64,000 nt of DNA from Blastobasis lacticolella (lineage: Eukaryota; Arthropoda; Insecta; Lepidoptera; Blastobasidae): positions 2,480,001 to 2,544,000 of the forward strand of contig LR990057.1 in assembly GCA_905147135.1 (NCBI GenBank), written 5' to 3'. Under the pieces are notes generated by a model. It did not search any database and was not told where the DNA came from. It saw only the letters and a list, made by a program, of their open reading frames with translations. Made by a program: the position numbers and the translations under genes. This document shows, one piece after another, positions 1 to 64,000 of the stretch (positions are counted from its first letter, which is position 1; the number at the start of each line of letters is the position of its first letter).

Positions 1-3000
1 GTGTAAGGCTGACGATAAGGTGATGACCCACAGGTGGTCCTCCGACACGATCCTGTCGATGTCGGCGAACGTGTGCGTGCCGCCGCCGTGCGGGGAGGTG
101 GCGTGGCCCTCCCCGCCGCGGGCGCCCGAGCGGGCGGCGCGCGGCTCCAAGGCCCGGATGGACCGCCAGAGGGAGGAGAGCGCGTTCGTCGGGACCACGG
201 TAAGGCGGGGACGGGGAGGGGGCGGGGCCCTCCCCGCCGCGGGGCCGCGCGGCTCCAAGGCCCGGATGGACCGCCAGAGGGAGGAGGGCGCGTTCGTCGG
301 GACCACGGTAAGGCGGGGACGGGGAGGGGGCGGGGCCCTCCCCGCCGCGGGGCCGCGCGGCTCCAAGGCCCGGATGGACCGCCAGAGGGAGGAGAGCGCG
401 TTCGTCGGGACCACGGTAAGGCGGGGACGGGGAGGGGGCGGGGCCCTCCCCGCCGCGGGGCCGCGCGGCTCCAAGGCCCGGATGGACCGCCAGAGGGAGG
501 AGAGCGCGTTCGTCGGGACCACGGTAAGGCGGGGACGGGGAGGGGGCGGGGCCCTCCCCGCCGCGGGGCCGCGCGGCTCCAAGGCCCGGATGGACCGCCA
601 GAGGGAGGAGAGCGCGTTCGTCGGGACCACGGTAAGGCGGGGACGGGGAGGGGGCGGGGCCCTCCCCGCCGCGGGGCCGCGCGGCTCCAAGGCCCGGATG
701 GACCGCCAGAGGGAGGAGAGCGCGTTCGTCGGGACCACGGTAAGGCGGGGACGGGGAGGGGGCGGGGCCCTCCCCGCCGCGGGGCCGCGCGGCTCCAAGG
801 CCCGGATGGACCGCCAGAGGGAGGAGAGCGCGTTCGTCGGGACCACGGTAAGGCGGGGACGGGGAGGGGGCGGGGCCCTCCCCGCCGCGGGGCCGCGCGG
901 CTCCAAGGCCCGGATGGACCGCCAGAGGGAGGAGAGCGCGTTCGTCGGGACCACGGTAAGGCGGGGACGGGGAGGGGGCGGGGCCCTCCCCGCCGCGGGG
1001 CCGCGCGGCTCCAAGGCCCGGATGGACCGCCAGAGGGAGGAGAGCGCGTTCGTCGGGACCACGGTAAGGCGGGGACGGGGAGGGGGCGGGGCCCTCCCCG
1101 CCGCGGGGCCGCGCGGCTCCAAGGCCCGGATGGACCGCCAGAGGGAGGAGAGCGCGTTCGTCGGGACCACGGTAAGGCGGGGACGGGGAGGGGGCGGGGC
1201 CCTCCCCGCCGCGGGGCCGCGCGGCTCCAAGGCCCGGATGGACCGCCAGAGGGAGGAGAGCGCGTTCGTCGGGACCACGGTAAGGCGGGGACGGGGAGGG
1301 GGCGGGGCCCTCCCCGCCGCGGGGCCGCGCGGCTCCAAGGCCCGGATGGACCGCCAGAGGGAGGAGAGCGCGTTCGTCGGGACCACGGTAAGGCGGGGAC
1401 GGGGAGGGGGCGGGGCCCTCCCCGCCGCGGGGCCGCGCGGCTCCAAGGCCCGGATGGACCGCCAGAGGGAGGAGAGCGCGTTCGTCGGGACCACGGTAAG
1501 GCGGGGACGGGGAGGGGGCGGGGCCCTCCCCGCCGCGGGGCCGCGCGGCTCCAAGGCCCGGATGGACCGCCAGAGGGAGGAGAGCGCGTTCGTCGGGACC
1601 ACGGTAAGGCGGGGACGGGGAGGGGGCGGGGCCCTCCCCGCCGCGGGGCCGCGCGGCTCCAAGGCCCGGATGGACCGCCAGAGGGAGGAGAGCGCGTTCG
1701 TCGGGACCACGGTAAGGCGGGGACGGGGAGGGGGCGGGGCCCTCCCCGCCGCGGGGCCGCGCGGCTCCAAGGCCCGGATGGACCGCCAGAGGGAGGAGAG
1801 CGCGTTCGTCGGGACCACGGTAAGGCGGGGACGGGGAGGGGGCGGGGCCCTCCCCGCCGCGGGGCCGCGCGGCTCCAAGGCCCGGATGGACCGCCAGAGG
1901 GAGGAGAGCGCGTTCGTCGGGACCACGGTAAGGCGGGGACGGGGAGGGGGCGGGGCCCTCCCCGCCGCGGGGCCGCGCGGCTCCAAGGCCCGGATGGACC
2001 GCCAGAGGGAGGAGAGCGCGTTCGTCGGGACCACGGTAAGGCGGGGACGGGGAGGGGGCGGGGCCCTCCCCGCCGCGGGGCCGCGCGGCTCCAAGGCCCG
2101 GATGGACCGCCAGAGGGAGGAGAGCGCGTTCGTCGGGACCACGGTAAGGCGGGGACGGGGAGGGGGCGGGGCCCTCCCCGCCGCGGGGCCGCGCGGCTCC
2201 AAGGCCCGGATGGACCGCCAGAGGGAGGAGAGCGCGTTCGTCGGGACCACGGTAAGGCGGGGACGGGGAGGGGGCGGGGCCCTCCCCGCCGCGGGGCCGC
2301 GCGGCTCCAAGGCCCGGATGGACCGCCAGAGGGAGGAGAGCGCGTTCGTCGGGACCACGGTAAGGCGGGGACGGGGAGGGGGCGGGGCCCTCCCCGCCGC
2401 GGGGCCGCGCGGCTCCAAGGCCCGGATGGACCGCCAGAGGGAGGAGAGCGCGTTCGTCGGGACCACGGTAAGGCGGGGACGGGGAGGGGGCGGGGCCCTC
2501 CCCGCCGCGGGGCCGCGCGGCTCCAAGGCCCGGATGGACCGCCAGAGGGAGGAGAGCGCGTTCGTCGGGACCACGGTAAGGCGGGGACGGGGAGGGGGCG
2601 GGGCCCTCCCCGCCGCGGGGCCGCGCGGCTCCAAGGCCCGGATGGACCGCCAGAGGGAGGAGAGCGCGTTCGTCGGGACCACGGTAAGGCGGGGACGGGG
2701 AGGGGGCGGGGCCCTCCCCGCCGCGGGGCCGCGCGGCTCCAAGGCCCGGATGGACCGCCAGAGGGAGGAGAGCGCGTTCGTCGGGACCACGGTAAGGCGG
2801 GGACGGGGAGGGGGCGGGGCCCTCCCCGCCGCGGGGCCGCGCGGCTCCAAGGCCCGGATGGACCGCCAGAGGGAGGAGAGCGCGTTCGTCGGGACCACGG
2901 TAAGGCGGGGACGGGGAGGGGGCGGGGCCCTCCCCGCCGCGGGGCCGCGCGGCTCCAAGGCCCGGATGGACCGCCAGAGGGAGGAGAGCGCGTTCGTCGG

Positions 3001-6000
3001 GACCACGGTAAGGCGGGGCCGGGGAGGGGGCGGGGCCCTCCCCGCCGCGGGCGCCCGAGCGGGCGGCGCGCGGCTCCAAGGCCCGGATGGACCGCCAGAG
3101 GGAGGAGAGCGCGTTCGTCGGGACCACGGTAGGGCGGGGCCGGGGAGGGGGCGGGGCCCTCCCCGCCGCGGGCGCCCGAGCGGGCGGCGCGCGGCTCCAA
3201 GGCCCGGATGGACCGCCAGAGGGAGGAGAGCGCGTTCGTCGGGACCACGGTAAGGCGGGGCCGGGGAGGGGGCGGGGCCCTCCCCGCCGCGGGCGCCCGC
3301 GCGGGGGGCGCGCGGCTCCAAGGCCCGGATGGACCGCCAGAGGGAGGAGCGCGCGTTCGTCGGGACCACGGTAAGGCGGGGCCGGGGAGGGGGCGGGGCC
3401 CTCCCCGCCGCGGGCGCCCGAGCGGGCGGCGCGCGGCTCCAAGGCCCGGATGGACCGCCAGAGGGAGGAGAGCGCGTTCGTCGGGACCACGGTAAGGCGG
3501 GGCCGGGGAGGGGGCGGGGCCCTCCCCGCCGCGGGCGCCCGAGCGGGCGGCGCGCGGCTCCAAGGCCCGGATGGACCGCCAGAGGGAGGAGCGCGCGTTC
3601 GTCGGGACCACGGTAAGGCGGGGCCGGGGAGGGGGCGGGGCCCTCCCCGCCGCGGGCGCCCGAGCGGGCGGCGCGCGGCTCCAAGGCCCGGATGGACCGC
3701 CAGAGGGAGGAGAGCGCGTTCGTCGGGACCACGGTAAGGCGGGGCCGGGGAGGGGGCGGGGCCCTCCCCGCCGCGGGCGCCCGAGCGGGCGGCGCGCGGC
3801 TCCAAGGCCCGGATGGACCGCCAGAGGGAGGAGCGCGCGTTCGTCGGGACCACGGTAAGGCGGGGCCGGGGAGGGGGCGGGGCCCTCCCCGCCGCGGGCG
3901 CCCGAGCGGGCGGCGCGCGGCTCCAAGGCCCGGATGGACCGCCAGAGGGAGGAGCGCGCGTTCGTCGGGACCACGGTAAGGCGGGGCCGGGGAGGGGGCG
4001 GGGCCCTCCCCGCCGCGGGCGCCCGAGCGGGCGGCGCGCGGCTCCAAGGCCCGGATGGACCGCCAGAGGGAGGAGCGCGCGTTCGTCGGGATCACGGTAA
4101 GTGTTCAGTGGTCCCAACGTGTCAGTACGGTCGGGCGAGAAAGTGGTCTATCAGCAGTAGACCCCTTATTTCCCCATATCAATAGTTGTCTACAGGCGCC
4201 CGAGCGGGCGGCGCGCGGCTCCAAGGCCCGGATGGACCGCCAGAGGGAGGAGCGCGCGTTCGTCGGGACCACGGTAAGGCGGGGCCGGGGAGGGGGCGGG
4301 GCCCTCCCCGCCGCGGGCGCCCGAGCGGGCGGCGCGCGGCTCCAAGGCCCGGATGGACCGCCAGAGGGAGGAGAGCGCGTTCGTCGGGACCACGGTAAGG
4401 CGGGGCCGGGGAGGGGGCGGGGCCCTCCCCGCCGCGGGCGCCCGAGCGGGCGGCGCGCGGCTCCAAGGCCCGGATGGACCGCCAGAGGGAGGAGCGCGCG
4501 TTCGTCGGGACCACGGTAAGGCGGGGCCGGGGAGGGGGCGGGGCCCTCCCCGCCGCGGGCGCCCGAGCGGGCGGCGCGCGGCTCCAAGGCCCGGATGGAC
4601 CGCCAGAGGGAGGAGCGCGCGTTCGTCGGGACCACGGTAAGGCGGGGCCGGGGAGGGGGCGGGGCCCTCCCCGCCGCGGGCGCCCGAGCGGGCGGCGCGC
4701 GGCTCCAAGGCCCGGATGGACCGCCAGAGGGAGGAGCGCGCGTTCGTCGGGATCACGGTAAGTGTTCAGTGGTCCCAACGTGTCAGTACGGTCGGGCGAG
4801 AAAGTGGTCTATCAGCAGTAGACCCCTTATTTCCCCATATCAATAGTTGTCTACAGGCGCCCGAGCGGGCGGCGCGCGGCTCCAAGGCCCGGATGGACCG
4901 CCAGAGGGAGGAGCGCGCGTTCGTCGGGACCACGGTAAGGCGGGGCCGGGGAGGGGGCGGGGCCCTCCCCGCCGCGGGCGCCCGAGCGGGCGGCGCGCGG
5001 CTCCAAGGCCCGGATGGACCGCCAGAGGGAGGAGAGCGCGTTCGTCGGGACCACGGTAAGGCGGGGCCGGGGAGGGGGCGGGGCCCTCCCCGCCGCGGGC
5101 GCCCGAGCGGGCGGCGCGCGGCTCCAAGGCCCGGATGGACCGCCAGAGGGAGGAGCGCGCGTTCGTCGGGACCACGGTAAGGCGGGGCCGGGGAGGGGGC
5201 GGGGCCCTCCCCGCCGCGGGCGCCCGAGCGGGCGGCGCGCGGCTCCAAGGCCCGGATGGACCGCCAGAGGGAGGAGCGCGCGTTCGTCGGGACCACGGTA
5301 AGGCGGGGCCGGGGAGGGGGCGGGGCCCTCCCCGCCGCGGGCGCCCGAGCGGGCGGCGCGCGGCTCCAAGGCCCGGATGGACCGCCAGAGGGAGGAGAGC
5401 GCGTTCGTCGGGACCACGGTAAGGCGGGGCCGGGGAGGGGGCGGGGCCCTCCCCGCCGCGGGCGCCCGAGCGGGCGGCGCGCGGCTCCAAGGCCCGGATG
5501 GACCGCCAGAGGGAGGAGCGCGCGTTCGTCGGGACCACGGTAAGGCGGGGCCGGGGAGGGGGCGGGGCCCTCCCCGCCGCGGGCGCCCGAGCGGGCGGCG
5601 CGCGGCTCCAAGGCCCGGATGGACCGCCAGAGGGAGGAGCGCGCGTTCGTCGGGACCACGGTAAGGCGGGGCCGGGGAGGGGGCGGGGCCCTCCCCGCCG
5701 CGGGCGCCCGAGCGGGCGGCGCGCGGCTCCAAGGCCCGGATGGACCGCCAGAGGGAGGAGAGCGCGTTCGTCGGGACCACGGTAAGGCGGGGCCGGGGAG
5801 GGGGCGGGGCCCTCCCCGCCGCGGGCGCCCGAGCGGGCGGCGCGCGGCTCCAAGGCCCGGATGGACCGCCAGAGGGAGGAGCGCGCGTTCGTCGGGACCA
5901 CGGTAAGGCGGGGCCGGGGAGGGGGCGGGGCCCTCCCCGCCGCGGGCGCCCGAGCGGGCGGCGCGCGGCTCCAAGGCCCGGATGGACCGCCAGAGGGAGG

Positions 6001-9000
6001 AGCGCGCGTTCGTCGGGACCACGGTAAGGCGGGGCCGGGGAGGGGGCGGGGCCCTCCCCGCCGCGGGCGCCCGAGCGGGCGGCGCGCGGCTCCAAGGCCC
6101 GGATGGACCGCCAGAGGGAGGAGCGCGCGTTCGTCGGGATCACGGTAAGTGTTCAGTGGTCCCAACGTGTCAGTACGGTCGGGCGAGAAAGTGGTCTATC
6201 AGCAGTAGACCCCTTATTTCCCCATATCAATAGTTGTCTACAGGCGCCCGAGCGGGCGGCGCGCGGCTCCAAGGCCCGGATGGACCGCCAGAGGGAGGAG
6301 CGCGCGTTCGTCGGGACCACGGTAAGGCGGGGCCGGGGAGGGGGCGGGGCCCTCCCCGCCGCGGGCGCCCGAGCGGGCGGCGCGCGGCTCCAAGGCCCGG
6401 ATGGACCGCCAGAGGGAGGAGAGCGCGTTCGTCGGGACCACGGTAAGGCGGGGCCGGGGAGGGGGCGGGGCCCTCCCCGCCGCGGGCGCCCGAGCGGGCG
6501 GCGCGCGGCTCCAAGGCCCGGATGGACCGCCAGAGGGAGGAGCGCGCGTTCGTCGGGACCACGGTAAGGCGGGGCCGGGGAGGGGGCGGGGCCCTCCCCG
6601 CCGCGGGCGCCCGAGCGGGCGGCGCGCGGCTCCAAGGCCCGGATGGACCGCCAGAGGGAGGAGCGCGCGTTCGTCGGGACCACGGTAAGGCGGGGCCGGG
6701 GAGGGGGCGGGGCCCTCCCCGCCGCGGGCGCCCGAGCGGGCGGCGCGCGGCTCCAAGGCCCGGATGGACCGCCAGAGGGAGGAGAGCGCGTTCGTCGGGA
6801 CCACGGTAAGGCGGGGCCGGGGAGGGGGCGGGGCCCTCCCCGCCGCGGGCGCCCGAGCGGGCGGCGCGCGGCTCCAAGGCCCGGATGGACCGCCAGAGGG
6901 AGGAGCGCGCGTTCGTCGGGACCACGGTAAGGCGGGGCCGGGGAGGGGGCGGGGCCCTCCCCGCCGCGGGCGCCCGAGCGGGCGGCGCGCGGCTCCAAGG
7001 CCCGGATGGACCGCCAGAGGGAGGAGCGCGCGTTCGTCGGGACCACGGTAAGGCGGGGCCGGGGAGGGGGCGGGGCCCTCCCCGCCGCGGGCGCCCGAGC
7101 GGGCGGCGCGCGGCTCCAAGGCCCGGATGGACCGCCAGAGGGAGGAGCGCGCGTTCGTCGGGATCACGGTAAGTGTTCAGTGGTCCCAACGTGTCAGTAC
7201 GGTCGGGCGAGAAAGTGGTCTATCAGCAGTAGACCCCTTATTTCCCCATATCAATAGTTGTCTACAGGGATTGATACCCATGGGGTTGATACTCACTACT
7301 ACGGGGGATGCACACATGGGGTACGCACTTGAACAGAATAGTGAAAACAGATGTTGTGTTTAGTAGCTTTCCTGACAAAAAAGTGCAAAAATCTGCTATT
7401 AATACATTTGATAGTCTGTTATTGATGTTTTTTTTAGAATAGCTACTATTAAATGTCACCTGCGACAATTATTTGAACGATTTTTCCAACGCAACGCACA
7501 GTATAGTGACACATTGTTACTGTGTGCACTACGCGAAGTGACGGTCCATATATTAAATAATCAGATTATCCAGCAGACTGCACAATAGACTTACCTTCAG
7601 CCCTCCTTACAGTAGAACTAACTATGGGCAGCACTCTTCTTTGTCCAGAATGTGTGCAAATTATAATAGGTTGATATAGCTCGTCTAGTCTAAAATGACG
7701 CGCCCCACTACTTAGTTAGTTGATTTCGATGAGTGAGTGCAAATATTAATAACGACACTTCATCTGTGTGGGAGCGTCGACTGCTCCAATCAAACGACGC
7801 GTGCAACGTGAACGAGTCTCACCGGCAACTGAATGACAATTTACAACGGCATTTGTATATATATTGCGTCCATATTTTAAACTTGCTTGTGTGCGTTAAT
7901 GCGATAGTGGGGCGCGGCATTTTAGATTAGACGAGCTCTACCATTGTATGATATTAATGGTGGCTAGGTAATTAATAAACTTCGTATAAACTTTTAAATA
8001 CATATTTAATATACATAGAACACCCAGACCCGTAACCCGGCCGGGAATTGAACCCGGGATCTCTTGCGTGGCAGATGTTGACCACTGAACCACTCAGGTC
8101 GTCAATATTAGACTAAGGGCGCCGTAGGTTATTCTACGTCGAGTCCAAGAAAATTTTTCACTTTATAGCGAAAGTAGATGTTTAGGAGACCCACAAAACG
8201 TTGGTCCTGCACTAACTGGTAAAAAAAATATTTGTTAGTTAACCAAACTTCGTCTTTTCGTAGCGATAGTACTTTTATATCCTCTTATGTGTCATCTGTA
8301 AGTAAAAAAACTGGTCGGCCTCACATCCTCTTGGCAGTTTCGTTTTTCAGCCACATTATATTCACCAAAACGAAAAGTGATTTTTAAAATGGCTGAAAAG
8401 CGACAATCTATATATGTTACTAAGAGATGTAACAAACCGCCCCCCCGCAGCCCCCGCACCCGTTCGTGCTGACGCCCATGGCGGCGGGCGCGGACGACCC
8501 CGCGCTGCGGGCCGCGCTCGCGCACTACCGCGCCACCGGCGCCCGGATACTCAACAACCACCATCGCCGTGAGTGTATATCCTTTATAACTTTATCAATA
8601 AATATGCTTATACAAATCACACAGCGCCATCTAGCCCCCAAAATAAGCGAAGCTTGTTTTATATGTTTAATATTTTACTTTTTTATTATTGTTTGGCCGT
8701 GTGGTGTCCGGCAGAGTAGAATAGCACCAACCCCTTACACTCGTGTTCGTACAAGGCGACTAATGTTTTCGAGACAAAAGATCTGAGCGCCTCCGTAAAC
8801 TGGAAAATGGGCAGCAGCGTTTTCCATTGTTATATTATAACACTGCGATCTCCAACCCGCCTGCCAAGCGTGGAGATTATGGCAACAACCTCCCTTTTCG
8901 TGGGAGAGGCCCAAAGTCCTGCAGTGGACTATTATGGACCGTGATGACGATGATGATGATTATTGTTTTTAATATGCTACTGCTTCACATTATCCTTTTT

Positions 9001-12000
9001 TTTTTCTAATGCGTATAACACGCATACAAAAAATATAGTAATTAATTTTTTTATGTAACTTTTTGCGCAATAAAGGATATATCTATCTATCTACTTAAAC
9101 TAATTAAACTACAAATACTTGAATCTTTTTTTAAACATTTTTTTTTTTTAAAACTAGGTACTTATAACTAAACTAAACCTAACTTAATCTAATTGTAACC
9201 TAACTTAATCATTGTATCGGTGAATTGGTATTCTATACCGTATAGAGTAGAGAAAGATCTGGCGATCTGTGCTACATGATTGATCTTCAAATCTACCACA
9301 AACGTCAGTTCTCTTACATTCTGTGATATATGCGGTTGTATAACATATGCGATAAAGAGAAAACAAAATGTTTCTATTTACTATTTACCTCCCCAGCCGG
9401 CTGCGCCCTCTACAAGCCCACAGTCCTGAAACCTCCCAAGGAGCCGGAGCCCGAAACTGAAAAGCAGGAAGACGGCGAGCCCCTGGACCCGCTGGCCCCT
9501 GAGAACCACCAGCGGCTGAGCTTACTGCTGTACAGTTTCAGCAGTAAGTCCGCCAACGTGCCCGACTTCTGTGTTAATCCTTGGTGAGTGGTGGTTGGTG
9601 TTGGGAGTGAGGTGTTTGATTATTGTTCGCAACGCAGCTCTTTTAGCTCATTTTATGAACTGCATCAGCAGAAGTTAAACAACCAGACTGTTCAGAATGA
9701 TCTGACCTTACAGGAAAAATTAAGCTTTATACACCGTAGGCCCGAGTAACCCGAAACATTTTATCCACCGTAAAGTGAAAAAGTGGTATGTAATATAGTC
9801 AGAAAACGCTTACCTTTAAGGATATTCTATATTTTTATAAAATGTACAAGTTGAAAAATCTGCAGTGAAAATAACTGTAATGAATGTGACGTAGCTTTTT
9901 AATAATTTTACACCCTGAAGCGAAAATGTCATGGTTATTGGCCAGTTCGATATTTATTTGACCTAATTTAATTTAACATGGAATTTTGTAACAATAAGTT
10001 TTGTATCCAACGACAAAATGGTTTCAATTTTTTGTCGTGTAAAGAACCGACACAGACGAAGCTGCGTCTTAAGGCTGAGTAACAGCCTAGTACGCCGTAA
10101 TTATGATATCTACCGTTATCTTTTAGTCACAAAAAGCACTCATCAAGCCTTCACTTATCCTATCAATCAATGTCAGACTGGACGTCAGTTTCGTCTTTGT
10201 CTCGTTGTAATAAGAGCGAAACTCGAACGAAACCCACCCATCTTCCAGGATCGTGACAATGGAGATGTACGGCAAGCACGACATATCTCTGGGCGCGTTC
10301 CTGCGCAAGTACTGCTTCGACCCGCACCAGAAGTGCTCCTCCAACAACTGCCAGGTGCCCGTCAACCAGCATGTCAGGAGGTTAGTGGTGGCTCTAGCCT
10401 GCTTCAGGTGCTGTCCTAATTGGGAAAGGTCGTGCGACGGTGGTCGTACGACGGACGTCGCCCTATAGTGGTCACTGGTCACATCTCCTATTGAGGAAAC
10501 CTGAAATCCTCCCGTCGTACGATCATAGCCTTGCCAATTAGACCAGCGCCTTAGGGTTGGCCAATGTTGCGTTATTTTTATTTTGAGGGATATTGCGAGT
10601 GTGTCTCCTGGTCATTATAATCTGAACGCCTTAGAGGCTAGAGTGAATAGGCTGTTCCTAGAAGAGCATGCTCCGTCTTCGCCCGCATCGTCACTTACCA
10701 CCATGTAAGATGGCGATCAAATGCGTGGGAAGTACAAAAAAGTGAAAAAATAATATATATGTATTTTACAAATGTATTTTAGCGTCATCTTAAGACATTA
10801 AAAATTCTCGTAAAACACACGTCTCGTAAATGACACGGAGCTTTATAAAAATTAGCACTAAAATCTGGTGTAGGTGGCCAAAGTCAGAAATTTTCAAAAT
10901 TTATCATAGCCAAGTAATTATAAAAGTTGATGTATGAGAAATTCTAAAATACAGTGTAAACTCTTTATAACGAAACTTAAGGGACTGGGAATTTTTTGTC
11001 GTTATAGAGAGTTATCGTTATATGGAGTGAACAAAAAAAAACCAAATTAACAAGAATTTTTAATATGTATGTCTTAGATAATCAATGCTTATAAATTATT
11101 GTTTACACATATAGTCTGATAACTTTGTCTGTCGTTTTTTGCTATGCCAGTACTTGTTTTGTACGACTGATAATACGATAAGTACCAAGTATACTTGGTC
11201 GAAGCCCATCACTTCCGAGAAAACAATGCGTCATACTGCACGTGTTCAAGGCAATTAAGGATAACAAAAGCTAGACCGACCTCCAATGTTTCGGAGCTTC
11301 AAAGTCTTTTGTTACCTGATAACATAACATAAACAATAATACCGATAATAAATATTTACTGTCTAAAAATATGAACTCATTTCTTCGTAATAGAGAATGG
11401 CGTATCGCTATAAAGAGTGTTTCAATATGTGGGTTTTAACGCAAACCAACCAAGTTGGGCTCACTTCAACGTTATAGGGAGTTTATCGTTATAAAGGATA
11501 ACGTTATAAAGAGTTTACACTGTATATTGGATATTCTGACACGAACTGTTAGTGATTGTAATTTTTTTTCCTATCATAGATTCGTCCACGGCGACGTGTG
11601 CATAACGATCACATGCAACACGGTCGGCCACAGCAACGTCGACAAGTACAAGGACGAGGACAACAAACAGGTGAGTAGATGCCACTGGCTACGCCACTCG
11701 TGTCCACCGTTTCAACTGTAAGGGGGGACGTTTTTTATACAAATATGAGGTTTTAAATGTATGTCTGTGCAATTGGCCGTTAGTAAATCCAAATGAGCGT
11801 GAAATGGATTTCTACATGTTGGTAATAGAAAATAAAGCAACGAATAAGAAAAATAATAAAATCACAAAACAACGCCATCTAGCGGCGATTTGTTTGATTT
11901 TTTGATTAAACTGCTTTATTATAAATTATTAACTTATAAAACCCCATGTGCACAATTGAATACATTTATTAAGAGTATAAAACATAATTCAATTATTAAA

Positions 12001-15000
12001 TACCCAAACGAATGAAAGAATGGAAAAAATATAGGCCGAATTTTCCAGTACAAAATGAAGTTTATTTTAATTTACCATAACTTTTTTCCCACAACAACTC
12101 GATAGTTGTCGTCATAGAAGTTGTCCGGACCTCCTTTAGTATGGAAATCGAACCCTCTTAACTAAGATCGACAGGGGTGTCAAAAATGCTACTGAGTTTT
12201 AATACCTAGCGGGCGTCTAGGTAATGCGCTTATTACACATTCTTAAATTCAGCGACTGAATTCAGAAACAAAAGCGTGAGAGCAAATCAAATTGGAATGT
12301 ATTGCTCATAGAATAAGGTCCATTTTTGTATCACTTATATTAAGTCACGCGTCGCTCCGCTTTTCAAAAATCCGAGATATAAAAATGGACCTTATTCTAT
12401 GAGCAATACATTTCACTTCGATTTGCTCTCACGCTTTTTGTTTCTGAGTTCAGTTACTGAATTTAGGAATGTGTAATAAGCGCGTAAAATGTTAAGCACT
12501 TCATAGCAAATCTATTGCGTTTGAGGATCGAAACGAATACTGCGAAAGTGGCCGATCGTAGCCGAGGAGTTCCGATCAACGTATTTTGAGCTGAGTTGTG
12601 TTCAATCCTTTACATTATCTCCCCCCCCCCCTCCCCTCAGGTATCATTCCGCTGCCGCTGCCCTCGTATTTTGAAGCATTGAATGCCTAGCTAATCCTAA
12701 AAAATCCCGCTAAACTCAGCCCCCTCCCCCTAGGTATCGTTCCGCAGCCGCTGCCCCCGCTGCGGCACCCCGTCCCGGGCGCTGCCGGTGCGGCGGCCGT
12801 CGCTGGCGCTCTCCCTGGCGCAGTACGTGCGTCTGCGGGCCTTGTCCCGTCGCTCGGGCCCGCGCGGCCGCGGCTGCCCGCACCCGCTACATGCGCACAC
12901 GCATATGTTCGTGCAGGGACTCACTACGGCGTCTTTCAAGTGAGTACTGCGCACGTACGTGGACGTATGCAAAGCCCTGTCCACACGACACAAACTTAGG
13001 CTTGCCCAGCGCGTAGAGGTGTTCGTTATATTAGATAACGGGTATATTATAACGGTATAAAAATATACTTATAACGCCCAATATTAATACATAATATTTT
13101 CTGCTACTAATATATTATAACATAATATCACCAAATATATTGATTAATAATACATTTTTATATACGATTTTGTTCCCCAAGGTACTAAATCAACTGTAAA
13201 TAATAATACAAACTGAAAAACGGCGACCGTTATACGGTACATAAAATTATATTAGGGTGTTATATTATAACGTTAAAGATAACATAATATTTTTAAATAG
13301 CATAACGTTACGTTATGTTATATGAATGTAACGGATCCGCGCACCTCTACCAGCGCGTTTGTATAAACGAAGTTTGCGCACCGGATCGTGTAGACGTCAA
13401 ATTTCAAATTAGAGAATTTGACGTCTACACTATCCGTTTGTGCAAACGCGCTGTGCAAGCATAAGTTGGTGTCGTGTGAATCGGCCTTTAAGTAACACCC
13501 ATAACACAAGCTTTGCTTACTTGGGGCTAGATGGCGCTGTGTGGATTTGTCCAAGCATATTTATTTATTTATTCTTATTTATGGGTCGGTGCGCGGACTG
13601 TATTTGTTACACGTCATGTATTCATACGTACATTCACACTCCCGCCCGTATCCCGTAGGGGTAGACAGAGACTGAGTGCCACAAGTTAAAATGCTGACAC
13701 ACCTCTTGGCTTTTTCACATTATTTATTTATTTAACAGTGACAAATTTGACAAAGAAAACAACCAAAACAGGTACTGCTTACTTCTAAACTAGCGACCCG
13801 CCCCGGCTTCGCGCAGGTCACGAAATAGGTAACAAATTATTCATCTAAAGCTATTTATTTAACATTTATTGTGCACAATAAATAGTATACAAAATAGCCA
13901 TACAGAAAAAATCACAACAGGTACAGCTTATTTCTAAAGAAATATCTGTATATACCATTGTCATCAATCTCATCTGATCCGCACAACCCGTTTGGGTGCA
14001 ACCAGTTCGCCAGAGCCTCGCCGTCCACGAGAAGGAGAGGTTGGCTTTTGAGCCCACAGAATGATTGTAGGGCCCCAACCCCTCTGTCAACACTTAACAG
14101 TCACATACCTGACTACCAGTTATAAAAAAGCCATCTCACGAAAACGAAATTACAAGCATGAGGCATTTCATCTTAGTCCTTACAATGACACAGAATCTGC
14201 GGTTCTGCATTTTTTGCTACCTAAATGTATGAATCGTAGATGTTATGAGCAACAGTTACCACTTGCCATTAGGTGGGCTGTCTGCTCATTTGTCACTGAA
14301 TAGCAAAAAAAAATTATCAAAGAAATACCTGTACACACCCAGATACAACAAGATATCGACGTTCGACGTGAAGCTGCCGCCGCCGGAGATCGCGACCAAC
14401 TACGACACGCGGCAGATGCGCGACGCGCTCATCAGCCAACTCAACGACCTCATGCTGAAAGGTTGGCAGTTTTTACTTTATTCTTTCTATCTTATCACAG
14501 GCGTATGTATATTTAGCTGACGAAGCTCGTCCGCGAACTCTACGCCAACGAATACATCCGTGACAGCCTTTAGGCTATTAGGGCGCCGTAGGTTTTCCTA
14601 CGTCATCGAGTATAAGAAAAAATAGACTCTGTAGCAATGGTGGACGTTTAGGCGACGTTTTTTTAGTTTCCCTTTGGCGGTGAAGGGTAAGATAGCCGCC
14701 AATGTTGGCAAGCGAAGATGGTGAGAAGGTAGGAAAAGGGTAATTACCCACCTGGCCGGGTGTTGTGACCAGGGGACCAAGGGTCCGACAGTTGATCGTC
14801 GGAAGTGGTATATATGCCGTGGAAGTTGGCACATTTCTCTAGCGCGATGCAGGACGGTTAGCGCCATCTATGTGCGGATGCTTGCCAACCTTGTGTTCGT
14901 GTACTCGTAATGTGAGTATCGTTGAGGTTCCCTGTTAGAGCGATAGATGTCGCTATATCCCAAACTTAGATTTTTAGTAGTGATAGTACTTACTTCCTTA

Positions 15001-18000
15001 CATCGTCTTGGTAGTTTCGTTTGTCAGCCACATTATAATCACTAAAAACAAAAGTAAAAAGGGAAGTGGAACTTTTCTTGTACTTGATGACGTAGGATAA
15101 CCTACGTCACTCTCGCAGTCTATATAATTTAGATGACGAAGCACCTAACGAATATATCCGTGGCAGCCTTGTGTTGTTAGGTGTCGCAAGTACGCTCCTA
15201 GTGTAGTAGGTGCCAAATAGATTATCAATAGCGGTCGTTGACGTCTCGGTCGGAACTAACTTGTAAATGGTCACAGCAATTGCTATAATTATTTAAATAA
15301 TCGTATTCGTTAAAATTTGATGTAAGCAAAACGGTTTATAATATCTTTCATGTAATGTTCATGAAATAGTGTCTTCAGAGAATTTTTATTAAGAATAAAT
15401 TGACCTCCATCTGTCATTACTAGTCATTTGAAACGATGTATGTATGTGTGATATGTTTATTGTCATTAAAATTAATATGTAAATACAGAGTATTTAAATG
15501 AAGTAAAGCGCTATAGTCAGCACGAAGTCATTAATGTACTCGCATTAGCTTGTTAGGCAGTAATTAACTAAATCGGTTCTTTTACGAATAAAATTGAGAA
15601 TAAGTTCTACATCAAATTTTGCCAGTATAACCTTTTGAAGTACACTTATTACAACAATCGCTAAGGCGCTCGCTTTCTAAAGCCTGCGTCGTCTGCCTTT
15701 AATAACTTATAACGAGTGTGAAAGAGATAGATAGAACACGCAAGCGCTCGCGTGGATGCGAGCGCTTTCAAAAGAACGGTATCCATTTATACCTTTGTTT
15801 AATCACTTATATATTTTACGCGCCCGCTCCGCTTTCGAAAAGGAGTGATACAAAAATTTACCTTATTCTGTAAATAGTAATATTCGTGGACAAATTCACA
15901 CAGCGCCATCTAGTCCCAAACTAAGCAAAGCTTGTACTATGGGTGCTAGATAATTGATATACTACTTAAATACTTTTAAATACATACTTATTATACATAG
16001 AACACCCAGACCCGTAACAGAAATTAAAATTCATCATTTCAATTTCTACCCGGCCGGGAATCGAACCCGGGACCTCTTGCGTGGCAGACGTTGTTGACCA
16101 TTAAACCACTCAGGTCGTGAGCAATACATGTCAATGTACAATGTCATTCTGTGAGCAATACATTCCATTTTGAACTGCTCTCTTATGACTTAAGTTGCTG
16201 GATAAAGCAAAGGTGTAATCCCAGGCCCCAGGGTCGCTTCCTTCCGTATGTATGTATGTATGTAACACTGTAACACATATATCCAGGGCACGAAACGTTC
16301 GCGCCGGGCGCGGAAGGCGAACAGGGCGCGGCGGGCGCGGCGTTCAAGCAGCACACGGACCAGATACACCTGGCACTCACGGCTAAGCATCTGTACGAGG
16401 CGCCCAGCTTGGCAGGTACTGTGGGTTTCAATATTGTATATTGTGTACTTATAGGTTTTAAGATTTTCGTGGTTATTCACAACACTTTCACTACACATGT
16501 TATCGGGGATGTCAACTCGTGACCATGACGCATGTAACTGCGTCGAAATATCGAAGTAAAAACAATACTAACCGTGGTAACAAACCCGATAACATGTGTA
16601 GTGAAAGTACTGTGTACTTACTTACAGCGCTGGCTTAGAGCGTCGGTAGCCGGGCGGTCGAGTATCCAACTCGGAAGCGATAGGTACCGGGCTCTAATCC
16701 CGCTGCGGCCATGTACCAATGACTCTTTTCTGAGTTATGTACATTAGTTGAACACTAACCGATGCTCTTCCAGTGAGGGAAAACATCGTGATGAAACCTG
16801 AAAATTCAGGCAACTGAATTTGTAACCATGATCCGATCTGGTCAGGTTTCTCTATTAGCAAGGTCACGGCGGTCAGATGGTAGTCGCTTCACTGTAATTA
16901 CTTGATCGCCAAATTCTGGATCGTGGTTAAGGCGGACCCCGGGCCCTCGTTCTCGAGAGCACAACCGGGACATTAACGCCAAGATGAGATGATGACTTAC
17001 TGCGCTGGCTCAGCGACCCAAAGTGGATCTTGGCCGCCGACACCAGAGATCCTCTTCCTGTCCTGCGCCATCTCCTGCCAATCGAAGATTCCTAGTATAT
17101 TGTATAGTGGCTATATAAATTTATAACAGCATCCCAAATAAAATCAAATCATTAGAGACAACAGCCTCGTTCACAAAACAACTAAAAATATTTCTGATTG
17201 AAAGATGTTATAGTTATATTAAAGAATTCTTTGCTGATAAATAAATACGACGATAGAATAATTTTAAAGATTGGATTCCCTCAGTGTCTTAAGAGATTGC
17301 TCGACGGACTCTAATGTTGGGCTTGCGATATTGTAGAAATGGAATAATTAGAATATTGTATTTAAAAAACTAACCCCTAACTTAGAATAAAATGTAATTC
17401 CAGCAATATAAATACACTAAACAACGAACACTATTACCTGTTGTCTATTAGAAAACCCTCTCAAAATTTTGCGATGGCCCTAAGGGGTGCTAAATGCTTC
17501 TTTGTCTTAAGTTTTACTATCATTGTATTGCTATTAGGTCTTGCAAATATTCGAAAATTTAAGTATTCGAATATTCCAATATTTTTGCTGGTGATATTCG
17601 AAATATTGTGAAATCTAGAAACAGGGTATTAACTACATTTTTAATATAAGTTTGAACAATTGATCGTTAGTAAATGTATCCAAATGACCTTGGTCAACCA
17701 CGCTTCCCCTATTAGGAGGTGCACCTAACCAGTGGCGAGCTCGTAGCAGTTAGATTAGCCTCAAACCACGAAACGGTCACCCATCCTGTTCCCGAACATT
17801 GCGAGCATTGCTTAACCTCGGTTATCTAAATAAAACGAAATACATCTGAAACGCCTTTCAAATCACATTTTATGTATGGAGACCTCCATTTTTTTTTTGT
17901 CATTCTGTAACTTGGCAATCTGTCTTGGGACAATAAGCCAATCATCTGTTTTGGTCGGTTATTTGGGTTTCGGTAGAGCTCGTCCATTGGATGGAAATTC

Positions 18001-21000
18001 CATCCGGTAGCTCTTTGTCATGTTGTGAATCTGGTGCTCAAGCTTAAGATGTCTTTTCGCTTTCGTGGCGAAGTCCTCCATTATCATTCAAGGCTCGTGC
18101 AAGCTCATTAGAGTGGTTCGTTTGTTTGCTCTGATATTTCTCGCTAAAGCTGGAGATTTCCTGTTTAACCGTTTTAATGTTAATATCAAGGTAAATGAAT
18201 TTGTTACTGATCCAACGTGGGATATTGAACATTGCTCTCATAGCCTTGGTCTGAAACCTTTCGAGGTTTTGAATGTTGCTTACACTGGCTGTTCTCCACA
18301 GTTGGATTCCGTAAGTCCAGACTGGTTTCAATATGGCTTTGTACGGTCATTTTACTGTTGTCATTTAGTTAAGAGTGACATCCTATCAGCCAGTGAAGAT
18401 CACGCAATTTTGTGTCGAGTTGCTTGCGCTTGGTCCAGATATGCTTCTGCCAAGTAAGCCGTCTGTCAAGGTGCATATCAAGGTATTTTGCGTGGTCTTC
18501 TTGAGGGATTTCCTCGCCATTAAGTTTTACTGGAGGACATGTGTCCTTTCGGAGTGTATAGGTTACATGTGTCGACTTGGTTTGGTTTGCCTTTATTCTC
18601 CACAAATTCAGCCAAGTGGAGACCTTGTCTAGATGTCTCTGCAAATTCTCTGAAGCCATTTCCGGACTGCTGTCAGAGAATAGCACTGCTGTGTCATCAG
18701 CAAAGGTTGCTATGGTTGTGTTCTCAGATGTAGGCAGGTCGGCTGTGAATATAAGGTACAATGTCGGTCCCAGTATGCTGCCCTGAAGAATTCCTGATTT
18801 TATCTCTCGCAGAATTGAACACTCGTTATTTTGTTTGACTTGAAAGCTTCTTTTGTCAAGATAAGATTTAAGTATGTTAATAAATGAGTGTGGAAGTTGC
18901 TTCTTTATTTTGTACATAAGGCCTTGATGCCATACTTTGTCAAATGCCTGACTTATATCTAAGAATGCTGCAGAGCAGTACTTCTAACTCTCCAGGCATC
19001 TACCTATGATGTCGACAATACGATGAACTTGTTCAACAGTCCCGTGCTTCTCCCTGAACCCAAATTGGTGGTTTGGTAGATGTTCTTTCATCCTGTTGAG
19101 TATTATTTTTTCGAATAGCTTACCTATATTGGCCTATATTACGTCGTTTCTTGGGGTGGTTTGCCTGGTTTAGGGACCATCACCACTTGAGCTATCTTTC
19201 ATTGGCTAGGGAAATGCTCTAGCCTTATACAGGCGTTAAATATTTTGACTAGACTCATTATTCCCTTGTGCGGTAGGTGTTTTAGCAAGGTTGCGTCTAT
19301 TTGATCATATCCTGGGGATTTGCCTTCCTGAAGATATTTAATTTATCTTCGGACCTCACTTGGACTTGTACTTTTGAGGGGTAAACACATCTGTGTTGTT
19401 GATTCCAGGAACGTTGTTACTTCAGCTGTATGTTCACTGCTGAACTCGGGGAAAGGCTCGAAGACGTTGCTTAGATGTTCTGCAAAAGCCGAAGCTTTGT
19501 CATTGTCTGATCGACTCCAGCCTCCAGAGGATTTTCTAATTGGTGGAATATGTGTTTTGGGGCGCTTTAGTTTCTTATTCGTTTTCCAGAGCGAGTTTGT
19601 GTCCACTGTCGGGCTTAGACTTGACAAGTAAGCCTGCAAGTTGCTGTTGACATACGTTTTAATGAGTGTTGAGAGCTCAGCCGAACACTCATTGTATAGT
19701 TTTTTATCACTAGGATATCTTCTTGACTGACAAATTTTAATTTTAATGTATTTTGGATAGATGTTGTATTTAAGGGGTATACCTTTGTGGTGAGTTGTTG
19801 CATTGTTGGCAGCACTATGGATGATCACATTAAATATTTCCACAGCATTCTCGAGTTCATCATACATCGAGTCTGATGAGAGGTCTGTGCATGATTCGGT
19901 GCTTATGTAGTTCGGTCCAACAAATCTGGGGTTTTGTGGTTGTCCGTAGGCCAGTAGGTTGGTTCCCTGGTGGTGAAAACTACAAGCTTGTTTCTTTCCA
20001 TAGCTTTACATGTTCCAATTCCAGTCGCCGCCCCACATGAATCTTGAACCCATTTCGTGGAAATATGTTAAAACTCGTCCGCAGTTATAGTGTGTCGCGG
20101 AGGGCAGTACACGGCCAAATGTGCAGTTTCAACTTTATTGTTTATTATGACTACTGTTGTGGCTTGAATTTTTGATCTTGAGGCTTTGGGTAGTTTTTAA
20201 TGTTTATTTATTTATTTATTTATTATTGCAAGCATTATCATTACAGCTTAACCAATGCGATAATGTTGACGTCAATGTTAATTAATTTAATATTTGTCCT
20301 GATTTATACAATACTATTAATAAATAAAATATAAAGTTACGTCATATACAATACTATTTTTATCATTACTAAGATTATTAACTAATTGATTACTTATTCT
20401 ATATTATCTATATTCCGTTTACATTACACATTGCAAAAATTACTGTCTCGCTAAATTTTTGAATTGAACAGTGGAACAAATCAACCGATTTTCCTGCTTC
20501 GTTTATTATTCTCAGTGCTGTTGTAATCGGGGCGTTCAAAAGCAAGTTGGTTCTGCACTGCGGGGTAGCAAATGTCCCGTCTCTACAATTCCTTCGCAGT
20601 CTCGAATTTGGTACCAGTAATTCCAGCGACTCCAGTACTTCCGGGTTTGTAATGATACCCCGAAACACCTTAAATACATAAGTTGCTAACGCTACATTTC
20701 GTCGAACCTCCAACTTAAAATATCCCACCATGCCCAACACGAAGAGTGTTGGATACATTAGCGGGTAAAATGGGTAGACTCCATACAATTTAAAGTAGAG
20801 GTATCTGGTAAACTTATTTTGTAGTTTTTCCATCAAACTGATGTACTTTGCCTCATGAGGATTCCAAACAATTGCACTAAATTCCAGTTTGCTTCTAATT
20901 AATGCATTGTATAGAGCCTTCAGAGTGGTTGGATTCGAAAAATCCTTACTCTGTCTCAGCACAAAGCCTAAATTCCTGAAAGCCCTCTTGCATATATCAA

Positions 21001-24000
21001 TGATGTGGCCTCGGAATGTGAGATCACTCGTCATGTGAACCCCAAGGTCGCGGACTGCTGAAACCCGTGAGAGGCTATGGTTGTCGATTTCATATTGATA
21101 TTCGACAATGCCATGCCCTCGACTGTATGTCATTACATGACACTTAGCAACATTAAAATAGAGTTTATTTTCTCGGCCCCACTGTGATACCCTGTTAATG
21201 TTTTCTTGCAGTCTCTCGCAATCTGTTTCGCTATCTATCTTACAGCAGAGCTTTAAGTCATCGGCGAACAACAAGCAAAGAACATCATCATCAACCACTT
21301 CTGGCAGGTCATTGATCATGATAATGAACTCCAATGGTCCGAGATTACTGCCCTGACTTACTCCAGATAGTGTGAGGTACTGCTCCGAAACCCAATTCGC
21401 GTATTCCACATATTGCCGACGGCCTTTCAGATAGCTAGCAAAAAAATTTAATAATTTTGGAGTAAACCCTAGCCTACTGAACTTCATCAACAAGATGTCA
21501 TTATTGACCAAGTCAAAAGCCTTCTTAAAGTCAAAATAGGCTACATCCAGTTGGCCACCCACTCTCTCGTCCATAGCCTTCGTTGCATCCTGCATAAAGC
21601 TCATCAAATTGGAAACCGTACTACGACCTGGCCTGAACCCATGTTGGGAATTATTTAGTCTAGGTTCTATTTTCTTGAAAATCTGGTGATGCAATGCGGT
21701 TTCGAACGCTTTAGCGAATGAAGACAGGATAGCCACCGGCCTGTAATCCTCGACAGCCGCTCCCGTGGTACCCGCTTTTGGAATCGGTATGACCCGAGTA
21801 ACTTTCCAGACCTCTGGGTATATCCCTGTACGTAAGCATGTATTAAATATGTGCAACAGAGGGGTAGCCAGCGCAAACGCACAGTCTCTTACAACGAATG
21901 GTGGAATACCATCCGGCCCCACCGAGCGTTTAGGTTTAATTCGCTTCAGAGCATTGTATACGTCTATAAATGACAGGCTCTCTATGTGAACGCTGGACGA
22001 CTCTCCCCCTACCTCAGTGGCCGCGGCAGCGGCATTGAGAGTTGGGGGATTTGCATCATAAACTGATTTAAAAAAATTAGCGAATGCACTAGCACAGTCC
22101 TCCTCTGCAATTACCAAACCATCTTTTTTTAGGGTCGGCTTACTACGCGATGAGCGTTTGTTTTTTATATGTCCCCAGAAAGATTTAGGATCCTGACAGA
22201 ACTGTGCTTGAATCCTGTTATTGTAATTTTCATAGGCTACTTCAATTTTATTTTTAACCGTATAACGATAATAGGAAAATTTGTTGTAATCGTCTTGGGA
22301 CTTCGTGGATTTATATCGTTTATGCCACCTTGCCTTTTCCCTAATGTCTACTATAATGTCTTTTGTGTACCATTCCGGGTAGCTGTACTTGCTGCTGTAG
22401 GTCTTTGGCTTTAGTATAGGCGCACAGTCATTAAGCATTTTATTTATGATTTCGTAGAAATATGCAATAGATTCTCTCCCATCATGTGTTACGCATACTG
22501 TGGTCCAATCCGCAGCCGCCAACATTGAGTACAGCGAAGTAAAATCACATTTTTGAAAATCCCATCTAGGATACTTAATATAGGCAGAAGTATTTTGTGC
22601 TACTGTTGGAGATATTTGACTTGGCGAACAACAATGCTTTTTTCTACTACGTTTTAGAGAAATATGCAAGGGAGGGTGCTGTGGATCTGGTGGTACTAGG
22701 TACTCCTCTGCTACCTTCACCGAAACTACGACCTCGCTTACATTAGACAAGACGACATCCAGAAAACGGTCATTACAATTTGCTACATTGTTCCACTGTT
22801 CAAAGTTACAAAACGTCAAGAAGTATTCATAATAGCATTTTATGTCAGTACTAGTGGAATAAAGATTTAAGTCTCCCACCACTAAAACATTAATATACAT
22901 AAGACATATTTTCTCTAAGATATGAAACAGATACATATACTGCTCATTACTGCTTTTTGGTGGGATATAGACAACGCAACACGTAATTAAACGTCCCCTT
23001 TGCCCTATTACATGGGCACATACCAATTCGAAAGCCGTGGCATCCAGATTGGGATCATCTGGTATTACAGCTGGCTGTAGCTTTAGTGATGGCGCAGCGG
23101 CGAGCAGCGCCCCGCCCTGCTTGCGCCCGTCCGCACGATCGCATCGCACCACACTGTAGCCGCGTGGAAACAACTCTCCATCGTGCATAGAGTCGGTCAG
23201 TCCCGTTTCTGTGATAGCCAGCAGATTTGCAGAATTACTTGAAATATTGTTGAAAAATGTCGTTACCTTTGTTCGAAGGCCTCTTGTGTTTTGGTAGTAC
23301 AGCTGAATGAACTCGCGCGATAGTTTTGAAGGCTTCTCTATCTGGTTTGTATTACCTGTCCCTTCGCTCTCTGTAGCAAAATCACTAAGACGAGTGACGA
23401 AAAAAATTATCTTTCTGTTGGGGTATTGTTATAGCCACCACCATTTCCGAGATATCTTGAATTATCACCCTCGTGCCATACTTATTAACCTTCCCATTAA
23501 ATTTGCTAAACATAGACGCATTGTATCGTAGGTTAATGTTAGAATCTAGCAGATAGGCATATTCAAAGCGTTTGGAGTCTTGGAACAACAAGTAGTTGAA
23601 TAATTCGATCCTTTTATTAAATATCTGTACATACTTCCCACATCTGAAGATTGGTAGACAGAAAATGACGTTAGTGTATGTAATAGGCATTAAAGTTTCT
23701 CTAATAATATCTATAAGTTTATAATAGTTTGTCGCCTTGTCAAAATCTTGTTCCCCCATCATTATAACGCAGTAATCTTTCACTGTAAAATCCTTCAGTT
23801 TCAATTCTAACCCTGTTAATAGTTGTGATATACCACGGTTTGGTAAACGATAGTGGCATACTTCACAATTTTCAAGTGGGGTCCGCCCTACTGCTCCTAG
23901 AATATTATTTGTTGTGGTTGCACTCAGCAGACAAATTTTTCCTTTTTTGGAGTCAGTTTTTTTACACGTCATATTTGCCGCAAATGTTTTATTGTGTTTA

Positions 24001-27000
24001 TGTTGTTTCTTATTATCACTGCCGTCCGGCCATGGCTATTACCAGATGGATGATTCGTTGTGTAGAGCGAATAATCTTTAATGTGTGTTCTGGATGTGAA
24101 CCTTGTTTCCGATATCAGTGCTACATCGATTGATTCCATGTGATAAATTTTATTTTTATTTTTTTTATGTCATACGGTAGGCAAACAGGCAAGCGGGCCA
24201 CCTGATGGAAAGTGGTCACCACTGGCTATAGACATTAGCAACACCAAGAGTATCGCTAATGCGTTGCCCACCTCTATAACACGTTGCTCTGGCAGCAAAA
24301 AGCAAATGCCACTCCACTGCCAAAGCCACGGTTCCCCAAATCCCCACCCCATGGAGCTCTGGAAACCTTACTCACCGGCAGAAACACAATATTATTTAAA
24401 AGAGTATTATTTAGCTGCGATATTCTGTAAGGTGGAGGGGTACTTCCCCAGTCGGGCTCCAATTCGAACGAGATACCCCGCTATGCCCTACCTCTCTTGA
24501 AATGTTTCAAATTCTTGACGGTTATCCGTCAAGCCATTGGCGTTCCAAGTTACTACTCGGAGTTTATAGTTCATTTTTAGTAAGGCTGTTAAATATCTGG
24601 ACCATGCGATCCAGCATTTTGTCCATCATTTCCATCATTGTCTGTTGAAGTTTGTTTAGCATGGTTTCCATAATTTCAGTCATTTCTTTATGGTTGATTC
24701 TACCTTCAGTTTGCGGTACCGGTTTCTGGTGCGCTGCTGCTTCGGCATAAGTTTTGGCAGGTCTTTGGTCTCTTGAAAAGGTTCGCTTATAGTTTTTTTA
24801 TTCTTGACGCTCATTAGAATTCTGTTGCTCAGTCGGTTGTGCGGAAGTTTTAGTAGGCTGTTGAGACAAGGGTGTATCAGCTTCGTTCTTGGTTTTGGGC
24901 TGTTTTCCTTTGGTAGATGTGGATGCGATCTTGAGAATTCTTTCTCTCTGTAGGTTTTACATCCTTTATAGCTAGCCGGATGTTTCCCTTGACAGTTTAT
25001 GCAGGTTGCCTCGGTGTCAGGTCTCTTCTTGCAGGTCGATGTTGGGTGTTCTTCGCCGCATTTGACGCATCTGTATGGTCTGTTGCAGAGATTCTTTGAG
25101 TGCCCATACCTTTTTATTTAATGACGATTATTATTATTTGTTGTTATGGCGGCCGTAATAACACACATTCTGTGTCTAGTAGTTCAAGTTTCTAGCTATT
25201 ACGGTTCCGAAGATACAGTCACAAAGAGTACCAGTGTATGGGTAGCGCCATAGTGGCGGGCGAGATTGCGGTCTGGTGACGTCAGGCACGAATTCACGCC
25301 CCTAATGAAATTATTCTTGAAATCGCAACTTTAAAGTCTCATGACTTTTTTGTTTCTTGAGATATTTCAACATTTTTTTCACCGTTTTGTTTTATTTGAA
25401 ATTTAATTGCAAAAATTTTTTGAAACTTCGTCATTATGGAAACAACAACTTCGAGTACCATATGTGCGTGCGTGTAGAGAGATAAAATAATAAGATGTAA
25501 AAATAATATACATATCTTAAATATATTAAAATACTACATTCGTGTCTCAATAAATAAATACCTACTAGCATATAAAAATAAATACCTATTATGATGGATC
25601 ACGTCCCGTGCATTAGTTAGTTATAGCTTTTTTAACATTAAGTAAAAATTCAAGATACGATTTTTTAAAACTAAACTTGGACTTAATGCTACGTAAGGGC
25701 GGAGGAATGTCCTTCCAACCTTTAGATGCGCGATAACTGAAAGCTCCTCCAAATGCCGCAATTCTGTGTTGCGGTATGGAATATCTAGTTATTTCGGAGT
25801 AACGCCATGTGAGCTTATTGGGCTTATTGAACCATACATCAGTGTTAAGCGATGATACATTTTTAGAAGATTTGATTTGTCAAGGAAAGGAGTAACATAT
25901 GTACGTGATAGTATAGGGAAGCAAAAACGAGCACAGGCGTTCTGAATTCTTTGTACAATTTTCTCAGTGTTTATCTATAATGACGGGCCATATACTCCTA
26001 TACTTACAGTAATTTAATTTAGAAAGAGCTAGGATTTCACATAGTTTAATCCGCATTTCAACGCTTATAAATGATCTGATGCGATAGAAAAAATATCTCT
26101 AGAGAACCTATAAAAACAGTTTCTAGCTAAATCGATCACATTATTTTCGAATCGAAACTGCGATACTGTTGTATTTTGTATGAAAATAACTGCTGTAAAA
26201 TGACGTATCTGTTTCAATGATAAGTCTTTTTGATATCAAACCACCTCTCGATCGCGGTTTTTTGCGATTTTGGATTGCACTGTATATAGTGTTGTATCGG
26301 CAGGCGTGGTACGACGGCTGTGGGGGGTGTCGGACGCGCTGACGCTGGCCGAGAAGATGGTGGCGGACGCCGCCGACCGCGACGCCGGCGCCCAAGCGCT
26401 GTCGGGCAAGCAGAGCAAGCCCGAGCCTGCAGGTGGGTATTCCCAGGCGTGGGGGCGGCTGTGGGCGGCGTGGGCGGCCGAGGAGATGGTGGCGGACGCC
26501 GCCGACCGCGACGCCGGCGCCCAAGCGCTGTCGGGCAAGCAGAGCAAGCCCGAGCCTGCAGGTGGGTATTCCCAGGCGTGGGGGCGGCTGTGGGCGGCGT
26601 GGGCGGCCGAGGAGATGGTGGCGGACGCCGCCGACCGCGACGCCGGCGCCCAAGCGCTGTCGGGCAAGCAGAGCAAGCCCGAGCCTGCAGGTGGGTATTC
26701 CCAGGCGTGGGGGCGGCTGTGGGCGGCGTGGGCGGCCGAGGAGATGGTGGCGGACGCCGCCGACCGCGACGCCGGCGCCCAAGCGCTGTCGGGCAAGCAG
26801 AGCAAGCCCGAGCCTGCAGGTGGGTATTCCCAGGCGTGGGGGCGGCTGTGGGCGGCGTGGGCGGCCGAGGAGATGGTGGCGGACGCCGCCGACCGCGACG
26901 CCGGCGCCCAAGCGCTGTCGGGCAAGCAGAGCAAGCCCGAGCCTGCAGGTGGGTATTCCCAGGCGTGGGGGCGGCTGTGGGCGGCGTGGGCGGCCGAGGA

Positions 27001-30000
27001 GATGGTGGCGGACGCCGCCGACCGCGACGCCGGCGCCCAAGCGCTGTCGGGCAAGCAGAGCAAGCCCGAGCCTGCAGGTGGGTATTCCCAGGCGTGGGGG
27101 CGGCTGTGGGCGGCGTGGGCGGCCGAGGAGATGGTGGCGGACGCCGCCGACCGCGACGCCGGCGCCCAAGCGCTGTCGGGCAAGCAGAGCAAGCCCGAGC
27201 CTGCAGGTGGGTATTCCCAGGCGTGGGGGCGGCTGTGGGCGGCGTGGGCGGCCGAGGAGATGGTGGCGGACGCCGCCGACCGCGACGCCGGCGCCCAAGC
27301 GCTGTCGGGCAAGCAGAGCAAGCCCGAGCCTGCAGGTGGGTATTCCCAGGCGTGGGGGCGGCTGTGGGAGGCGTGGGCGGCGTGGGCGGTGACGGACGGC
27401 CGAGAAAAGTTTCTTCTATCTATAATTAATTTACTATCACATTCGAAGAGCTTTTTCTATCAGGCTTATCTGAGATAAACTGAACGAAATCCCGCTCTGG
27501 AATAAGCCTGCGCAGTATTCATTGTATTTATTTTTATATTGTATTTTGTTAACATTAATGTCCATATAAGCTTTCAAGAATTGTCTATGTATTCAGTACG
27601 ACATGCACAACGTTTCTGAAAATACCTTCTGTAAACTAAATTATTTTATTTTATTTTCAGTGGAAGAAAAGTCTGATATAGAGGACTCATCCGGCGATCC
27701 TGCGAACGATAGTTCAGGTGGGATAACATTTTTTTTTATTATAAAAAATTCAATCGTCTACAATAATGTATTTCACACTCCAACACACGTGAGACTTTAT
27801 TACTTTCAGTATGCTTCATAAATCATAAGTTTTATTGTGTCGAAGGTACAGAAGAAGACGAGGAAAAGGGTGACAAGAAAACCGTGCGACAGATCCTTAT
27901 ACAGCTGCTGTCCAACAACCAGCCGTCTAATCAGGTAAGAAATAAAGTAATTCGTGTTTGTAGAATTCTGCGTTTATCTAATTGTAGAGATTTTTCATGC
28001 TACTCAGTGACAAAAAAGCAGATAGTTCACCTGATGGTGAGTGGTAACTGTCGCCCTTAACATCCATACTTGCTCAAGAAACAGCTATGAATGTAAATAT
28101 TGCTTGGACAATTCACACAGTGTCATCTAGCCCCAAAGTAAGCAAAGCTTGTGTTACTGGTGCTAAATAACTTATAAACTACTTATATACTTATGTAATA
28201 TGGTATCTTCCGGCCTATATTATAAACGTGAAACTTTGTATGTTTGAATGTCTGTGACTCATCATCATATCAGCCAGAGACGCCTACTGCTGGGGATAGG
28301 CCTCCCCCACTCACGTTCTCACTCACGGGGGCTTGTCACTCAATCATGTAAAATGGCTGAATGTATTTGTTTAAAATTTGGCACACATATAGTTTATAAC
28401 TTGAATGTATTTCCCACGGAAACATATAAAAACCGAATCTTACGCGTAGGAAACCGCAGGCAAAAGCTATTTGTAAAATATAGAGGTTCCATGGAATTAA
28501 TGTACAGCTGATGCGACTTTAAACTTTTCTGTTCCGACCTACATTTCTGCTCGGTTTTCTAGTCAATAAGTTGTATAAATAACCTAATCACTTTAGCGCT
28601 AGACTACCCAATTCTTGAATAAAATTAGGGTTTCCTGATCACTTTAGCGCTAGACCGCCCAATTCTTAAATAAAAAAGTAATCACATTGGTTGAATCTCC
28701 CTTTTCGGTTATTCGACAATACCCATTGTTCTCCTGTTGCCGTTATTGTGTTTAATGGTCGAAGTTTTCCTGAGTATGCTCTGTTGAGAAGCAAAACACA
28801 TGTTAAGGTTTACCAATAGTGTTGTGAGTGTGGTGAACCTCTAATTGATGTTAAATATCCAATCATCATCATCCTCCTAGCGCTCATCGTAGCCTCTGCC
28901 AAGGTCCGCTTTCCTACCCATTCTTCTCCACTTCGCCTGGTCTTCGGCATTATCGCATAGTAAGCCGTTGGCTCTCGCATCCGACTCAGCGATGATAATA
29001 CATCGCTTCTTGGGTCGCCCACAGGGCTTCTTTCATGATACCGACATGTTCGGGCACCTATTTCCCACGTATTCCTATGATTTGTCTTGACTGACTTGGT
29101 GAACAAACAATACCTAAAATCACGACTTGCCGTATACAATCAATCAATCACGCTACGTACACTGTGTATGGATATCTTGAAACACATAGAATGTAAATTT
29201 CAACGTTTAGTGCTGCAAATTATCCATTTAAATACATAATTTCCGTAACCAAATAAGACAAGTCAGTCTGGACAGATTTTATATCCAATGAAAAGCCAGT
29301 AACAGTGCCCCTTTGTTATTATCCGTAGCGCGGTCTGGCCGTAGTGGGCGGTCTGATCCCAGTGTGGGCGCGCGGCGGCGACATCGGCGCCGTGGTGGCC
29401 GCCGCGCTCGCCTCCGTCACCTACCACCGCACGCTGCGGGCCAACGCCATGGCCGCGCGGCACAGGTGACTGCCACACACACACACACACCCACACACAG
29501 GCGCCGTGGTGGCCGCCGCGCTCGCCTCCGTCACCTACCACCGCACGCTGCGGGCCAACGCCATGGCCGCGCGGCACAGGTGACTGCCACACACACACAC
29601 ACACCCACACACAGGCGCCGTGGTGGCCGCCGCGCTCGCCTCCGTCACCTACCACCGCACGCTGCGGGCCAACGCCATGGCCGCGCGGCACAGGTGACTG
29701 CCACACACACACACACACCCACACACAGGCGCCGTGGTGGCCGCCGCGCTCGCCTCCGTCACCTACCACCGCACGCTGCGGGCCAACGCCATGGCCGCGC
29801 GGCACAGGTGACTGCCACACACACACACACACCCACACACAGGCGCCGTGGTGGCCGCCGCGCTCGCCTCCGTCACCTACCACCGCACGCTGCGGGCCAA
29901 CGCCATGGCCGCGCGGCACAGGTGACTGCCACACACACACACACACACCCACACACAGGCGCCGTGGTGGCCGCCGCGCTCGCCTCCGTCACCTACCACC

Positions 30001-30495
30001 GCACGCTGCGGGCCAACGCCATGGCCGCGCGGCACAGGTGACTGCCACACACACACACACACCCACACACAGGCGCCGTGGTGGCCGCCGCGCTCGCCTC
30101 CGTCACCTACCACCGCACGCTGCGGGCCAACGCCATGGCCGCGCGGCACAGGTGACTGCCACACACACACACACACCCACACACAGGCGCCGTGGTGGCC
30201 GCCGCGCTCGCCTCCGTCACCTACCACCGCACGCTGCGGGCCAACGCCATGGCCGCGCGGCACAGGTGACTGCCACACACACACACACACACCCACACAC
30301 AGGCGCCGTGGTGGCCGCCGCGCTCGCCTCCGTCACCTACCACCGCACGCTGCGGGCCAACGCCATGGCCGCGCGGCACAGGTGACTGCCACACACACAC
30401 ACACACACAGGCCCGTGGTGGCCGCCGCGCTCGCCTCCGTCACCTACCACCGCACGCTGCGGGCCAACGCCATGGCCGCGCGGCACAGGTGACTG

Positions 30496-30528
<33 letters not shown>

Positions 30529-33500
30529 CCCGTGGTGGCCGCCGCGCTCGCCTCCGTCACCTACCACCGCACGCTGCGGGCCAACGCCATGGCCGCGCGG
30601 CACAGGTGACTGCCACACACACACACACACACACACACACAGGCCCGTGGTGGCCGCCGCGCTCGCCTCCGTCACCTACCACCGCACGCTGCGGGCCAAC
30701 GCCATGGCCGCGCGGCACAGGTGACTGCCACTCACACACACACACACACACACACGCAAGCAACGCATATACAGACAGAGACACGTACGATGGATGCACT
30801 TCAGCTACACACATTCGCTGTCACATCCAATTGCGTCACCTACCACCCTTCTTTTGTCAAACTGATTTAGGTGGTACGATGCTATGATATCCCAATCCGG
30901 AACAGCTGTCACAAGTAACTATAACTTAACCGACAAAATGTGTCGGTAAACCGCCGACAAAGTCCACGTACAATGAAATATTTCCTAAACTATTGAACCG
31001 ATTTTAATGAGATTTAACTAGTTTTCAAATGAAGAAACTCGTATCAAAATCGGTCGACCGATTCGGGAGCACACAGACGCACATTACATAGACAGTAAAA
31101 ACTCGTATCATTTGAACTTTGACTATTGCATCGAAATAAAAAATTTGACTTTTTCGCAAAAAGTTTACACGAAAGTATAGTAAGAACATATTTGTAATAA
31201 GTAAAACAAAATACCTTCTTTCGCAGCGTACAAACTGAACAAGAGGAAGTGGAAAGCTCTAATTCTGGAAAAGAGAAAGGCGAAGGAGACAAATCGAAAC
31301 CAGCCAAGCCGAACGACCATATCGAGGTGTTGTTGAAGGTAACATTGTAATTGCATAACTGAAAACGCCATCCAATCAAAGCTATTTTCTATGAAAGTGA
31401 TTTAGAAATTTTCAACTATATATCCACATAAAGATGAAGGAAACATTTCAACCTTCATCTTGCTTCTTAATTTAGACTATTGAATTAGTAGCCAAGTGTA
31501 ATAAAATAAGCCTTTACCCTACAATTTCATGTTGATTGATACCGCTCTATCACTTTAGTTAGCAGCGCATGAAAGAACACTCTCACATCTGATATGGTTT
31601 TCTCTCAATTTTTTGGAGCTTTGGATTTTGGATTTTGGATTTTTTTTATTACCTAAATGTGACTAGGTTTATTTATTTAGGTTATAGACGAGCAGCATTG
31701 TTGCTGATGTGTCTATATCACACAGTGTTGAAAGTCATTTTAAATCAAGTAGAGACAGTTTTTTTGACTTCAACCACTCGTCCAATCTGTTCTTGAAGGA
31801 ATTCACTGGCACAGCTGTCACAACATTTTGTGGTAATTTGTTCCAGTTTGATACCACTCTGTTAGTTTAATACATTTTATTAGCTCTTACGCTTTTTGCT
31901 TCTTAATTTAGACAACATTAATATACATCGGCAACCCCTTTCCAGGACAACCTCCTCTGCCGCATATACTTCGCGTCGCAGTTCCTCAAGCTACGGCATA
32001 TGCTACTGGCGCCGCTCGACCCCGACCGCGACGACCGCCGCTGCTGCGACGACTTCAAGGAGAAGGATGGTGGGTGGGAGGGGTAGGGTAGGGGAGGGGG
32101 GAGAGGGAGAGGGGTGGATTGGTTTGAAGGCAAATAAAATAAAATCAAATTTTATTAGTTGAGTAGGACCGACCTTTGTGGAGATCTCTGGGGAAGGCCT
32201 ATGCCCAGCAGTGGGCGTCTTTCGGCTGATATGATGACATTAAATGTCACTTTCAATCGTCAAAATTATGAGGTTAGGAAAGTAGGAAAAAAAAACACAG
32301 TGTAAGTGTAGGACGATGAGTATAACGTAGGGCCCAGCCATCGTCCAATTCAATCATATTTGAGGGAAAAAGGCGACCCAGCCTCCACGCCACCGCCAGA
32401 CAGACGAAGCGAGCGCGCATCACAATTGCTGCATGTGACAGGTAGCTGCTCCCACCATACCCTACCTTACCCAATACCTACCCAACCCTACCCTACACCT
32501 ATTCTACTCCTACCAACCTTTTTTTCTTACTTTTAAACCACCCCTGCCTTATAACGAACCAAACAAAAAAATTATTGTCGACCTCAGACCAGCCATTTTC
32601 GAGTTTTAGCGAGACTAATGCACAACAATTGATTTTTAATGATATACATAGATTATTTTACCTTCAAGGGCTGCCAATCGGCAACCGAGACAACCAGTCT
32701 CAAGCTCCTGACAATGACACTAACATTATTTTGAATCCATTCTACATCTCAATTCCATATCGTGTACTCAGATTTCACCACTAAAATGACCATCCCTTCC
32801 CCATACAGCGAAGAATCTGTGCAGTACGGAGGAATGTTTCCTGCGGTCGCTGTCGCACTGCGTGCCGTGGGCCGCGCGCGGCGGGAAGTCTGGGTCCACC
32901 TTCTGCAAGACCAAGGGTAGGTACAATACAGGGTAGCTAGTTAACTTAAATACTAAATTTCTTTTAAATAAAATTAAAGTTGCTAGGTATTTTTTTGAAA
33001 ATCATTTATTATTTGGGCTTGGTAATTACGTATTTCATAATTCGTATACACGACAAATTTTTAGCTCTTTTAATCGCGTTTCTCATCACAGTATCCCGGC
33101 TTTATCGTACTGACTGAGACTCGGATATTCTGTTTTAATGATGAATATTCCTTGAATTTGTTACCATACAGTCAATGAGTTAGTCAAGACTTGTCAAATC
33201 CGGTGATCTTGGAGCCAATCAATGTCACCATTGTAGAGAGGTCCAAGCGTACAATGACGAATATGCGTCTATGAAGCTACGCTTTTGTCCCCGGACCAGA
33301 GTCCATAGTGGTCCTTAAAAATAAAAGTAACAGTAATTGTTGTCGAAAAATTTAAATATTGTGCATAGAATTAAAAATCCTTTCTAAAATATATCAATCA
33401 ATATAAAGTTTGACATTTTTAATTTTAATAAATTCTTTGCGGATTCTAAGTTTGTTTTCGGGTGGCTCTGGGTGTCAAAACTCAACGGCTCCTCGGGTCG

Positions 33501-36500
33501 TCTAGCTAAATAATGATTTTAGCAAAGTAACACTGAAACCTAACTATTACTCTAACATGAGCCTCTCTCGCTCGCACTCCCAGACGACAGGTTCGTGCTG
33601 AAAGAGATGACGAAGCCCGAATGGCAGCAGTTCCTGGAGTTCGCGCCGCACTACTTCGGCTACGTCACCAACTGCCACCAGAACAAGCTGCCTAGTTTGC
33701 TCGGTAAGTAGCTACATAAACAGTGGTGGACAAGTAATTCGGAAGTCGTCGCTTTCCATCAGGTGAGTTGAGGTCAAATGCAAGCCTATTATTAATAAAA
33801 AAATAAAAAAAATTAGAAACACTTCATTTGAAATGTTGAAGTTTAAATTCAACTGGCAATATTCATAAAAAAAAGTAGATTAAATAGCTAATGATCGTGC
33901 AACAATATAGCCACCAAATTCAAATACTCGTAAAATATAATAAAACACAAAACCTGTGAAAGCTTTAACAACAAAAACAGTTTAAACCAATGTAGGCCTA
34001 TTTTCTGTTACTAGCCCCTTAGACGCCTAATTAGAAACACTTTAAAAAAGTATACACAGAGCGTTCTATTTTGAAATTAAAAAAGAAAACTTCTTTCTTC
34101 GCCTTTTCTATCGTGTTGGCGGCAATTAAACATCAATTTGGAATTTTGTGGTTAACGAGTTTTGCCGAAAATGGGCAAAATGAAAGTTGTGACGCGTCAA
34201 CTCGGCAAATAATTGTTAATTTGCATTTCGGTCAAAAGTGGACATAGGAGAATAGCTGACCATTTGAAATGTTCTATAAAGAACGTTTTGAATGCTATTG
34301 ACCGTTATAAAAGACACGGAACTATTGAAAATGTTCTCAGAAAGGCTCGACCGAGGAAAACATCGCCCGTGCGTGCTGCCAAACAAGACCCATTTAAAGG
34401 CTCGACGGCTCCAACCAGACTAAAAATAAAGTTTTTTCGCCTGATGACCCTAGAAACGTCTCTTCAAAACTGGTACGCCGAAGATTCATCATCACAGCCC
34501 ATAAAAGTCCACTGCAGGACTTTGGGCCTCTCCCACAAAAAGGGAGGTTATTGCCATAATCTCCACGCTTGGCAAGCGGGTTGGAGATCGCAGTGTTATA
34601 ATATAACAATGGAAAATGCTGCTGCCCATTTTCCAGTCTACGGAGGCGCTTAGATCTTTTGCTTCGAAAACATTAGTCGCCTTGTACGACACCCATGAGT
34701 GTAAGGGGTTGGTGCTATTCTACTCTGCCGGACACCACACGCCGAATATTAGTGAAAGCTAAATTGTTTGGGAGATTTTCTCGAAAGGTACCGCTTCTGA
34801 CCTGACGGTAAACAACACCGAGAGAAGCGATTATTATTCCCGAAAAAATGTGCTAACTGGGCGTTACGAGAATGGAAAAAAAAATAAACATGGTAAATTC
34901 AGACGGAAAGTCAAATCCAAGCCAAGTCCAATAAACCATGCTTTCAATTATAAATATACAAGGAGCATAATCAAACACGGTGGTGGAAATATTAAAGTAT
35001 GGGGATGTTTTTCCGGGTGTGGAGTTGGCCCCGTTCGAAAGATTTAACGTACAATGGATCAATTTCAGTACAAACACATCCTAGAGGAGACAATGATTCC
35101 CTACTCTGACGACCATTTGCCTGTAACGTGGATCTTTCGGCATGACAGTGACCTTAAACACATGGCCAATAGTGTCAAAGGGGAAAATATTATAATACTT
35201 ATTACTTAGCTAATAAATTATATAATTAGTCCCTGTATATTTCTGTTGTTTCTAATTAGTTGTCCATTATTGTTGATACCTTAAAAGTCGTTAAGATGTC
35301 TGTACGTTATTTTATATTTCAACAACAGTCGTTGTAATTTTACATATTTTATACTAATGTTGTTTCATTTCCAAATAAAAAATATTACGGCAAAGTATCT
35401 TGTGTAATGTTCAAGATCTGTTGAAGTGTTTCTAATTACGTGTCCACGACATACACAAAAAATAACTTCGGAGTGTCAGGAAAATTACCCTTTGAGCATT
35501 GAGGGTCACGAACGGACGGAACGGAACGAAGCATGACAAAATTAAAAAAAGAACTATATTTATTTATAAGACAGCGTATCTAATAAATAATAAAGACCCT
35601 GAAAATATGGAATTCCAAAAAATGTGTTTCATATTTTCTTTCATATCTGCCATTGAGTGTTCAGTTATGGAGCATAATCTTACTGAGTGAGATCGGCCAT
35701 AGAATGCGAGTCAGGTGCGGTTTCAGTCATGGACTCTCTGTAGCATCATCATTATGTATCAGATCGATTATGTATAGCTTCCTATTATGAGTCGCTGCTA
35801 TGATGTGCCCATGGAGAGTCTCTATCACTTCGACCTGATTCACTCGATCTGTGTCACTTTCCGCATTGTCAACATCTATGGCGACATCGGGCTCTGTTTC
35901 TAGAATATCTTGAGCAGGATTATTAACATTGAGGTAAACGTTGATTCCAAATTTAATACTACGTTCTAAGACGCCGGCTATCAAATGCGGCCCGTAGAGG
36001 ACTGGCGGCGTTATCAGCCTAAAATACGGGTAGTATTGTTCCGAGATATTGATCCTCCATGTCACATGTGGATGGCACGACCTAAAGCCGTATCTCCTGA
36101 AATCTTCCATAATTTTGCAAACATCCTTATGAGAGTCATATTTACGACTACCATGCATATGGTTAATTACCGTCATCCGCCTATTTTCAATTGTTGCTAC
36201 GCATATGTGGTGCGTGTGACCGCTCAATTCACGTATTTCCAGCACATGTATTTTCTCATCGACATACGCAACGGCACAAATTCCGCTTGGAGCACGGTCA
36301 CACAATTCGCTATGTTCGTAGCTCACTTCTTTACCTCGAATTGTGATTTTCACTTTGCAAAATATTACCTGCCGTCTTCCATCGTTTCTCTCTAATTTGT
36401 TGTAAAAAATGTCATCGCCTTCGAGGACCCAAGAACTACGATAGATATTTTTGCGATAAGATTCAAAATCGGTCGCCATATCCACGTTCGCTTTGGGTAT

Positions 36501-39500
36501 GATTCGCACTATTCTTCTCCTCGTCACATACTCATCGACTATTTCAAAGGCTATAACATCGTCGTTTTCAATGTAGTTTATAAATTTTAATCCGTAGCAT
36601 TTCCTTTCTATCTCCCGGTGTGATTTTGCATCGTAATAAATAACAGTGTCGGCGCTGTCGAACCGACGTGATCCAACAGGAAAGGATATAACACAATTTT
36701 TCAGAAAATTCAACTTAATTTTTTTTAAATTGTGGGTTACGCTCTTTGTGACACGCACTTCTGCATCCGACACTCTTTCCCAGAGCGAGAAAGAACGATA
36801 CAGATCTCTCCAAGACAGACCCGACTTCCGTTGGCTATCTTCATGAATATCTGGGTATTCTCGGCGGCACACTCTCCACCAGAACTGGTCCCCGAGACCG
36901 TCCACAACGTTCTGCCAGCGGGGGGACACTTTGCTGAAGTTCGCCACGTCTTTCCCGTTAAGATGGTTCAACAACTCCCGAAGCATTTCGTCTGGCAGGT
37001 GATGTATAGTAGCAGTACTCATGTTAACATCACTACACAATGTGGCGTCAATGTAAACATTTAGACGACAATTTATTTGCAAATATCACTATGAGACCAG
37101 AAATTTTTACAAGGGAATTCCTCTTTTTAGGTAGGTAATACAGCACTTAGGTAAGTGTTATATGATTTACTTTTGTCATTTTTATCGATTTTTATTTAAA
37201 AAATGAAACGCAAAGCATTTAATCAATGTTTACTACACTAATGCGAAAGCCGGTCTGTTATCGTTATAACAGCCGATGTGATTGTCGTTATCGTATTGAT
37301 TATTAAATTGATAAACCGAGATACAAGTCGATAAGGGTAAAGGCCCGGCTCTGACATAAATGTAGATAACATATGGATGGAATGCGTGGCTATGCGCTTA
37401 TTTTTGAAATAAAAATTGTTTATAATACATAGGTAACTAAATGAAGCAATAATTACAGAGGAGTTCATTAGAAAGTAACAATACAGTACGTTATGTACTG
37501 TTCGTAGTACCTAATCGTGTGCGATTATCAATTATTATCAATTATATCAGTGATATTTGCGAATCAATCGTTGTCTGAATGTTTACATTGACGTCACATT
37601 TTGTCGTGATGTCATAATGAGCACCGCTACTATACATCACCTGCCAGACGAAATGCTTCGGGAGTTGTTGAACCATCTTAACGGGAAAGACGTGGCGAAC
37701 TTCAGCAAAGGGTCCCCCCGCTGGCAAAGCGTTGTGGAGGATTTTGGGGACCAGTTCTGGAGACGACTGTGCCATTCCCGAAGATATCCGATAGAAAATC
37801 TTTGGCACGACGTTAAATATGAAGTCTCTAACAAACGCAACTCTAATCAAAACGAACTTTACGAAGCTTTTGTCGAAGCATGGAACTCAATTCCACTCGA
37901 ATTTTCTTTTGAAATTGTTTGAGTCAATGCCACGCCGTTGCAAAGCTGTCATTGACAACAAAGGCTACGCAACTAAATATTAATTATAACTAAATTCAGT
38001 GACCTGAGAACAGTTTCACGTAAATAATATAATACTTATTACTTAACTTATAAATTATATAATTATATGCAGTTGCATACACTACTTTTTCTACACTCAT
38101 ATTTTTATGTTGAAATATCGTACCTATAATTTTCTCAACTTTGCTGGAAGTAAGCTGCGTGTCAGTTCTGTTGTATCTACGCGTCGAGGATATCAAGCGG
38201 CGGGAAATTCACTTAATTACTTTCACATTATCTATGTATTTGCTTCAAACAAGAAAAAATATTCTGTTTAGCGGGAAAATAATTACACAGAATATAAACA
38301 GGAAAATTTGAATTTTGAATTTGAATTTGTCAAAGAAATTTAGGTATTCAGCCTACATTTCGCCGTGTCCCGGCGCCCGACAAAAAATTAAAAAATATGA
38401 GCGTTGCATAATGATTAAAAAGTTATTTTACGATACAGCTGTAATGAAAATAGTATGGGAAATGCTGTATCGAAAAGTAATTTTTATTTTATTTTTAAGA
38501 CAGGCGTGCAAAAAGTGTACTCTTAAACGACTGTTTTCGAATATGAAATTGGAACATTACGCTATGAGTGTAGTTAAAATAAATTATAAGTAATTTTACA
38601 TATTTTATACTAATGTTGTTTCATTTCCAAATAAAAGGTGTTACGGCGTATCTTGTGTAATGTTCAAGATCAGTTGGAAATGTTTCTAATAACGTGTCCA
38701 CCACTGTATATACATAACATGACAATATGGAATAGTGGCCCTTAAGAGGACGACCTAGAAAAACATTTACTGATCAGATCAGCAATGTTCTCAAAAAAGC
38801 TGGGGTCCGAAGTGGCAAGAAAAAAAAAGAGTTGTGGATATATGCGAGGCTAGGGAGTTGTGTCAGGACAGAGCAAAGTGGCGGTCCATAGTCTATGCTT
38901 ACCCTACCTGTGGGATACAGGCGTGAGCGTTAATGACAATGTGCGAAAGTGATCGAAACTTTCGCGGTGATATTTTGATGTCACGTCAAGACGTCAAGAC
39001 CGTCGCGTCAAACGCTACGTTTACAACGTAGCGTCCCCTGGAAATTGAAAAACTAAAGGACTACAGTACTAAAGCCTCGCTTGAGGCTGGGTCAGAGTCC
39101 CTCCAAGAGGCCTACGACGTCCTAAGAAACTAATAAACTTCTGAAAGGAGTCGAGCTGGTTACCATAGTCGGCTCTCGATCACGTATTAAGGATGACCAC
39201 GCTACACCGAGCCTGGTCCGGGCCGAGTCTCAATATACAATATATTTTGTATGCACACACTCGTGCTATACCGAGGGGGAAACGAGTTGTCAATGCTCGG
39301 CCGCCACTCGGTCGTTCTTAGATATAGCATGAGCGTGTCTATACAAAATATATGGGATATTATTTGACTGTACTACGGCCGAGACTTACCGCAGAGAGGC
39401 ACGGTGTAACGTGATTCATCCTTTAAGGACCGACCTTGAGTCAAAATACGGAAAATAGGAGCCCCTAAACTAACCTTTAGCTAGAAGCAGACGTTCGGTT

Positions 39501-42500
39501 TTGACTGAAGCCGACCAACCGTCAGTCGCAGTTGATACTAATCCTTACGCTGTATAAAATAAAGTCGATTTTGGGGAGGACGTGGTCGAGCATTCGACCG
39601 AGGTCGTTTTATACTACTCAGGTACAAGCGAGCAGACAGCCCATCGGATTGTAAGCGGTTACTGTCGCCCATAACATCTACGATTCATGCATTTAGGTTG
39701 CAAACAAAAACCTCGATCTTGACAGAGTCCTCCCAACTGATAAAATCGTACCTTACGGTATCGACTGCAATGGTTCGTCGGCTCCAGCCAAATCGGAGCC
39801 TCTGTTAGTAAGCTTCCCCTCCCCCCCAGCGCGCATAGTGGGCGTGTACAGCGTGGGCGGCGCGGGCAACGGGGTACTGGTGATGGAGAACGTGTGGTAC
39901 GGCGCCGCGCCCGCCGCCACCAGATACGACCTCAAGGGCGCGCAGAGGCACCGACTCGCATCGAGGGACCAGGATGCGGCCGCTGTGTTGCTGGATGAGA
40001 ATCTGCTTAATTGTAAGTCACACGCTTTACACATTTACTCGCAACACACAAAGAGTAAATAGAGTCACAGCACACGCTTTACACGTTACACACGACAGGT
40101 AAATAGAGTCACTGCACACGCTTTACACATTTACACACTACACACGATGGAGAACGTGTGGTACAGCGCCGCGCCCGCCGCCACGCGATAAGACCTCAAG
40201 GGCGCGCAGAGGCACCGACTCGCGTCAAGGGACCAGGATGCGGCCGCTGTGTTGCTGGATGAGAATCTGCTTAATTGTGAGTCACAGTACACGCTACACA
40301 CGATAACGCACACTTCCGTCCTGCTCGACGAGAACCTGCTCAATTGTGAGTCTGTTAGTAGTCTTTCTACGATGAGAATCTGCTCAACTATGAGTCACAC
40401 CTACCTAACCTACACACGACAGGTAAATAGAGTCACTGCACACGCTTTACACATTTACACACTACACACGATGGAGAACGTGTGGTACGGCGCCGCGCCC
40501 GCCGCCACCAGATACGACCTCAAGGGCGCGCAAAGGCACCGACTCGCGTCAAAGGATCAGGATGCGGCCGCTGTGTTGCTAGATGAGAACCTGCTTAACT
40601 GTGAGTCACACACTTTACACATTTACTCGCAACACACGAAGAGTAAATAGAGTCACAGCACACGCTTTACACGTTACACACGACAGATAAATGGAGTCAC
40701 TGCACACGCTTTACACGTTACACACGACAGGTAAATAGAAATGCCATGTGGGGCGTTGGAACTATCACGAACGCTCGGTGCCACCTCGGCCTCTACTGCG
40801 CGTAACTTTTACTGCGTAGTAACAGTCATGTGTCAGATACTCATCATCATCATCTTGGCATTAATGGCCCACACATCTCCACATCTTCAACACTGGAATA
40901 ATTAATTAATAAGAGCAACTTTAAAGAACTTAAGAGACCCTAGCAAGCTCGAAATTTATTTTTGGCTTAAATTAGCTGGGGCGACATAATAAAGTCAACA
41001 AACCAATGACTGAGCGAGCGCAGCATGGATTGAACACGAGATGCGAGCGATATTAATGTTTAAGAAATGACCGAGCGCAGACAGTTTGAAATTTTGCAAA
41101 TTTTGCTGTAATTTTGTTGTGCTTTGGTTTACTTGGTAAACCAAAGGACAACAAAATTACACTCTTGTGTTTATAGTATTTTGCTCATAAACACGCACTG
41201 CTTGGTTGGCGTGAAGTTCGCAAGTCAGCGACGGCTAAGTCTTGCACCATCACATATCTAATTATGCCCCTGGTTGATCGACGCTTTTGAGTCTCCGATA
41301 ACTGAAAGCAACTATTACCCACTCTCACGATCCCAGTGCGCTGGGAGACCCCGCTATACATCCCGTCGCACCGCGGCGCCGTGCTGTGGCGCGGGCTGGC
41401 GCGCGACGCGGCTTTCCTCGCCAGACACACCGTCATGGACTACTCCCTGCTGCTGGGCATTGATGGCGGTACACTCGTGCTCGGGATCATTGGTGAGTGA
41501 TGGACGGACGGACAGACTGTGTATAGCTAGGACAGGCTTGTATACTATAGGCCTACATCGCGCGGCACACCGTCATGGACTACTCGCTGCTGCTGGGCAT
41601 TGATGGCGGTACACTCGTGCTTGGGATCATTGGTGAGTGGTGGACGAATGAATGGACACGCTTGTATACTATAGGCCTTCCTCGCACGACACATCGTCAT
41701 GGACTACTCGCTGCTGCTGGGTATTGATGGCGGTACGCTCGTGCTCGGGATCATTGGTGAGTGATGGATATTATTAGAACTTTTATATTGCTAGAATTTT
41801 TACTCCATTGTGAAAACACAGTGATGAAGCAGGGTATTCGTCACTGTTTTCTTACGGCGAATGGAGTTTAGTCCTCGGAAGGCCCTTTCATTTGTGTTCC
41901 CATTCGTCAGGAAATATATTTCCCATACAAAAAAATGATGACGTTTTAAGGGAAATATTTTTAGTACTACGGGTCAAAACGATTAGGCATCTAGTACACG
42001 TGTGCCAAACGGCTAGCTTGTATATACATCGTTATATTGAAATTCGGTTCGTATTTCGACCACTATATGGATGGTTTGGGAATAAATGGTTTCATTTCCA
42101 AACTCGCCACGCAATCTTCGTTGGTATGTGATGTCAAGGAGAGCCTTGACACAACACCGCGAACCTAACATCAAGGACCGTCACAGAGTACCAATCGGCT
42201 CCCTCGATTCTTCAACCAATCTCAGAGTCCCAGGAGAACATTTTGATCCTCGCTTTGCCAACGGTATTATGAGGAGGCACACCTAACGAGTGGCGAGCTT
42301 ATTGCGGTGCCTTACGAATTAGGAAAGAGTATGAAAGATATGGTAGCAAATTCGCATACGAATCCATTTCGAATGGTAAAAATACGGCGCCTGAGCGTCG
42401 ACTAGCCCCAAAATACGAAACGGTCACCCATCCTTAACCGTCTAAGGCGTTTGAATCGTTGCTTTTTGTTATCGGTCTTGCACTTACACTGCCTAGATCA

Positions 42501-42721
42501 AGCCCGACTAAAAACTTGTCTCCATGCCCACAGACTACATCCGCACGTTCACCTGGGACAAGAAACTCGAGCATCTAGTGAAGAAGAACCTAGGGTCCGG
42601 ACAGCCGACCGTGGTGTCCCCAGAGCAGTATAAGCGACGGTTCCACGCGGCCTGCCGGAAGTACTTCCTGCAATGCCCCTCCTACTGGGACCATCTGTGC
42701 CAGGAAGAACTGCAAGAGTAG
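1..42721 (+). CDS. PIKfyve: PIKfyve/Fab1 lipid kinase gene, 3' two thirds (gene-level entry)
   Basis: Phosphatidylinositol 3-phosphate 5-kinase makes PI(3,5)P2 on endosome and lysosome membranes (family knowledge). Exons at 8451-8568, 9397-9583, 10249-10380, 11580-11670, 12734-12939, 14343-14461, 16287-16415, 26304-26432, 27661-27717, 27846-27934, 29329-29465, 31227-31338, 31946-32069, 32809-32916, 33584-33703, 39830-40012, 41337-41492 and 42534-42721 all have AG/GT borders and consistent phases. They sum to 2385 nt, exactly 795 codons with the stop. The N-terminal part encodes the conserved linker with WIVTMEMYGKHD and RRFVHGD. The C-terminal part is the PIPK catalytic domain: GGKSGSTF loop, FVLK lysine, DLKG, MDYSLLLG, IDYIRTFTWDKKLE and an activation loop with TVVSPEQY. 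An additional exon lies upstream in the 122-7267 array. The FYVE and most of the chaperonin-like region must lie left of the window. Intron sizes range from about 0.1 to 9.9 kb and are full of transposons. Confidence 0.93.
20..199 (+). CDS. Unique 5' flank and first copy of the array exon
   Basis: The reading frame that continues through the array opens at 20 and runs through unique sequence (SSDTILSMSANVCVPPP) into the first exon copy at 122. A possible acceptor, gacccacag, ends at about 33. The flank 95-121 already resembles the GC-rich spacer, suggesting that the spacer derives from sequence originally upstream of the exon. Whether 33-121 is exonic is inference. Confidence 0.4.
4097..4195 (+). 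repeat. 99-bp intron segment between array blocks (copy 1 of 4)
   Basis: The segment starts with donor gtaagtgttcagtgg and ends with ttgtctacag directly before an exon copy. The same 99 bp recurs at 4758-4856, 6145-6243 and 7169-7267. Only the last continues into unique sequence (ggattgatacc), so it is the original intron start. The other three were created when exon plus 99 bp of intron was duplicated as a block. Every exon copy just before this segment ends ATCACG instead of ACCACG, marking the block. Confidence 0.9.
7091..7168 (+). CDS. PIKfyve: PIKfyve exon upstream of the conserved linker, last array copy
   Basis: This last copy ends ATC ACG before gtaagtgttcag, the donor that leads into the unique downstream intron. 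Read in the only phase that joins the next exon (8451, phase 0), it gives KARMDRQREERAFVG. The charged KxxMDRQRE stretch resembles the basic segment that follows the chaperonin-like region in PIKfyve proteins. Which copy or copies are spliced into mRNA cannot be read from DNA. Copies at 4196-4273, 4857-4934 and 6244-6321 also have a good acceptor (ttgtctacag) and a donor. Confidence 0.6.
7679..7936. mobile_element. MITE with about 32-bp terminal inverted repeats
   Basis: The left end (gctcgtctagtctaaaatg at 7679) is the near-perfect inverse of the right end, which finishes tttagattagacgagc at 7936. There is no coding capacity. It lies in the intron between the array exon and exon 8451. Confidence 0.75.
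8036..8101 (-). repeat. tRNA-Gly-derived SINE head
   Basis: On the - strand this reads like tRNA-Gly(GCC): gagtggttcagtggt (A box), ctgccacgc anticodon region and gggttcaattcccgg (T arm, B box). The acceptor stem does not pair and the anticodon arm is altered, so it is a SINE head, not a tRNA gene. A sister copy is at 16049-16117. Confidence 0.75.
8112..8430. repeat. Fragment of the 14588-15105 MITE family
   Basis: The sequence gccgtaggttattctacgtc at 8119 and the following stretch match the left end of the complete element at 14588-15105. The other end is eroded, and PIKfyve exon 8451 follows about 20 bp later. Confidence 0.6.
8451..8568 (+). CDS. PIKfyve: PIKfyve exon, HPFVLTPM segment
   Basis: Acceptor cccccccgcag, donor gtgagtgta; enters in phase 0 and leaves with one extra base. 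It encodes HPFVLTPM, then DDPALRAALAHYRATGARI, the conserved short helix between the chaperonin-like part and the Cys-rich linker of PIKfyve proteins. The exon is much richer in GC than its surroundings, as are most exons of this gene. Confidence 0.88.
8697..8943 (+). repeat. Dispersed repeat family A, copy 1
   Basis: About 245 bp running from gtgtggtgtccggcagagta to cctgcagtggact. Copies recur at 34483-34745 (reverse) and 53107-53348 (forward). No coding capacity is seen; it is a SINE- or MITE-like insect repeat present three times in this window. Confidence 0.8.
9397..9583 (+). CDS. PIKfyve: PIKfyve exon, QRLSLLLYSFSSKSANVPDF segment
   Basis: Acceptor tttacctccccag, donor gtgagtgg; enters with one base carried and leaves with two. 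It encodes an acidic variable stretch and then the conserved NHQRLSLLLYSFSSKSANVP segment ending CVNPW, which is completed by the next exon. Confidence 0.92.
10249..10380 (+). CDS. PIKfyve: PIKfyve exon, WIVTMEMYGKHDISLG segment
   Basis: Acceptor cccatcttccag, donor gttagtgg. It completes the Trp codon and encodes IVTMEMYGKHDISLGAFL, then RKYCFDPHQKC and QVPVNQHVRR. The Cys residues belong to the conserved Cys/His-rich module of PIKfyve that precedes the spectrin-like region. Confidence 0.94.
10608..10735 (+). repeat. 3' fragment of LINE family B
   Basis: It matches the last codons and 3' tail of the retrotransposon relic at 54686-55550: gctagagtgaataggctg, then gcatcgtcacttaccacca. This is a dead 5'-truncated insertion in a PIKfyve intron. 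Confidence 0.75.
10952..11522. mobile_element. Tc1/mariner-type MITE with perfect TIRs and TA target
   Basis: The terminal 22 bp are perfect inverted repeats (left starts cagtgtaaactctttataac at 10952, right ends at 11522), flanked on both sides by TA. Related sub-repeats with cgttata motifs lie near both ends. No transposase ORF is present, so it is non-autonomous. Confidence 0.85.
11580..11670 (+). CDS. PIKfyve: PIKfyve exon, RRFVHGDVCITI segment
   Basis: Acceptor ttcctatcatag, donor gtgagtag. It completes the second Arg and encodes FVHGDVCITITCNTVG, ending DEDNKQ in phase 0. FVHG after the Cys-rich part is a family hallmark. Confidence 0.92.
12226..12484. mobile_element. Palindromic MITE with arms of about 110 bp
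   Basis: The element opens gcgcttattacacattc and closes gaatgtgtaataagcgc; the two halves pair imperfectly along nearly their whole length, including the block around ggaccttattctatgagc. Relics of the same family flank a SINE insertion at about 15780-15890 and 16125-16200. Confidence 0.85.
12641..12690 (+). pseudogene. Duplicated acceptor and start of the next PIKfyve exon
   Basis: A C-rich tract and cag precede gtatcattccgctgccgctg, a near copy of the true exon start at 12734 (gtatcgttccgcagccgctg). Homology stops after about 27 nt, and a stop codon follows in frame (AAG CAT TGA). It is a decoy 3' splice site about 93 bp upstream of the real one. Confidence 0.75.
12734..12939 (+). CDS. PIKfyve: PIKfyve exon, Cys/His-rich segment
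   Basis: Acceptor ctccccctag, donor gtgagtac. It encodes a CPRCGTPSRALP segment, LALSLAQYVRLRAL, then GCPHPLHAHTHMFVQGL and TASFK. The CxxC, the SLAQYVRLR match to the usual SFAKYLELR, and the C-H-H pattern are the conserved Cys-rich module. It is very GC-rich. Confidence 0.9.
12970..13489. mobile_element. MITE with about 40-bp TIRs and an AT-rich core
   Basis: The left end (cacacgacacaaacttaggc) and right end (ataagttggtgtcgtgtg) are inverse matches. A second, internal inverted repeat centred near 13405 (gtgtagacgtcaaatt and its reverse) lies close to the right end. Confidence 0.75.
13490..14342. repeat. Intron filled with repeat fragments
   Basis: It holds a reverse copy of a short repeat with gctagatggcgctgtgtgg (13527-13551; relatives at 8612, 15888 and 28108), a LINE-tail-like stretch with cactcccgcccgtatccc (13635), and a reverse Helitron-like end with cccgccccggcttcgcgca (13798). 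No exon of PIKfyve is recognised here. Confidence 0.55.
14343..14461 (+). CDS. PIKfyve: PIKfyve exon, KYNKISTFDVKLPPPE segment
   Basis: Acceptor tacacacccag; donor gttggcag, which is weaker than the others. It encodes YNKISTFDVKLPPPEI and the helix RQMRDALISQLNDLMLKG, the start of the predicted helical (spectrin-like) region. Phase is continuous with both neighbours. Confidence 0.85.
14588..15105. mobile_element. 518-bp MITE inside a 600-bp direct repeat
   Basis: The ends gtaggttttcctacgtcatc (14588) and gatgacgtaggataacctac (ending 15105) are inverse. Outside them, a 24-bp sequence containing tccgtgacagcctt at 14547-14570 is repeated almost exactly at 15147-15170. Confidence 0.75.
15106..16040. 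other. Intron sequence, mostly no recognisable feature
   Basis: AT-rich sequence without coding signal up to about 15780. The palindromic MITE family of 12226-12484 reappears in pieces at 15780-15890. A short repeat with cacagcgccatctagtcccaa follows at 15900, leading into the SINE head. Confidence 0.5.
16049..16117 (-). repeat. tRNA-Gly-derived SINE head, second copy
   Basis: On the - strand: gacctgagtggtttaatggt, ctgccacgc and gggttcgattcccggccg, as at 8036-8101 but with a more canonical T-arm sequence. It interrupts remnants of the palindromic MITE. Confidence 0.75.
16287..16415 (+). CDS. PIKfyve: PIKfyve exon, helical region
   Basis: Acceptor acatatatccag, donor gtactgtg. It encodes GHETFAPGAEGEQGAAGAAF and KQHTDQIHLALTAKHLYEAP. 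Assignment rests on splice phase, GC content and position more than on recognisable motifs. It is followed by the 9.9-kb intron. Confidence 0.75.
16484..16608. repeat. Perfect 24-bp stem element with conserved core
   Basis: Stem arms are 16484-16507 and 16585-16608 (actttcactacacatg and its inverse). The loop holds cgtgaccatgacgcatgtaa ctgcgtcgaaatatcg (16518-16553), which recurs on the opposite strand inside the unrelated stem at 63564-63700. Confidence 0.85.
16625..16995 (+). repeat. tRNA-derived SINE family C, full copy
   Basis: It starts ggcttagagcgtcggtagcc with tRNA-like boxes (gggctctaatcccgctgc as B box) and ends acaaccgggacattaacgcc followed by aagatgagatgatga. Partial copies are at 45500-45660 and 45700-45935 (reverse), 47860-47975 (reverse) and 50918-51075 (forward). 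Confidence 0.8.
17115..17250 (+). pseudogene. LINE reverse transcriptase C-terminal fragment
   Basis: The + strand reads IPNKIKSLETTASFTKQLK then FLIERCYSYIKEFFAD and a stop, the typical last segment of CR1/jockey-type ORF2. It is a dead 5'-truncated insertion. Confidence 0.6.
17950..20195 (-). mobile_element. Jockey-like LINE, ORF2 portion (degraded)
   Basis: On the - strand, 20190-19880 encodes the end of an AP endonuclease domain (AVYCPPRHTI and, after a frameshift, GGDWN). 19867-19343 is the connector. 18917-18369 is reverse transcriptase with SGILQGSILGPTLYL and the catalytic TFADDTAVL motif. 18331-18044 is the C-terminal domain with TYGIQLW. Frameshifts separate these parts, so it is a pseudogene. 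Its zinc-knuckle ORF1 lies at 24500-25110, on the far side of a second LINE that split it. Confidence 0.85.
20408..23391 (-). CDS. LINE ORF2: AP endonuclease and reverse transcriptase
   Basis: The first Met of the open frame is at 23188 (926 aa), but homology starts earlier in the same frame: FIQLYYQNTRGLRTKV, then LLAITETGL, both at the start of the endonuclease. Further marks are VVYIPPKSSN and VVGDLN. Reverse transcriptase follows with RSVGPDGIPPF, VIPIPKAG, QHGFRPGRSTVSNL, YFDFKKAFDLV, SGVSQGSNLGP and the catalytic LFADDLKLC. The C-terminus holds LRSKLEFSAIVWNP-like sequence. This clade looks CR1/Daphne-like rather than jockey; exact clade is inference. It is a mobile-element protein and not a host gene. 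Confidence 0.9.
23385..23972 (-). CDS. LINE upstream ORF, 195 aa
   Basis: Starts MTCKKTDSKKGKICLLSATT; includes DYCVIMMGEQDF and INLRYNASMFSKFNG. It lies directly upstream of the endonuclease frame and overlaps it by a few bases, ending FFRHSS. It resembles the non-catalytic ORF1-type protein of insect LINEs. Whether it is a separate protein or joined to ORF2 by a lost frame is unclear. Confidence 0.65.
   Translation of the reverse strand: MTCKKTDSKKGKICLLSATTTNNILGAVGRTPLENCEVCHYRLPNRGISQLLTGLELKLKDFTVKDYCVIMMGEQDFDKATNYYKLIDIIRETLMPITYTNVIFCLPIFRCGKYVQIFNKRIELFNYLLFQDSKRFEYAYLLDSNINLRYNASMFSKFNGKVNKYGTRVIIQDISEMVVAITIPQQKDNFFRHSS
24134..24500. repeat. Dispersed repeat family D, long copy
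   Basis: It contains the insect repeat phrase ggcaagcgggccacctgatg. Shorter relatives occur at 28013-28085, 39620-39690 and 54540-54605. It sits at the junction between the inner LINE and the jockey ORF1 remnant. Confidence 0.6.
24500..25110 (-). pseudogene. Jockey-like ORF1, zinc-knuckle C-terminus
   Basis: The - strand reads CVKCGEEHPTSTC and CINCQGKHPASYKGC, two CCHC knuckles of a gag-like ORF1. A Gln/Thr-rich tail and KLQQTMMEMMDKMLDRMVQ follow before a stop. One in-frame stop interrupts the tail (at about 24800). It is the 5' half of the element whose ORF2 is at 17950-20195. Confidence 0.8.
25130..25590. other. Intron stretch without recognised feature
   Basis: AT-rich; no coding signal or clear repeat ends were seen on either strand. 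Confidence 0.4.
25590..26090 (-). pseudogene. Third LINE fragment, ORF2 C-terminus
   Basis: The - strand reads IAAFGGAFSYRASKGWKDIP then FSFKKSYLEFLLN before a stop, the C-terminal signature of a CR1-like ORF2. Upstream codons contain stops. Confidence 0.75.
26304..26432 (+). CDS. PIKfyve: PIKfyve exon, first copy of the 129-bp array
   Basis: Acceptor gtatcggcag, donor gtgggtat; phase one base in, one base out. It encodes VVRRLWGVSDALTLAEKMV and ADAADRDAGAQALSGKQSK, helical and Ala-rich. From the ATG at 26357 onward, the exon end, its donor and 48 bp of intron form the unit repeated downstream. Confidence 0.82.
26357..27390 (+). repeat. 8-copy 129-bp tandem array of exon end plus donor
   Basis: ATG positions run from 26357 to 27260 at exactly 129 bp, eight copies, visually identical apart from the first and last borders. 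Each unit has exon sequence ending GAGCCTGCAG, donor gtgggtat and a G-rich spacer ending gccgag. 129 is a multiple of three, and the spacer has no stop in the gene frame. An uninterrupted frame therefore runs from 26270 to 27478, and any donor gives the same phase. Confidence 0.95.
27661..27717 (+). CDS. PIKfyve: PIKfyve micro-exon, acidic
   Basis: Acceptor ttattttcag, donor gtgggata; 57 nt, phase one to one. It encodes EEKSDIEDSSGDPANDSSG, an acidic Ser-rich linker. Support comes from the splice sites and phase. Confidence 0.8.
27846..27934 (+). CDS. PIKfyve: PIKfyve exon, KKTVRQILIQLL segment
   Basis: Acceptor gtgtcgaag, donor gtaagaaa. It encodes TEEDEEKGDKKTVRQILIQL and LSNNQPSNQ. The basic helix before LIPVW matches the KxxxKxIxAxLL position in the family. 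Confidence 0.85.
28010..29140. repeat. Intron with several LINE and repeat fragments
   Basis: It holds a family D fragment (28013-28085), a short repeat with cacacagtgtcatctagcccc (28110) and a tail with cgcctactgctggggatagg (28270), related to 32175-32235 and 57545-57580. At 28850-29060 (- strand) is an RT C-terminal relic reading CGRPKKRCI and DNAEDQAKWRRMGRKADL. Confidence 0.65.
29329..29465 (+). CDS. PIKfyve: PIKfyve exon, LIPVW...ALASVTYHRTL segment
   Basis: Acceptor ttattatccgtag, donor gtgactgc; phase 0 in, two bases out. It encodes VVGGLIPVWARGGDIGAVVA then ALASVTYHRTLRAN. This is the conserved VPIxVxxxEPSSIIAxALxxxxY block before the kinase domain. Here E-P-S-S is replaced by G-D-I-G, unusual for the family. 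Confidence 0.88.
29387..30770 (+). repeat. 12-copy array of exon end, donor and (CA)n-derived acceptor
   Basis: Donors gtgactgcc lie at 29466, 29580, 29694, 29808, 29922, 30038, 30152, 30266, 30382, 30489, 30606 and 30721; spacing is 107-117 bp because of CA-repeat length changes. Copies 2-9 are 79-nt mini-exons between cccacacacag and the donor. Copies 10-12 lack one G after the acceptor (ggcccgtgg instead of ggcgccgtgg). The unit is 79 nt, not a multiple of three, so inclusion of one extra copy shifts frame. Confidence 0.95.
30950..31110. repeat. Dispersed repeat family E
   Basis: It contains actattgaaccgattttaat and gaccgattcgggagc. Relatives are at 43290-43480 and 61845-61990. It is non-coding. 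Confidence 0.55.
31227..31338 (+). CDS. PIKfyve: PIKfyve exon, linker into the kinase domain
   Basis: Acceptor ccttctttcgcag, donor gtaacatt. It encodes SVQTEQEEVESSNSGKEKGE and NDHIEVLLK. HIEV(L)LK is the first strand of the catalytic domain (HVELQF in vertebrates); the acidic stretch before it is a disordered linker. Confidence 0.88.
31946..32069 (+). CDS. PIKfyve: PIKfyve kinase exon 1
   Basis: Acceptor acccctttccag, donor gtgggtgg. It encodes DNLLCRIYFASQFLKLRHML, then LDPDRDDRRCCDDFKEKDG. FYCRLYYAxxFxxxR is the conserved kinase N-lobe segment. The CCDDFKE insert seems lineage-specific. Confidence 0.88.
32809..32916 (+). CDS. PIKfyve: PIKfyve kinase exon 2, Gly-rich loop
   Basis: Acceptor cccatacag, donor gtaggtac. 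It encodes EECFLRSLSHCVPWAARGGK and SGSTFCKTK. W-x-ARGGKSGSxF is the ATP-binding loop of type III PIP kinases. Confidence 0.93.
33584..33703 (+). CDS. PIKfyve: PIKfyve kinase exon 3, catalytic lysine
   Basis: Acceptor cgcactcccag, donor gtaagtag. It encodes DDRFVLKEMTKPEWQQFLEF then APHYFGYVT. The Lys in FVLK is the ATP-binding lysine. The intron that follows holds the Tc1 and F-box complex. Confidence 0.94.
33721..35456 (+). mobile_element. Tc1-like transposon, inactivated
   Basis: The left end cagtggtggacaagtaatt (33721) is inverse to the right end aattacgtgtccac (about 35433-35450). Transposase remains are RRIADHLKC and KPRKTSP-like sequence near 34250-34370, then VWGCFSGCGVGP and FRHDSDLKH (34995-35160). 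There is an early stop, an insertion of repeat family A (34483-34745) and a LINE tail at about 33744-33808. The C-terminal catalytic part is deleted. Confidence 0.8.
34483..34745 (-). repeat. Dispersed repeat family A, copy 2
   Basis: Reverse copy of 8697-8943, inserted in the transposase region of the Tc1-like element. Confidence 0.8.
35727..37082 (-). CDS. Single-exon F-box protein
   Basis: The frame is 451 codons long. The likely start is the second Met at 37022 (MSTATIHHLPDEMLRELLNH, 431 aa), because that Met opens the F-box directly and is shared with the inverted copy at 37617. The F-box covers about residues 6-50 (LPDEMLRELL, DVANFSKVSPRWQNVV, FWWRVCRREYP) and would bind Skp1 in an SCF ubiquitin ligase (family knowledge). 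The remaining about 380 residues show repeated short beta-strand-like segments, ending HGHIIAATHNRKLYIIDLI, perhaps a propeller, but I do not recognise the fold. It has no introns and lies antisense in a PIKfyve intron, between two Tc1 elements, suggesting retrocopy or transposon carriage. The intact frame suggests it is or was recently functional. Confidence 0.75.
   Translation of the reverse strand: MQINCRLNVYIDATLCSDVNMSTATIHHLPDEMLRELLNHLNGKDVANFSKVSPRWQNVVDGLGDQFWWRVCRREYPDIHEDSQRKSGLSWRDLYRSFSLWERVSDAEVRVTKSVTHNLKKIKLNFLKNCVISFPVGSRRFDSADTVIYYDAKSHREIERKCYGLKFINYIENDDVIAFEIVDEYVTRRRIVRIIPKANVDMATDFESYRKNIYRSSWVLEGDDIFYNKLERNDGRRQVIFCKVKITIRGKEVSYEHSELCDRAPSGICAVAYVDEKIHVLEIRELSGHTHHICVATIENRRMTVINHMHGSRKYDSHKDVCKIMEDFRRYGFRSCHPHVTWRINISEQYYPYFRLITPPVLYGPHLIAGVLERSIKFGINVYLNVNNPAQDILETEPDVAIDVDNAESDTDRVNQVEVIETLHGHIIAATHNRKLYIIDLIHNDDATESP
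37545..37922 (+). pseudogene. Inverted F-box 5' copy fused to Tc1 transposase C-terminus
   Basis: From about 37545 the sequence mirrors the 5' UTR and start of the F-box gene on the other strand (MSTATIHHLPDEMLRELLNH at 37617). At about 37774, after FWRRLCH, it switches to a Tc1 transposase: PIENLWHDVKYEV and AWNSIPLEF. A one-base insertion then gives a stop at 37920-37922, where the Tc1 frame would otherwise continue. The open fusion from 37617 is 101 codons. It is probably a non-functional chimera. Confidence 0.8.
37774..38706 (+). mobile_element. Second Tc1-like element, right half
   Basis: It begins inside the transposase C-terminus, continues with MPRRCKAVIDNKGYATKY (37927-37980) in another frame, and ends gtgtccaccactg at 38706 followed by TA. 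Its end is the exact inverse of the left end at 33721. The outermost ends therefore match each other around the whole F-box complex. Confidence 0.8.
38750..38945 (+). pseudogene. LINE fragment (RTE-like C-terminus)
   Basis: The + strand reads GRPRKTFTDQISNVLKKAGV and, after lysines, RLGSCVRTEQS, the end of a LINE ORF2. No intact frame. Confidence 0.6.
39187..39426. mobile_element. 240-bp MITE with long TIRs and TTAA borders
   Basis: Left ttaaggatgaccacgctaca and right cgtgattcatcctttaa are inverse, with pairing extending about 90 bp inward through the atacaaaatata block. TTAA at both borders fits a piggyBac-type target. Confidence 0.75.
39830..40012 (+). CDS. PIKfyve: PIKfyve kinase exon 4, VMENVWYG and DLKG
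   Basis: Acceptor ccccccccag, donor gtaagtca. It encodes RIVGVYSVGGAGNGVLVMEN, then TRYDLKGAQRHR and VLLDENLLN. VMEN is the hinge and DLKG the conserved substrate-site segment; the usual DLKGS has Ala here. Extra copies follow at 40147-40275 and 40471-40600. Confidence 0.94.
40147..40275 (+). pseudogene. Extra copy of kinase exon 4 with an in-frame stop
   Basis: It repeats the exon from ATGGAGAACGTGTGG to the donor (ttgtgagtc at 40274). A codon change in TRYDLK turns TAC into TAA. No clear acceptor precedes it. Confidence 0.85.
40318..40390 (+). pseudogene. Two short diverged copies of the kinase exon 4 end
   Basis: 40318-40345 encodes VLLDENLLN with six synonymous changes against the true exon and keeps a donor (gtgagtct). 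40371-40390 encodes DENLLN, but its donor is lost (tatgag). Confidence 0.75.
40471..40600 (+). repeat. Extra intact copy of kinase exon 4 with donor
   Basis: Open frame from MENVWYGAAPAATRYDLKG to DENLLN, then donor gtgagtca at 40601. It is nearly identical to the true exon and lacks an obvious acceptor. Low-complexity cacgctttacac spacers separate all copies between 40013 and 40740. Confidence 0.85.
41337..41492 (+). CDS. PIKfyve: PIKfyve kinase exon 5, MDYSLLLG
   Basis: Acceptor ctcacgatcccag, donor gtgagtga. It encodes ETPLYIPSHRGAVLWRGLAR, HTVMDYSLLLGID and GGTLVLGII. The Asp of MDYSLL is catalytic in PIP kinases. The exon end is repeated twice downstream. Confidence 0.95.
41558..41756 (+). 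repeat. Two extra partial copies of kinase exon 5 with donors
   Basis: Copy 2 (41558-41632) and copy 3 (41675-41756) each encode ARH(T/I)VMDYSLLLGIDGG to GII and end at gtgagtg. Copy 3 starts AFLARHIVM. Differences are mostly silent. Both follow cttgtatactataggcct; tag there could act as a weak acceptor. Confidence 0.88.
41760..42530. other. Last PIKfyve intron, nothing coding recognised
   Basis: It contains no exon-like sequence. Around 42130-42300 an eroded repeat has gaggaggcacacctaacgagtggcgagc, related to 17700-17740. Confidence 0.45.
42534..42721 (+). CDS. PIKfyve: PIKfyve last exon, IDYIRTFTWDKKLE to stop
   Basis: Acceptor ccatgcccacag; it completes Asp of the IID motif (the metal-binding Asp, DFG equivalent), then YIRTFTWDKKLEHLVKKNLG. 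TVVSPEQYKRRF is the activation loop that sets lipid specificity. It ends FLQCPSYWDHLCQEELQE and TAG (42719-42721). Confidence 0.96.
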
Positions 42722-44430
42722 TGGGGGTTTTTATCAGGGGGGCTAAACAGGCTATAGCATTTCATATTATGAACCATATTTGTGTGCCACAAACTTATCT
42801 GCGGCCGTACCGCCGATCTCCGATAGAACGGCGCCATTTTGATGCAAACTCAATTGCATCAAGCTGGCGGTGTGCTATCGGAGATAGGCGGCACCACTTC
42901 CGATATGACCAATACAGGAACTAAGTGACGCCATTTTGAAATGTCATGTCAATGTTAACAACAATTAATATGAATCATATTATGAGGCGCTAGTGTGGAG
43001 TTTTAGACCTCCATATGACGGTAGATATACTCTGATTTGTACCTTCGAGTCAGTCAAGATAACTGTTAGTTTTTAACCCCTAACAAAAATTAGGGGTGTC
43101 TAAGTTTGACGTATGTATCTGTGGCTCTGCGTATCTGTCCCGAAGGGATGGACCGATTTTAATGTGGTTTTCTTTATTTGAATGACAGTTTCATTTAATC
43201 GAGATGATTCCTAGCTTTCTCGGTCTTCCCCTTTCAACGTCTCCAATCACTCCTATCATATATATTTTTCCTAACTCTCCCCTCATGACTTATTACCACG
43301 ATAACCTAAGCTATAGAAAAAGTCAGATAACTCCTAACCAAGTTTACTTATCCTCAAATATTTACTAAACTTAAGAACCGATTTTAATGAAACAGAGCTA
43401 AGAACCAACTCGAAGAAGAAGAATTTTCAAAATCGCTCCAGCAGTTTCGGAGATTACCCCCAACATACAAACTCACAACATATAAACTTTTCTTCTTTAT
43501 AATATAAGGTATAGCTATCTGTAACCGTAACCGTACTGACTCGAATTCTAAATCAGAGTATAGTTAGAATATGAGCAAGATAAGTGAATGGCAGTCCCTG
43601 TCATTATTTTTTTGGGGTTGTTCTAGTTGGCTGCCTGTATTTAACTCAATTTTCTGGAAAATCGGGTTTGGACCCGAGTCCATTTTCGAGTTGCATAACT
43701 GTCAAAATTGTTCCATCGGAAAATACCAAATTTTGAAGCCAGTCCTGTTCGTGCAGCTAGCGTATTCTTGATTTACGTGAAACAGTAATATATTTATAGT
43801 TTTTGAATGGTGAAGATCGGAAATGGCTAATTTACAGCTTTTTCTTCGAGGGAAGGGCCTTCTAGTATATGGAGGGCCGATCGAAAATCTCACGTCATTT
43901 TGTAGATAGCAAATGGAGGTATTATGGGTTATGGCTTGTTCCTGGACTATAATTGTAACAGTATGGCAACTATGAGCAGTTTCGTTTCGGAGGGGGGTTC
44001 AAATAATTTTTTCATATCACTTGTTTAATTAAGGCTACCATGCGATAGTAATGGCAGACGATGCTGTCATTTATTAAAGTGTATAATATTGTTGAATTCC
44101 ATGACAAATCAGTAACATTGTTAATGAACTGTCAAAACAAATAGAACGAATTTTTGAGACGAGCTGTAAGTATCTAATCCAAAGCAAGTACTCAGTAATG
44201 AGGATCTGATTGTAAACTTAAGCAAATATTATAGGTATTATTTATATTTAAATTAAAATATTGTTTTTCATTCCATTATTTTATAACTAGCTTTTATCCG
44301 CGACTTATATTAAAAGTAGTAGCCCATGTCACATGTCGGTGAAATATCAAATCAATAAACACATCAGTTTAGAAAAATGTTAAAAATTATTAATTTAAAA
44401 ATAAATGTAATATAATTGTTGAAAAGTTTG
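42722..44430. other. PIKfyve 3' UTR and flank
   Basis: It starts with the 3' UTR. A hairpin-forming element lies at 42811-42890 and repeat family E pieces at 43070-43500. Beyond that no gene was recognised. The poly(A) site is not clear; aataaa at 44352 is one candidate. Confidence 0.5.
42811..42890. repeat. 80-bp hairpin in the PIKfyve 3' UTR
   Basis: Arms cgccgatctccgatag (42811) and ctatcggagataggcg (ending 42890) pair at 15 of 16. Inner segments ttgatgcaa and ttgcatcaa pair around a 6-nt loop. Confidence 0.75.
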
Positions 44431-44850
44431 TTTTATCTTTATATATATAATTCTTCTGTGAGTGTGTATGTCACTGAACTACTCTCAAACGACTGGACCC
44501 ATTTTGATGAAATTTTTTGTGTGTGTTCAAGGGGATCTGGGAATGGTTTAGATTCACATCTAAGGTGTAGGGTAGGTGTAGGGTAGGTGTAGGGTAGGTG
44601 TAGGGTAGGTGTAGGGTAGGTGTAGGGTAGGTGTAGGGTAAGTGTAGGGTAGGTGTAGGGTAGGTGTAGGGTAAGTGTAAGGTAGGTGTAGGGTAGGTGT
44701 AGGGTAGATGTAGGGTAGGTGTAAGGTAGGTGTAGGGTAGGTGTAGGGTAGGTGTAGGGTAGGTGTACGGTAGGTGTAGGGCAGGTGTAGGGTTAGAACG
44801 CTACGCGAACGAAGTCGCGCCGGGTCCACTAGTTCATATATAAATTCAAA
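44430..44850. mobile_element. Helitron-like or SINE-like element carrying an 11-bp minisatellite
   Basis: The left side has aactactctcaaacgactgg; the right side ends cgaacgaagtcgcgccgggt ccactagt, a common insect non-autonomous Helitron-type end. Between them (about 44568-44790) are about 20 units of gtgtagggtag, 11 bp, with point variants. It is not the insect telomere repeat TTAGG. Confidence 0.65.
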
Positions 44851-44884
44851 AATTCCTTTTCGTAGTGGATGTATGTCATGTCCT

Positions 44885-45035
44885 GCACGACTAGAACAAG
44901 TGTGCTCTAGATAAGCGGGATAAGGCGCGACAGATGCTGCTATCTCTTTCATTTTAATGTTGAGAGAAGGAAACAAACGCTCTCATGCGCCGCGTGCTGT
45001 GTCTCGGGCACACATGTGCTAACCATGCTATTTAG
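44885..45035. repeat. Dispersed repeat family F
   Basis: It contains tgttgagagaaggaaacaaa and ctcgggcacacatgtgcta. A relative is at 50180-50330. Confidence 0.6.
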
Positions 45036-45100
45036 ATTTATCCACACAATTATTTTGAATATACTTTTCTACGCACAAAAGTTCTAAGCTAAGCATGGCT

Positions 45101-45346
45101 TGCACCAAACTCTTAAATGTAGAATGTCGTTACGTGATTTTTTGTATGAAGTTTTTTGTTTAACACTCGCTGCGGCCGAAGCAACAATTGCGTCCTTATC
45201 GGCGCTACGCGTGTGCGCGCGACGCACCGCAGCCGCTCCGTTTAATACACGCGCCACGATACTGAACACTGCTGTAGCATCTCTGGTATTTGAGTTAGCA
45301 GTAGAAGTGTTAAGTCACAGCTTAAATGCGTTTAAGAATTTGGTGC
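45101..45346. mobile_element. MITE with 16-bp TIRs and GC-rich core
   Basis: gcaccaaactcttaaa (45102-45117) and tttaagaatttggtgc (45331-45346) are inverse at 14 of 16. The core is rich in CpG. Confidence 0.65.
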
Positions 45347-45499
45347 AAACTGCCCTAAAATATTAATATGCCTATCAAATACATACAAAGAATATTTTGA
45401 TGATACACTGGAAGGAATTAATACCAGTATTTCCTTAATCCATGGATAATGCAGATTTATATGTGCAGATTACAAACGTTTCGACATTTATCTTCTTGG

Positions 45500-45935
45500 C
45501 GTTAATGTCCCGGATCTTGGCGATAATGTTCTGGTTATGCTCCCACGCACGAGGGCCCGGGGTGGACCTTGACCATGATCCAGAGTTTGGCAGTTCTATA
45601 ATTACACTAGAGCGACTGCCATGTGCCCCACGGGACCCTGCTATCAGGGGCATAGCATGACATGTCTACTTTACATTCCATTATTAAGTTAGTAATAGTG
45701 TGTTTCGCCAGATCATGTAATTACAGTGGAGCAACTGCCATCTGACCTCCATGACCCTGCTACCAGGGGAACCAGACCAGATTGGATCATGGTTACACAT
45801 ACTGTCGCCTGAATTTGCAGGTTTCATCACGATGTTTTCCCTCACCGTAAGAGCATCGGTTAGAATTCAACTAATGTACATAACTCAGAAAAGAGTAATT
45901 AGTACATGGCGGTAGTGGGATTCAAACTATTCGAC
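45500..45935 (-). repeat. Two partial SINE family C copies
   Basis: Reverse matches to 16625-16995: 45500-45660 (with gttaatgtcccggatcttgg) and 45700-45935 (with aatttgcaggtttcatcacg). Confidence 0.75.
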
Positions 45936-46985
45936 ATTATATAATTTTAATGAGGGAGATAAACCAGCAAGCAGAGAGAAGAGATGAAGAAAGTATAAAC
46001 TGAACATAAGTTAGGGAGTTTTGGGAAAAGAAAGACTACTATTTAATCAATAATTGTTTTATTTCATCAGGCTCTCATAAGTTACATTTTGAGTTTCTTT
46101 ATTTTACATACAATACAATAATAATATAAACATAATAACTATACTCCTCTTGTTGGAACTAAACTTAGTCATTATTTATAATTAAATTACAGGTAGTTTC
46201 CAAAGCAGTGAATCAAAGGTTTTTGAATGGCTTTAGTTATTAGTGGCAGATGCCAAGTATTGTGTTAAAAATAAAAGTTCTTTCACAGACCTTTTTCATG
46301 TGACATTTAGCCAATGTCCGTGACAGTAGACCGAACAAAGGAAGAATTATAAACTTGAATACAGAATATAATTTTTTTTCTTTAGAATATGTGGCAAGTA
46401 CAAACACTGATACAAATATCAGTATCTTAATTAACGTTTGTGTGATGAACCGGATATTTGATCACGAAATATTCGAGATATTTTCAGTTTCATTGATCAA
46501 ACGCATTTCATATAATGACAAACGAGCAGGCAGGAAACTATCGTCTGTCGCAAATAACTAAAATCTATCCAGACTATTAGTCCTATTTGGTTATGTAAAT
46601 GATGTATTTAAATGGATAATTTGCAGCAATAGTTATAATTCACATTCTATGTGTTTCTTATATAATTCAAGACATCTATACACAATTTACGTAGTGTTAT
46701 TGATACGGCGAATAGTGATTTTGGGTTTTGTCTGTTCACCAAATAAGACAATTCAGTCTGGATAGATCATACCTATATAATTCATGCACTTAGGTTTTAT
46801 GTAAAGATAACCCGGGAATTTGGGTTACTTTGACACATTACGAAAAAATTGCAGAACCGCAGGTACGTCACTGTGGAGTCCACAGAACAAATGAAGGGGT
46901 TTAGTTTAGGTTTTAAGGTAACATAATTAGGTACTCTGGCTACTAATAACTTACAATTAAAATACAATCCAAAACTGGTGATATT
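45936..46985. other. No gene recognised
   Basis: AT-rich intergenic sequence between the two convergent genes. Short open frames have no coding character. Confidence 0.45.
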
Positions 46986-46999
46986 CAGGTCATAGCTAT

Positions 47000-47588
47000 A
47001 CATAAGACAATCTTGTCGTCATGCCGGCGAGTAGGGTTTTGTCACTGTCAAAACAACGCCGTTATATTAGTTCAATCCAACTGTGAACTGAGCGTTTCAT
47101 TCCATCCTCAAAAGGCATCCTCTCAACGGTTAGGCGGTACTTCCCAGGATCAAGAATCAAACGTACTTCACGTCTGCTTGAACTCAAGTTCGGTCTTAAG
47201 AGTATTGCTGCCACCTTTGGGATGGATCACCCAAATATCAACTGGCTGCTTTGGAATCGGTGGAGAAGCCTGCCAAGAGGATTATTCGTGAACCAGAGCT
47301 GATTGATGCTAAGCTGCATCGACGTAGGATTGTGCATTAGCGGTATCATTCGGGGAAGAGTATGCGATCTAATCCTTACGTAGTAAGTCACGAGCCGCTT
47401 TAGCTCGACTTTCCTAATGTGTAGAGCTGAGGAATGGAGCGCTTTGCCTACTTATTCCCCGAACAATACAACCCGTACTCCTTCAAGGCCAGAGTGGATA
47501 GGCTGTTTCTAGACAGGCATACTCCATCTTCGGACGCATCGTCGCTTCCCATCAGGTGAGATAGCGGCCAAATGCCTGTACAGCTTAT

Positions 47589-47619
<31 letters not shown>

Positions 47620-47620
47620 A
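47000..47620 (+). pseudogene. LINE family B relic with (TA)n tail
   Basis: It matches the relic at 54686-55550: gctgccacctttgggatgga, caactggctgctttgga and aggctgtttctagacaggc, but with many stops. It ends in a (TA)n microsatellite at 47588-47616. Confidence 0.75.
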
Positions 47621-47639
47621 GATTAATTAGCGCCACTAA

Positions 47640-50180
47640 GATGACGGACGACGGATGTTGGCCCCCATCGCATTGTTATTTCAAAACCTATTTGCTTGAT
47701 GAGAATTGGTTTTCGCAAAATTCGTTAGAAATTGCTGAGTGACAGAGAGACCCCCAAGTCTTACGTCTGAGGAGTTTTACAATAGAAATCGGAGGCTAAC
47801 GCAAATCTAAATTCTGCTAGGTAGCGCTACCGGAACTTGAGATAAAAAAAATTATCATCTTGACGTTAATGTACAAGTTGCGCTCTCGCGAGAACCCGAA
47901 CGGGGTCCACATTGACCATATGGAGCGACTGTCATCTGACCTCCGTAACCCTGTTAACCTGACCAGATTGGATCAACGCCATTTTAAATTCCGGTACGTG
48001 GCGCTACCGGAAAATGAGATATGCTGCTCAGTATAGGATTACGTTAGGGGTAGATTAGTGTTTAGGGCCAGGTTGACGCAGGGTAGGAGTAGGGTGGGAG
48101 CGGCTACCTGTCACATGCAGCATGTGTAATGCTCTCTTAGTCATTTGCCCGAATTGCATCTTCATTTGATCCGACTCACTGTTGACCACGAGTGGTTGTC
48201 CAGTGTGACCAACATGATTTAAAGATTATTATGCATTTCGTTGAGATGTAAATATATATTTGTAGCATTTTAAGGCTTATTAAGTCAGTAAAAGTAATTA
48301 AATTAAATATTGTTCCATACATTATCCATTCAATACGTTACCCTACATTTCAATTGAAATTTATAATTTGATCAAATGTGATTAAATAAAAAAGGATCTT
48401 TGGGTGTGAAAATATCTAATTTTGTATTATATACAGACAGGACAGTGAAGTAGAATGGCCTCCTATGATGATATAATTTAGTAGACAAGGCTAGTACACA
48501 AAATGGCCGACAACAATGTCTTCCAAAATGGCGGCGAAATGCATCAATCACGAATGGAGAGACAATTACGCTTTTTCTACGGAGCTTAGAGTTGCCTTTG
48601 CCGCTACAAAATAACTGGGGACCATTCAACTAAATACGGGTGTCACATCTTATATCAAACAATTAGGAAGAAATGGACACCATACGGGTCAGAATGTAAA
48701 CCCAGAAGATATTAAAATCGCCCTAATAGTTTCAATACTCAATTATTTTATATGAGAGGTGTTTTTTCCGGACAGTACAAATCAGCCTCAATGGCGCAGA
48801 CAAAATATAATGACACTATAGATATTTTATTCATATTATTTACAATATACGGATATAATATGGAGGTATACACAAGCCACAACGCGAAACGTTGCACTAC
48901 ATGATAGCATTCTTTTTTTTGATAATTTTTATTAAAATATAGCCATCTCAGTTAAATTTAATTTATACAGGTACTCTATGTATACTATCTTAAATTTAGA
49001 AAATGGATGCATGGGTGATGAGTTTAAAACGATAACTATTAATTAAATTGTTACTAATTATTATTATTTATTTTAGTTCAGTAGACCCTTAATTTTACTA
49101 CATTAGCTTCATACGTATTTTTGCGCACAGCAATTTTAATATACACAACAACGAGAAATGATAAAAATTACATTATACGACCAAATTGATAAGTAACTAA
49201 ATAAAAATCAGAATATTCGAGTCTCGCTAATGTTTTGTTTTTGGGCGACCTAAAAGACTTAAAATCTACAAGTTCTTAAAGTTATGTCTCACGTTTTTTT
49301 TATACATTTACTTATCATACAATCAGCGACCTCAAGAAGGGCAAAAATAAATTCATAATATTCTCAAAGTATGAGACTTTGTTTTCGTCCTACTCCTCTT
49401 ACACAGTTCAGCAATATCGATAATTCATAATTTCTTATCATTTTGGGTTAGCAGCATATAAAATGTTAGAACGTTAAAACAATCAAAACATTCTTCTGAA
49501 CACGACAAAACACTCCACTTCTCGTCTTTCTTAAACCTCCCTATAATCCAAAGTATTCGATATTTTATATGGAGCCATAATTTTCTATTTGGAAAGAAGA
49601 CATTCTTTTTACCGGCACCTAGCCGTCAACTGCGCTCTCTCAAATACTTCATTCAACTACATCGAAATGAATAAATAAAATATGCCATTAAATACAGTTC
49701 GACACTAGATATCTTCGAATCGAAAACAAAGTTGACGCAATAGTAGATAGTGAAGTAAGGCCCAAAATATATAAACCACTTACAAATATTAGATTTTCGG
49801 TCACGGACCACCAGACTAAAAGAATAAGGCACATATCCTTGTGTGCCTTATTCTTTCTGTTTCTATGTTACATCCCCTCCCGAATGAATACGAATAGCAA
49901 ACTTTACAATACGTTACATTTGATATTCCTAATTAGACAGAGAGCGACAGCGGTCTGTGACGCGAAAATCCCCTATCGCCAGAGGAAGCCAAAAAATCTT
50001 TAAAAACATAACTTCAAAGTATTACATTATTTTAGTTGTTGTAATATTACAGCTTCATAGATACAGCACCACAAACTTATCTGACCCGGTGACGGGCGGC
50101 GCTGTTATTGGCTTCTATGACGATGAGCTTCTGGTAGTTATCTATTTTAGGCTACCACCCTATTGCTATCTGCACAACTA
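47640..50180. other. Intergenic, few features
   Basis: It holds a reverse SINE family C fragment (47860-47975) and a short perfect 13-bp hairpin (agaataaggcaca at 49818 and inverse). No gene was recognised. Confidence 0.45.
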
Positions 50181-50917
50181 ACACAAGGGTGCTCTGGCGC
50201 GACAACCGAAAGAAACCGTGCGACATTTATACTGCTATTTCTTTCATCATAGTATTGAGAGAAAGAAGCAAAGGCTCTCTGGAAGCACGAGCTATGTTTC
50301 GGGCACACTTATGCTAGCTGTGCATGTTTGCCCATTATGAGATTGTGTTGCCCTCTAGCTCTTGAGGTCGCCAAGAAACATCACCGCTAACCAACTTCTA
50401 ATGTACCAATTACAATATACTAATCATAATCCAAAGTGGGATAAGTCAAAAAACAATTAAAAAACACAATGGAAGATAAGGCTGTACGAATTTATAAGTT
50501 ACAACCGCTTTAAAGTTTCAATAAATATTGTTGTAGACAGATAGTTATATTATACATTTTGTGAATGGGCAATATTTTACAAACATTGATCTTTTTTTAA
50601 ACCTTTTCCAGGTAACACACACTATTTTGCCGCTTCGCCAACTACGTACTTGCTCTTTTAAACTCGAGTTTTATCAAAAATAATACATTTTGGATAATAC
50701 GTATTTCAGTAAAAGGACAAAAACTTATTTGCTTACTTTTATTACAGTTCACGTTTATTAAGTTAAGATTATCATTTAAAAATATAAACATTTTTAGCAG
50801 GTAGGGTGAAACAGCAAAAAAGTGTTCGTTCACCAGAAAAGGATTAAGGTCTTGTATCACCACCTACAGATAATAAGCTTCCAATATCGTATCTGACAAA
50901 TATCTGTGATAGGAGGA

Positions 50918-51075
50918 GCGTTAGTGGCCGAGTGGTTTATGTAGTCGACTCGTAAGAGGTACTGGGTGGCAGTCGCTCCACTGTAATTATCTGATCTGCC
51001 AAATCCTGGATCATGGACAAGGCGAACACCGGGCCTTCGTGCGCGAGAGCACAACCGGGACATTAACGCCATGAT
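50918..51075 (+). repeat. Partial SINE family C copy
   Basis: It starts ttagtggccgagtggtttat and ends acaaccgggacattaacgcc, as in 16625-16995, but lacks the middle part. Confidence 0.75.
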
Positions 51076-51670
51076 TTTTTAAAATATCTGTGATATCGTA
51101 TCTTTCCTTCTGTATTAACAAGAGCGAGACGGCATCATAGGTATCTTTCAAATAAGATATCTGGAACTTGTCAGTAGGTTGTGAAGCAGGGCCTCAAGTC
51201 CGCTTATTTACCTAACTCCTATGAATTGTAATTGGATCAATGAATGAATAGCAGTTTTAATTGTAGTAGAATACCAAAAACGCATTAAACTAGAATTGAG
51301 CTGCGATTGATCCAATTACAATTCAATCGAAACAACAAACTAAGTGACAGAAGCAGAATACCAGAAACGTGTCACTACCATTGAGCTGCATTCCTAATTC
51401 AATTAAGTTATTAGTAAATTAGCAGACTTAAGGCGCTAGCCTTAAAATATTGTAACTTATAACTCCATACGACCATGGCATACATATCACATGAGTATAA
51501 AATGAGACCACCGGTGAATACACAACAAATACATCCAGACACTTGGTAATAATTTAACAAACAAAAATGTCGATAAATATTCTACTATATTTTAATGAAA
51601 CACATGTACTGAAAAAAAAAGTTCCTAGCGCAAACACCTACAGTAAAGTATGAGCGCTTTTAAAATTTGT

Positions 51671-52012
51671 AACGTGACGATATTATTGTGGACATCCACG
51701 ATATAGGGGAGAGTTGGCATGAAAGGGATTAATTAGTCAAATAATCGATAATATAATAAATGATAACAGTTTTGTCATTGACATTTCAACCATAATGTAT
51801 TTATATTTTTATATGTATTCAACTGCTGTAAAACTGTGAAATTAACTAACAAATAAATAGGAAACTTCTCGAGACGACAATACTTTTGTTCTCCCATTAT
51901 GGCAATATACAACCATTCGCACTAAAACGTCACACTCCTGTTTTAAATATGGATGGCCCTTGAAGCCACCTTACCCCTATTTCGTGGACGTTCACGATAA
52001 TATCGTGATGTT
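51671..52012. mobile_element. MITE with about 45-bp TIRs
   Basis: Left aacgtgacgatattattgtg and right cacgataatatcgtgatgtt are inverse; pairing continues through ccacgatataggg. Confidence 0.75.
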
Positions 52013-52413
52013 AAAAATTATAACAGCGCCCTATGGAAGTTGACATTCCTAACACATATATCTCTCGCTTGCACTCGAACAATTTCTGCAAGTGTGAGCG
52101 AGACCGCTATACATCGACGTTATCCTATATTATTGCTCTATTATCCCAAGACATGTTTCTGAATATACATATGATCTCAAGCAGATATCGTTCTTACAAG
52201 AGTCTGTGTACAAAGAGAGGTGTGGCGTTTAAGGGAACTAATATTCTGATTTGTATTCGAGTGTTGTTTCTGGTAATTTAGCGCCCTCACTTTCCGCACA
52301 GACTCTTAATCAATACTTAGGAGTTGACAAAAACTACCAGTATTAGGCAAACTAATACATGTATATCATTAAAACAAACCCTAATGTGATGTTACCGTTT
52401 CAGTCGCATGTCA

Positions 52414-52474
52414 TCATGTCTGGTCGAGCGTGGAACTCAACGTTCTAAGCTGCTCGAGACCTGCCAGGAGTTCT
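52414..52474 (-). CDS. ENTR1: ENTR1-like exon 7 (last)
   Basis: Acceptor ttctttccacag; encodes RELLAGLEQLRTLSSTLDQT and TGA (52414-52416). The hydrophobic pattern matches the last helix of the family (QLVSGAETL...). Confidence 0.85.
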
Positions 52475-55400
52475 CTGTGGAAAGAAGGGTATAGCGTTAA
52501 TAGATGTGCCAATGACGACGAAAAGCTCACTTAAAAGCTCAACATAACATATTTTAAGGTAGCTAAGGTTGCTGGAAGAAACCGCTTTATTCCGCTTTAG
52601 CTTTTTTGTCTTTTTTTTGTTGTTATTAGTGTACAAGCATTTTATAACCTAACAAGAGTAACAAGCATAATGTCTGAAGACAGCCGATAAAGTCAACATG
52701 TACTAAGGCTGGATTCGACTTAGGTTTACGCTAGATTTAACGCCTACACTGAGATTAATATGCTAAAATGCTATAGAAAATTGTCATTTTAATCTTAGAA
52801 TAAATGTCAACCCCAGAATAAAACTACGGTTGAATTCAGTCAAAAATCTTTCTTAAACTACCAAACCAAATTTAAATCTGAACAAATCTGAGAATCATTG
52901 CGATAAATCTGGCTTCAGAAAACAAACCGGATCGAAATTCTCTATCATACTAAGCACACTCTAAACTTATACAGAGTGAATTCAAATTGAGACAAAGGGC
53001 TACCGTATGCACGTGTGACATCCTAATGTATTGAATATGTTAATTCTTGTAGCTTTACATACTTATACTGTAATTTACTTGTAATTAACAATTATCAATT
53101 AAACATGACCGTGTGGTGTCCATGACCGTGTAGAATAGCACCAACCCCTTACACTCGTGGGTGTCGTACAAGGCGACTAATGTATTCGAGGCAAAAGATC
53201 AAGAATCGCCGTAGTCCGGAAAATGGGCAGCAGCATTTTCCATTGCCATATTTAAACACTGCGATCTCCAACCCGCCTGCCAAGCGTGGAGATTGTGACA
53301 ATAATCTCATCTTTCGCGGGAGAGACCCTAAGTCCTGCAGTGGACTGTTACAACTAGTGTCAAATAAGAAGAGACTTGGCGGGTCACGTGGTTCGACTTG
53401 CGCTGCATACGATTACCTGCGCTGCATACGATTACCTGCGCGAAATCCCCTCTACTGCTGTTTGACAAGTCTCTTCTTTCGTGACGCGGGTTTTACGGGA
53501 TGATGAATAAAATGAAGGAATGAATGGCCAGACGAATGGCCATGTATGGGCGGTCCTCCGCAGCTGTGTGTCCACTTACCGCAGCGAGGCGTCGGCGCCG
53601 GCGGTGGCGCGCCGCAGCCCGGCCGCGGCGGCGCCCTGCCGCCCGCGGAGCGCCCGCGACTCGCTCTGGGAGGCCGACACCTCCTCCTGGTGGGAGAGGG
53701 ATATATTCGTTATACAGTGGGGAGGGATACGTGGGTAATAAATAGGTGCTATGTACATGCATAGGCATAGGAAAGCGGGGCCCGGGTGGGCCGTGCCCAT
53801 CCCAGAATGGTCTGGTGTACCGATACAAAATTCTGGGCTGCGTGATTTCGTGCTCACTGGCTGTACATTGGCGATTGACTCGGCTCAGGGACCAGGCCCC
53901 CCTGGAAAATAGCCCTAGATACGCTAATGGGTACATGTCTGTTGCAATTAGTTCCACCTCTAAAACTATTTCTACTCCACTATTAGTAAAATCAAGAGCT
54001 TAAGAGGTGCAGAACTGCTACCAATTTAGGAAAACAATAATTAACTTGTTAAAAAGTGTGCTCAATTAAATGTCTGGAAATAGTAGTGAACTATTTTTAA
54101 ATAGCAATCTATAGACAATGTTAGACATTCATGTCACAGACACGTCAACGTGATTGTGAAAACGACGCTATTGCGATACGTTTCCCGTTCGGGAAGCGAT
54201 AATGTACCTTCAATCTTTTGATCTCCTTCTTCAGTTTAGCGATCGTTGCTTCCGCTTCAGCCGCTCTCGCCTGGAACAGAAAACATTGCCTTCATAATAA
54301 TATGAACCACTGAACACGACGTCCACTAGTGGACATAAGATACGCCTCCCGCACTCGAAGGCGTCCTTAAGTAGGAACTAATCACCCAATCCGTTGCAGA
54401 TGAAAACGGATAAACCCCTTTTAATTAATAAAAAGTATAATATGATCGGTGGTGTAATAATTTATCTTTTTGTCAAGGTTGCAGGATAGGGATGCACAAC
54501 TATGGACACCAACAAATAGATCTGAACCTGCCGTGGCTTTTTTATCATCAAAGGAGTAAAACGAGCAAGCGAGTCACCTGACTCGTAAGTGATTATCATC
54601 ACGGCGTATACTTCTGTAGGCTAATAACTAACTAACTAGTAACGGACAGATATCTGTCAGATGCAAAAGCTAGCAGGGGCGATATTTAGTCTTGTCGAGA
54701 GGCCATGGTTGGTCGCTTGAACGAGGCTCTCAAGGCAGTGTCCGATTGGGGCGAAGCCAATCTAGTGTCGTTCAACGCCACCAAAACACAGGCGTGTTTG
54801 TTTTCCGCTAAACGGAGTCCATTCCATCTAGCTCCGACTTTCCGGGGTGTGACTGTGGAAATTACCGACAACCTACAGCTCCTGGGTGTTGAGCTATCAA
54901 CCAATCTCAACTTTGGACAGTACATCGAATCAAAAGCTAAGACTGCTGCAAAAAAACTTGGAATCCTCTCGAAGGCCAAGCGGTACTTCACTTCAAGGCA
55001 GTTGCTTCAATTATATCAAGCACAAGTCCGATCTTGCATGGAGTACTGCTGCCACCTCTGGGATGGATCAGCCAAATATCAACTGGCTGCTTTGGATTCG
55101 GTGGAAAAACGGCAAAGAGACTAATTTGTGATCCGCAGTTAATTGAGGCTAAGCTGCAGAGCCTCGAGCATCGGCGTAGGGTTGCGCGTTTGTCGGTTTT
55201 CTACAGGTTGCACTTCGGAGAGTGTGCGAAGCAGTTGCACGACCTCATTCCGCCGGCCCCTTTCCGCCATCGGGAGACGCGATCCGGGCGAGCGCTTCAT
55301 CCTTATGTCGTGGATCTTCCAACTATCCGCACGAGCCGCTTTGGCTCGACTTTTATAATGCGTACGGCTAAGGAGTGGAATGCGTTGCCTGCGAGTGTGT

Positions 55401-58400
55401 ACCCTGATCAATATAATCTGGATGCCTTCAAGGCTAGAGTGAATAGGCTGTTCCTAGACAGGCATGCTCCAGCATAGACCGCATCGTCACTTACCACCAG
55501 GTGAGGTGGCGGTCAAATGCCTGGCTAGCAAAGTAATTAAAAAAAAAAAAAAAAAACTATGTTGATTTTAATTATTGCAATTGTTTCTTTTGCGATGACG
55601 TATCATCGATTTCTAGGGCTCAGTTGCTAACAAAGTTCCATTGAAATTGAAACTATGAAATTGATCATACGTAATCCCAAAAGTAACAATTTCAGATCAG
55701 AGAATTGACAGCAACAGAGATACGAAATTACCTACTGACCTTCCCGAAAGTTTTCATCGTTTCTTAAACCAACCCTAGCTTCGGCCAGTCTCGCCCCCAA
55801 GCCTCAACCTAGCCTTCCTCTTTTATATGAACCTGTAGTATCCCTATATCAGTGCTGTAACTCACCGTAGTATCCCCCAGCGTGCCTTCCACCCTGGCCG
55901 CTGCGGCGTCTAGACACCCCGCGTAGGCGGTATCCGCCTTCCTAGCTTCGGCCAGTCTCGCCCTGAGGGCCGCGGCCTCCGCCCGGGCCGCGGCGGCCGC
56001 GTCGCGCGCCCGCGCCGCCTCCTCTTCCGCGCGGGAGCGGCGACTACGCTCCGTGAATAGCTCCGATCTGGAAGGTCGCACGATTTTAATGTCTTTATCA
56101 TTAATAATAATAATAATATATTTTTTTCAACCTAAATAAAATGTCCATGTGTTGTTAGTAAATCTTAATCTACGAGTTAGTAAACTACTCTATAACTTTC
56201 TCTATTTTCCCTTTTTGTAATCCCTGTAAGGAATACTGGGACCACGATTCTGTGAAGGACAATATCGGCGCAGGGACTCATGAAAGTACAATCGACCTAT
56301 TTGATTATGACTACCCTCTTATATTCGTGTATATTCCTATAATATTTTGTGGAAAACAGTGCTGATTACATGATCACGTTTACTTTACATTCTATTATTA
56401 AGTAAGTAATCGTTTGTTTCGTCAAATAAACAAAAACTATTACCTACTGTAACACTCGCTACGATATGCAAACAAAGCTCAAAATATGCGTTATGAAAAG
56501 GCGATTGTACTACAAAAATAATACCTGGTCCGCTCCAATTCCGATATGATCTGCCTGAGCTGCTCGTCCTGATGCTCAGGCTCTGGCGACGTACGTCCAG
56601 GGTGCACGGGCAGAAAGTCCGGCAGCCTCATAGACTCTGCCCCTGGAAAATTGAAACATCACACGTCATACCAGCAGCAATAGTCAATAGTCAGACTTTT
56701 GCCACGCTTAGCAGGCACGTTAGGGATCGTAATACTTTTAGCGTAAAACCTGGTTGTGCTCAACATACTCGTAAATCAATAAATATTTTACAGAGCTCCT
56801 AGCCGGGCTTTAAATCATTAGCCACTGTGTACAACACTCCAGTCCAACAGTGGACTGTGACTGGAAGTGGACTCTGATGTAGGTATCACTCAACGCACTC
56901 TCTGACAGGACTTACTGAAAAAAGCGCAGCGCTTCGGTTTGCACTGGGTATCTCCCCCGTTTTGTTAAAGATGCAAAATTTAAAATTTCATTATTGACTA
57001 ATCAATAATGAAATTTTAAATTTTGCATTGAAAGAGATATTTATTGTCCTAAGACAATAAATATCTCTTTCAATCGTCAAAAAGGAGGAGGTAGGAAAGT
57101 AGGAAGGAAACATACAGTGACACGCTGACCGCCCTACGGCCGCAGCAAACCCACCCCACGCCAACCACGACCGGACCGTGCTCGACAATGCCAGGCCGGA
57201 CCGCGTTCGATATATTCCCATCTCTTTTTCCCTATATTCCCATCCCCATATCTAATTATTATGCTATAAGATTGCTGAATATAAACAAACAAAGTATAAT
57301 CTATCCTGCCACCGACAAATATACTACGCATGAATACATAATCAGTGACGTCATTGCCACGTGTGTGACCTTTGAAATATGTCGTGCACGTAGGTAAAAT
57401 TGACGATTGTTCATGCTTGGCATACACAGCAATGGGACTGTCGGTCATTGACACTTCAGCATTGGACTGAATCTCCTGGAGTTTGAGACTAGAGTTTTAC
57501 ATATCTATCCTGACATTGGCACTTGATCGTGAAGAGTAGAAGAATCGGGGGGAGGCCTTTGCCCAGCAGTGGGATGAGTCGGGCTAATCTATACTAATAT
57601 TATAAAGAGGAAAGGTTTGATTTTTTGTTTGTTTGTTTGTTTGTATTGAATAGGCTTCGATACTACTGGACCGATTTCAAAAATTCTTTCACCGTTGGGA
57701 AGCTACACTATCCCCGGGTGACATAGGCTATATACCCGTGTACCCGTAGTGGTACCCGTGCGAAGCCGGGGCGGCTGCTAGTATGATAATAAATTAGAAC
57801 ATTAGAGATTGCGGATTAGTAGCCACTCGTCATTTTCGCAACTTGTCATTTTCGCAAAATGAGATAATGCGAAAATGACGAGTATCGACAGCCTGACGAG
57901 TTGCGAAAATGTGAATTGGTACTTATCCGAATTTGCAGCATTAAAAATAGGTAAACAACAGAATATTATCTGGTCTACACTTCTGCCCATTATACAATAG
58001 GATTCCTGAATATTAGATTTGCCTCTGAGACATCGCCTTGCTGATGCTAATCCTACTCTGCTAGAGACCACATCGCCTATAGTAGGTAGGTACCTACTGC
58101 ATAATCTTTTTTTTTTATTATTATTTGATATAGACAGGTATTTGATTACCATCTCACCATCATAATGTGTATTTTCGATATAAATATAAGTAAATATTCG
58201 CTTTGGCCATAAATTCAGTTTACAAAATGGAAATACCCGGAATCTCGGGATTTAAAATGTACATTATTGAAGTTGAAAATTCATGGTCTTGGTTAGAGCG
58301 AGGAGGAACCCCTTTCCTTTCACGCGCTTCTGCAGTGATAAGAACGACATTTTTGGTTTTAGCGAAATAAATAAAAACTCAATTCTTTAAAATATTTTCT

Positions 58401-60958
58401 ATTGGACATCTGCGCACGAAGATGGTAATGTTTCTTTTATGTTTATTTATTAAGAATAGTTTTTATTGTTAAATCCATTTTCAAGGCATTGTAGTCAGAG
58501 TCCCAGGGCATGTCCATATTAACATCAATGATGAACCAAAACAGCCCTACCTACTCCAGCCACTAGTAAGAGTATACAAGAACAGGACAATGTATCATCC
58601 ATACACAAAGTGTGGAGGTATTTTGGAAAATGTTGTGACAACATAAACAAAACAAGCAAAATCGGTTGTTACAATGTTTGAAAAGCCATAAATTATACAA
58701 ATCGTGTAATTCAAATTATTTTTTTGTTAGATTGACACTACAACAATTAAAATTATTCCACAACAGGCCATTGTTTTGTTAGAAATAATTATGCTTGACT
58801 TGACCTCAACCATCAGCAGCACTCAATTAATTACAATATTAACAATCATTTATTTATTTATTGTAATTGTATTGTAATGATACCGTTACTCTTTTATGAT
58901 AAGACATGCTATGTGTATGCATATTAGATTCACATGTGCAGCCCGTATGTTTCTATTGACAGACAGATATGAGCATTCTCTTATTGTTATTCTACCACTA
59001 CCACTAGGCTTGGCAGGCAGAGCGTAGATAGAGATAGGCATATTGAAAGTATACAGTTTCAGTGATCATTTTTCCTATGAAGGCATAACTATAGGGTTTC
59101 AAGTTTATGACTATTGTCAAACACGAACTCAAAAATTATTTATTGAATAAACATATGAATACTGTCACAGGGCCCTAAACTGTTAAAGCGGGCTATGGGT
59201 CCCCCCATTATTTAAGGAAGCGGTTATTTTATCTCTCATGTGTCAAAAATGTAAGGGACCATTAAACAATTTCATCAAGGTAGAGGGTAAGAGGTGACGC
59301 ATATAGACTGGCAAGTACTCTAATTTTATATTGTATGCCTAAAGGTAGACCACAGTGCTCTAATCTCTATTTATATAAGACCTGCATTTAATTTATAACC
59401 TGTGTGTCACAATAAACGTATTTGATTGATTGATTGATTGAGTATCAATACTAAAATTTACTGCCAGGCTCCACTAGTGGATGGAATGCACAAAAATGCA
59501 GACACTATGTACAGAACAAGAGCATAAGTGCTAAGTCCACCAACATCACCCCCTGAGTTTGGAACAAATAACAGAATATATTCCTGTTTATTAGCATTGA
59601 CATAACCCAGAAAGAAATGGCAAGGAACCTACAGATATATTTAAATATTTTGATATATTTCTCAAGTGAGTCAGGCCATATACAACTATCTACACTGTAG
59701 TACTGTGGTAAAAAATATGAACTAGTCAGGGTTACTCACCCCTTATCCGTAGTTAGAAAAAAGGCTTGCAAGTGAGGTTTAGATGAGGATAAGGAGTCTT
59801 ATTACCACTGCACCTATAATCACTAATTGATACCTAAGTCTATTTTAAAATGACTACATTGTAATCAAATATAAATAAAAGCAATCAACACTTACCTGCA
59901 CTTGGCGGCAAATCCAAAGGGAAATTGTTCATGTTATTTCTTGGGGACATATTCCTCCTGTCTGCTGGGTTGATGGACTCCGTAAGGTCCAGGCTGAGGT
60001 GAGGTGGCTCCACCGGCGCTGGCCCTGCAGCCTCCGCCCCAGCAGGCAAGTCCAGTGGAACATCTCTAGCAGCTTGGCCAAAGTCAGCCGCCGCTGACGC
60101 AGCTCCCATATAAACTTCATAATCATAACCCCTATTTCCACCATAATTAACATTGCGACTCCTCCCCAAAGAGGAAGAAGATCCAGCATTAAAACTAGTA
60201 TTAAATGTAAAATCAGGCAAATTGTCCAAGTCAACTGATATCGGTCCATTCGAGTTCAAATATGCCTGCTCTACTAGAATGTGATCCTGCACAAAGTCAG
60301 GCAGAGACGGCATACCTAGCGGCTCAGTAGCCAAGTTCGGTCGGTGATAGAACGGCACATCAGAGTTTTCCGCGTAAAAATTATGCTTAGAATCAGAATT
60401 GTCCACTACACTAAAGGGTATTTCTACTGAACTACTTGAAGACGTATTATCACTGATACGGTGGCTGCTGCTTTCGCCAGCCTTTTCTTTGGTTTGCGTG
60501 TCGTTAGAGCCACTCGGGCGGCTCTTGTCTCGTTTAGACTCGCTATGAATATCTAACTTAGTCGGAGAATGTTGCACTGTGTTCGCATAAACTTTCGGAC
60601 GTGCTCCAGTGTTTTCGTAAGTCGAATTGCCCGGCAATGACAGGTCGCGCTTGAGGAAGTGCCGGAACGAAAACGGATTCTCATCTTTCCGCGTGGCTCC
60701 CGTGGACTCTGCAATATAAAGGAATGCTATACAACTTTATATTTAGCAGCCAAAAAACAACTTCGTAAAATACTCACTGGACGTGGAACTTTTAGGCTCC
60801 GTGAGGGACGTATCACCATTTTCGTTGCTGTTGTACTTTGCCTCTTCGATTCCTAAGTCAGGTTTCGTCGTATTCTGTTCGTTATCTTGAGAGGAAGCCC
60901 CATTGTTTGAATTTTGTTGCGATTTTTTATTCGAAGCACCATCCTCATCCTCCGCCAT
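52414..60958 (-). CDS. ENTR1: ENTR1/SDCCAG3-like endosomal trafficking regulator (gene-level entry)
   Basis: Seven coding exons on the - strand: 60958-60778, 60708-59896, 56642-56525, 56067-55866, 54270-54208, 53686-53580 and 52474-52414. All have GT-AG borders; lengths sum to 1545 nt, a 514-aa protein. Family marks: ENPFSFRHFLK near the N-terminus, then a long disordered Ser/Asn-rich region. A C-terminal coiled coil follows, with DEQLRQIISELERTRSEL, ARAAEAEATIAKLKKEIKRL and ESRALRGRQGAAAAGLRRA, and finally ELLAGLEQLRTLSS. In vertebrates ENTR1 acts on early and recycling endosomes and at the centrosome (family knowledge). Length is close to the vertebrate protein's. It ends 9.7 kb from the PIKfyve stop, tail to tail. 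Confidence 0.88.
53107..53348 (+). repeat. Dispersed repeat family A, copy 3
   Basis: Forward copy of 8697-8943, ending tcctgcagtggact. It lies in intron 6 of the ENTR1-like gene. Confidence 0.8.
53359..53490. mobile_element. Short inverted-repeat element with a 19-bp tandem
   Basis: Arms agaagagacttg (53367) and caagtctcttct (53465) pair. Between them cgctgcatacgattacctg occurs twice in tandem (53401-53438). Confidence 0.65.
53580..53686 (-). CDS. ENTR1: ENTR1-like exon 6
   Basis: Acceptor ctctcccaccag, donor gtaagtgg. It encodes EEVSASQSESRALRGRQGAA and AGLRRATAGADASL. SESRALRGRQGA aligns with the family's RENEALRxGQGA. Confidence 0.88.
54208..54270 (-). CDS. ENTR1: ENTR1-like exon 5
   Basis: 63 nt, phase 0 both sides; acceptor tctgttccag, donor gtacatta. 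It encodes ARAAEAEATIAKLKKEIKRL, the most conserved coiled-coil heptads (KAENxVxKLKQEI). Confidence 0.9.
54686..55550 (+). pseudogene. LINE family B, 3' part of reverse transcriptase
   Basis: Two overlapping frames, 54705-55124 and 55034-55477, split by one frameshift near 55115. They read DWGEANLVSFNATKTQ and CMEYCCHLWDGSAKYQLAAL, then AKEWNALPASVYP and FKARVNRLFLDRH. A 3' tail with poly(A) ends at about 55557. It is 5'-truncated, in intron 4 of the ENTR1-like gene, opposite in orientation. Fragments lie at 10608, 33744 and 47000. Confidence 0.88.
55866..56067 (-). CDS. ENTR1: ENTR1-like exon 4, Ala-rich coiled coil
   Basis: Acceptor cgaccttccag, donor gtgagtta. It encodes SELFTERSRRSRAEEEAARA, RAEAAALRARLAEARKADTA and AGCLDAAAARVEGTLGDTT. 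Strong heptads; GC-rich like the exons of PIKfyve. Confidence 0.87.
56525..56642 (-). CDS. ENTR1: ENTR1-like exon 3
   Basis: Acceptor gtttcaattttccag, donor gtattatt. It encodes MRLPDFLPVHPGRTSPEPEH and QDEQLRQIISELERT, where the coiled coil begins. Confidence 0.86.
56971..57073. repeat. Two adjacent perfect hairpins with the same CTAA loop
   Basis: Arms 56971-56997 and 57002-57028 pair perfectly (27 bp), loop ctaa. Arms 57028-57048 and 57053-57073 pair perfectly (21 bp), loop ctaa again. They touch at one shared base. Confidence 0.9.
57585..57782 (+). mobile_element. Non-autonomous Helitron-like element
   Basis: It starts tctatactaatattataaag, has a (GTTT)n tract, the phrase tactggaccgatttcaaa, and ends gccggggcggctgctagt. 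5' TC and 3' CTAG(T) fit Helitron ends common in Lepidoptera. It lies in intron 2 of the ENTR1-like gene. Confidence 0.7.
57825..57915. repeat. Imperfect palindrome
   Basis: ctcgtcattttcgca and its inverse tgcgaaaatgacgag flank a short centre, with a second partial arm beyond. Origin unknown. Confidence 0.6.
57920..59880. other. ENTR1-like intron 2, remainder
   Basis: No exon recognised. At 59330-59450 there is a LINE-like 3' end with cacaataaacgtatttgatt and a (GATT)n tail. Confidence 0.5.
59896..60708 (-). CDS. ENTR1: ENTR1-like exon 2
   Basis: Acceptor tttatattgcag, donor gtaagtgt; 813 nt. It encodes TRKDENPFSFRHFLKRDLSL near its start, the ENTR1 family signature. Ser-rich disordered sequence follows, then SLPDFVQDHILVEQAYLN, DLDNLPDFTFN, and a Pro-rich end DLPPSAG. 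Confidence 0.9.
60778..60958 (-). CDS. ENTR1: ENTR1-like exon 1 with start codon
   Basis: ATG at 60958-60956; donor gtgagtat. It encodes MAEDEDGASNKKSQQNSNNG and a disordered acidic stretch. No in-frame ATG was seen between this and the donor that would fit better; the context tggcggaggatg is typical. Start choice is inference. Confidence 0.75.
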
Positions 60959-62050
60959 GATAAAATAAAATGACGTTACAGCGCTTCGTTTGGAAATATG
61001 CTTCAAAACTTGGGATTGACAACTGTTATGGCGTACAGAAATGGATTGCCCTCAAACAAGTTAAATTCTTTAGTCTCCTATCTACATATAGTACAAAAAA
61101 TCGTTACTAGATGTCGCCTAATCAGGGATTTACTATTTTAAAAAGTAAAAATGTAGTTCATCGTGCCTGACTAGATGGCGATGGTTAGCAGCATTTTCCG
61201 GTTTTAAAGTATTGAATTTGGTAACCGAATATATTTTGGTACATAAAACAGTTTCGTTTTGATTAATTTTTGAGAATCGTGTCTAATCAACCTTGGATCT
61301 CGAAAATCTCCCTTTAAATTTAATACAACTAGTGGCAATTTCTAATCGAAACAACGCGGGGCACGAATAGGTGTACGGGAAATATCCGACGGTAGAGCCT
61401 GAACGAAAGTGCATCCGATATGAAATAGCTTTTATTTGGATTGGTTAGTTTAGTTTGCTAACCCTTTCACAGGTAAAACATCCACTCCGCAAATGTATTT
61501 CATGGTGGGGTGGGCCCATAGTCCACGGTCACGGTCTAACACAATGTTAGTAGACGACTATTCATATCTTTAACTCAAAGTTAGTAGGCAACTATTGAGA
61601 CTAATCAGCTAAATCATCCAGTCTAGTTCGCTGTTGTGTATTTTTAAACACCGCGATTTCGTTGGTTGGTTGTGCGGGTTGCCGCCCTGGAACTGAAAAA
61701 GTGGCCGCATGTCAAGCTTGAGATTATAACAAAGCTGTTGATGTGATCTTATAAATTAACACCATTGGTTTAGTTCGAAACAAATATCACTGGTTAATCG
61801 GCTAACTTGAAAAACTAGATCCGCGAGTGAGTGCGACGTTTTATGATAACCTAACCGACAGAAAAAGTCGGATAACCCCCGACCAAGTTAACATATACAT
61901 ACTCAAATATTTTCTAAACTACTGTCAAATAGAGAAAACCGCATTTAAATCGGTCCATCCGTTCGGGAGCTACGATGCCACAGAAATAAAACCACAGATA
62001 CACGTGTCATATTTTTTTTTTCGTTGTTGGTTAAAAATGAAATGCAAATA
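60959..62050. promoter_or_regulatory. Upstream region of the ENTR1-like gene
   Basis: It must contain the 5' UTR and promoter. No TATA box was identified with confidence. A fragment of repeat family E lies at 61845-61990. Confidence 0.4.
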
Positions 62051-64000
62051 AATAGAGATATTCTTTATTAACCTATTTTAAGGCTCCACCTCTTTGCCAA
62101 ATAGTTGTGAACGGTCCACGAACAGCCCGCAGTTACACCTCCCATACATACAACAAGTTAATAAAAAATAATAACAGTGAGTTTTATCATTATCAGTAAA
62201 ACAACACAAAATAAATTCGTTATCAATAAATGCAATTACTTTGTAATATATTACTTAAGTTCCATAATTCATAATACAATACAAAAATAGTAGTGTAATA
62301 ATTTAAATAGTCTGAGCACGATTTTATAAGCATCACACTTTAGAGAAGAAAGGCTATATTGTACATTTTATAATTATAATAATAATAATAGGTAAAAGTT
62401 ATCTAGAATATATTATCTCTTGGTTTGGTGTTTAGGTATTCTAGTATAATAGTAGTAATGTTAATGAAAGACTTGATCTAACAACGAAAATGTGCTAGTT
62501 TATATCAAATTTTATTCGTACATGTCAATTTCTAATGGGTATCTACAGTGCGTGAAATTAGCAATGACAGGAACATAATATAATATGACAAGCAATTCTC
62601 GGTTACAGGATACGAAAGGGTACAACTCAAAATTTTACAGGTCACCCGTGGGGGTGCAGGAACACACCACAGTGATTATAGTGATCTCACCATCATCATA
62701 TCATATTGTTCACAGGATTGTGGTGATGTTATGTTAGAGTACAAATTATGAACAAAGAATACACACACTTCGAGCGAACAAACTTACACAGGAAAAGACA
62801 TAAATAATTTGGCACTGGTTACCTACAAGAGAAATGGAAAACATTACAGGATTAACTGGTGATTACAAGTAATTTTAGTCAATACAATATAGCTTGTTAA
62901 CATTAACACTTTGGTTAGCAAACATATTTTTACTGATAATAGGTAAGTTATTATACCTATTTTATGCTAATAATGAACATAAATTAGGTATAATAATGGT
63001 CTTTAATTTAATTAAAATTCAATTACAGCGAACAAGACAAATAAAAATAAAAATTATGGCACAAATCGTTGTTTTCGTTTAGGCTTCGAAAAATATAATA
63101 TTAGCAATAAATAATGGAAGTTCTAAGTACACAATGAACTACTTTGGCTTGACAAAGAATGGTCAAAACTGTGGAAGTGCTTTTTTGGAAAAAAAAAAAA
63201 GAAAGTAAATGAAAATCAGTCTTTATGACTTACAGGAAGAAGTTTATGAGACTACCATGCGACCAAAACCTAAAGTAGAATTAGTGTGAGATCTCATTGA
63301 TAATTATAGAGATACTATATAAAATACACGAAGTAAGACACACTACTTTTGAATTAGCAAATAAGAACATTGATCAACAAAAAAATGCGTAGATTGTTTT
63401 TCTTTCTGATTACGAAACTGACTTCGACTACAACCAGCCACTCAGTTAATCAATAAAACAAAATGGCAGCGTAATCAACGAATACAATATCTATCTACCT
63501 ACAAACGAGTCAGTACTCGTGTACTGGGAGAAGATAATACTTGACTCGTGTACTCTGCTATTTTAAAGGTATGTTCCGGGTTTCCTACCGCGTACCTTTG
63601 TTTACGAGTAGCCCGATATTTCGACGCAGTTGCATGCATCATGGTCACGGGACCGATCGTTAACAAAGGTACGGGGTTGGAAACCCGGAACATACCTTTA
63701 TAATCTGCGATAATAACCGCGATAGTTTAAAACATTATACTCTGCTGTTCTTTCAGTTTTAAACAATGTGAATTGATCCATCGAAGGGATCAATTACCTA
63801 CACGATGTCACACTTGTTAACTTGCCCGACATAAAAAGTAACTGACAACAAAATGTTTAAGTATATGCATTAGATTAGTGGTAATGGTAACATGATCAAT
63901 TTTTGATAAAACATTTTCTAGACAGACCGTTTCATACACATCTCATGAAATCCAAACACACATTGAATGTTAACTTTAAAATAGTTCCGACAGCGAATTT
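62050..64000 (-). other. Possible 3' UTR of a gene right of the window
   Basis: AT-rich sequence without coding signal. On the - strand an aataaa signal lies at 62063-62068. If used, this would be a long 3' UTR of a gene starting beyond 64000. It is speculative. A stem element is at 63564-63700. Confidence 0.25.
63564..63700. repeat. Stem element with the same core as 16484-16608
   Basis: Outer arms taaaggtatgttccgggttt (63564-63583) and its inverse (63681-63700) pair perfectly over 20 bp. A second inner pair is cgtacctttgtt and aacaaaggtacg. The loop carries the reverse of the core found at 16518-16553 (cgatatttcgacgcagttgc, 63612-63631). Confidence 0.85.

Follow-up and report, generated by a model that had tools for sequence, protein, structure and literature searches.

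Tandem copies of exon ends with their splice donors in the PIKfyve gene and other genes of the moth Blastobasis lacticolella

PIKfyve and its exon-copy arrays

The window analysed is a stretch of 64,000 nucleotides of the Blastobasis lacticolella genome (GCA_905147135.1, contig LR990057.1, positions 2,480,001 to 2,544,000 of the forward strand), and it contains a PIKfyve gene for which we derived a model of 19 exons. When the first donor of each array is used, all 19 exons join in phase, and the predicted translation of 849 amino acids includes an intact kinase domain and matches human PIKfyve (PDB 7k2v) with an E value of 8.5e-69. Five of the exons are followed by tandem copies of their 3' part including the 5' splice site, and a sixth, exon 6, is preceded by a short duplicated acceptor. 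The features are as follows (window coordinates, source in brackets):

34..199, + strand: PIKfyve exon 1 of the window, native first copy, donor ACG/gtaagg (gene model)
200..7267, + strand: array 1, 59 additional copies of the donor with the 3' part of the exon, units of 108 and 121 bp (TRF, donor positions, blastn)
12627..12663, + strand: copy of the acceptor and the first 23 nt of exon 6, lying ahead of native exon 6 (blastn)
12734..12939, + strand: native exon 6 (gene model)
26304..26432, + strand: native exon 9, donor CAG/gtgggt (gene model)
26433..27390, + strand: array 2 (exon 9), seven further 129-bp copies (TRF, donor positions, blastn)
29329..29465, + strand: native exon 12, donor CAG/gtgact (gene model)
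29466..30770, + strand: array 3 (exon 12), 11 further copies with a (CA)n intron piece (TRF, donors, blastn)
39830..40012, + strand: native exon 17, kinase domain (gene model and human PIKfyve match)
40013..40739, + strand: array 4 (exon 17), exon copies and 44-bp intron repeats (TRF, blastn, by eye)
41337..41492, + strand: native exon 18, DYSLLLGID motif (gene model and human PIKfyve match)
41493..41768, + strand: array 5 (exon 18), two copies after the native one (TRF, blastn)
42534..42721, + strand: last PIKfyve exon with stop codon (gene model)

A sequence-only reading of this DNA had described six duplicated exon sites in one PIKfyve gene, five of them formed by the 3' end of the exon plus donor, and for this window the description is right: for the five donor sites, the copy as aligned by blastn begins inside the exon (at position 44-90) and extends past the donor. 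Its copy counts are likewise borne out, the long copies numbering 60, 8, 12, 3 and 3 when the native copy is included, with the first three values corresponding to donors and the last two to exons 17 and 18. The duplicated acceptor that it placed near 12641 was recovered as the match at 12627-12663, which is 89% identical to positions -13..23 of exon 6.

Array 1 has 60 donors at 200..7169, the first 27 spaced at 108 bp and the remainder at 121 bp except for three spacings of 177 bp; its copies match at 98-99% according to TRF, their variants are ordered, and they form a higher-order structure. Donors 36, 41, 52 and 60 are each followed by a 99-bp intron piece (gtaagtgttc..tctacag). The eight donors of array 2, spaced at 129 bp, are all in the same phase within an open frame. 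Part of the intron piece in the exon-9 unit looks, by eye, like the exon-9 acceptor and the bases that open the exon, which makes a diverged copy of the whole exon possible. In array 3, with 12 donors at spacings of 107-117 bp, reading through meets a TGA directly. The further long copies of exon 17 lie at 40146-40286 (95%) and 40470-40620 (93%), those of exon 18 at 41566-41646 (96%) and 41678-41768 (93%); two short exon-17 fragments were seen by eye near 40312-40345 and 40371-40392.

For exons 2-5, 7, 8, 10, 11, 13-16 and 19, blastn (E 1e-3) found no second copy. The pattern is more than chance: none of the 11 TRF entries with a period of 44 or more falls outside the exon arrays and the intron repeat that surrounds the exon-17 copies, and the five exons with donor arrays are GC-richer than the remaining 14 PIKfyve exons (Mann-Whitney p=0.007), in keeping with the GC-rich exon anatomy already recognised from the sequence. 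GC content alone does not explain the repeated involvement of PIKfyve, since exon 2 has 77% GC and is without an array. For array 1, a dispersed repeat family was dismissed, as its unit was found at 60 places, all inside the array, by a search that skips very common words; the comparison with RNA families gave a single marginal tRNA-like match.

Survey of the genome

The assembly to which the window belongs (577 Mb) was surveyed with three GC-rich motifs that are independent of splice sites (GCGCCGC, CTGGAGC and GTGCTGG, the second chosen so as to avoid arrays already seen), each at a spacing of 97-127 bp, which places AT-rich repeats and repeats of other periods outside the sample. The places listed cover C1-C2 for the first motif, up to C12 for the second and up to C13 for the third; multi-hit, non-transposon arrays among them were counted and classed as donor- or acceptor-spanning from the fetched flanks. 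Among these places there are 17 multi-hit arrays, 12 of which span a donor and two an acceptor (C2:2.903M and C12:1.037M), while one is ambiguous, with a donor-like sequence after a stop codon (C1:3.10M), and in two no splice site was seen in the flanks (C5:0.72M and C10:9.29M). Dropped as single matches were C1:2988143, C1:3092680, C1:17312764 and C1:18898634 in the first scan and C3:14788791 and C12:17525110 in the second, in which C2:22624287, C2:23084728, C7:13135867 and C12:2727092 were dropped as one sequence at several places; the single-match places C6:7194501, C7:5601765, C8:20590983 and C9:7633163 were excluded from the 17 although their unit shows a donor. The motifs and their reversed forms gave, in the order of the scans, 1630 vs 1738, 227 vs 284 and 227 vs 141 matches.

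A scan with three spaced donor motifs (GGTRAGT) yielded 1106 matches vs 352 for the reversed pattern, and an acceptor-motif scan 150 vs 129, a Fisher test on such matches being only descriptive because matches within an array depend on one another. The genome-wide excess of donor over acceptor arrays anticipated by the sequence-only reading is present among the places listed (12 vs two), as a relative bias, since acceptor arrays exist. The donor-array pattern extends beyond PIKfyve, which is an extreme case of it; dynein-like, spectrin-like and NTE genes are among the other hosts. Donor arrays with fetched flanks begin at an exon donor, and their far end, where fetched, is lower-GC intron. Arrays of this layout show no sign of a new intron having arisen within a previously continuous exon, with a possible exception in the 99-bp piece of array 1.

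Anatomy of the repeat units

Junctions were tabulated for 13 arrays, of which 12 were counted, C1:12.6M having given no exon match; the table leaves out PIKfyve exon 17, the zinc finger array and arrays fetched at one end only. The exact native intron retained in the 12 donor units amounts to 5, 6, 7, 7, 10, 11, 12, 12, 13, 16, 33 and 48 nt, the minimum of 5 being partly circular, because an array cutting the donor would not be classed as donor-spanning and because four of the 12 arrays were first met via a pattern containing GGTRAGT. In 11 of the 12, the junctions hold 1-61 nt of filler or diverged sequence rather than clean microhomology. Non-exon sequence makes up less than half of the unit in 11 of the 12 (sign test p=0.006; Kolmogorov-Smirnov test vs uniform p=0.0015), so the 3' breakpoint hugs the donor. 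Selection for frame preservation was rejected, because unit length is divisible by 3 in six of 18 listed lengths, which is the chance rate in a list that leaves out some arrays (e.g. C1:3.10M, C1:12.6M and C5:17.77M).

PIKfyve and control proteins in other insects

Internal repeats in predicted proteins were scored by a k-mer diagonal method, with unnamed 'lgn' proteins grouped by rank. Related duplications occur in 7/52 lepidopteran PIKfyve proteins, from six other species, vs 0/68 from other insects; exons 1, 17 and 18 are among those duplicated. In our reading, the gene models of Manduca (exon 17) and Papilio machaon (exon 3) continue across a short piece of intron and reach a second exon end. 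The possibility that any moth gene would show such duplications was rejected: the controls ROCK and NTE, which are unmatched to PIKfyve for exon number or GC, gave 1/49 and 1/86 among proteins ranked as Lepidoptera (NTE isoforms counted singly, caddisfly P0278 dropped) and 0/40 and 0/33 in other insects. Both control proteins with repeats are from Choristoneura, and we read the ROCK one as itself an exon-end array in another frame. Under a looser criterion, repeats were scored in 10/52 PIKfyve, 1/49 ROCK and 11/120 NTE proteins; nine of the 11 NTE proteins show one pair offset by 39 aa (69-77%), two being from outside Lepidoptera (P0301, P0311).

Comparison with known systems

Tandem units comprising the 3' end of an exon and its 5' splice site make up the five PIKfyve donor arrays and 12 of the 17 multi-hit arrays among the places listed, and these arrays are donor-anchored exon minisatellites. 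The sequence-only reading knew of no described family of this kind. A precedent is, by its notation, the polymorphic 31-bp VNTR of human CBS, c.1444_1467+7(16_21), with 16-21 copies (PMC2630376): its unit would comprise 24 exon and 7 intron bases with a donor in each copy, as here. That case concerns one locus in one gene and a 31-bp unit, whereas the moth has many loci in GC-rich exons with units of 55-140 bp. For 844ins68 of the same gene, the same paper states that splicing prefers the more distal site and yields normal mRNA; it calls the sites splice donors, whereas we read them as acceptors at that junction, which would make this single duplication, in contrast to the arrays of the moth, their mirror image.

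Three further systems invite comparison. Tandem genomic duplication at AGGT, as a route to new introns, also produces exon copies with splice signals, the extra copy turning intronic in both cases, but there the new intron lies inside an exon and here the arrays lie at existing introns (PMC3443670, PMC2891723). Polyubiquitin genes likewise have introns in tandem repeats and arrays of candidate sites, but their repeats are coding and their dual-specific sites serve as donor and acceptor, whereas two thirds of the unit lengths listed here are out of frame (PMC10809524). Introners share with the moth arrays the character of a genome-wide, splice-site-linked sequence class, but they copy themselves into many genes, whereas each moth array examined derives from its own host exon (PMC9860276).

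Origin of the arrays

The explanation that we favour, with a probability of roughly 0.7, is that tandem duplication confined to GC-rich sequence is filtered by selection, which leaves mainly donor-spanning events as intronic passengers that then expand. Short tandem duplications would arise in GC-rich exons, which form GC islands in AT-rich DNA, and the majority would damage the gene. If a duplication spans the 3' end of an exon and keeps the donor, the first copy would be an intact exon with a working donor, so that splicing from this donor would remove every further copy as intron, and the array, being intronic, could lengthen and become homogeneous without constraint, through slippage or unequal exchange. 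In the mirror case, in which the acceptor is spanned and the last copy is native, the duplication would also be tolerated but is rarer. The anatomy, the donor bias, the GC bias in PIKfyve, the short remnant of intron, the lack of frame preference and the recurrence in other genes and in lepidopteran gene models are observed; that RNA is spliced from the first donor, that the arrays are neutral and how the duplications physically form is what we infer from them.

Alternatively, mutation itself might target 5' splice sites, with transcription-linked breaks at exon/donor junctions generating the arrays by way of R-loops, G-quadruplexes or small GC-rich exon circles, similar to microDNA, that are released and inserted again. 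The position of the 3' breakpoint close to the donor would fit, as would the size of microDNA (100-400 bp on average) and its origin from unique sequence in regions of high gene density, as described in PMC5587290. We nevertheless consider such targeting unlikely: acceptor-spanning arrays and arrays without a splice site exist, the GC-to-AT boundary at the exon end alone would stop a GC-confined duplication near the donor, and differences in which duplications a gene tolerates give a simpler explanation of the donor bias. The interpretation given in the sequence-only reading, which named slippage, R-loops or G-quadruplexes as possible causes, is, as a whole, partly supported.

That the copies are functional, as alternative donors or in-frame repeats yielding variable proteins or splicing regulation, seems quite improbable. 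In array 1, 27 donors, and in array 2 all eight, are frame-neutral and open, which fits neutrality but also optional translation of the copies, and the 99-bp piece of array 1 has the acceptor-like end tctacag, with a 78-nt exon piece in phase 0 after three of its occurrences; however, arrays 3-5 reach a stop on reading through the first intron piece, and unit lengths show no frame preference. An assembly or library artefact multiplying GC-rich sequence is very improbable, even though all data on this species come from one assembly, given the ordered variants and higher-order structure of array 1, the divergence of the exon 6, 17 and 18 copies (89-96%) and the related duplications in gene models of six other Lepidoptera.

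Significance

A donor-spanning VNTR was already known from human CBS at one locus, and here there are many loci. The arrays seem to be a widespread type of repeat that would mostly not alter the protein, and they serve as a natural experiment on the duplications that a spliced gene can tolerate, namely donor-spanning ones with the native copy first and acceptor-spanning ones with the native copy last. More tentatively, and by rough extrapolation, Lepidoptera might possess hundreds of donor-built exon minisatellite loci, with duplication favouring GC-rich exon/donor junctions and supplying intron sequence, spare donors and occasional exons. If general in moths and butterflies, such arrays would contribute to intron growth, to alternative exons and to gene-model errors, and would offer natural constructs, with up to 60 successive donors, for studying the choice made by the spliceosome.

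The PIKfyve gene and its exon arrays

The window (C18:2480001-2544000), like all data on this species reported here, comes from a single assembly (577 Mb, 45 contigs) and contains, on the + strand, the 3' portion of a PIKfyve gene, modelled as 19 exons (34..42721) with consistent phases. Its 849-aa translation aligns with human PIKfyve (PDB 7k2v; E 8.5e-69), and its top relatives among the best 120 of 1099 matches are lepidopteran PIKfyve proteins with identities of at most 66%. When each exon with 20-base flanks was searched against the window by blastn, second copies were found for exons 1, 6, 9, 12, 17, and 18 only, the remaining 13 of the 19 exons giving none, in agreement with the six multiplied exons of the sequence-only reading. 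Its description of five of these as duplicated exon 3' ends with their donors was likewise borne out: the copies of exons 1, 9, 12, 17, and 18 start within the exon and extend beyond the donor, and that of exon 6 comprises the acceptor and 23 exon bases. The donor counts of exons 1, 9, and 12 equal the copy numbers given there.

Tandem arrays at PIKfyve exons (+ strand)
Array 1, exon 1: copies start at exon position 58; 60 donors
Array 2, exon 9: start at 44; 8 donors
Array 3, exon 12: start at 58; 12 donors
Array 4, exon 17: start at 53
Array 5, exon 18: start at 78-90

Array 1 consists of 108-bp units in its 5' block and 121-bp units in its 3' block. Superimposed on these blocks is a higher-order structure: donors 36, 41, 52, and 60 are each followed by a 99-bp intron piece with tctacag at its end (window 4097-4195, 4758-4856, 6145-6243, and 7169-7267). 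After three of these four pieces comes a 78-nt exon piece, which would join in phase 0 and is a candidate new cassette exon. At exon 9, the intron piece of the unit resembles, by eye, the acceptor and start of that exon, and may derive from an old copy of the entire exon. Phase and frame are preserved at 27 donors of array 1 and at all eight of array 2, making these two arrays frame-neutral; in arrays 3-5 a stop is met within the first intron piece. The host exons are higher in GC than the other exons, yet exon 2, with 77% GC, has no array.

Other features were seen in the window, in locus L013, which covers the DNA upstream of it (exon ends judged by eye), and on contig C30.

Further features
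L013:5668-6107 (window -4332 to -3893): 20-bp minisatellite, 22 copies, starting a few bases past a PIKfyve donor
L013:6781-7228: 56-61 bp minisatellite upstream of an acceptor
L013:7514-7583: 30-bp minisatellite, 2.3 copies, about 20 bp past a donor
Window 16047-16115 (-): marginal tRNA-like match (29.5 bits), possibly a SINE head; similar stretch at about 8030-8100 by eye
Window 20408-23428 (-), intron 8: reverse transcriptase reading frame (PF00078, E 4.9e-30) of a non-LTR-like element
Window 35727-37085 (-) and 37542-37922 (+), intron 16: F-box reading frame (PF00646), with a partial inverted copy adjoining, by eye
Window 44563-44793: 11-bp repeat, 21 copies, downstream of PIKfyve
C30:1665208-1748232: six kinase-domain matches of similar score (model 123-208) on one strand, 14-19 kb apart; possible tandem gene or segment cluster

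Arrays elsewhere in the genome

A scan for three GGTRAGT donors spaced 97-127 bp apart gave 542+564 hits versus 210+142 for the reversed pattern. The matches listed represent seven arrays on contigs C1 and C2, all inspected at their flanks; six start as a GC-rich exon with its own donor and run out into intron of lower GC content. One is presumably dynein-like, judging by the motif WVVVTNCSDGLDY, and another, with a truncated final copy, we take to be a C2H2 zinc finger gene. The array at C1:3.10M has an in-frame stop directly ahead of GTGAGT and was classed as ambiguous. Array counts cover the listed part of each scan, and rough extrapolation from these seven on about 48 Mb suggests some 80 arrays genome-wide with this exact donor and spacing, or a few hundred after division by the donor coverage of the pattern (4/18 in the PIKfyve gene model). 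An acceptor-like pattern (76+74 hits versus 67+62 reversed) was a weak test, because it covers fewer sites (1/19 PIKfyve acceptors); with it, a genuine acceptor array came to light in NTE/sws (C7:2.92M), with the native exon as last copy, as did one more donor array (C5:17.77M).

A splice-neutral sample was obtained with three GC-rich motifs picked without reference to splice sites, retaining non-transposon arrays with at least two hits. The 17 arrays among the matches listed show the genome-wide donor excess anticipated in the sequence-only reading, with 12 donor to two acceptor arrays (two-sided sign test about 0.013, calculated by hand).

Splice-neutral arrays (contig and Mb position)
Donor-spanning, 12: C1:0.84M, C1:15.56M, C2:2.889M (5' end only), C3:0.229M, C3:2.77M, C5:17.789M (3' end only), C7:13.98M, C8:10.80M (5' end only), C9:10.51M, C9:16.63M, C11:20.26M (5' end only), C13:5.30M
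Acceptor-spanning, 2: C2:2.903M, C12:1.037M; in each, the native copy comes last
Ambiguous, 1: C1:3.10M
Without a visible splice site, 2: C5:0.72M (possibly a coding repeat rich in Pro/Ala, on the opposite strand); C10:9.29M

Three arrays, two of donor and one of acceptor type, lie within about 31 kb (C2:2872828, C2:2889702, and C2:2903000), all probably in what we take to be one dynein heavy chain gene, probably the second gene carrying several arrays. A third may be the presumably spectrin-like gene with C5:17.77M and C5:17.789M.

In a set of 12 donor arrays compared at their junctions, each unit retains 5 to 48 nt of exact native intron (median 11.5), some lengths being underestimates, since exact matching ends at the first mismatch (e.g., C7:13.98M). 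In 11 of these arrays, 1-61 nt of filler or diverged sequence separate the retained intron from the following exon copy; the other one has a clean 4-nt microhomology at the junction. Non-exon sequence makes up less than half of the unit in 11/12, and unit length is divisible by three in 6 of 18 listed. The units are thus mostly exon, keep the donor, and are indifferent to frame.

PIKfyve proteins of other Lepidoptera

The best 120 of 1099 matches comprise 52 lepidopteran proteins (P0001-P0052, P0012 being assigned by its rank) and 68 other proteins. Internal repeats under a strict criterion (at least 20 aa, at least 90%, offset at most 200) occur in 7/52 lepidopteran gene models, as distinct from sequenced transcripts, versus 0/68 others. 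The control genes, ROCK and NTE, are not matched to PIKfyve for exon number and GC.

Repeats in other lepidopteran models (exon numbers by reading against the window gene model)
Phthorimaea: exons 6 and 16, both donor-type (join at exon 3' end)
Manduca: exon 17, donor-type
Euphydryas: exon 1, ten copies, donor-type
Colias: exon 1, acceptor-type (starts at exon start); exon 17, interior
Plutella, two models: exons 17 and 18, donor-type; exon 14, acceptor-type, and a second interior piece; exon 19, at the stop codon
Papilio machaon: exon 3, donor-type

Exons 1, 17, and 18 are affected both in B. lacticolella and in other lepidopteran models. In Choristoneura ROCK (P0159), C-terminal repeats look like the exon before them read in a different frame, joined at what resembles a donor, which suggests an exon-end array in a control gene of a further moth.

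Known relatives and possible origin

Human CBS combines in one gene a 31-bp VNTR spanning a donor with a duplication of the intron 7/exon 8 junction, in which use of the distal site gives normal mRNA (PMC2630376). The donor-spanning kind is therefore already known from single loci, and the earlier statement that no such family was known has to be narrowed to the genome-wide class. A description of that class, or of such arrays in Lepidoptera, was not found among the literature matches listed, most subscription journals being outside coverage. One study (PMC2812944) reportedly deals with internal tandem repeats altering human gene structure in segmental duplications.

The junction evidence is partly circular, as donor-cutting arrays would escape the donor-spanning class and four of the 12 arrays compared were first met via a donor motif, which slightly lowers our confidence in the following explanation. 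GC-rich exon DNA would undergo duplication, and the survivors would mainly be events whose first copy stays a normal exon plus donor; mostly-exon, donor-keeping, and frame-indifferent units would then be expected.
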